Below are positions 1 to 33,961 of a DNA stretch of 33,961 bases, piece by piece (positions within the stretch are counted from its first letter, which is position 1; each line of letters opens with the position of its first letter). The stretch comes from an uncultured Clostridia bacterium (GTDB taxonomy: Bacteria > Bacillota > Clostridia > Oscillospirales > Acutalibacteraceae). The notes under the pieces were generated by a model, which did not search any database, was not told the DNA's origin, and was given only the letters and a program-made list of their open reading frames with translations. The stretch covers positions 1-33,961 of the forward strand of contig CALWVB010000022.1 in the NCBI GenBank assembly GCA_944384895.1, read 5' to 3'. The position numbers and the translations under genes are program-made.

Positions 1-69
1 CAATCAGTATACGTATATTTTTGACAGGATTTTTTTGGTATTTTTATTTTTTGTTTTTTATTATTAAAC

Positions 70-363
70 AAAACTAATAAAAATAACATAATCCAAGACA
101 AGTCAACTACTGCCGTTATTATAGGGGGGCGCCCGCGCAGCGCATCAAAGATGCGCTGGGACGCAAAATAATTTCTTAATTATTTAGGCTGAGTTAATAA
201 GAGAAACTAGTATTATCTTAAATACTCATCATCTTTATATGGAGAATTATTTTGCATTGGCAACCATATAAATATGGTTGCCCCGCGGGCGCCCCCTACC
301 ATTTTGCAATCGGAAAATTTTTTTAATAATTATAAACGTTATTATATTTTATTATTATATAAA
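70..363. repeat. Left arm of a 294-bp inverted repeat
   Basis: This segment is the reverse complement of 7980-8273, with about eight substitutions and two compensating one-base indels by eye (roughly 97% identity) and identical total length. It contains cloverleaf element CLE1 in its centre plus about 54 bp of left flank and 67 bp of right flank. The two arms enclose 7.6 kb holding the cupin, jelly-roll, phosphoesterase, 5S, cysteine desulfurase, thiI and cinA genes. Positions 1-69 before it are AT-rich and hold nothing I recognise. Confidence 0.9.
124..296 (+). repeat. Cloverleaf palindromic element CLE1
   Basis: First of nine related intergenic elements. The outer stem pairs GGGGGGCGCCCGCG (124-137) with its complement at 284-296. 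Inside lie a hairpin on AGCGCATC/GATGCGCT (139-157), a long AT-rich arm closed by GCAAAATAATT/AATTATTTTGC (163-255) and a hairpin on GGCAACCATAT/ATATGGTTGCC (259-282). CLE4 is its near-identical copy in the opposite orientation, and CLE3 shares most of the inner-arm sequence. It lies 3' of the cupin gene. Confidence 0.9.
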
Positions 364-376
364 TTTATAAAATAAA

Positions 377-406
377 TCCCCAGTTATTATAAAATAGAAC
401 TGGGGA
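377..406 (-). terminator. Hairpin terminator 3' of the cupin gene
   Basis: TCCCCAGTT and AACTGGGGA form a 9-bp stem with a 12-nt loop just beyond the cupin stop codon. Tails on both sides are A/T-rich, so it may work in either direction. Confidence 0.6.
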
Positions 407-436
407 AATTATTATTTTTTATTATTTAGTCTAATA

Positions 437-781
437 TTAGTTTAATATAACAGCAATTATTTCCATATCTTCATCGCCAGTATTAGCAATAGAATGATAT
501 TGGCCGTTACGAGTTATAGTAGCATCTCCCTGTTTTACTGGTAAAATATTGCCGTTATCATCAAAAGTACCGTTGCCTTTTATTATATAAAAAATTTCTT
601 CTTCATTATTATGTATATGTTTACCGATGGAACAGCCTTTATGTAAAGTTATTTTAGCAATAAGACGGGCTTTTCCATCATATTCGCCTTTATTAAATAA
701 ATGCATAATTTCAACAGTGCCATCGCCGTCACGCATATGTTCACGCAGTTCTGTTATCATATTATCAGGTTGTTTTATCAT
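437..781 (-). CDS. Small single-domain cupin protein
   Basis: A 114-residue protein made almost entirely of one cupin beta-barrel. Cupin motif 1 is visible around residues 54-75 (His-x-His near KHIHNNEEEIFYIIKG) and motif 2 around 83-100, ending in the usual late histidine (YHSIAN). The motif-1 histidines and glutamate are the expected metal ligands. Small stand-alone cupins include isomerases, dioxygenases and sugar-binding sensors, so the substrate cannot be named. The start ATG follows AAAGGACG at suitable spacing. It begins 37 bp after the jelly-roll gene on the same strand, so the two are probably cotranscribed and may act on a common carbohydrate-like compound, which is inference. The protein has no signal peptide. 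Confidence 0.85.
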   Translation of the reverse strand: MIKQPDNMITELREHMRDGDGTVEIMHLFNKGEYDGKARLIAKITLHKGCSIGKHIHNNEEEIFYIIKGNGTFDDNGNILPVKQGDATITRNGQYHSIANTGDEDMEIIAVILN

Positions 782-818
782 AAAATTTCACGTCCTTTTT
801 AAGATTATTATTTTATTA

Positions 819-1442
819 TTAAAATTCCGGAGTATATTGTAATCGTTTTTCTATCCATTTAATTTGTTTTACAACGCAATTACGTATTTGTATATGGCTG
901 CAATAAGCTTCAAATCCAATTTTTGCATTTTTTTGATTATCAATTGGATCCGGATCAGTAACCTCCATTATAAGCTGGCCATCGATACAAATAAAGCAGT
1001 GACCGTCAATACTACCAGCCTGGATAAAATATATTCTGCCAGGTTCAAATTTAAAAATAGGATTAGCTGCGTTTAATTTATAATCAGGTGATTTTTCTAT
1101 ACCGACTTTACCAGCCCACCAGCCTTCTACACCTGCTACATATGCAGTTGAACGGACATTGTTTTTTTCATCCCAGCTTCCATTCCACATAACGTTTATA
1201 TCATGTGTGCATGGAGGAACTGTTCTTGCCTCAAATTCTACGGCTACATTACCAGGAAAATCAGCTTTTGATACAATCATACCGGGAAAATTACCGGGAT
1301 TTTTACCGTTTAACCAGCCGTTTTCATACCACCACTGACCGGTATATTGATTCCAATCATCAAGAAAATTTTCATCAAAAGGCTTATTATATATAACAGG
1401 GGATTCATCTAAAAACATTTGTTTATGAAGCAAGGTTATCAT
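819..1442 (-). CDS. Concanavalin-like jelly-roll protein, function unknown
   Basis: A 207-residue protein that looks like a single concanavalin A-like beta-sandwich of the kind seen in DUF1080/DUF1961-type proteins. It is rich in tryptophan, glycine and aromatic residues (QWWYENGWLNG near residue 36, EGWWAGKVG near 105). It has the typical late strands GRIYFIQAGSIDGHCFICIDGQLI and a closing IGFEAYCSHIQIRNC. There is no signal peptide or membrane segment, so it is probably cytoplasmic. AAGGAAGG precedes the ATG. It is followed 37 bp later by the cupin gene, suggesting a two-gene carbohydrate-related operon. The family assignment rests on overall pattern only; I cannot name a catalytic residue or substrate. 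Confidence 0.7.
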   Translation of the reverse strand: MITLLHKQMFLDESPVIYNKPFDENFLDDWNQYTGQWWYENGWLNGKNPGNFPGMIVSKADFPGNVAVEFEARTVPPCTHDINVMWNGSWDEKNNVRSTAYVAGVEGWWAGKVGIEKSPDYKLNAANPIFKFEPGRIYFIQAGSIDGHCFICIDGQLIMEVTDPDPIDNQKNAKIGFEAYCSHIQIRNCVVKQIKWIEKRLQYTPEF

Positions 1443-1478
1443 AATTTTATCCTTCCTTTTTATTTGTATATTAATAAA

Positions 1479-1487
1479 ATTATATCA
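1479..1487 (-). promoter_or_regulatory. Extended -10 promoter for the jelly-roll/cupin pair
   Basis: On the minus strand TGATATAAT is a perfect extended -10 box 37 bp upstream of the jelly-roll ATG. No good -35 box is seen, which extended -10 promoters tolerate. Confidence 0.55.
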
Positions 1488-1528
1488 TAAAAATATTCTT
1501 ATAAAAAGGAAAATTTTATTAAATATGT

Positions 1529-2374
1529 TTAATTATCTGAATGTAGCTCTATAATAACCAGTTCAGGACGATTAAATAATCTTGGAACAGAAGTTGTATT
1601 AGCTAAACCTCGGCTGACAATAGCAATAGAATCATTATCAAGTTTATATTTACCGCCGGAATAATCAGGCATCCATACCATATCAGGAGAAATAAGCCCT
1701 CCAATAAATGGAATATTAATTTGACCGCCGTGGAGATGACCGGATAAAATTAAATCATAATTTGCATCATTAAAACAATCGAGTAAATCAGCTCTATGAA
1801 ATAATAATATATTATAACCATCCATTGAAAGAGAACTAGAAATAGCATCTTCAGTTATTTCTATAGCTTCTTCTTTATCCCATACATTTGGATCAGATAT
1901 ACCAGTGAGATATATTATATCATCCTGTTTTGCTAATGCGACTGTTTTATTATCAAGCACTTTAACTCCACATTCTTCAAATTTTTTCATTACATCTTCA
2001 TAATCATACCGCCATATTTCATGATTGCCTGATACATAATATGTAGGTGCAATATTACAGCAATCCATAAGAAAATCATATACAGGCGTTAAATCAGTGA
2101 CATATTCATCTATAATATCTCCTGTAAGAGCTATCATATCAGGCTGTTGTTTTTGCAATGCATCTTTTAAACCAATAGGTATTATACCATGTAAATCAGA
2201 AATCTGAGCTATTTTTAATCCATTAAAACTATTGCTTATTTCATCGTCTGAAACTTTATATGTTTTTATTTTAAGCCTGTCATCAAATGCAATGAGGACT
2301 AATATGCCTAATATAATTAATATTATTAATAATATAATAAAATAGGTTTTATATTTTAATAAAAACTTCTTCAT
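1529..2374 (-). CDS. Membrane-anchored metallophosphoesterase (YkuE/YaeI-like)
   Basis: A 281-residue calcineurin-type phosphoesterase with one N-terminal membrane anchor (about residues 10-30, leucine/isoleucine-rich after a lysine-rich start). The full metal-site motif series is present: DLH (60-62), GD (85-86), GNHE (116-119), a later His near 193 and GHLHGG near 211-216. The length and the single anchor match the YkuE/YaeI group, reported to act on lipid-linked or UDP-sugar phosphates at the membrane. The exact substrate is not deducible. The ATG follows GTGGAGGGATTAAT. It lies 86 bp upstream of the jelly-roll gene on the same strand but with a promoter between, so it is probably its own unit. 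Confidence 0.88.
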   Translation of the reverse strand: MKKFLLKYKTYFIILLIILIILGILVLIAFDDRLKIKTYKVSDDEISNSFNGLKIAQISDLHGIIPIGLKDALQKQQPDMIALTGDIIDEYVTDLTPVYDFLMDCCNIAPTYYVSGNHEIWRYDYEDVMKKFEECGVKVLDNKTVALAKQDDIIYLTGISDPNVWDKEEAIEITEDAISSSLSMDGYNILLFHRADLLDCFNDANYDLILSGHLHGGQINIPFIGGLISPDMVWMPDYSGGKYKLDNDSIAIVSRGLANTTSVPRLFNRPELVIIELHSDN

Positions 2375-2580
2375 ATTAATCCCTCCACTAATATAAGTTA
2401 TCAGTTATAAATACGTTTAAAATAATAGAATTATTACAAATTAAAACTGTAGAAATATTTAAAACAGTATATATTATAATATTAATATACATATGTAATA
2501 AAGATAACACAATATAAAAAGATATTAAAAAATTAATACAAATAAAAAACATAAAACGTAAAAGGTACATGTGATAAAGA

Positions 2581-2754
2581 GGGGCGCCTGCGCAGCGCAT
2601 CTAAAAGATGCGCTAGTATGCAAAATAATACTTAATAATGAATCAAATCAAAAAGTAGCAGGATGTCCTTAATAAAAAACAATATTTATTTAGAGAAAAA
2701 TTATTTTGCAGTAAACCGCCATATTTATTAAATATGGCGGTACGCAGGCGCCCC
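2581..2754 (+). repeat. Cloverleaf palindromic element CLE2
   Basis: Outer stem GGGGCGCCTGCG pairs with CGCAGGCGCCCC. The first hairpin is AGCGCATC/GATGCGCT with a longer loop. The inner arm is TGCAAAATAAT/ATTATTTTGCA. The last hairpin is ACCGCCATATTTA-type with matching TAAATATGGCGGT: two stem bases differ from the usual AACC and both partners changed with them. The inner-arm interior is unrelated to CLE1. It lies between the phosphoesterase start and the 5S promoter. The remaining upstream stretch (2375-2580) is AT-rich with no gene. Confidence 0.9.
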
Positions 2755-2877
2755 ATAACATTAACCGGTATCATAATGTGTTTATTTTCTAATCATAGGT
2801 TTTTTACCTTTTTATGATTTATATTAATGTATGTTATATTTAATACAGAAAAATTTTAAAAAAATTTAAAAAAGTAC

Positions 2878-2906
2878 TTGCATTTTATTATTTTATATGC
2901 TATAAT
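2878..2906 (+). promoter_or_regulatory. Sigma-A promoter of the 5S rRNA gene
   Basis: TTGCAT at 2878-2883 and TATAAT at 2901-2906 are separated by exactly 17 bp, about 40 bp before the mature 5' end. Confidence 0.8.
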
Positions 2907-2948
2907 ACATTTCGTTCTTTGGAAAAAGGACAAACAAATCCAAATATG

Positions 2949-3064
<116 letters not shown>

Positions 3065-3070
3065 TTTATA

Positions 3071-3105
3071 AACTGTCTTCCCAATAGGGAAGGCGGTTTT
3101 TTTTT
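3071..3105 (+). terminator. Rho-independent terminator of 5S rRNA
   Basis: AACTGTCTTCCC and GGGAAGGCGGTT form a 12-bp stem with an AATA loop, followed by a run of nine or more T. Confidence 0.9.
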
Positions 3106-3121
3106 ATTAGTACCTTTAGAC

Positions 3122-3296
3122 AGTTAAGAGAAGCAAAACAGGAAACTACTCTTTTAGAGCGTTGCTTTAAGAAAGCAGAGGATGGCTATGCGTTGTCCTT
3201 TAAAAATTTCTTGACTCACCGCTCTTTCTGATGAGCGATTATTATTTACTGTTATATATCAAAACTATTGATAACAGCGGGATAGAAATAGTTTTG
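3122..3296 (+). other. Structured non-coding stretch after the 5S gene
   Basis: This gene-free region can fold as AGTTAAGA (3122-3129) with TCTTGACT (3209-3216) closing an interior with hairpins CTCT/AGAG (3149-3159) and TGCTTT/AAAGCA (3163-3177). It continues with CGCTC/GAGCG (3220-3237) and a 10-bp hairpin CAAAACTATT/AATAGTTTTG (3260-3296). This is more structure than the AT-rich surroundings, so a small RNA or regulatory leader is possible. I match it to no known family and see no clear promoter or reading frame. The strand is assumed. Confidence 0.25.
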
Positions 3297-3468
3297 GAAA
3301 CAGACTTTCACAAAGGATGGAATTTTTAATATAGATTTATAAAAATATATGCAAATGCCATTTATTTGCTTATAGATAATAGGAAAAGCTATATTATCCT
3401 AAATCAAATAATATATAAAATATGCATTAAAATATTAAAGAAAACATCTCTGGTTACGTTGCCGTAAA

Positions 3469-3642
3469 GGGGGCGCCTGCGTGCAACCATATTTCATATG
3501 GTTGCCAAATGCAAAATAATTCTCCATATAAAGATGATGAGTATTTAAGATAATACTAGTTTTCCTTATTAACTCAGCATGGGTATTAAAAAAATTATTT
3601 TGCGTAAAGCGCATCCTTTGGATGCGCTGCGCAGGCGCCCCC
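3469..3642 (-). repeat. Cloverleaf palindromic element CLE3
   Basis: Reverse orientation: the GCAACCATAT hairpin comes first and the GCGCATCC/GGATGCGC hairpin last. The outer stem is GGGGGCGCCTGCG with its complement. The inner arm shares a long block with CLE1 and CLE4 (GAGTTAATAAG through CTCATCATCTTTATATGG in that orientation), so these three are a subfamily. It lies between the 5S gene and the cysteine desulfurase promoter. Confidence 0.9.
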
Positions 3643-3871
3643 ATAAACGGTACTTTTACATTATCTGTTGCTTTTTTATTTTAGTCTTATTATTTATTCT
3701 TTTGTTTTGAGCGATTTAAATTATCTTAGAAATATCTTAGAAAATTTGATATATTGATAAAATTTGTGTACATTCTAGGAATAGAGCTTATAATAGATAT
3801 TATACAAAATCTGTGTATAACGTTACATTACCAGCAGTTTTAATTATCATCGAATTTTTAATGAAGATTTA

Positions 3872-3880
3872 TGGTATAAT
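3872..3880 (+). promoter_or_regulatory. Extended -10 promoter of the cysteine desulfurase gene
   Basis: TGGTATAAT is a perfect extended -10 box about 47 bp upstream of the ATG. The -35 region is weak (TCGAAT at 3850). Confidence 0.55.
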
Positions 3881-3926
3881 ATCAAAAAAGTATGGTTTAT
3901 ATAATAAATTAGGGGAGTATATAAAA

Positions 3927-5063
3927 ATGTCTTTTGTATATTTAGATAACAGCGCTACAACAAAGCCATGTAAACAGTCTATAGATGTATTAAACCAGAC
4001 ATTAATTGAAGATTGGGGTAATCCATCTTCATTGCATACATTAGGAATAAAAGCAGAAAAAATGATGAATGAAGCTAGGCAAAAAACAGCTAAATTAATG
4101 GGATGCATGGAAAAAGAAGTATATTTTACATCTGGTGGAACGGAAGCTAATAATATAGCTATACAAGGTGCAGCAAAGGCAAGAAAACGTTTAGGCAATA
4201 AAATAATTACAACTGAAATTGAACATGCATCGGTTTATGAAACTGTAAAAAATCTTGAAAAAGAAGGATTTGAAATAGTAACATTGAAGCCGCAAAATGG
4301 TGAAATTACTGCACGGATGTTTGAAGATGCTATTGATAAAAATACTATCCTTGTCAGTATGATGATGGTAAATAATGAAACTGGCGCATATCTTCCCATA
4401 CAAGCTATAAAAAAGATAATACAAAAAAAGGAAGCACCAGCTTTATTCCATTGTGATGCTGTACAGGCATTTGGCAAAATGGAAATAAAACCAAACCGTT
4501 TAGGTATAGATTTAATGACAGTCAGCGGACATAAAATACATGCACCAAAAGGTATCGGTGCGCTGTATATATCAAAGGATGCTAGAGTATTGCCGTTATA
4601 TGGGGGAGGGGAACAGGAAAAACATATCCGTCCAGGAACAGAATCTGTACCTTTAATATGTGCGTTAGGAGCTGCATGTGAAGCTGTAGGCAATATAAAA
4701 GAACATTTTAATAATGTATTAGCATTAAAAAATAAGCTTGTAGAAATGTTATCCGGCATTGATGAAGTGGTTATAAATTCTCCAGATGACGCATTGCCTT
4801 ATGTATTTAATATTTCAGTAATGGGTATAAAATCAGAAACCATGCTGCATTATTTAGCTTCCAATAATGTCTATGTATCAAGCGGGTCAGCCTGTTCAAA
4901 AGGTAAAAAAAGCAGAACATTACAGCAGCTTGGATTTCCGGATGAAAAAGTTGATACTGCTTTAAGAATTAGTTTTTGCAGAGATAATACTATGGAAGAT
5001 ATAGAAATATTTGTTAAAGCTTTAAAATGCGGTATAAATAGTTTACAGAGAATAAAGAAATAG
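3927..5063 (+). CDS. Cysteine desulfurase, NifZ-like, paired with ThiI
   Basis: A 378-residue PLP-dependent aminotransferase-fold enzyme that takes sulfur from cysteine as an enzyme-bound persulfide. Visible features are the opening VYLDNSATTKP, the PLP-binding TSGGTEANN (68-76), the Schiff-base lysine in SGHK (Lys203) and the persulfide cysteine in SSGSAC (Cys323). The start MSFVYLDNS follows AGGGGAG at good spacing; upstream in-frame ATGs lie before the promoter and give non-homologous residues. The thiI gene follows on the same strand, as in the Bacillus NifZ-ThiI pair, where the desulfurase feeds ThiI directly for tRNA 4-thiouridine. That context, and the lack of iscU nearby, favour a tRNA thiolation role over general iron-sulfur assembly, though the latter is not excluded. 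Confidence 0.9.
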   Translation: MSFVYLDNSATTKPCKQSIDVLNQTLIEDWGNPSSLHTLGIKAEKMMNEARQKTAKLMGCMEKEVYFTSGGTEANNIAIQGAAKARKRLGNKIITTEIEHASVYETVKNLEKEGFEIVTLKPQNGEITARMFEDAIDKNTILVSMMMVNNETGAYLPIQAIKKIIQKKEAPALFHCDAVQAFGKMEIKPNRLGIDLMTVSGHKIHAPKGIGALYISKDARVLPLYGGGEQEKHIRPGTESVPLICALGAACEAVGNIKEHFNNVLALKNKLVEMLSGIDEVVINSPDDALPYVFNISVMGIKSETMLHYLASNNVYVSSGSACSKGKKSRTLQQLGFPDEKVDTALRISFCRDNTMEDIEIFVKALKCGINSLQRIKK

Positions 5064-5109
5064 AGTAAATTTTATTCAAATATTAAGATTTTTTTCACTT
5101 TATATTATA

Positions 5110-5139
5110 TTGCGTGTTATAGCTGCACTATGATATAAT
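5110..5139 (+). promoter_or_regulatory. Promoter of thiI
   Basis: TTGCGT (5110-5115), an 18-bp spacer and TATAAT (5134-5139) preceded by TGA, giving an extended -10. It lies in the 118-bp gap between the desulfurase and thiI, so thiI can be transcribed alone. Confidence 0.65.
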
Positions 5140-5181
5140 ATCTTTTTGATATGATTAGTAAAATATAAATGGAGTGCAATT

Positions 5182-6351
5182 ATGCAGGAAATTATTTTAA
5201 TAAAATGCGGAGAATTAGCATTAAAAGGACTTAATCGTTCAACATTTGAACAAATGTTAATGAAAAATATTCGCAAAAAGTTAAGTTCAATAGGAGCAGT
5301 TAAAGTAAAAAGCGCACAGTCAACAATATATGTTACGCCTCAATATGATGATTTTGATATGGATGAGGCATCTGATAGAATAAGTAAAATATTTGGTATA
5401 GCAGCTTTTACACGCGCATGCGTTTGTAAAAAGGATATGCAAGATATTTTACAATGTATTAATGAATACAGTAAAGACGATTTATTAAATGCATCTACAT
5501 TTAAAGTGAATGCAAAACGCTCAGATAAATCTTTTGAATATAAATCGCCGGATATCTGTGCTATGGCAGGGGAAAGTATATTAAATAATTTCCCTCATTT
5601 AACAGTAGATGTACATAATCCTGATACAATTGTAACGGTTGAAATAAGGGATTTTGGAGCATATATTCACTCTAGCCAAATACAGGGAGCTGGCGGTATG
5701 CCGGTCGGTTCTTCTGGACGGGCTATGCTGCTTATATCAGGCGGTATAGACAGCCCTGTAGCTGGATATATGATGGCAAAAAGAGGGATAGATTTAACCG
5801 CTGTACATTTTGCCAGTCCTCCATATACAAGCGAACGTTCAGAAATGAAGGTTCATGATTTATTAAAACAGGTATCGCAATATGCGGGAAGTATAGCATT
5901 ATTTACTGTACCATTTACTAAAATACAGGAAGCAATAAGAGATAATTGCCAGGAAGAATATTCTACGCTTATTATGAGAAGGCTAATGATGAAAATTGCT
6001 ACTAAATTAGCTCGCCGTCAGAGATGTGATGCATTGATAACAGGCGAATCATTAGGACAAGTTGCAAGTCAAACCATGTTAGCGTTAGGATGTACTGATG
6101 ATGCGGCGGAATTACCTGTATTTAGGCCGTGTATCGGTATGGATAAGGATGAAATAATAGCAATTTCAAGAAAAATTGATACATTTGATATATCGATACA
6201 GCCATTTGACGATTGCTGTACAGTTTTTACTCCAAGGCATCCTAGAACACGTCCTAAACTCGAAGATGTAATAAAAATTGAAAGCGCAGTTGATTGGCAG
6301 CCAATGATAGTAGATGCAATTGAAAATACAAATAAAATTGTTATAGAATAA
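5182..6351 (+). CDS. thiI: tRNA 4-thiouridine synthase ThiI, short form without rhodanese
   Basis: A 389-residue protein with an N-terminal ferredoxin-like region (1-60), a THUMP RNA-binding domain (about 60-165) and a PP-loop adenylation domain opening with LLISGGIDSPVAGY (PP-loop SGGIDSP at 186-192). It activates U8 of tRNA with ATP and inserts sulfur; the family also contributes sulfur to the thiamin thiazole. The Escherichia form carries an extra C-terminal rhodanese domain of about 100 residues, which is absent here. This is the short Bacillus-type form that takes persulfide sulfur straight from its partner desulfurase, encoded just upstream. The ATG follows ATGGAGTGCAATT. cinA follows after 62 bp on the same strand. 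Confidence 0.95.
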   Translation: MQEIILIKCGELALKGLNRSTFEQMLMKNIRKKLSSIGAVKVKSAQSTIYVTPQYDDFDMDEASDRISKIFGIAAFTRACVCKKDMQDILQCINEYSKDDLLNASTFKVNAKRSDKSFEYKSPDICAMAGESILNNFPHLTVDVHNPDTIVTVEIRDFGAYIHSSQIQGAGGMPVGSSGRAMLLISGGIDSPVAGYMMAKRGIDLTAVHFASPPYTSERSEMKVHDLLKQVSQYAGSIALFTVPFTKIQEAIRDNCQEEYSTLIMRRLMMKIATKLARRQRCDALITGESLGQVASQTMLALGCTDDAAELPVFRPCIGMDKDEIIAISRKIDTFDISIQPFDDCCTVFTPRHPRTRPKLEDVIKIESAVDWQPMIVDAIENTNKIVIE

Positions 6352-6413
6352 AAATAAGATTATTGCCGGATTAATATTAAAAGACGCATACAAGATAGGA
6401 GCGGTATTTATAA

Positions 6414-7991
6414 ATGAACGCTGAAATATTATCTATCAGCAATGAACTTTTATATGGGGATGTTGTTAATGATAACGCCCAATATCTTTCTGTTCAAATG
6501 GAGAATATGGGTATAAATACAATTTGCCATACATCAATTCCATATAAAATGAAATTAATGGAAAAAGCATTAAATGATGTAAAAACACGCAGCAATATTG
6601 TATTTATAACTTGTGATATATATAAACCGGATTATAGAAATATAATTGAAACATTATCCAGAATATTTGGCGTTAGAACTGTACCATATACAGGCGGTTA
6701 TTCAGAAATGGAACAAAAGCCTGATAATATTAACGAGCTCAAAAATATAAAATATCCGGCAAACAGCGTACTTTTTCATGATAATAATAGTAATATATTA
6801 GGATTTGCCTTTCAATCTGGCAGACAGATTATAATAATGCTGCCAAATACTCACAATGAATTGGTATATATTTTTGAAAATCATGTTTCCAGTTACCTTA
6901 ATAAATTTTCAGTTGATTCTGTAAAATCTCATACTGTAAGAATATTTGGTGTTAGTATAAAAAAAGCCAGAAGCGTATTAAAAGATTATATTATAAAAGA
7001 AAATCCTATGGTAAGAATTTTTTCAGATAACGGTGAATGTGTAATAAAAATAACAGCTACTGCGGATAACCAGGATCATGCTAATCATATGATGGCGCCT
7101 ATTATAGCAGAAATAAAAAAACGTTTTGGCAGGACAATATATGGAGTGGATGTTAATAATTTGCAGGAAGTTGTTGTTGATTTATTAAAACGTAAATCTA
7201 TGACAGTATCGACTGCAGAATCATGTACAGCAGGACTTGTTTCAAAACGTATTACAGAAATTCCGGGCAGTTCAGATGTATTTACTTGCGGTATTACTGC
7301 ATATGCAAATGAAATTAAAACATCAATATTAGGTGTTAAAGCTGATACAATTGAAAAATATGGTGCAGTTAGTCCAGAAGTTGCAGCAGCTATGGCTATA
7401 GGCGTAAGAAGAGTAAGCGGTACAGCATTAGGTATTGGAATTACAGGTATAGCCGGTCCTGGCGGAGGCACTATAGAAAAACCAGTAGGGCTTGTATATG
7501 TTGCTTTAGCTGACAGCGGCAGGGTATGGGTTAAAAAATTAAGAGCAGCTCAGGGACGAGAAAGAGAATATATCCGTTCACTTGCAGCGTCAAATGCTCT
7601 TGATCTTGTAAGAAGATATTTAGACGGCCTGCCGGATCTTCCAGCTGGAGCTATATCACTTAATTCATATAAGACTAATAGAGACTTTCTGGATGCTATT
7701 ACACCGGAATTTGAAAATAATAAAAAGAAAAGTAATATAGATGAAGATGGAATTGAAAAAGTTATTGTTGTAGATGAAAACTTTAATAATCCTAAAATGA
7801 TGAAATCTTCAAAAAAGTGGCTCTTATGGGTTCTATTAATAATTGTTCTATTAGCAGTAACATTAGCTATATTATGGTTTACACCTTTAAATCCATTTGG
7901 CAATGCGGATATAGCATCTAATCCTGAATCAAATCCGGCGGTTATAAATAATTTGTCTCAGTTATCAGATTTATTTAATTTTATATTATAA
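6414..7991 (+). CDS. CinA-like protein with degenerate N-domain and C-terminal membrane anchor
   Basis: A 525-residue protein, about 110 longer than ordinary CinA. The C-terminal NMN deamidase (PncC) domain at about 248-405 is intact, with STAESCTAG (266-274), the PGSSDVF region and GITGIAGPGGG (342-352). The N-terminal COG1058/MoCF-like domain begins canonically (ELLYGDVVNDNAQYLS). However, the signature GGLGPTxDD is replaced by TCDIYKPDY near 66-74, and the usual LPGxPxE is LPNTHNE near 143, so its pyrophosphatase activity is probably lost. After the deamidase comes a charged linker (410-465), a transmembrane helix (469-490) and an outside tail rich in Asn/Ser. NAD-cycle salvage is the family role; membrane anchoring is unusual. 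AGGAGCGG precedes the ATG, and it is probably cotranscribed with thiI. Confidence 0.85.
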   Translation: MNAEILSISNELLYGDVVNDNAQYLSVQMENMGINTICHTSIPYKMKLMEKALNDVKTRSNIVFITCDIYKPDYRNIIETLSRIFGVRTVPYTGGYSEMEQKPDNINELKNIKYPANSVLFHDNNSNILGFAFQSGRQIIIMLPNTHNELVYIFENHVSSYLNKFSVDSVKSHTVRIFGVSIKKARSVLKDYIIKENPMVRIFSDNGECVIKITATADNQDHANHMMAPIIAEIKKRFGRTIYGVDVNNLQEVVVDLLKRKSMTVSTAESCTAGLVSKRITEIPGSSDVFTCGITAYANEIKTSILGVKADTIEKYGAVSPEVAAAMAIGVRRVSGTALGIGITGIAGPGGGTIEKPVGLVYVALADSGRVWVKKLRAAQGREREYIRSLAASNALDLVRRYLDGLPDLPAGAISLNSYKTNRDFLDAITPEFENNKKKSNIDEDGIEKVIVVDENFNNPKMMKSSKKWLLWVLLIIVLLAVTLAILWFTPLNPFGNADIASNPESNPAVINNLSQLSDLFNFIL

Positions 7992-8273
7992 TAAAATATA
8001 ATAACGTTTATAATTTTTAAGAAAATTTTCCGATTACAAAAGGGTAGGGGGGCGCCCGCGGGGCAACCATATAAATATGGTTGCTAATGCAAAATAATTC
8101 TCCATATAAAGATGATGAGTATTTAAGATAATACTAGTTTCTCTTATTAACTCAGCCTAAATATTTAAGAAATTATTTTGCGTCCCAGCGCATCTTTGAT
8201 GCGCTGCGCGGGCGCCCCCTATAATAACGGCAGTAGTTAACTTGTCTTGGATTATGTTATTTTTATTAGTTTT
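7980..8273. repeat. Right arm of the 294-bp inverted repeat
   Basis: Reverse complement of 70-363, same length. The homology begins inside cinA, covering its last three codons and the stop (7980-7991), then runs through CLE4 and 54 bp beyond it. Because homology extends well past the cloverleaf itself on both sides, this looks like a copied segment rather than two independent insertions. Confidence 0.9.
8047..8219 (-). repeat. Cloverleaf palindromic element CLE4
   Basis: Near-identical inverted copy of CLE1 (about three differences in 173 bp). The GCAACCATAT hairpin comes first and the AGCGCATC hairpin last, inside a GGGGGGCGCCCGCG outer stem. It lies between the convergent cinA and rny genes. 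No recA is present between them, although cinA-recA-rny is a common Bacillota neighbourhood. Confidence 0.92.
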
Positions 8274-8372
8274 ATTTATATTATAGTAATGTTATAATAA
8301 AGATAATTGTTATATAATATTGTTATAGTATTTCGTTTTATATAATTTGCGGTTAAAAGTATTTTTGTTACT

Positions 8373-8409
8373 CTCATATAGTATTTAATTATACTATATG
8401 GGGTTTTTT
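8373..8409 (+). terminator. Rho-independent terminator of the thiI-cinA unit
   Basis: CTCATATAGTAT and ATACTATATGGGG pair around a short loop, followed by TTTTTT. Confidence 0.75.
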
Positions 8410-8440
8410 AGTTATATTAAAATACAGATATTACAAATAT

Positions 8441-8478
8441 ACAAAAACGCCTCATAACAATAAATAGTTATGAGGCGT
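8441..8478 (-). terminator. Rho-independent terminator of rny
   Basis: A 12-bp perfect stem, ACGCCTCATAAC with GTTATGAGGCGT, and a T run on the minus strand side. It begins 15 bp after the rny stop codon. Confidence 0.88.
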
Positions 8479-8492
8479 ATAAAATTCAAAAT

Positions 8493-10058
8493 TTATTTAG
8501 CATATTCAATAGCACGGCTTTCACGGATAACATGAACTTTAATTTGTCCTGGATAATCCATACTGCCTTCAATTTGTTTAACAATATCACGTGCTAGAAG
8601 TACCATAGCGTCATCATTGATAATTTCAGGTTTAATCATTATACGGATTTCACGTCCAGCCTGAATAGCATAAGAACGTTCTACACCTTCAAATGAATTA
8701 GCTATTTCTTCAAGTTTTTCAAGACGTTTTATATAATTTTCAAGATTTTCACGTCTTGCGCCAGGTCTTGCAGCTGATATAGCATCTGCGGCCTGTACAA
8801 TACAAGCAACAATAGTTTTTGGTTCAACATCTCCATGATGAGCATGTATAGCATGTATAACAGCTTCGCTTTCCTTATGTTTACGTGCAACATCTACACC
8901 TAATTCAACGTGAGAACCTTCCATTTCATGGTCAAGAGCTTTACCAATATCATGAAGAAGGCCAGCTCTACGGGCTACAGTTGGATCTATGCCCAGTTCC
9001 GATGCCATAACTCCGCATAAAGAAGCGACTTCTAAAGAATGCTTTAATATATTCTGGCCATAACTTGTGCGGTAACGCAAACGGCCTAATAATTTAACAA
9101 GTTCCATATGCATACCATGTACGCCGGCTTCAATAACAGCGCGTTCGCCTTCAGCTTTAATGGTTGCATCAACTTCACGTCGTGCTTTTTCTACAGTTTC
9201 TTCTATACGTGCCGGATGAATACGGCCGTCAGAAATAAGATTTTCTAAAGCGATTCTTGCTACTTCACGCCTTACTGGTTCAAAACAAGAAAGGGTAATA
9301 GCTTCAGGTGTATCGTCTATTATAAGATCAACGCCCGTGAGAGTTTCAAGGGCGCGTATATTCCTGCCTTCACGACCAATAATACGGCCTTTCATTTCTT
9401 CATTTGGTAAAGGTACTACTGATACAGTAGCTTCTGCAACATGATCAGCAGCGCAACGCTGAATAGCCTGAGAAATAATTTCTCTTGCTTTTTTATCAGC
9501 TTCATCTTTTGTTTGCTGTTCAATATCCATAATTTTAACAGCTTTTTCATGAACAAGATCATTTTCAAGATTGCTTAATAAATATTCTTTAGCTTGTTGT
9601 GCAGTAAAACCGGAAATACGTTCAAGCATTTCCATTTGACCTTTTTTAAGAATTTCTACTTCAGCTAATTTATCATCAGCTTCTTTTAATTTTACTCCTA
9701 AATTTTCTTCCTTCTTTTCAAGATTATCTAACTTGCGGTCCATTGACTCTTCTTTTTGAGTAAGCCTTCTTTCCTGCCTTTGCAGTTCTGACCGCCTTTC
9801 ACGAATATCCTTATCAGCATCACTTCTGAGTTTATGAATTTCGTCTTTAGCTTCAAGAAGGATTTCCTTTTTTCTAGCTTCAGCGCCTTTTATGGAATCG
9901 CTTACTATACGTTTTGCCTCGGTTTCAGCAGATCCAATTGCAGCTTCTGCTACATTTTTGCGATGTTTAATACCGGCCCTAAAGGCTATTATACCGGCAA
10001 TAACAGCTCCTAATAATAATGAACCTATACACAATAATATAACGGTAGTTGTGTCCAC
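8493..10058 (-). CDS. rny: Ribonuclease Y
   Basis: A 521-residue membrane-bound endoribonuclease that starts bulk mRNA turnover. Domain order is a transmembrane helix (about 5-28), a long charged coiled coil (about 35-190, rich in Lys/Glu/Arg), a KH domain with [14 protein letters not shown] near 225, and an HD domain. The HD domain carries [10 protein letters not shown] and the metal-binding LLHDIGKA with further histidines downstream (HAIHAHHGD). Length matches the family (about 520). It starts at GTG: AGGAGGTG lies about 13 bp upstream, a little far, but no better start exists and the anchor follows at once. A strong promoter lies 250 bp upstream, leaving a long 5' leader. Confidence 0.95.
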
Positions 10059-10306
10059 TATTTTAATCGCACCTCCTCTTATTTGGTTTATTTCTAATCA
10101 AAAACATAATAAGAGTAATGCCAATTAATACTCCAACTTTGTATGCTTATTCAATTTTCAATTAATAAAACTTATAACTTAATATTTATATTTTATAAAA
10201 TTATATTAAAAATAAGGATATAAATCTATATAAGAATACGCTGTTTTGCGAATCAATCAGAATTACCCTTTTTAGTGTATACACATAAGAACACACTTTA
10301 ATTAAT

Positions 10307-10335
10307 ATTTTACGTCTTTCAATAGCCTATGTCAA
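10307..10335 (-). promoter_or_regulatory. Sigma-A promoter of rny
   Basis: Minus strand TTGACA (10335-10330), a 17-bp spacer and TAAAAT (10312-10307). Transcription from here gives a leader of about 240 nt before the GTG start. The leader contains the palindrome GTGTATACAC near 10277, but I see no recognisable riboswitch. Confidence 0.75.
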
Positions 10336-10398
10336 GGTATTTTATGCAATTACGTTAAAATTTTCCCATTTTATACCTTTTGTATTATTTAACATAAT

Positions 10399-10427
10399 TT
10401 GCCATTATTTACTTTTTCTGGTATAAT
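10399..10427 (+). promoter_or_regulatory. Promoter of the DUF815 ATPase gene
   Basis: TTGCCA (10399-10404), a 17-bp spacer and TATAAT (10422-10427) with an upstream TGG, making a consensus extended -10 promoter. Confidence 0.8.
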
Positions 10428-10470
10428 CTTTTTTAATATTTATGCACAGTTTAAAGGATGTAATACTGAT

Positions 10471-11658
10471 ATGAAAAATTTTGATATGCTCGTAATAAAA
10501 ATACATTCTCTTGTTATTTTTAGAAATTTGCTTAATGATAATATAATAAAAAAATTAATTAAGCTTATTAAAATTGATAACAATGATCTTGAATTATTTG
10601 TAGATACATATGCTGATTTTTGTTCAGCTTTATTTAATTATAATAATAATCTTAGCGATTATATATTAAATTTAATATTGGAAGATGATAATTTCTTTGT
10701 TAAAAATTATTGTAAAGATGAATTTCCATCAAGTGAAAATCAAAAGATGCTTATGAATGAACTGGATATATTGCATGATCTCAGCCTTATCTCAAGTGAT
10801 ATGGTATGTTATGGCTGTGAATATGAAGGATATCTTCCACAATGGGAAATTTCAGGTTATGATTTTCAGGCTTTATATTTTGAAAGAATTAAAAATATTG
10901 ATAAACATGGATATGGTATTTTTGCTAAATATCATATATTTACTATTGATAACAGTAATATTATCCCAGTAAAAAACCCAGAAAAGATTTTATTGTCTGA
11001 TTTAAAGGGATATAATATGCAAAGGCAGCCTGTTATTGATAATACAATTGCATTATTAAATAATAAAAAAGCAGAAAATATACTGCTATACGGCGATGCT
11101 GGAACAGGTAAATCAGCTACAGTAAAGGCTGTTGCAAATGAATATAAGGATAAAGGGCTGCGGTTAATAGAAATAAAAAAGAATCAGCTATATCAAATCC
11201 CTGTTATAGTTGAAAAATTATATAATAATCCGCTTAAATTTATATTTTTTATAGACGACTTAAGTTTTCAAAACAGTGATGATGATTTTGCAGCGCTGAA
11301 AGCTATTCTTGAAGGTTCGGTATCTGCGCCAGCTGATAATATAGTAATTTATGCTACTAGTAACCGCAGACACATTATAAAGGAAACATTTTCTGACCGT
11401 GATGGAGATGATATACATAGAAGGGATACTATGGAGGAAATTTCTTCTTTAAGTGATCGTTTCGGTATAGTTATAACGTTTTCAAGGCCGGAGAAAAAAC
11501 AATATACCCAGATAGTATCCGAATTAGCACAGCAATATGGCATTAATATGAATATCGATGAGCTTATAATACAAGCGGAGGCTTATGCAATACGTAAGGG
11601 TGGACGTACTCCAAGGGCAGCTAAACAATTTATACAAATGTTAAAAGCTAAACAATAA
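10471..11658 (+). CDS. DUF815-family AAA ATPase
   Basis: A 395-residue protein of the DUF815 ATP-binding family. The first 180 residues are a poorly conserved, Asn/Asp/Leu-rich helical region. The C-terminal half is an AAA core with Walker A GDAGTGKS, Walker B FFIDDLSF, a sensor-1-like ATSNRRH and an arginine-rich SDRDGDDIHRRD segment followed by LSDRFGI. Family members are widespread but without an established biochemical role; a chaperone-like or helicase-loader-like action is possible. The ATG at 10471 follows AAAGGATG. An earlier in-frame ATG lies within the promoter and is unlikely. It is transcribed divergently from rny and has a terminator about 250 bp downstream. Confidence 0.88.
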   Translation: MKNFDMLVIKIHSLVIFRNLLNDNIIKKLIKLIKIDNNDLELFVDTYADFCSALFNYNNNLSDYILNLILEDDNFFVKNYCKDEFPSSENQKMLMNELDILHDLSLISSDMVCYGCEYEGYLPQWEISGYDFQALYFERIKNIDKHGYGIFAKYHIFTIDNSNIIPVKNPEKILLSDLKGYNMQRQPVIDNTIALLNNKKAENILLYGDAGTGKSATVKAVANEYKDKGLRLIEIKKNQLYQIPVIVEKLYNNPLKFIFFIDDLSFQNSDDDFAALKAILEGSVSAPADNIVIYATSNRRHIIKETFSDRDGDDIHRRDTMEEISSLSDRFGIVITFSRPEKKQYTQIVSELAQQYGINMNIDELIIQAEAYAIRKGGRTPRAAKQFIQMLKAKQ

Positions 11659-11672
11659 CTAGTATTACGGCA

Positions 11673-11768
11673 GAGCAGTGAGTATATGATAATTCTGAAA
11701 GGTATTGTACCGTCACACAAGCTAAAAAACATGAATTTACGCCGCTTGCATTATCTGACCTACTGCTC
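11673..11768 (+). other. Possible three-way-junction RNA 3' of the ATPase gene
   Basis: In the 250-bp gap before the terminator, GAGCAGT (11673-11679) can pair with ACTGCTC (11762-11768), enclosing hairpins GGTA/TACC (11701-11711) and CAAGC/GCTTG (about 11718-11749). This resembles a small three-way junction, but the helices are short and may be chance. I match it to no known RNA. The rest of 11769-11911 shows nothing recognisable. Confidence 0.2.
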
Positions 11769-11911
11769 ATAAAGAAACTTTTGCGCATAGAATCAAGGCA
11801 ATTTTATTTATTAGCCTTTTGATAATGATTTGTTTTGCTAATTTCTTTAAGCTAAAGCTTTTTGACTTTTTTCAGCAGAGCCTGGGGAGAGTTATTTCTC
11901 TTAAGAATGCT

Positions 11912-11966
11912 AATAATAAAACAGTGTATGGAGTATAATTATTTCTCCATACACTGTTTTATTATT
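11912..11966. terminator. Bidirectional terminator between the ATPase and IS/ilvD
   Basis: A perfect 22-bp inverted repeat (11912-11933 with 11945-11966) around an 11-nt loop. The GC part is CAGTGTATGGAG, flanked inside the stem by AAAA/TTTT, so a T-rich tail is produced in both directions. It serves the ATPase gene rightward and would have been the ilvD terminator before the IS200 element inserted between. Confidence 0.85.
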
Positions 11967-12009
11967 ATCCCCTTTAGGGAGTAAAGCGACGAAGGAGCGA
12001 AAAAGAAAA

Positions 12010-12710
12010 CCACCCGCTATGCGGGAGGGAAATAAAAGTTTATACCAAAAAATCACCAATCAAGTACAATAAGGGTGTTCAGGCCTATTGTACAAAGAAA
12101 GGTGATTTTAATGGCAAATCAAACAAATAGTCTGTCGCATACAAAGTGGATGTGCAAATATCACATCGTCATAGTACCCAAATATAGAAGAAAAATTATC
12201 TATAACCAATACAGAGCAAGCTTACGAGAAATAATAAGACTGCTTTGCAAATACAAGGGAGTAGAAATTATAGAGGGGCATATGATGCCGGATCACGTAC
12301 ACTTGCTTTTAAGTATACCACCAAAGCAAAGTGTGTCAAGCTTCATGGGGTATTAAAAAGGGAAAAGCGCACTGATAATGTTTGACAAACATGCAAACCT
12401 GAAATACAAGTATGGGAAGAGGCACTTCTGGGGAGAAGGCTATTATGTAAGTACGGTAGGGCTCAATGAAGCAACGATAAAGAAATACATAGAAGACCAG
12501 GAGAAGCACGACATGGCATTAGACAAACTCAGTGTAAAGGAATACGAAGACCCTTTTAAGGGTAGCAGGTAATACGAACGCCCTTTAAGGGGCACGCAAA
12601 AGAGGCAAAGGCAATAGGCTTGAACACATGTGAAAGCCAGCGCCTTGAGACGCTGGCCGGTAACATGGGCTTATAGCCCTTGTTCATACCACCCGTCAAA
12701 CGGGGGGTTA
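12010..12710 (+). mobile_element. IS200-type insertion sequence
   Basis: About 700 bp, the usual IS200 size. Both ends carry the subterminal hairpins these single-strand transposons use: ACCACCCG-CTATG-CGGG at the left (12010-12030) and ACCACCCG-TCAAA-CGGG at the right (12688-12710). A second inverted repeat GTACAATA/TATTGTAC (12064-12093) lies in the transposase leader, where IS200 elements control their translation. Further hairpins (GCCAGCG/CGCTGGC, GGGCTTATAGCCC) precede the right end. There is no tnpB. The right end stops about 4 bp before the ilvD stop codon. Exact boundaries are uncertain by several bases. Confidence 0.85.
12111..12572 (+). pseudogene. tnpA: IS200-type Y1 transposase with internal stop
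   Basis: Starts at ATG 12111 (MANQTNSLSHTKWMCKYH) after AAAGGTGATTTT. The HUH metal motif is present in MPDHVHLLLSIPP. At 12354-12356 a TAA replaces the leucine codon expected in SSFMGY-L-KGKSAL. The frame then continues unbroken (KGKSALIMFDKHANLKYKYG ...) to a normal C-terminus at 12572. The catalytic tyrosine, in KKYIEDQEKHD, lies after the stop, so the truncated product cannot work. A single base change (TTA to TAA) explains it, which suggests recent inactivation; the full-length intact protein would be 153 residues. A sequencing error is also possible. Confidence 0.88.
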
Positions 12711-12714
12711 TGAT

Positions 12715-14382
12715 TTATTTCATTACAGCACCAGAACTTGCAGAACTAACTAGCCTTGAATACCGTGAAAGCCAACCGGTTTTAATATTAGGTTCGCGTA
12801 AAATTAGATTTTTTCGACGTTCATCCAGTTGTTCATCAGTAAGCTTAACATTAATACTATTATTAGGTATATCAATCTCAATAATATCGCCTTCATTGAT
12901 TAAAGCAATATTTCCGCCGGATGCCGCTTCCGGACAAACATGTCCGATAGCCGCGCCGCGTGATGCGCCGCTAAAACGTCCGTCAGTAATAAGAGCGACG
13001 TCTTTATCTAGTTCCATACCAGCTAAAGCTGAAGTTGGATTGAGCATTTCACGCATACCAGGACCGCCTTTAGGACCTTCATAACGAATTACAACAACAT
13101 CACCTTTATGAATATTACTGTTATATATAGCATTGATAGCGTCTTCTTCGCAGTCAAATACTCTTGCAGGTCCGGAATGTGTTAACATTTCAGCAGCTAC
13201 AGCAGAACGTTTTACTACGCATCCATCCTGAGCGATATTTCCCCATAAAACAGCGATACCGCCGGTTTTACTATATGGATTTTCTATCGAACGTATGACG
13301 TTTGTATTACGATTTACAGCATTTTTTATATTTTCAGCTACAGTATTACCTGTTACAGTCATAAGAGAAGTATCAATTAAATTATCTTTAGCCAACTCAG
13401 CCATAACAGCTTTTATGCCGCCTGCATTGTCAAGATCCTGAATATGAGTAGGACCGGCAGGAGCCAGATGGCATAAATTTGGTGTTTTTGAACTTAATTT
13501 ATTAATTATATCAAGATTAAGTTCAATGCCAGCTTCATTTGCAATAGCAAGCAGATGAAGTACGCTGTTTGTACTGCATCCTAAAGCCATATCAACAGTA
13601 AGGGCATTACGAATGGACTTTTCATTAATAATCTGTCTTGTTGTGATATTATCTTTAATAAGCTGCATAATTTGCATACCAGCTTTTTTTGCAAGCTGTA
13701 TTCTTGCACTTTTTACAGCAGGGATTGTACCGTTTCCAGGTAAAGCAATACCTATAGCTTCACTTAAACAGTTCATACTGTTAGCTGTATACATACCAGC
13801 ACAGGAACCGCAGCCTGGACAAGCATTTTTTGTAATAAAATCAAGCTTGTTATCGTCAATTATACCAGCTTTCCGCGCGCCTACCGCTTCAAACATACTG
13901 GAAAGGCTGATTTCTTCATTTTCACTATTTATACCAGCCATCATAGGGCCGCCGCTGCATACAATAGCAGGGATATTAAGTCTTGCTGCCGCCATAATCA
14001 TACCTGGTACGATTTTATCACAGTTTGGTACTAATACAAGGCCGTCAAAACAATGAGCCATAGCCATAGTTTCAACTGAATCAGCTATTAATTCACGGGA
14101 TGCAAGTGAATATTTCATACCAATATGCCCCATAGCAATACCGTCGCATACGCCTATAGATGGTATTAAAATAGGAGTACCGCCAGCCATCCTAACACCA
14201 TCTTTTACCGCCTGGGCAATTTTATCAAGATGAATATGACCAGGGACAATTTCACTATAGGCAGATACAACACCGATGAGTGGACGGGATAATTCTTCAT
14301 CAGTATAACCGCAGGCATAAAAGAGGGAACGATTTGGTGCACGTTCTACACCTTTTGTAACATTATCGCTTCTAAGCTGCAT
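12715..14382 (-). CDS. ilvD: Dihydroxy-acid dehydratase
   Basis: A 555-residue iron-sulfur enzyme that dehydrates 2,3-dihydroxy-isovalerate and 2,3-dihydroxy-3-methylvalerate, the step after IlvC in valine and isoleucine synthesis. Cluster cysteines are seen in [12 protein letters not shown] and in [19 protein letters not shown]. Other family signatures are [21 protein letters not shown] and [13 protein letters not shown] near the C-terminus. The start [11 protein letters not shown] follows GGAGGCTGATAAAA; an in-frame ATG 45 bp upstream adds non-family residues. The gene is separated from ilvC by 1.4 kb of repeats and element CLE5. Whether it is read from the T-box promoter or has its own is unclear; I see no strong promoter in 14383-14693. 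Confidence 0.96.
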
Positions 14383-14693
14383 TTTTATCAGCCTCCTTTT
14401 TATCAAATATAAACATTCAGTAGGCATAGAAAATTATTGTATTATTATAAAACAATATTAATAAAAGAGTGGTATTTAAAACTAAAAAAGCAGAATTGCT
14501 TTACAATATGGTTTAATATGTGCAGATAATATTATTATTTTTGATTAAATAAAAGGTTACAGAAGAATAACTAATAATTTATAATGTTATAACTTTTGTA
14601 TTGGTATATATAAAGGGAAACTAAATAATAAAATCAAAAAAACTGTATAACAAATATAAATAAAGCACAGAAAGCTGAAAGGTTCCGCTGATA
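14383..14693. other. AT-rich gap upstream of ilvD
   Basis: About 310 bp with no gene. A TATAAT-like box occurs on the minus strand near 14438, without a convincing -35. A weak hairpin AAAGCA/TGCTTT lies near 14489. Nothing else is recognised. Confidence 0.5.
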
Positions 14694-14831
14694 GGGGGGC
14701 GCCTGCGCAGCGCATCTCTTAGATGCGCTCGATGCAAAAATACAGTATTCAGAAAATATAAGGTTATATTAATATAAGTGTATTTTTGCATATTGCAACC
14801 ATATAAAATATGGTTGCGCGCAGGCGCCCCC
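14694..14831 (+). repeat. Cloverleaf palindromic element CLE5 (short form)
   Basis: 138 bp. Outer stem GGGGGGCGCCTGCG with CGCAGGCGCCCCC. First hairpin AGCGCATC/GATGCGCT with a TCTTA-type loop. The inner arm TGCAAAAATACA/TGTATTTTTGCA differs from the ATAAT form on both strands. Last hairpin GCAACCATAT/ATATGGTTGC. Its inner arm is about 35 bp shorter than in CLE1 and closely resembles that of CLE7. It lies between ilvC and ilvD. Confidence 0.9.
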
Positions 14832-14984
14832 ACTTCTAAGGGTAACGTATCCGAAGATGTTTTTACTTTGATTATTTATGGTTGAATATTGTGTAATTTA
14901 GATGAGTTTTGAATATTTAATTTTCAATTTCTACTGCTCCCGCAAAAGTGATATAAAGATGAGATGTTATATCTAATAAATCTA

Positions 14985-15776
14985 CTGGACAGTAGGAATA
15001 TTATCTTTACAAAGGTAGACACCCTAAATTACGGCAGGGCTTGCGCACAGGGTAAACCGGCAAAGATAAGGAAATTACCGGGCGGCAGGGATGTTATTCT
15101 TGCCAAAGTATACACCGCGATTTGCAGCGCGGCTTCGCGCATCGGAATAGGATAAAGAAGTAAACCAATCGGGCGGCAGGGATGTTATTCTTGCCAAAGT
15201 ATACACCGCGATTTGCTACGCGGCTTCCGTGCATAGGAATAGGATGAAGAAGTAAACGTACCGGGTGGTAGGATGATATCATCGCAAGGGTACACACCAC
15301 GATTTGCAGCGCGACTTCGTGTATAGGAACCGGATAATAAAGTAAACCAATCGGGTGATATGGATGCTGTTCTCGCCAAAGTACACACCACGATTTGCTA
15401 CACGGCTTCGTGTATAGGAACCGGATAATAAAGTAAACCTACCGGACGCAGGAATGATATCCTTGCAAGGGTACACACCGCGATTTGCAGCGCGGCTTCG
15501 CGCATCGGAATAGGATAAAGAAGTAAACCTACCGGGCGGCAGGGATGATATCCTCGCAAGGGTACACACCACGATTTGCTACGCGGATTCGTGTATAGGA
15601 ACCGGATAATAAAGTAAACCAATCGGGTGATATGGATGCTATTCTTGCCAAAGTAAACACCACGATTTGCTACGCGGCTTCGCGCATCGGAATAGGATAA
15701 AGAAGTAAACCAATCGGGTGATATGGATGCTATTCTTGCCAAAGTAAACACCACGATTTGCAGCGCGGCTTTCGCG

Positions 15777-15779
<3 letters not shown>
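14985..15779. repeat. Tandem array of 91-bp repeats 3' of ilvC
   Basis: The marker CGATTTGC recurs at 15118, 15209, 15300, 15391, 15481, 15572, 15663 and 15754, spaced 91 bp except for one spacing of 90. A more divergent unit precedes them from about 14985. Each unit can form a hairpin such as GCGCG-GCTT-CGCGC, changed to TACACG-GCTT-CGTGTA with both arms altered, and a second around GGCAG...TTGCC. Two unit types (CGCGCATCGGAATAGGATAAAG and CGTGTATAGGAACCGGATAATAAAG in their middle parts) alternate irregularly. The array is GC-richer than its surroundings. Its right edge includes the ilvC stop codon. The period is not a multiple of three and reading frames across it keep shifting, so I do not regard it as coding. 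Confidence 0.93.
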
Positions 15780-16981
<1,202 letters not shown>

Positions 16982-17060
16982 ACTGTTAATACGGTTGCCA
17001 AATTGATTTTTTATTGGTTAAAGTTTAAATAAAGACTCTAAAGAAATAATTTTTATAAGT

Positions 17061-17543
17061 TTATCTGGCTAAAGCTGTAATACCTGTACGGCACATTTCT
17101 ATAATATCATATTGCTGTAATACAGTTAAAAACGCATCTATTTTATTTGGTATGCCAGTCAATTCTACTACCATGGAACCAACTGATAAATCAACGATAT
17201 GCGCGCCGTAAATATTAGCAACTTCATGGATAATAGAACGCATAGTCTCATCAGCGCGTATTTTGACTAATAAAAGTTCTCTGAATAAGGAAGTGTTCTC
17301 ATCAAGAGGGAAAATATCAATAGTTTCCTGCAATTTGGATGTTTGTTTCATTAATTGTTCAAGCATATCCTGATCGCAGTGCACTACTATGGTTATTCGA
17401 GAAATTTCCGCATCAGTTGTAGCTGATACAGTCAGCGAATCAATATTATATCCTCTTTGGCAGAATAAATTTGCTATTCGTGCTAATACACCGGAATGGT
17501 TTTTTACTAATACGGAAATAACATTTCTTTTAACCGGCTGCAT
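17061..17543 (-). CDS. ilvN: Acetolactate synthase small (regulatory) subunit
   Basis: A 160-residue protein with an N-terminal ACT domain (about 4-75, opening NVISVLVKNHSGVLARIANLF) and the C-terminal ALS small-subunit domain. It binds valine and adjusts the activity of IlvB. The start MQPVKRNVIS follows GGAGG about 9 bp away; the longer frame upstream would overlap the end of ilvB and is not needed. The gap to the ilvB stop is 25 bp, so the two are clearly cotranscribed and probably translated in balance. Confidence 0.95.
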   Translation of the reverse strand: MQPVKRNVISVLVKNHSGVLARIANLFCQRGYNIDSLTVSATTDAEISRITIVVHCDQDMLEQLMKQTSKLQETIDIFPLDENTSLFRELLLVKIRADETMRSIIHEVANIYGAHIVDLSVGSMVVELTGIPNKIDAFLTVLQQYDIIEMCRTGITALAR

Positions 17544-17568
17544 AAAATTTACCTCCTTTATTTTATAT

Positions 17569-19239
17569 TTAATCCCATTGTGTAATGACATCATCGATTG
17601 TACCGCCTGCTGGGATCATAGGCAATACATTTTCATCTTTATTAATAGAACAGTCTATAATACAGGGACAATTTGCGTTAAGCGCAGTATTAAATGCTTC
17701 TTTAAATTCATCAGGGCTATTAGTTCTAAAACCTTTAGCTCCAAAAGCTTCGGCGAGCTTTACATAATCAGTTTTACGATTAGGTGAAGTGGATGAAAAT
17801 CTGCTGTTATAAAATATTTTCTGCCATTGGCGAACCATACCTAATACGGTATTATTCATAATAACAGTGATTATCGGTAGATTATAGCTTACAGCAGTAC
17901 ACACTTCATTGAGATTCATATGAAAGCTTCCATCACCAGTGATATGTATAACCTTTCTTAAATCGCCAACTGCTACTTTTGCGCCTATAGCAGCGCCATA
18001 ACCAAATCCCATTGTACCAAGGCCTCCGGAAGTTAAAAATGACCTGGGTTTTGTACGGCGATAATATTGCGCTGCCCATATTTGATGTTGACCAACATCG
18101 GTTACGATTATAGCATCTTCACCAGCCATACTTGATATGGTATCCATAACCTGATGAGGTTTTAATATTTTATCAGAATCAATAGGTTTATAATCATTTT
18201 TTTGCCAAGTATTTATTTGTTCCATCCATTCAAATCTATCCTGTTGATTTATTTTAGGCAATATTTTATTTAAAAAATATTTAGCGTCGCTTACAACACT
18301 GTAATCAATATGAACATTTTTATTTATTTCACTTGCATCTATATCAACATGGATTATTTTTGCATTATTAGCAAATTTTTTAGTATTTAATGCAACTCTA
18401 TCAGAAAAACGCATACCAATTGCAATAATAAGATCAGATTTTTCCATAGCATAACCGGAAGTTAGCTGGCCATGCATACCAACCATACCCATATTAAGCG
18501 GATGATCATAGCTTAATACTCCAGTACCCATTATCGTATGGCAGGTTGGGATATTGGATTTTTCTATTAATTCTGTAAGTTCTTGTGAACTTTCAGAGGA
18601 TATTATACCACCGCCAAATAATAATACTGGACGTTTAGCATTATTAATTTCATCACTTATATTGTTGAGAATATCGTTATCAATAGAATAACTTGGATGG
18701 TCAATAATAGGCAGTTTATCAGTAAATTCACATTTAGCTGCTGTAATATCTTTAGGTATATCTACTAATACAGGACCTTTTCTTCCTGTATTAGCTATTT
18801 TAAAAGCTTCTCTTAATATATCAGCTAAATCCTCGACATGATGTACAATATAATTATGTTTTGTCACTGACATTGTAATACCAGCTATATAAACTTCTTG
18901 GAAACTATCCCTTCCGATAAGGTTAGTACTGACATTGCCGGTAATAGCAACCATAGGAACAGAATCCATATAAGCAGTGGCAATACCTGTTACAAGATTA
19001 GTAGCGCCAGGACCGGAGGTTGCTATAACAACGCCGGTTTTACCCGTAGCTCTTGCATAACCGTCGGCAGCATGCGCAGCGCCCTGTTCATGTGCGGTCA
19101 TAATATGTTTTATACGGTCACGGTTTTCATATAACGCATCATATATATTGAGTACAGCGCCTCCTGGATATCCAAAAACAGTAGTAGCTCCCTGTTCTAT
19201 TAAAACTTCTGCTAATATTTGTGCTCCTGTAAGTTTCAT
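17569..19239 (-). CDS. ilvB: Acetolactate synthase large (catalytic) subunit
   Basis: A 556-residue thiamin diphosphate enzyme condensing two pyruvates, or pyruvate with 2-oxobutyrate. Seen are the N-terminal FGYPGGAVLNIYDALY, the catalytic glutamate in HEQGAAHAADGYARATGK, the SGPGATN loop, the RDSFQE segment and the C-terminal cofactor motif GDGSFHMNLNE...MNN. The length and motifs fit the anabolic, IlvN-regulated type rather than the catabolic one. The ATG follows AAAGGAGGAAC. Expression is set by the T-box leader directly upstream. ilvN follows after 25 bp. Confidence 0.96.
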   Translation of the reverse strand: MKLTGAQILAEVLIEQGATTVFGYPGGAVLNIYDALYENRDRIKHIMTAHEQGAAHAADGYARATGKTGVVIATSGPGATNLVTGIATAYMDSVPMVAITGNVSTNLIGRDSFQEVYIAGITMSVTKHNYIVHHVEDLADILREAFKIANTGRKGPVLVDIPKDITAAKCEFTDKLPIIDHPSYSIDNDILNNISDEINNAKRPVLLFGGGIISSESSQELTELIEKSNIPTCHTIMGTGVLSYDHPLNMGMVGMHGQLTSGYAMEKSDLIIAIGMRFSDRVALNTKKFANNAKIIHVDIDASEINKNVHIDYSVVSDAKYFLNKILPKINQQDRFEWMEQINTWQKNDYKPIDSDKILKPHQVMDTISSMAGEDAIIVTDVGQHQIWAAQYYRRTKPRSFLTSGGLGTMGFGYGAAIGAKVAVGDLRKVIHITGDGSFHMNLNEVCTAVSYNLPIITVIMNNTVLGMVRQWQKIFYNSRFSSTSPNRKTDYVKLAEAFGAKGFRTNSPDEFKEAFNTALNANCPCIIDCSINKDENVLPMIPAGGTIDDVITQWD

Positions 19240-19277
19240 ATTGTTCCTCCTTTGGAATTTTATGAAAGATTATGATT

Positions 19278-19318
19278 AAAAAAGCCCTTGTCTCTTAATA
19301 TTTGTAAGAGACAAGGGC
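19278..19318 (-). terminator. T-box regulated terminator
   Basis: A 14-bp stem GCCCTTGTCTCTTA with TAAGAGACAAGGGC, followed on the minus strand by TTTTTT. It competes with the antiterminator that contains the T-box. Confidence 0.92.
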
Positions 19319-19594
19319 GAATATGCTCCTGCGGTACCACTCTAATTGCTGTTATAAAAAACAACCACTCAAATAAACGTCTGCCGGGATTTTAACCCAG
19401 TTAAACATTCAAACATTATAACGTATGTTAACCGTCCAAGCCTACGCAGATATCATACAAATACCCTTCAGTTGGCAGCTCAGGGACTACCTTCACGCAA
19501 CCGCAGTACTACCTTACACCATCCGGCAGTTCTCTTTGACATTGAATATACGCTACTCTTTCCCGTCATTGCATTATATAATTTTTATTTTGTT
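19278..19594 (-). ncRNA. T-box leader controlling ilvB
   Basis: The conserved T-box AATTAGAGTGGTACCGC is at 19347-19331 on the minus strand; its TGGT would pair with the ACCA end of uncharged tRNA. Upstream, Stem I shows AGTA on the 5' side and GAA on the 3' side of the specifier loop, closed by GGGA/TCCC. The triplet after GAA-G is GTA (19490-19488), a valine codon, so tRNA-Val is the likely sensor; an overlapping GTC also reads valine. The T-box is followed by the terminator. Low charged tRNA-Val would favour read-through into ilvB, matching the pathway product. The 5' end is set from the promoter and is approximate. Confidence 0.92.
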
Positions 19595-19601
19595 GTAGTG
19601 A

Positions 19602-19630
19602 ATTATATATCTTTTGTCATCTCGTGTCAA
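19602..19630 (-). promoter_or_regulatory. Consensus sigma-A promoter of the ilv cluster
   Basis: Minus strand TTGACA (19630-19625), a 17-bp spacer and TATAAT (19607-19602): a perfect consensus promoter. It suits a gene set controlled downstream by attenuation. Confidence 0.92.
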
Positions 19631-19791
19631 GTATGATAGAGGTAAAAATATTTCCAATAATTCATATATAAATTGTATAGTATAACAAAATAATACATGA
19701 ATAAAACTGTTTTAATATAAAACAAAGTAAGTATTGAGAAAATTTATCTTAACAAAAAATAGAAAACAGATAAATACCATTGCCAGGCAGT

Positions 19792-19924
19792 GGGGCGCCT
19801 GCTTAGCGCATCTTTGATGCGCTTGGTGCAAAAATACTTTGTTCAGAAAGTATAAGATTATATTAATTTAAAAGTATTTTTGCATATTGCAACCATATAA
19901 AATATGGTTGCTAGCAGGCGCCCC
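19792..19924 (+). repeat. Cloverleaf palindromic element CLE7 (short form)
   Basis: 133 bp. Outer stem GGGGCGCCTGCT with AGCAGGCGCCCC. First hairpin AGCGCATC/GATGCGCT. Inner arm TGCAAAAATACTTT/AAAGTATTTTTGCA. Last hairpin GCAACCATAT/ATATGGTTGC. Sister of CLE5. It lies between the divergent ilv and gls24-like promoters. The rest of this gap, 19925-20172, is very AT-rich with nothing recognised. Confidence 0.9.
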
Positions 19925-20172
19925 ATTTTAACGTTACGGAACCGGAAATGTTTTATATTATTTTAATCTATAAGGGTTTTATATTAATTTTTAATAAGGT
20001 TTATGAGATATTTTGTAATGTTATAATTTAGGATAATACGGTTTTGTTAATATATTAATTATAATAAAAATTTGTAAATTAATAAAAAATCATAAAGCCT
20101 GAATATATGCATAAAATATATTATAAGTTATAGAATTAAGTTTTTTAAACAATATAATATTATTATATCCGC

Positions 20173-20200
20173 TTGCAATTTTTTAGAATTTTGGTAAAAT
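20173..20200 (+). promoter_or_regulatory. Promoter of the gls24-fakA unit
   Basis: TTGCAA (20173-20178), a 16-bp spacer and TAAAAT (20195-20200) preceded by TGG, an extended -10. A TATAAT further on, near 20206, is an alternative. Confidence 0.55.
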
Positions 20201-20318
20201 ATATTGTATAATATTATAGAAAGAAATGTAAAATTTTTTAAAGAATATAAAAATTGCTTTATTAATATATTTTTCTATGATATTATTTGCAAGGCGGACA
20301 GGGAGGATTCATAATAAA

Positions 20319-20672
20319 ATGATAAAACTGCAAAATCCGCTGGGCATTATAGAAATTTCTGAGGAATATATTGCAAAATTAATTTCAAATACCGCGGCTT
20401 GCTGTTATGGAGTTTTAGAAATACCTAATATTAAACCATCGCAGGAATTAAACTGTGATATTTTTAAAGATGGTTATAAAGGTAAATGCGTAAAGGTAAC
20501 AGCAAATGATGATAAACTTATCATAGATTTGCATATTATTGTTATTTATGGTATTAATATAGCAGCAACAGTCAAAAGCGTTATAAATAAAATACGGTTT
20601 GTATTAAAAGAATGCACAGGAATGAATGTCGGCATGGTAAAAGTTTATGTCGATGGCATGAGATCAGAATAA
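20319..20672 (+). CDS. Asp23/Gls24 family envelope stress protein
   Basis: A 117-residue Asp23/Gls24 (YloU-like) protein with the family pattern: GIIEISEEYIAKLISNTAACCYGVLEI at the start, the central strand IDLHIIVIYGINIAATVKSVINKIRFVLKE, and the ending VGMVKVYVDGM. The role of YloU proteins is not settled; they are commonly encoded just before the fatty-acid kinase FakA, as here. The start MIKLQNPLG follows GGGAGG about 12 bp away; an ATG 42 bp upstream lacks a ribosome-binding site and homologous residues. fakA begins 55 bp later on the same strand, so they form one operon. Confidence 0.9.
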   Translation: MIKLQNPLGIIEISEEYIAKLISNTAACCYGVLEIPNIKPSQELNCDIFKDGYKGKCVKVTANDDKLIIDLHIIVIYGINIAATVKSVINKIRFVLKECTGMNVGMVKVYVDGMRSE

Positions 20673-20727
20673 TTTGAACTGTTTATATAAATATAGCAAC
20701 AGTTTAACATCAAGGGAGTTGTTATAA

Positions 20728-22389
20728 TTGATTCAGGGAAATATGCTGCGCGACGCTATAATCTCAGCAGCTAACAGCATTGCTAATAACCGCAAGGCTG
20801 TAGATGATTTAAATATTTTCCCGGTTCCAGATGGGGATACTGGTACAAATATGTCGATGACAGTTGGCGCGGCTTCAAAAGAACTCGCGCATTTTAATAT
20901 TGATGAAGTGGGTGAAGTAGCATCCTGTGCTGCTTCTGCAATGCTCAGGGGAGCAAGAGGAAATTCTGGAGTTATAACCTCCCTTTTATTTAGAGGTTTT
21001 GCTAAAGGATTAAAAGATAAAAATTTTGCAACCGGCGAAGATTTGGCTAATGCTATGACTCTTGGAGTAGAAGCTGCATATAAAGCTGTTATGAAGCCTA
21101 CAGAGGGAACAATTTTAACTGTAGCAAGGATAGCAGCAGAAAAAGGCCGTGCATCAGCCGCAGCCGGAGCGGATGCTGTTGAAGTATGGAACGCTATGTG
21201 TAAAGGCGCTGAAGAAGCTTTAGAAATGACTCCGGAATTATTACCGGTATTAAAGAAAGTCGGCGTTGTTGATGCAGGCGGTAAAGGCTTAACGCTTATC
21301 ATGAACGGTATGAAATCTGTTTTTGAAAATGGCGTTATTGTAAAAAGCCAGACAGATGATAATAAACAAACGGAAGAAGATTTTATAGCTGTAACGCAAA
21401 AAAATGCAGCAGCTGAATATGAAGGCGAAATCACATTTACTTATTGTACTGAATTTATTATAGAAAGGGATCAAAAAATAGAAAAAGATCCTCTTGATTT
21501 GCGTAAATATCTTGAAAGCATAGGCGATTCAGTTGTTGTAGTAGATGATGAAGAAATTATAAAAGTTCATGTGCATACTGATAATCCAGGTAATGCTATC
21601 CAGCATGGCCTTGAATATGGTATGATGATATCAAGTAAAATTGAAAATATGCGTAAACAGCATGAACAGGCTAAAAAAGATGCTGGTATTGTTGACAATG
21701 AACCGGAAGAAGATTATGCTGAGCCGGTTGAAGATATAGGATTTGTATCTGTTGCAGCTGGTAACGGTGTTAAAGATTTATTCCGTGATTTAGGTGTAAA
21801 TCAAATTGTTTCCGGCGGTCAGACTATGAATCCATCAACTGAAGATATTTTAAAGGCTGTATTAAAAGTACCAGCAAAAACTGTATATGTTCTGCCTAAT
21901 AATAAAAATATAATAATGGCGGCTGAACAGGTTATCCCTCTTGCTGACCGTAAAGTTATTGTTGTGCCTACAAGGACTATACCTCAAGGTATTTCTTCTA
22001 TGATGGCATATGATCCGGATGCCTCAGATGAAGAAAATCTTATGAGTATGGTTAAAGCCGCTGATAATGTATCAACCGGTATGATTACCTTTGCTGCAAG
22101 AGATTCTGAATTTGACGGCCATAAAATAAAACAAAATGAAATTATGGCGCTTGATAACGGTAAATTAGTATTTACTGAAAAATCACCTGTAAAAGCAGCT
22201 ATTAAGCTTATAAGAAGCCTTACTAAAAAGGATACTCAGTTTATTACTATCCTTTATGGTGAAGGAATAACAAAAGAGCAGGCTAATGAACTTTACCGTA
22301 ATATTTCTTCAAAAGTATCAAATGATGTGGAAATTACTATGGTAAACGGTGGCCAGCCGGTATATTATTTTATAATTTCTGTAGAATAA
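20728..22389 (+). CDS. fakA: Fatty acid kinase FakA-like (DAK2/DegV-type, YloV)
   Basis: A 553-residue protein with an N-terminal DhaL-type kinase domain (about 1-200, nucleotide site NIFPVPDGDTGTN at 29-41 and RGARGNSGVI near 74) and C-terminal FakA domains (from about 225, with VHVHTDNPGNAI and later VSGGQTMNPSTEDIL). FakA phosphorylates fatty acids held by a FakB (DegV) protein, letting the cell use exogenous fatty acids. No fakB is seen in this window. The start is TTG at 20728, ten bases after GGGAG; the first ATG is 15 bp further and poorly spaced. It follows the Gls24-like gene and is followed by a hairpin before recG. Confidence 0.92.
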   Translation: MIQGNMLRDAIISAANSIANNRKAVDDLNIFPVPDGDTGTNMSMTVGAASKELAHFNIDEVGEVASCAASAMLRGARGNSGVITSLLFRGFAKGLKDKNFATGEDLANAMTLGVEAAYKAVMKPTEGTILTVARIAAEKGRASAAAGADAVEVWNAMCKGAEEALEMTPELLPVLKKVGVVDAGGKGLTLIMNGMKSVFENGVIVKSQTDDNKQTEEDFIAVTQKNAAAEYEGEITFTYCTEFIIERDQKIEKDPLDLRKYLESIGDSVVVVDDEEIIKVHVHTDNPGNAIQHGLEYGMMISSKIENMRKQHEQAKKDAGIVDNEPEEDYAEPVEDIGFVSVAAGNGVKDLFRDLGVNQIVSGGQTMNPSTEDILKAVLKVPAKTVYVLPNNKNIIMAAEQVIPLADRKVIVVPTRTIPQGISSMMAYDPDASDEENLMSMVKAADNVSTGMITFAARDSEFDGHKIKQNEIMALDNGKLVFTEKSPVKAAIKLIRSLTKKDTQFITILYGEGITKEQANELYRNISSKVSNDVEITMVNGGQPVYYFIISVE

Positions 22390-22420
22390 TAATTTGTTTT
22401 AATTTAGGATTATTTTTAAG

Positions 22421-22497
22421 GAGCGGTTTTTTAGGGAAATGTATTGTGAATCTATTTTTGCAATACGAAGTTTTCCTTATTAATCGCTCTTTTGTTA
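22421..22497 (+). terminator. Long hairpin between fakA and recG
   Basis: An interrupted hairpin: GAGCG (22421-22425) with CGCTC (22485-22489), AGGGAAA with TTTTCCT, and GTATTG with CAATAC, followed by a short T-rich stretch. It probably attenuates or ends the gls24-fakA transcript. Confidence 0.55.
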
Positions 22498-22502
22498 TGA
22501 TT

Positions 22503-22511
22503 TGTTATAAT
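22503..22511 (+). promoter_or_regulatory. Extended -10 promoter of recG
   Basis: TGTTATAAT about 39 bp upstream of the recG initiation region. The -35 is weak. Confidence 0.5.
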
Positions 22512-22549
22512 ATAAAAATTTAAAATTATAAATAGAGGAGGTGTAAAAA

Positions 22550-24592
22550 ATATATAATCTTTTAGATAATGATATAAAATATATAAAAGGTGTAGGTCCT
22601 AAAAGAGCTGAACTTTTAAATAAATTAGGGATATATACAGTCAGGGATATTTTAAAATATTATCCGCGGAATTATGAAGACTGGTCCAATCCGGTTTTAT
22701 TAAAAGATACAGATTCGGAAACAAAATACTGTATAAAAGCTTTTGCCGTTAGTAACCCTAAAAGGCATATTATCAGAAGAGGTATGATATTATTTAAGTT
22801 TAGGGCAAGTGACGGAGAAAATTTAATGGATATTACTATATTTAATAGTAAATACCAGGCGGAAAAAATTAAAATTGGAAAAGAATATTTATTTTATGGT
22901 AAGGTTGATAAAAAAGGACGTTTATATGAAATGTCAGCGCCGGAAATAGAATATGCTGATAATAATGAAAGAATAAGGCCGATTTATTCACAAACAGCAG
23001 GGTTATCAACTAAGATTATAGAAAAAACATTAGCTCAAATATTAAGTGATAAAGAATTTGTATTAACAGATATATTACCACAGGCTTTACGGGAAAAATA
23101 TAAGCTGTGTTCTATAAAATATGCACTTAAAAATATACATTTTCCTCAGTCGGATGACGCATTAAAAACAGCTCGGAAAAGATTAGTTTTTGATGAATTG
23201 TTTATATTTCAAATAGCAATGAAAAAATTACGGCACAGAGTAAAAAGAGATACATCTGCTGTAATAAAACAAAATTATTCATCAGAATTTTTTAATATGC
23301 TGCCGTTTAAACCTACAAATGCACAAATAAGAGCGGTAAATGATTGTATTAACGATATGTCCTGTCCAAATCCTATGAGCCGGCTTTTACAAGGAGATGT
23401 AGGTTCAGGTAAAACTGCGGTTGCAGCTGCAATATGCTATAATGCGGCAAAAAATGGATTCCAGTCAGCTTTAATGGCGCCAACTGAAATATTAGCAGTA
23501 CAGCATTATGATTCATTATCGCAGTTATTAACACCAGCCGGGATAAAAACAGCATTGCTTACAGGATCAACAACAGCGGCTGATAAAAGGGATATACGTC
23601 AGGGATTGGCTGATGGAAGTATACAATTTGTTGTAGGGACGCATGCATTATTACAGGAAAATGTTATATTTAAAGCATTAGGTTTAGTTGTAACCGATGA
23701 ACAACATAGATTCGGTGTATCACAAAGAGCATGTTTAGCTGGAAAAGGTATTAATCCGCATTTATTAGTTATGTCGGCAACACCTATCCCGAGAACACTT
23801 GCTTTAATTATATACGGTGATCTTGATATATCGGTTTTGGATGAATTACCGCCGGGCAGACAAATAATAGAAACATACCGTATTGACAGCGGTAAAAGGC
23901 AAAGAGCTTATAATTTTATAAAAAAACATCTTGATATGGGTAGACAAGCTTATATAGTATGTCCGTTAGTTGAACAAAATCAAAGCGAATTAACAGCAGC
24001 TACAGTATATGCTGATGAAATATCGCAAAAATATTTCACAAATTATAATGTAGGGCTTTTATATGGTAAAATGAAACCATCACAAAAAGAAGCGGTTATG
24101 AAAGATTTTGCTGAGGGGAAAATACAGTTGTTAGTATCAACGACAGTAATAGAAGTTGGTATAGATGTACCAAATGCAGTTATTATGCTTATAGAAAATG
24201 CTGAACGGTTTGGTTTATCACAGCTTCATCAGTTAAGAGGCCGTGTCGGAAGAGGAAAATATAAATCATATTGTATATTGGTATCAGATGCAAAAGGCGA
24301 TATAGCAAAGAAGCGGCTTAATGTTATGTGCGCTACTAATAATGGATTTATAATAGCTGATGAAGATTTAAAACTGCGTGGCCCAGGCGACTTTTTTGGC
24401 AGCAGGCAGCATGGCTTGCCTAATCTTAATATTGCTGATTTACATGGCGATATGGATATATTAAAGCTTGCGCAGGATGCAGCTGCTCAATTATTGGAAA
24501 ATGATCCTGAACTTATGGATAATGATAATCGTTTTATAAAGGCAGAGACAGAAAAAATATTTGAAGATATTGGTGAATATGGTCTTAACTAG
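22550..24592 (+). CDS. recG: ATP-dependent DNA helicase RecG, apparent AUA start
   Basis: RecG remodels stalled replication forks and Holliday junctions. From codon 22550 the frame gives 680 residues, the normal length. It opens with YNLLDNDIKYIKGVGPKRAE, the usual RecG N-terminus, followed by the wedge domain, Walker A GDVGSGKT, the DEQH box, SATPIPRT and the C-terminal HQLRGRVGRG. An in-frame TAA lies at 22544. Between it and ATG 22784 there is no ATG, GTG or TTG. GGAGG (22537-22541) sits 8 bp before an ATA codon at 22550, the position expected of a start. Starting at 22784 would delete 78 conserved residues. So initiation at AUA, or an ATG-to-ATA change, is inferred. Confidence 0.9.
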   Translation: MYNLLDNDIKYIKGVGPKRAELLNKLGIYTVRDILKYYPRNYEDWSNPVLLKDTDSETKYCIKAFAVSNPKRHIIRRGMILFKFRASDGENLMDITIFNSKYQAEKIKIGKEYLFYGKVDKKGRLYEMSAPEIEYADNNERIRPIYSQTAGLSTKIIEKTLAQILSDKEFVLTDILPQALREKYKLCSIKYALKNIHFPQSDDALKTARKRLVFDELFIFQIAMKKLRHRVKRDTSAVIKQNYSSEFFNMLPFKPTNAQIRAVNDCINDMSCPNPMSRLLQGDVGSGKTAVAAAICYNAAKNGFQSALMAPTEILAVQHYDSLSQLLTPAGIKTALLTGSTTAADKRDIRQGLADGSIQFVVGTHALLQENVIFKALGLVVTDEQHRFGVSQRACLAGKGINPHLLVMSATPIPRTLALIIYGDLDISVLDELPPGRQIIETYRIDSGKRQRAYNFIKKHLDMGRQAYIVCPLVEQNQSELTAATVYADEISQKYFTNYNVGLLYGKMKPSQKEAVMKDFAEGKIQLLVSTTVIEVGIDVPNAVIMLIENAERFGLSQLHQLRGRVGRGKYKSYCILVSDAKGDIAKKRLNVMCATNNGFIIADEDLKLRGPGDFFGSRQHGLPNLNIADLHGDMDILKLAQDAAAQLLENDPELMDNDNRFIKAETEKIFEDIGEYGLN

Positions 24593-24605
24593 TATAAATA
24601 TGCTG

Positions 24606-24634
24606 TTGAAAAAATATATGGACTAATATATAAT
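24606..24634 (+). promoter_or_regulatory. Sigma-A promoter of the glycosyltransferase gene
   Basis: TTGAAA (24606-24611), a 17-bp spacer and TATAAT (24629-24634), 37 bp upstream of the ATG. Confidence 0.78.
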
Positions 24635-24671
24635 ATTCAGGATAAAATGTTAATTTTATGGAGACGACATA

Positions 24672-25406
24672 ATGCAGAAATATTTTGAAAAATTATATCG
24701 AGAAAATAGTACGGAATTTTATAAAGTAGTATGTAAAGATCTTCAAAACAGCCAAAAAGCATTTATTATTACTGCTAATCCAGAAACATTTATGATGGGG
24801 CAGGAAAATAAAAATTTTGGTAAAGTATTAGAAAGCAAAAATACAATTATTATCCCAGATGGTATTGGTATCGTTAAAGCTGCAAACAGTTTGGGTATAC
24901 CTTTAACTGAACGTATAACAGGCGTTGATTTAGTATCTTATTTATTAAATCAGGCAAATCAAATGAAAAAAAGTATTTTTCTTTATGGTGCTAAAAATGA
25001 AGTGCTTACAACTTTTATTAATAAAATAAAGCTTGAGTATCCGGATATTAATATAAGCGGCTATTATGACGGTTATAGTTCAAAAGATGACGATGTTATG
25101 GAAGATATGCTTAAATTAAAACCAGATATTATTTTAGTTGCTTTAGGAATACCAAGACAAGAATTATTAATTAATAAATATTATGATAAAGCTCAAAAGG
25201 GTATATTTATCGGAGTAGGCGGTTCATTTGATGTATTAAGTGGCACAAAAAAACGCGCGCCTAAATTTTTTGTCAAATGTAATTTGGAATGGTTATACCG
25301 TATAGTAAAGGAACCTAGTAGAATAAAACGGTTTTATAGAAGCAATGTCAGGTTTATTAAAATAATACATAAGCTTAAAAAAAGCGGAGTTACATTTGAA
25401 AAATAA
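24672..25406 (+). CDS. WecG/TagA/CpsF family glycosyltransferase
   Basis: A 244-residue GT26-family enzyme. It adds a sugar (N-acetylmannosamine in TagA, N-acetylmannosaminuronate in WecG) to a lipid-linked sugar during wall teichoic acid or surface polysaccharide synthesis. Motifs seen are TANPE (34-38), the catalytic-type aspartate in PDGIG (Asp63), ERITGVDL (80-87), the SGYYDGY segment and GGSFDVLSGTKKRAP. The C-terminal tail NLEWLYRIVKEPSRIKRFYR is the part that targets TagA to the membrane. The ATG follows GGAGACGACATA. Its own promoter separates it from recG. No other surface-glycan gene is nearby, so the acceptor is unknown. Confidence 0.88.
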   Translation: MQKYFEKLYRENSTEFYKVVCKDLQNSQKAFIITANPETFMMGQENKNFGKVLESKNTIIIPDGIGIVKAANSLGIPLTERITGVDLVSYLLNQANQMKKSIFLYGAKNEVLTTFINKIKLEYPDINISGYYDGYSSKDDDVMEDMLKLKPDIILVALGIPRQELLINKYYDKAQKGIFIGVGGSFDVLSGTKKRAPKFFVKCNLEWLYRIVKEPSRIKRFYRSNVRFIKIIHKLKKSGVTFEK

Positions 25407-25502
25407 TTATATAATGAAATCTATAACTTATATCCTGTATTAAAATTATTTTTTATATTAAAAAATTAATCATAATTTTTATGTATATTTCGTATTTATT
25501 AT

Positions 25503-25511
25503 TGTTATAAT
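25503..25511 (+). promoter_or_regulatory. Extended -10 promoter of the small membrane peptide gene
   Basis: TGTTATAAT, 35 bp upstream of the ATG at 25547. Confidence 0.5.
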
Positions 25512-25546
25512 TAAATTGATAAGATTAATAACAGGATGTGATTTAT

Positions 25547-25696
25547 ATGATAGGCTGGATTGTAGGAATATCAACAGCTATAATAGCATTTGAGTTAATC
25601 ATGCTTTATTGTTGCTTTATCTTATCCGGACGTATAAGCGAATATGAAGATAGAGTATATAAAGAATATTGTGAAAGAATTAAGGAAAATATATAA
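25547..25696 (+). CDS. 49-residue single-pass membrane peptide
   Basis: A small open frame (MIGWIVGISTAIIAFELIML at its start) with one hydrophobic segment covering about residues 3-27, then a charged, tyrosine- and glutamate-rich cytoplasmic-type tail ending KENI. AGGATGTG lies about 8 bp before the ATG. An extended -10 promoter precedes it and a hairpin terminator starts 5 bp after its stop, so it forms a neat single-gene unit. That arrangement is the main reason to believe it is real. I recognise no family; possible roles include a membrane-protein partner or a small regulator. Confidence 0.6.
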   Translation: MIGWIVGISTAIIAFELIMLYCCFILSGRISEYEDRVYKEYCERIKENI

Positions 25697-25701
25697 ATAT
25701 A

Positions 25702-25735
25702 GGGAGTATAACAATTATGTTATACTCCCTAATTT
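25702..25735 (+). terminator. Terminator of the small peptide gene
   Basis: GGGAGTATAAC (25702-25712) pairs perfectly with GTTATACTCCC (25719-25729). The following TAATTTAATT is only moderately T-rich. Confidence 0.65.
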
Positions 25736-25970
25736 AATTGATTAAATAACTGCCAGCTATGCAGGCAGATACAGAGTTTATAAAATCCAACAGATATATT
25801 TAAAGTTAAGATAAGCCAGCACAACTAAAAATATCGTGAATATCTTTTTAGAAAAATATAAATAGTTTACAACATAAAAAGCGGAGATGTAAATACCATT
25901 ATAGTCTTGGCTGAAATAATATAAACCATGCAAAATAGAAAAGATAGTATAAAAGCATCGTTAAAAGGGA
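25736..25970. other. Gene-free gap before CLE8
   Basis: About 235 bp, AT-rich, no open frame of note. A small hairpin CTGCC/GGCAG lies near 25750-25768. Nothing else is recognised. Confidence 0.5.
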
Positions 25971-26145
25971 GGGGGGCGCCCGCGAAGCGCGTCTAAAGAC
26001 GCGCTGGTGCGCAAAATAATATATAAATATATGCCTTAGTAAAAAAGGGGAACTAATATTTCTTAAAATTACCAGGCATATTTATACAGCGTATTATTTT
26101 GCGCAAAGCGGCCATATAAAATATGGCCGCGCGCGGGCGCCCCCC
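25971..26145 (+). repeat. Cloverleaf palindromic element CLE8
   Basis: 175 bp, the longest copy. Outer stem GGGGGGCGCCCGCG with its complement. The first hairpin is AGCGCGTC/GACGCGCT: an A-T pair of the usual AGCGCATC has become G-C on both arms. The inner arm GCGCAAAATAATA/TATTATTTTGCGC extends further with TATAAATATATGCC/GGCATATTTATA. The last hairpin GCGGCCATAT/ATATGGCCGC is changed on both arms from GCAACC. It lies between the small peptide gene and the end of rnfB. Confidence 0.92.
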
Positions 26146-26238
26146 TTTTTAAGGGTAACTCAGTTGAATATATTTTAATTATACAAAACATTTACTTTGG
26201 CTGCTTATTGATGATTATATAATTTACATTAATATAGT

Positions 26239-27051
26239 TTATGCATTCTGCAGCTGCTTTATTTTTAAAAGATCAATACAATTTGATGGACAAACGCTAA
26301 CGCAGTCGCCGCATCCAATGCATTTATCAGAATCAATATGAGCGACAAAATTTGATACTTTTATAGCATCATGAGTACAAGTTTTCTCGCATCTCATACA
26401 ACCAATACAACCGGCTGAACATTGTTTGCGTGTTTGGCCGCCTTTATCTTTATTGGAACAAAATACTACAGCAGGACTATCACCGAAAACTATATCAATA
26501 AGATTTTTTGGACATCTTGGAACGCATTGTCCACATGCAATACAAGATGAAGCATTAATGACAGCAACGCCGTTGCATATACTGATAGCATTATTAGGAC
26601 ATGCTTTAATACAATCGCCCAAACCTAAGCAGCCGTATGAACATTTACCATCGCCGCTGTATATCATATTGATTGCAGCACACGATTTTACACCGTCATA
26701 TTTATAAGTTTTACCTGTTTTATCACATGTACCGTTACATTTTACAACAGCTGTCTTTGCTTTTATTTCACCGGCTGCTACTCCTAATATAGCTGCGATA
26801 TCATTTGCACATGCAGCACCTCCAGGTGAACATAAACCGTTTTTGGCAGTACCGTCAGCTAAAGCTTTAGCATACCCATCACAGCCGGAATAACCGCATG
26901 CACCGCAATTAGCGCCCGGCAATACATCACGTACAGCCATAGCTTTTTCATCAACTGGAACCGCCATAATAATTGAAGCTACTGATAATCCTATACCAGC
27001 TATTAATCCGATTACCGCTACAACTAAAACAGGGATAAGTATAGCACTCAT
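26239..27051 (-). CDS. rnfB: Rnf complex iron-sulfur subunit RnfB
   Basis: A 270-residue subunit with an N-terminal membrane helix (about 3-30), then the RnfB-specific cluster C49-x2-C52-x4-C57-x16-C74. Four ferredoxin-type cysteine groups follow near 137-151, 170-180, 211-225 and 244-254 (CIACGQCVPRCP, CIGCGDCVSVCP). It is the likely entry point for electrons from reduced ferredoxin. Clostridial RnfB proteins carry more clusters than the gammaproteobacterial form, as here. GGAGGAATTTTATTTT precedes the ATG. It is the last gene of the operon; no clear terminator is seen before CLE8, whose strong structure might serve as a 3' end. Confidence 0.95.
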   Translation of the reverse strand: MSAILIPVLVVAVIGLIAGIGLSVASIIMAVPVDEKAMAVRDVLPGANCGACGYSGCDGYAKALADGTAKNGLCSPGGAACANDIAAILGVAAGEIKAKTAVVKCNGTCDKTGKTYKYDGVKSCAAINMIYSGDGKCSYGCLGLGDCIKACPNNAISICNGVAVINASSCIACGQCVPRCPKNLIDIVFGDSPAVVFCSNKDKGGQTRKQCSAGCIGCMRCEKTCTHDAIKVSNFVAHIDSDKCIGCGDCVSVCPSNCIDLLKIKQLQNA

Positions 27052-27076
27052 AAAATAAAATTCCTCCTTCCCTGAT

Positions 27077-27673
27077 TTAAGCGCCTAACCCGGCAAAGCC
27101 GAGGAAAGCAACTGATACAAGCGATGCAGCTATTAATGTAGAAGGCAGGCCTTTTAATGATTCAGGGATATCAGCTTGATCAAGACGTGAACGTACTCCG
27201 GCAAATATAACCATAGCAAGCATAAATCCAACGCCGCCGCCGAATGTATTAACAAGAGATTCTATGAATGTCATAGCACGGCCATCTTCAACAGTTTTTG
27301 TAAAGTTAAGAAGAGTAACGCCTAATACTGCACAGTTTGTAGTGATAAGCGGAAGATATATACCAAGTGAATTATAAAGCGAAGGAATATATTTTTTTAA
27401 TACTATTTCAACCAATTGTACTAAAGCGGCAATTACTAAAATAAATACAATTGTTTGCAAATATGATAAATCATATTTATCTAAGATATATACCTGTATA
27501 GGCCAGGTAACAGCAGTTGCCATAAGCATGACAAATATAACGGCAGCGCTCATACCAACAGCTGTATTTAATTTTTTTGATACGCCGAGAAATGGACAGA
27601 TACCAAGGAATTTACTTAATACAAAGTTATCTGTAAGCACTGCGGCGATAAATATAGTTATAATTGTTGACAT
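27077..27673 (-). CDS. rnfA: Rnf complex membrane subunit RnfA
   Basis: A 198-residue integral membrane protein with about six hydrophobic helices. It includes the family motifs NFVLSKFLGICPFLGVSKK near the start and SLGIYLPLITTNCAVLGVTLLN in the middle, whose cysteines in RnfA and RnfE hold a shared intramembrane iron-sulfur site in solved complexes. Its ATG overlaps the rnfE stop codon by one base (TAATG), showing translational coupling. rnfB follows 25 bp later. Confidence 0.95.
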   Translation of the reverse strand: MSTIITIFIAAVLTDNFVLSKFLGICPFLGVSKKLNTAVGMSAAVIFVMLMATAVTWPIQVYILDKYDLSYLQTIVFILVIAALVQLVEIVLKKYIPSLYNSLGIYLPLITTNCAVLGVTLLNFTKTVEDGRAMTFIESLVNTFGGGVGFMLAMVIFAGVRSRLDQADIPESLKGLPSTLIAASLVSVAFLGFAGLGA

Positions 27674-28419
27674 TATTTACCGCCTCCTTTTTTACTATCC
27701 GCATTATTTACAGATGGTACTAATGGTTTATCTTCAGATTTTATTTCACATACAGGTTGTTCATTTGTATTGGAAGCTGTAGCGCAGTTTTCTGCCATAG
27801 GGCATCCGGCGCATCCAAGCTTTGCTTTTTTACCGTCGCCTGCTAATTTATTAGCAATAGCTACTAATATACCGAATACAAAGAATCCTCCAGGAGGAAG
27901 TATCATAATTATCATAGGATCAATTACTCCTTGAGTTATAGGCAATCCAAACCATGTGCCTGAACCAAGTATTTCACGGATACTGCCCATAGCTAAAAGC
28001 GCGGCTGTAAATCCTATACCCATGCCTATTGCATCCAATATGGATGGCAATACCTTGTTTTTTGAAGCAAACATTTCTGCTCTTCCTAATATTATACAGT
28101 TAACAACTATTAAAGGAAGATATATGCCTAAAGATTCATCAATTTGCGGAGCATAAGCCTGAACAAGCATTTGTACTAAAGTAACAAATCCAGCAATAAT
28201 CGTAATATATGCAGGAATTCTTACTTTACCAGGAATGATATTTCTTGTGAGGGATATAACGATATTAGACCCTAAAAGTACAAATGTAGCAGCAGCGCCC
28301 ATACCAATAGCGTTAGAAGCCATAGTAGTAACTGCAAGGGTAGGACATGTACCAAGAACTAAACGCAAAACAGGGTTTTCTTTAATAATACCATTTGTAA
28401 GTGTTTTAAGAGCGCTCAT
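27673..28419 (-). CDS. rnfE: Rnf complex membrane subunit RnfE with Cys-rich tail
   Basis: A 248-residue membrane subunit homologous to RnfA, with NPVLRLVLGTCPTLAVTT (15-32) and ESLGIYLPLIVVNCIILGRAE (95-115). About 190 residues make up the six-helix core. The remaining 55 form a hydrophilic C-terminal tail with four cysteines (203, 206, 212, 224; LGCAGCPMAENC) and a low-complexity charged end. The tail is not needed for the core fold and could bind an extra metal or cluster. It starts one base after the rnfG stop and is coupled to rnfA. Confidence 0.94.
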   Translation of the reverse strand: MSALKTLTNGIIKENPVLRLVLGTCPTLAVTTMASNAIGMGAAATFVLLGSNIVISLTRNIIPGKVRIPAYITIIAGFVTLVQMLVQAYAPQIDESLGIYLPLIVVNCIILGRAEMFASKNKVLPSILDAIGMGIGFTAALLAMGSIREILGSGTWFGLPITQGVIDPMIIMILPPGGFFVFGILVAIANKLAGDGKKAKLGCAGCPMAENCATASNTNEQPVCEIKSEDKPLVPSVNNADSKKGGGK

Positions 28420-28420
28420 A

Positions 28421-28969
28421 TCAGTTGACTCCCTCCTTTACTGTTTTATACATTTCAATAGCTTCGTTTACTGCATTTGATACAGCACGGCTTGTTATAG
28501 TAGCGCCTGATATAGCGTCGATTGTACCGCCGTCCTTTGTAACAGCAACCGATTGAGTAGCATCAAGACCGGAATACTGCCCTTTAAAGGAATCATCTGT
28601 AGCTTTAGCGCCAAGGCCAGGGGTTTCACTATGAGATAAAATATTAATGCCGGATATTTTACCGTCGCTGTCTATACCGGTCATAACTTCAATAGATCCT
28701 CCGTACCCTGTAGCTGATGTTACAAATACATATCCGCCGGTTTTTCCAGAAGCATCTTTGCCTTCATAAGCGTTTTCAGCAATTTCTTCAAATGTTTCAC
28801 AGTCAGGGAGGACAACCTTTTGCGATTGAGCTATTTTTATCACCTGTTGTTCAGCTATTTTATCTTTAGTTATACTATTTGTATAAGCTAATATAAATGT
28901 AATTAATATACATATAACAGTAAGTACAGTAGTAGGCAAAATAACGCCTTTTACTATATTTGCTTTCAT
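28421..28969 (-). CDS. rnfG: Rnf complex flavoprotein subunit RnfG
   Basis: A 182-residue protein with one N-terminal helix (about 9-30) and an extracytoplasmic FMN-binding domain. The flavinylation site is SGATITS near residues 155-161, the threonine being the residue to which ApbE attaches FMN. It passes electrons across the outer face of the membrane between RnfD and the RnfA/E pair. Its ATG overlaps the rnfD stop (ATGA). An apbE gene capable of the modification is encoded upstream in the same cluster. Confidence 0.95.
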   Translation of the reverse strand: MKANIVKGVILPTTVLTVICILITFILAYTNSITKDKIAEQQVIKIAQSQKVVLPDCETFEEIAENAYEGKDASGKTGGYVFVTSATGYGGSIEVMTGIDSDGKISGINILSHSETPGLGAKATDDSFKGQYSGLDATQSVAVTKDGGTIDAISGATITSRAVSNAVNEAIEMYKTVKEGVN

Positions 28970-29970
28970 GCCTTAGCGCCCCCTTTGACCTTTTTCTCTT
29001 TAAGATCGCCAAATGGACGAGGACGGGTAAGACGTTCTATATGAGGAACAAGAAGATTCATAATAATAATTGAATAAGAAACGCCTTCCGGAAGTGATGC
29101 AAAGAAACGGATTATTACAGTTATAAGGCCGCATCCGATTGCAAATATAATTTTACCGGTAAAATTAATAGGAGAAGTTGTATAATCTGTAGCCATAAAT
29201 ATAGCGCCTAAAAGCAAACCGCCGGATAAAAGCTGTGCCGGCAAGAAACTGATAGATGAACCATCTATACCGGCAAAATCCAATATCATCATAAATATAG
29301 CCGCTGTACCGATAAAACAAACAGGGATTATAGGAGAAATAACCTTGCGGGCTATTAAATATATTCCGCCGATAATAAGGGCAATAGCACATGTTTCACC
29401 TAAACATCCTCCGCGAAGCCCCAGCAGCATATTTCCAATAGAAGGAAGACCTTCACCTGATCCTTCAGACATTATAGCAAGAGGAGTAGCGGTTGTAGTA
29501 GCGTCAATACCGCCGTCTTTTATCCAGGCAAGCGGCGCCGGCCAGGTAGTCATCTTAGTTGGGAAGGATACCATAAGAATAATTCTGGCGATTAAAGCAG
29601 GATTTACAAAGTTTTGTCCAATACCACCGAATAACTGTTTTACTACAATTATTGCGATAGCTCCGCCTAATACGCCCATCCAGATAGCATCAAGTGTAGC
29701 CGGAAGATTAAATGAAAGCAGCATACCGGTTACCACAGCTGATAAATCGCCTATTGTATTATCACGTTTTAATATTTTCCTTGATATGTATTCGCTTAAA
29801 ACACATGCTGCAATAGTTGCAGCGGTAATAATAGGCACAATCCAGCCGAATATCACTGTAGCAGCGATAAAAGCAGGAATAAGTGCGATAACAACATCAA
29901 GCATAATACGTCTTGTAGTATCATGAGCTTGAAGATGAGGGGAGGAGGAGACAATAAGTTCTTTTGACAT
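28966..29970 (-). CDS. rnfD: Rnf complex membrane flavoprotein RnfD
   Basis: A 334-residue membrane subunit of the RnfD/NqrB family with about nine or ten hydrophobic helices. The covalent FMN site is expected at the threonine in GGIDATTTATPLA. The start MSKELIVSSSPH follows GGAGG about 12 bp away; an ATG 30 bp upstream would overlap rnfC and lacks family residues. RnfD carries the proposed ion-translocating pathway, sodium or proton; the sequence alone does not decide which. Confidence 0.95.
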   Translation of the reverse strand: MSKELIVSSSPHLQAHDTTRRIMLDVVIALIPAFIAATVIFGWIVPIITAATIAACVLSEYISRKILKRDNTIGDLSAVVTGMLLSFNLPATLDAIWMGVLGGAIAIIVVKQLFGGIGQNFVNPALIARIILMVSFPTKMTTWPAPLAWIKDGGIDATTTATPLAIMSEGSGEGLPSIGNMLLGLRGGCLGETCAIALIIGGIYLIARKVISPIIPVCFIGTAAIFMMILDFAGIDGSSISFLPAQLLSGGLLLGAIFMATDYTTSPINFTGKIIFAIGCGLITVIIRFFASLPEGVSYSIIIMNLLVPHIERLTRPRPFGDLKEKKVKGGAKA

Positions 29971-29974
29971 AATT

Positions 29975-31333
29975 TTATTTAACCTCCTTTTTAGGCGCAT
30001 TTCTTATAATAGATTTAGCAAGACGCATTGCCTGAACTATCCTTCGTCCAGCAGGACAAGCATAAGCACAGCAGCCGCATTCCATACATACCATAGCACC
30101 GGCTTTTTCAAGGCCTTCGGCATCTCTTGCATTTACCAGCTTGGATATTTCAGGAGGAACCAGATGCATAGGACATACCGATACGCATCTTCCGCAACGA
30201 ATACATGCGCCCGGTTCGCGTAATACAGCGTCGTTTTCTAAAAATGCTAATATAGCGTTATTTTGTTTTAATATAGGAAGGGTATCGTCTTTAAGAGCTA
30301 AACCCATCATAGGACCGCCCATCATTAATTTGGATGGTTCTTCTTTATATCCGCCTGCAAAGGAGATTACTTCACTGATAGGAGTACCTATACATACTTC
30401 AACATTCTTAGGCGACCAGATAGCCGAACCATCTATTGTAAGGCGTTTATTTATAAGAGGCATACCAGTTTTAAGATAGCGGGCAAGAAATGATATTGAT
30501 GTAACATTCATAACAATAACGCCCACATCAGACGGTAATTTACCTTTTGGCACCACTCTGCCGGTAGTTTGCTTTATAAGCACTTTTTCAGCGCCTTGAG
30601 GGTATCTGCAAGGAAGAGGCATAACATTGACTTCATGTTTAGGATCATTTGAATTATTAGCTATATCGCTGAGTACCTTTATAGCCTCAGGTTTATTTTT
30701 TTCTATAGCAATTATAACATTTTTAATATTAAGCAGTTCCTTTACATCATATATTCCAGACATAATATCCCAACTATTTTCCATACATTCACGATAGTCG
30801 GCAGTAATATATGGTTCGCATTCAGCTCCGTTTACTACAAGCGTATCTATAGTTACTCCAGCGGGAGGATTAAGCTTAATAAAAGCCGGGAATCCTGCAC
30901 CGCCAAGACCTACTAAACCGGATGCGCGTACAGCTTTAATAAAACTATCCTTATCGGTGATTTTAGGCGGTTTCACACTATCGCTGACAGTCATAAGACC
31001 GTCTGATTCGATTTCAACTGCTTGAGTTGTTTGACCGCCTGGCAACATAATAGAATTTATAGCGCTAACTTTACCTGATATAGGCGAATGAATAGGTGCG
31101 GATACAAATTTATCACTATCGCCTATGACCTGGCCGACTGCTACAATATCGCCAACCTTGACAGTAGGAATACAAGGCGCGCCTATATGTTGCTGCATAG
31201 CAAGTATTACCTTATTGGGGGGCGGCATTTTTACAGTTTCAAATTCGGCTGTATTTTTCCTATGAGGTACAGCCACTCCGCCGCGTGTGCCATAACCCCG
31301 CAGCAAAGTATCACCTTTACTTCTTTGAGACAT
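29975..31333 (-). CDS. rnfC: Rnf complex NADH-side subunit RnfC
   Basis: A 452-residue peripheral subunit with an N-terminal barrel-sandwich region, the glycine-rich FMN/NADH site GLVGLGGAGFPAFIKL, a SLBB-type domain and two C-terminal 4Fe-4S motifs (CIRCGRCVSVCP and CMECGCCAYACP). It reduces NAD+ with electrons delivered through the complex. Two ATGs lie six bases apart. The upstream one (31339) abuts the GGAGG box, so the second (31333, MSQRSKGD) has correct spacing and is preferred. It is the first gene of the rnf block; its stop is 4 bp before the rnfD start. Confidence 0.94.
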   Translation of the reverse strand: MSQRSKGDTLLRGYGTRGGVAVPHRKNTAEFETVKMPPPNKVILAMQQHIGAPCIPTVKVGDIVAVGQVIGDSDKFVSAPIHSPISGKVSAINSIMLPGGQTTQAVEIESDGLMTVSDSVKPPKITDKDSFIKAVRASGLVGLGGAGFPAFIKLNPPAGVTIDTLVVNGAECEPYITADYRECMENSWDIMSGIYDVKELLNIKNVIIAIEKNKPEAIKVLSDIANNSNDPKHEVNVMPLPCRYPQGAEKVLIKQTTGRVVPKGKLPSDVGVIVMNVTSISFLARYLKTGMPLINKRLTIDGSAIWSPKNVEVCIGTPISEVISFAGGYKEEPSKLMMGGPMMGLALKDDTLPILKQNNAILAFLENDAVLREPGACIRCGRCVSVCPMHLVPPEISKLVNARDAEGLEKAGAMVCMECGCCAYACPAGRRIVQAMRLAKSIIRNAPKKEVK

Positions 31334-31557
31334 ATTCATCCTCCATTATAAAAAAGTTATGTAGATAAAAACTATATAAAATTAGTCATACGGGGTACTC
31401 CACTCCCGTAATATAAAATATTTATATATACTATCTATTTATTTAAAATATTAACTATACAAAAGTAATTTTAAAATACAAACATATAAGTTATATTAAA
31501 AAACTAATCTTAATTTAAAATAATAAATAAGACAGTAAAAAGGACTGTTTGATGAGT
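31334..31557. other. Leader region upstream of rnfC
   Basis: About 220 bp, very AT-rich. The one clear structure is a hairpin TACGGG (31389-31394) with CCCGTA (31405-31410), which could be a regulator site or leader fold. Several weak TATA-like boxes occur on the minus strand but I cannot choose a promoter. Confidence 0.4.
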
Positions 31558-31726
31558 GGGACGCCTGCGCAGCGCATCAAAGATGCGCTTAGATGCAAAA
31601 TAATATAAAATAATAAGCAAATTGAATTAAAAAAGAAAACAGATATTTTCTTAAAAAATGTACTTTAAATAGCAAATTATTTTGCGTTTGGCAGTCATAT
31701 TTTATATGACTGCACGCAGGCGTCCC
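31558..31726 (+). repeat. Cloverleaf palindromic element CLE9
   Basis: 169 bp. Outer stem GGGACGCCTGCG with CGCAGGCGTCCC: a G-C pair of the family has become A-T on both strands. First hairpin AGCGCATC/GATGCGCT. Inner arm TGCAAAATAAT/ATTATTTTGCG. Last hairpin GCAGTCATAT/ATATGACTGC, changed on both arms from GCAACC. It lies between the Gx-type gene and rnfC. Confidence 0.92.
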
Positions 31727-31794
31727 ATTTTAGCGTAGCGCAACCAGAAATACTCTATTATAATAAATAATTGTTTTATTTATCTGCGTATTTG

Positions 31795-32352
31795 TTATTT
31801 AAGAAATATTAAACTAAAAAAATATAGTTTGAATTTAGAATTCATAATAGCTTTAGATATAAAATATAAAGTAGTACCGGTTAAAGCTCCGCAAATACCT
31901 CCAAATATTAATAAGACAGGAAGATAACCCCATACAGCGCCTGTAGTAATAATACAAGCGGCTGTTAGTTGTCCAATATTATGCGTTATACCGCCTAAAA
32001 TACCTATACCGATCATACCAAAAGGAGTATTTTTTATTCTTAAAAATATAGTTGTAATAACAGCGCTTAATAATCCGCCGGAAAGACTCATAAAAGCAGC
32101 AGTAAATCCTCTTGTTATACCAGAAAAAAGCCCTTTGACTAAAGCTGTTATAATTGCATATGGTAAACCCATAGTCCAACCGGAAAACATAACTACTATA
32201 TTAGATAAACCTAATTTAGCTCCGGGAGGAAGAAAAGGAAGAGGAGGCATAAGATTTTCTAAAAATCCAAATGTTATAGCCAGCGCACATGTTAAACCGA
32301 TAAACGCAGTACGTATAACGCCGGATTTTATATTAATATGGTTTGTATTCAT
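31795..32352 (-). CDS. Gx/HepT-like membrane protein of the rnf cluster
   Basis: A 185-residue membrane protein of the family annotated as Gx transporter or heptaprenyl diphosphate synthase component I. About five hydrophobic helices are seen. The family-defining loop LPPGAKLGLSNIV lies near 41-53 and GGITHNIGQL near 120. The enzyme name is probably misleading: the fold resembles ECF substrate-binding components, so a small-molecule (possibly flavin-precursor) transport role is conceivable. It is encoded after apbE and the NusG-II gene and before rnfC, a frequent arrangement in anaerobes that links it to Rnf assembly. It starts 35 bp after the NusG-II gene. Confidence 0.82.
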   Translation of the reverse strand: MNTNHINIKSGVIRTAFIGLTCALAITFGFLENLMPPLPFLPPGAKLGLSNIVVMFSGWTMGLPYAIITALVKGLFSGITRGFTAAFMSLSGGLLSAVITTIFLRIKNTPFGMIGIGILGGITHNIGQLTAACIITTGAVWGYLPVLLIFGGICGALTGTTLYFISKAIMNSKFKLYFFSLIFLK

Positions 32353-32387
32353 GCAAACCTCCGGTATATCAAAAAAATTACATAAAA

Positions 32388-32783
32388 TTATCCTGTTATA
32401 GCGTCAGGAATATCAGAGCTATTATTTTCGGTACCTTTAATATATACGGCAACCCGTGCAGGCAGACATACTGCCGATTGGCCTGGTTTATCAAGTTTAC
32501 CTGTATTAACACATATCTTATCTTTACAGCCGGATGATTTAATAAAAGCATATTCATTACTTAGATGCACTGTAACAGGTATATCGCCGTCGATAAAATA
32601 ATCGTAACCGTCAGCAATATTTGATAGGTTAACCGTTAATATTTGTACCCCATCCTTTTCAATATAAGCTGTAAGACTTTGGTTGTTTGGAACAATTAAA
32701 TAATATATAAAAATAATACTTGCCATTATAATTAATAGGATAAGCAAAATATCAGCTTTTTTAAATAAAGGTATATTTTTCAT
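32388..32783 (-). CDS. NusG domain II protein of the rnf cluster
   Basis: A 131-residue protein with an N-terminal transmembrane helix (about 10-29) and an extracytoplasmic NusG-II beta domain. The conserved cysteines are in SGCKDKICVNTGKLDKPGQSAVCLP, which would suit metal or cluster binding or a disulfide. Despite the name it is not a transcription factor. Such proteins are regularly found next to apbE and rnf genes, so a part in Rnf maturation or as an extra subunit is inferred. It begins 2 bp after the apbE stop. Confidence 0.85.
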   Translation of the reverse strand: MKNIPLFKKADILLILLIIMASIIFIYYLIVPNNQSLTAYIEKDGVQILTVNLSNIADGYDYFIDGDIPVTVHLSNEYAFIKSSGCKDKICVNTGKLDKPGQSAVCLPARVAVYIKGTENNSSDIPDAITG

Positions 32784-32785
32784 AA

Positions 32786-33778
32786 TTATGATTTAATAGT
32801 ATAATCAGATGAAATTAATTCAAAGCTATCTTTTATTCCGTCGGTTATATATATATTATTGTTATAATCAACAAATACAGCTTGAGCATTATAAAGCTGA
32901 GCAAGTTTTATTCCTTCATCATAACCTAATACAAAACATGCAGTAGAAAGAGCGTCAGAAATAAGACCGTTTTCATGGATTATTGTAACTGAATGCAAAC
33001 CGCTGTCAGCAGGATATCCAGTTTCAGGATTTAAAATATGATGATATTTTTTACCGTCAACCTCAAAGGTTTTTTCATAATCGCCTGAAGTTGAAACAGT
33101 AACTCCGCCATCTAAAATAAGCCTGCCTAATTCATCGGAACTGTTACCTTTAGGATTGCGAATTGATACAGTCCATTTGTTACCGTCAGGTTTATTACCA
33201 TGCAGCATAATAGAACCGCCCACAGATATAACAGCGGCATCAGTACCGGAATCTTTACAAATTTGCCTTGCTTTATCGCATGCAATACCTTTTCCTACAG
33301 CGCCCAGTTCGATCTGCATATTGTCCGGCATAATTATTTTTTCATTTGTTATTGAGATTTTTTTATAATCAGTAAATTTAAGAGCACTTTTTATTTCATC
33401 TTCTTTAGGAAGACGTTGATTTTTACCGCCAAAATCCCATAATTTTGTTACAGGTAATATAGCCGGGTTAAAAGCTCCGTTTGAATCATTTGCTATTTTA
33501 ATACATTGGCTTATATAATCATATATTCCTGAAATATCATCAGATATTCCATTATTTAAATTATATAACTGGGAATCTTCTATTCTCCATGATATCAGGT
33601 CATTTTCCAATGAAGTAATTTGCTGAATTATTTCAGCAGAACAATTTTTACCATATATAGTTTGCGTTATATAAGTACCCATAGCATATGAATTAGCAGT
33701 TATAGGGGTTTGCGTAATTTTACATCCAGACGTAAATATTATAATAAAACATAAAGATACAATCATAATTTTACGCAT
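32786..33778 (-). CDS. apbE: FAD:protein FMN transferase (ApbE), lipoprotein
   Basis: A 330-residue secreted lipoprotein that moves FMN from FAD onto threonine in the SGAT-type motifs of RnfG and RnfD. The signal peptide is residues 1-18 and the lipid-bearing Cys19 sits in FTSGC, a slightly unusual lipobox. Family motifs are SYAMGTYITQTIYG, ELGAVGKGIACDKA, VSVGGSIMLHG and the magnesium-binding SDALSTACFVLG near the C-terminus. Two ATGs are available. 33784 is only 3 bp after GGGGG, whereas 33778 has a 9-bp spacing and is chosen. It is the first gene of a three-gene run leading to rnf. Confidence 0.94.
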   Translation of the reverse strand: MRKIMIVSLCFIIIFTSGCKITQTPITANSYAMGTYITQTIYGKNCSAEIIQQITSLENDLISWRIEDSQLYNLNNGISDDISGIYDYISQCIKIANDSNGAFNPAILPVTKLWDFGGKNQRLPKEDEIKSALKFTDYKKISITNEKIIMPDNMQIELGAVGKGIACDKARQICKDSGTDAAVISVGGSIMLHGNKPDGNKWTVSIRNPKGNSSDELGRLILDGGVTVSTSGDYEKTFEVDGKKYHHILNPETGYPADSGLHSVTIIHENGLISDALSTACFVLGYDEGIKLAQLYNAQAVFVDYNNNIYITDGIKDSFELISSDYTIKS

Positions 33779-33815
33779 TGACATAATCCCCCATAAATCC
33801 AGACAATTCGATAAA

Positions 33816-33844
33816 AGTATAGCACAAATCTAGACATTTGCCAA
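33816..33844 (-). promoter_or_regulatory. Promoter of the apbE-nusG-Gx unit
   Basis: Minus strand TTGGCA (33844-33839), a 17-bp spacer and TATACT (33821-33816) with TGC just before it, an extended -10. It may also drive rnf by read-through past CLE9. Confidence 0.75.
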
Positions 33845-33910
33845 TTGCCCAATATAGGTAAAGAAGAAAAACATTAGAAATTTTTATACTTATCCTTAAT
33901 ATTAAAAAAT

Positions 33911-33948
33911 AAAAAACACGGCAATAAATTTTAGTTTATTGCCGTGTT
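33911..33948 (-). terminator. Terminator of a gene beyond the right edge
   Basis: A perfect 14-bp stem AACACGGCAATAAA with TTTATTGCCGTGTT, followed on the minus strand by a long T run. It would end a leftward gene lying to the right of the window. Confidence 0.8.
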
Positions 33949-33961
33949 ATATTAAAAATTA

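Follow-up and report, generated by a model that had tools for sequence, protein, structure and literature searches.

The cloverleaf sequences analysed here are probably the centre of a non-autonomous, MITE-like mobile DNA element of about 350 bp, present in some 300 copies per genome (an estimate scaled from our sample), whose hairpins would be remade by template switching. The boundaries of the element, the spread of its subfamilies as one unit, the TT insertion site, the intergenic placement, the four-helix fold with its double changes and the inverting loops are shown by the data.

Nine copies in the window

The window, by which we mean the whole stretch of 33,961 nucleotides, comprises positions 1-33,961 of contig CALWVB010000022.1 from an uncultured Clostridia bacterium (Acutalibacteraceae, GCA_944384895.1). 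An initial annotation had described nine copies of a common architecture in it, and all nine were recovered. Each core folds into an outer stem, a first hairpin, an inner arm and a second hairpin, with DNA folding energies 7.2 to 11.7 standard deviations under those of 60 dinucleotide shuffles (z -7.2 to -11.7); in CLE2 and CLE9 the minimum under RNA parameters departs from the cloverleaf in the inner arm. On the + strand, nhmmer and the core fold placed CLE1 at 68..369 (core 124-296, profile positions 44-349 of 368), CLE2 at 2489..2838 (core 2581-2754, profile positions 4-347), CLE8 at 25922..26240 (core 25971-26145) and CLE9 at 31458..31827 (core 31558-31726), together with three copies that have a short inner arm: CLE5 at 14609..14910 (core 14694-14831), CLE6 at 16786..17026 (core 16848-16981), the most diverged copy of the window, and CLE7 at 19713..20044 (core 19792-19924). 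On the - strand, nhmmer placed CLE3 at 3385..3732 (core 3469-3642), a full-length member of the youngest subfamily, and CLE4 at 7982..8281 (core 8047-8219). CLE3 and CLE4 are thus oriented opposite to the other copies. The flanking 90-100 nt, the many further copies, the invariance of most inner-arm pairs and the inverted loops had escaped the initial annotation.

The repeated unit and its ends

The cloverleaf is the middle of a longer unit, as conservation runs about 90-100 nt past the core on each side. The unit of about 350 bp consists of imperfect terminal inverted repeats (13 of 18 positions matching, counted by hand), an A-rich left arm, the cloverleaf and a T-rich right arm; it is AT-rich overall, with a GC-rich core that is better conserved than the arms. 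Its ends were defined with CLE3 as the query: among 68 BLAST matches longer than 250 nt, 27 started at query position 19 and 22 ended at 366-367. Arm hits in the genome sample adjoined a core in 57/58 and 53/54 cases. The element profile also matched most copies on the reverse strand, and the unit is thus quasi-palindromic. Diverged subfamilies share one spreading unit, exemplified by loci L040 and L045, which are 94% identical over 356 nt with unrelated flanks. Likewise, CLE1 and CLE4 are 95% identical over 315 nt and have unrelated flanks; a duplication of the locus was considered for this pair and rejected, because the homology ends inside the element.

Any target site duplication is TT at most, and the ends have no longer repeat in common. 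In one copy, L068, a 9-nt repeat flanks both sides, which the other copies do not have. The element prefers sites that contain TT, with a weak consensus across hundreds of different sites; the left target reads ATTG[CT]ATT, and the right end of the element itself reads ATAGC[TA]TT.

Copy number, placement and distribution

The survey sample comprised 647,619 bases, about 30% of the host genome (88% complete), in stretches picked at places with hits; the remaining 70% was covered by BLAST of the entire element and by family models. As the first 70 cores had been selected for a paired outer stem, the work was repeated with a sequence-only profile, built from 67 of those stem-selected cores. This profile gave 148 hits, and 139 of them contained a core (the nine others were dropped). 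The pattern of hairpin 1 (H1) alone matched 137 times in the host genome. Placement is mostly intergenic, with 2 of 132 copies inside ORFs of at least 90 aa. The copies are oriented at random with respect to the coding strand around them (67 same, 65 opposite; 21 and 28 among young copies).

No relative was found in 199 other genomes of the family (13 candidates scored per genome) or in phages and plasmids, and the exact left-end pattern had no match in viral contigs. The inner-stem pattern had a single match in one of 397 other genomes of the phylum and further matches in four viral contigs, but a GC-rich outer stem flanks it in none of the five. In a survey of similar folds, two inner hairpins occurred in 0/54 inverted pairs of relatives (328,718 bases, 17 genomes) and in 123/159 of the own-genome sample. 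A pattern scan of genome contigs gave at least 21 single matches, taken as chance; going by their names, most are in GC-rich genera. In a sister genome, identity was 64-73% where gene stretches could be matched and 80-83% around the 5S gene, which makes it too distant for an empty-site comparison. A match to Rfam, which the initial annotation had held to speak against its proposal, was absent at the elements in the window both at the gathering score and at E 0.5, and a limited literature search found no published description of this element.

Insertions in tnpA and candidate enzymes

Eight of the 12 IS200-like tnpA loci carry the element, at one codon and in one orientation where this is readable, and the 3′ parts of the interrupted copies C114, C5 and C39 are stop-free. 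The window holds a tnpA without the element (12144..12500, + strand, family match to Y1_Tnp), which has one internal stop and whose usual insertion codon is without the GTGTT found in interrupted copies. If the repeated, oriented insertion reflects targeting, one mobile element would be disarming another. The 30% genome sample and five recombinase and transposase family searches genome-wide revealed neither an autonomous copy nor a transposase that matches the element. The sole rve transposase locus has two end-like matches, outward-pointing, with four mismatches each.

An alternative that we rate as possible, though below even odds, is that the element is REPIN-like and that a Y1 (IS200/RAYT-type) transposase moves it in single-stranded form, with the cloverleaf as substrate. 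The genome has 12 Y1 loci, and the left target resembles the right end of the element, a resemblance known for the cleavage sites of some IS200/IS605 elements. Yet none of the 12 loci in this 88% complete genome holds a Y1 match that is full-length, stop-free and uninterrupted, and the unbiased orientation relative to the coding strand, among all and among young copies, leaves single-strand transposition unsupported. A GTAG-type foot on the hairpins, as in REPINs, is missing from the consensus of 40 cores, and H1 (AGCGCATC...) and H2 (GCAGCCATAT...) are different sequences. For REPINs, a 'clover' fold that is read in the way of IS200 has been proposed (PMC3116915), which agrees with such a route.

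Rather unlikely, in our view, is a cassette on which a site-specific recombinase of the serine or tyrosine type acts at a TT core. TT is all that both junctions have in common, joined ends would give an imperfect palindrome (12/18, counted by hand), the searches gave six hits to serine and eight to tyrosine recombinases, and the tnpA insertions share their orientation wherever it can be read. Against it, the sites differ in the hundreds and have a weak consensus, and the copies near recombinase genes (L097, L098, L101 and L140) are no more than copy density predicts. If we were to bet on an enzyme family, HUH/Y1 (IS200/REPIN-like) would be our guess, held with somewhat less than even confidence; a site-specific recombinase and a DDE transposase would each be a weaker and equal bet. 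We file the element among MITE/REPIN-like elements. It is unlikely to be a new class, in which an enzyme would recognise the four-way cloverleaf as well as the ends, a folded single strand would move, each of its passages would reset and flip the hairpins, and oriented insertion at a single conserved tnpA codon would silence IS200 transposases.

Paired changes and inverting loops

Among the signs of a functional RNA that a sequence can offer, compensatory change usually counts as the strongest, and the initial annotation had reported matched changes in every stem and concluded that a folded nucleic acid, not a sequence, is kept. We analysed 40 cores chosen for diversity among 107 that passed shape filters, so that pair-change counts lean towards intact copies. 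Both sides had changed in 15 of 42 pairs, against 6.3 ± 1.3 after shuffling (0 of 500 shuffles as high), and about 98% of stem cells are paired. The fold is thus kept and the named changes are visible, but 9 of 10 inner-arm pairs are invariant across the 40 cores, and it is copies with a short arm, such as CLE5-7, that show matched change there. The stem sequence itself is also conserved: in the most diverged quartile of the 128/139 copies with sufficient arm sequence, where arms are 51-63% identical, stems are off consensus at 4.8 of 78 bases. Under our own phylogenetic null, however, only 5 of 69 structure pairs reached E<0.05, and the all-pairs test gave none.

The compensatory changes are nearly always without intermediates; at pair 234-250, 22 substitutions are joint out of 24 on either side. 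Moreover, the hairpin loops occur as mutual reverse complements, both orientations about equally frequent. Among the 129 of 139 cores that passed the end motif, the H1 loop, read in 126, is TTT in 37 and AAA in 36, and the H2 loop, read in 124, is TTC in 31 and GAA in 25, AAA in 19 and TTT in 12. On a tree of 113 copies (orientation classed in 94 for H1 and 88 for H2) loop orientation is scattered randomly, and it is near-even from 8-12% divergence upwards. The loop of the inner stem, by contrast, keeps its orientation (standard in 84 copies, inverted in 1, unclear in 29), and for the entire core the arms score higher inverted in 6 of 129 copies, with 21 ambiguous. Template switching is known from two studies as homogenising inverted-repeat arms and inverting spacers (PMC8604942, PMC8794818). 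Double changes without intermediates, together with loops inverted about half the time, are the signature of such switching between hairpin arms and not of selection on an RNA, and much of the compensation therefore has a mutational explanation. When a hairpin is replicated, the polymerase would jump between the arms and copy one onto the other, creating compensatory pairs at once, and the same jump would turn the loop around.

That switching alone maintains the stems, around a functionless fold, is improbable. It would account for the double changes and the inverted loops, yet copying between arms should not slow substitution, and the stems have changed far less than the arms (which in the most diverged quartile have changed by about 40%); the inner stem, with its unflipped loop, is nearly invariant. 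The flip rate alone is too low for the fraction of paired stem cells, from which we infer the part of selection. Selection, in the simplest case for transposition, probably acts on the sequence of the stems and on their fold as well. A candidate enzyme would move copies in trans, recognising the ends together, probably, with the folded core, and its need of them would keep both stem sequence and pairing.

The initial annotation had weighed a non-autonomous mobile element, which fits these results, against an RNA element. It is very improbable that the element serves the host as a structured RNA or in cis-regulation: covariation and the stable fold speak for this, but mismatches of the wobble type favour no strand (20 G-T and 32 A-C in 5,359 cells, p 0.13), orientation is random, loops are inverted, Rfam gave no match at the elements in the window and the single copy scanned had no terminator-like hits. 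Promoter-like matches in that copy, scored by consensus only, numbered 9 against 3.8 ± 2.3 in shuffles. An intron-like insertion removed from tnpA RNA is hardly credible, for although many tnpA genes are interrupted at the identical codon with the insertion facing the same way, and three of them have stop-free 3′ parts, the copies are mainly intergenic, Rfam gave no intron match in the window, and the ends are at odds with the rules for group I and group II introns.

With one genome that repeats the experiment on these hairpins many times in parallel, loop inversion at equilibrium and double changes free of intermediates, covariation can stem largely from DNA mutation, which calls for caution when RNA genes are sought through covariation in repeats. 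The family also offers a natural setting in which rates of template switching could be measured.

Comparison with known systems

REPINs and REPs with their RAYT (PMC3116915) share with our element a high extragenic copy number, a pair of hairpins that enclose a spacer able to pair, compensatory changes and the proposed 'clover'. A REPIN is two inverted copies of one REP; here the two hairpins differ, the unit is about 350 nt, the consensus is without a GTAG foot, and no intact single-copy Y1 gene was found. The inverting hairpin loops are shown for the present element.

MITEs measure about 100-600 bp, and the unit agrees with them in size, in its many copies and in having no transposase ORF. 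Bacterial MITEs such as Correia, Chunjie, QMITE and ERIC, as presented in a review (PMC10969869), are likewise short, AT-rich overall, ORF-free, intergenic, high-copy (711 ERIC copies in Photorhabdus are cited there) and predicted to fold stably. Our element differs in its imperfect terminal repeats, in a duplication of TT at most and in the parent, as no IS with the same ends was found in the 30% sample or, for the rest, by whole-element BLAST and family models. It differs also in a central GC-rich four-way cloverleaf that outlasts the arms in conservation.

The template-switch studies (PMC8794818, PMC8604942) report the same arm homogenisation, instant compensatory changes and inversion of loops or spacers. 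They compare species in their rRNA genes and yeast strains in their coding DNA, whereas here more than 100 copies lie in one genome, with loops near 50:50.

The cloverleaf is the core of a longer, probably mobile unit

All nine cloverleaves reported in the initial annotation (CLE1 to CLE9) lie where it had placed them, in two orientations, and on folding they gave the same four helices: an outer stem, hairpin 1 (H1), an inner arm and hairpin 2 (H2). The DNA folding energies of the nine cores were 7.2 to 11.7 sd under shuffles, and no Rfam match was found at any of them. Alignment of 67 copies with their flanks revealed conservation for ~90-100 nt on either side of the core. BLAST with CLE3 (core 3469-3642, minus strand), a member of the youngest subfamily, gave common sharp ends: of the 68 matches longer than 250 nt, 27 share a start at query position 19 and 22 stop at 366 or 367, which places the CLE3 unit at 3385-3732 on the minus strand of the window. 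The left end, TTCTAAGATAATTTAAAT, and the right end, ATTTAGGATAATATAGC(T/A), are imperfect inverted repeats of one another; the left arm is A-rich and the right arm T-rich. When folded as one DNA strand, the complete unit carries the cloverleaf at its tip (z -6.4). Several diverged subfamilies retain a recognisable right end; among the copies that have diverged most, the outer ends often fail to align altogether. One subfamily (L035, L032, L030, L063, L068, L070 and L042, all host-genome stretches) has a different right arm (CTCTTAGCTTT...ATAATCGGTAG...), with core and right end unchanged.

Two cores in L035 (3168-3410 and 11969-12209) exceed the usual length by ~75 nt, with the surplus in H2, and are perhaps a second small element nested within the first. 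Within the opening 110 bases of the L083 reverse strand (host contig C114), the right part of the element resembles an inverted left arm, followed by the normal right end; a flip of the whole interior is possible.

Copies L040 and L045 are 94% identical over 356 nt, and CLE1 and CLE4 95% identical over 315 nt, with unrelated flanks outside in both pairs. The same unit has spread in each of several subfamilies whose arms differ, and arm matches adjoin a core in 57/58 and 53/54 cases. Of 132 copies scoring >100 bits, two fall within ORFs of at least 90 aa; by gap type, 64 are tandem, 24 divergent and 22 convergent, and 20 are near stretch ends. The favoured target is ATTG(C/T)ATT at the left junction, from 41 copies, and TT-NN-CTAT at the right junction, from 43, with individual consensus letters occurring at 36-100%.

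Copy number and range

A sequence-only profile matched 148 non-overlapping places in 647,619 bases (the window and 40 further stretches); 132 of these matches scored >100 bits, and the core was present in 139. The exact inner-stem pattern occurs at 267 places genome-wide and 121 in the sample, so ~300 copies are expected in all, as a scaled estimate rather than a count. No match to the hairpin-1 pattern occurred in 39 relatives, the covariance model had none in 199 other genomes of the family (13 candidates scored per genome), and BLAST found no element in phage or plasmid collections. Several host contigs (e.g., C5, C7, C9 and C114) start or stop within an element or close to one, a pattern that would follow from assembly breaks at the repeat.

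A hotspot in tnpA and the mobilising enzyme

PF01797 had 15 matches at 12 loci in the host genome. At seven of these the element sits at one and the same codon of the tnpA YHIV-F-(A)PKYRR motif. An eighth locus, on C114, begins within an element whose end falls at that codon and which appears internally inverted. At three loci tnpA is uninterrupted (C22, the window itself, C63 and C46); C64 was counted in neither class. The element also lies in three tnpA fragments beyond the 12 loci: L074, L035 (left junction only) and L072. All nine strand-readable copies in tnpA (L084, L085, L086, L088, L089, L090, L091, L074 and L035) share one orientation. Where 200 or more tnpA bases could be aligned between two loci, identity was 77-92% between elements and 65-81% between tnpA 3′ flanks. 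Young copies show a wide gap (e.g., L085/L091, 92% vs 75%), and the closest kin of L088, L074 and L084 are copies not in tnpA; several insertions therefore look independent. Older copies, with a narrow gap (L086/L072, 82% vs 81%), may include an inherited insertion.

Y1 transposition directed to the lagging strand would predict an orientation bias. No bias was seen relative to the local coding strand, either overall (67 same, 65 opposite) or among young copies (21 and 28), and none of 12 host-genome loci holds a Y1 gene that is full-length, stop-free and uninterrupted. A family search of the host genome found no IS110 transposase; its one rve transposase has weak, outward-pointing end-like matches only, and there were six serine recombinase and eight tyrosine recombinase matches.

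Covariation, loop inversion and constraint on the stems

Across 40 diverse cores, 98.5% of 1,666 stem cells were paired, falling to 34-52% in a control with the partner shifted by 1-3 columns. Double changes were present in 15/42 stem pairs (shuffled, 6.3 +/- 1.3) and 71 cells (shuffled, 16.8 +/- 3.1), with 0/500 shuffles as high for either count. On a tree of 139 copies, nearly every substitution at the stem positions that vary most was joint: 22 joint at pair 234-250 (24 + 24 substitutions, all canonical to canonical), 10 at pair 233-251 (11 + 11) and 10 at pair 106-258 (10 + 10). Intermediates were near-absent at pairs 106-258 (TA 110, CG 28, AT 1) and 233-251 (AT 108, CG 23, GC 7, AC 1). 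The covariation first proposed exceeds shuffles. On a simple, heavy-tailed phylogenetic null (139 copies), 5/69 structure pairs reached E<0.05, and none did so in the all-pairs test. An RNA element is unlikely: 39 stem pairs in 139 copies comprised 5,267 Watson-Crick cells, 20 G-T, 32 A-C and 40 others, and 20 G-T against 32 A-C favours neither RNA strand.

Hairpin loops are mostly one sequence or its reverse complement (H1, 126 read: TTT 37, AAA 36; H2, 124 read: TTC 31, GAA 25, AAA 19, TTT 12). On a tree built without the hairpins, orientation steps were at the shuffled-label level (31 vs 31.6 +/- 2.8; 28 vs 29.5 +/- 2.2). Copy pairs closer than 0.08 were same, inverse or other in 5, 6 and 7 cases for H2 and 13, 3 and 1 for H1, and at 0.08-0.12 same and inverse were even (44/42 and 38/36). 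H1 flips independently of H2 (p 0.50), and flipping is not seen in the long inner arm (standard 84, inverted 1, unclear 29). Two studies (PMC8604942, PMC8794818) describe arm homogenisation and spacer inversion by template switching between inverted repeats; polymerase template switching between the hairpin arms would homogenise these arms and invert the loops.

Template switching alone is probably insufficient, since arm copying by itself puts no brake on substitution; the stem sequence itself is constrained. Among the 32 copies whose arms have diverged furthest (identity 0.51-0.63), stems were off consensus at a mean of 4.8/78 bases and all 39 pairs were intact in 19, so the initial view that only a fold, not a sequence, is being kept is not supported. 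The inner stem is near-invariant, 9/10 pairs never varying among the 40 cores. As subfamilies moved as units, selection would most simply act on transposition competence rather than host use.

Other features of the window

The KARI gene (15777-16862, minus) is followed immediately downstream by a tandem array (15079-15777; 7.7 copies of a 91-bp unit, not a multiple of three, 81% matches). A T-box leader (19310-19578, minus; RF00230) precedes a TPP-enzyme gene (17569-19239), with CLE7 just past the leader. A 5S rRNA (2949-3065) lies between CLE2 and CLE3, and a FakA-like protein gene (20728-22389) has as its best plasmid-collection match a Subdoligranulum record (52%), which would place the host probably among the Clostridia.

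Comparison with known elements

Like REPINs, as described in PMC3116915, the element has two hairpins flanking a spacer that pairs, shows compensatory changes and may fold as a clover; unlike them, it has neither paired copies of one REP nor a GTAG foot. By anatomy and distribution it is MITE-like, which fits the non-autonomous mobile element suggested at the outset.
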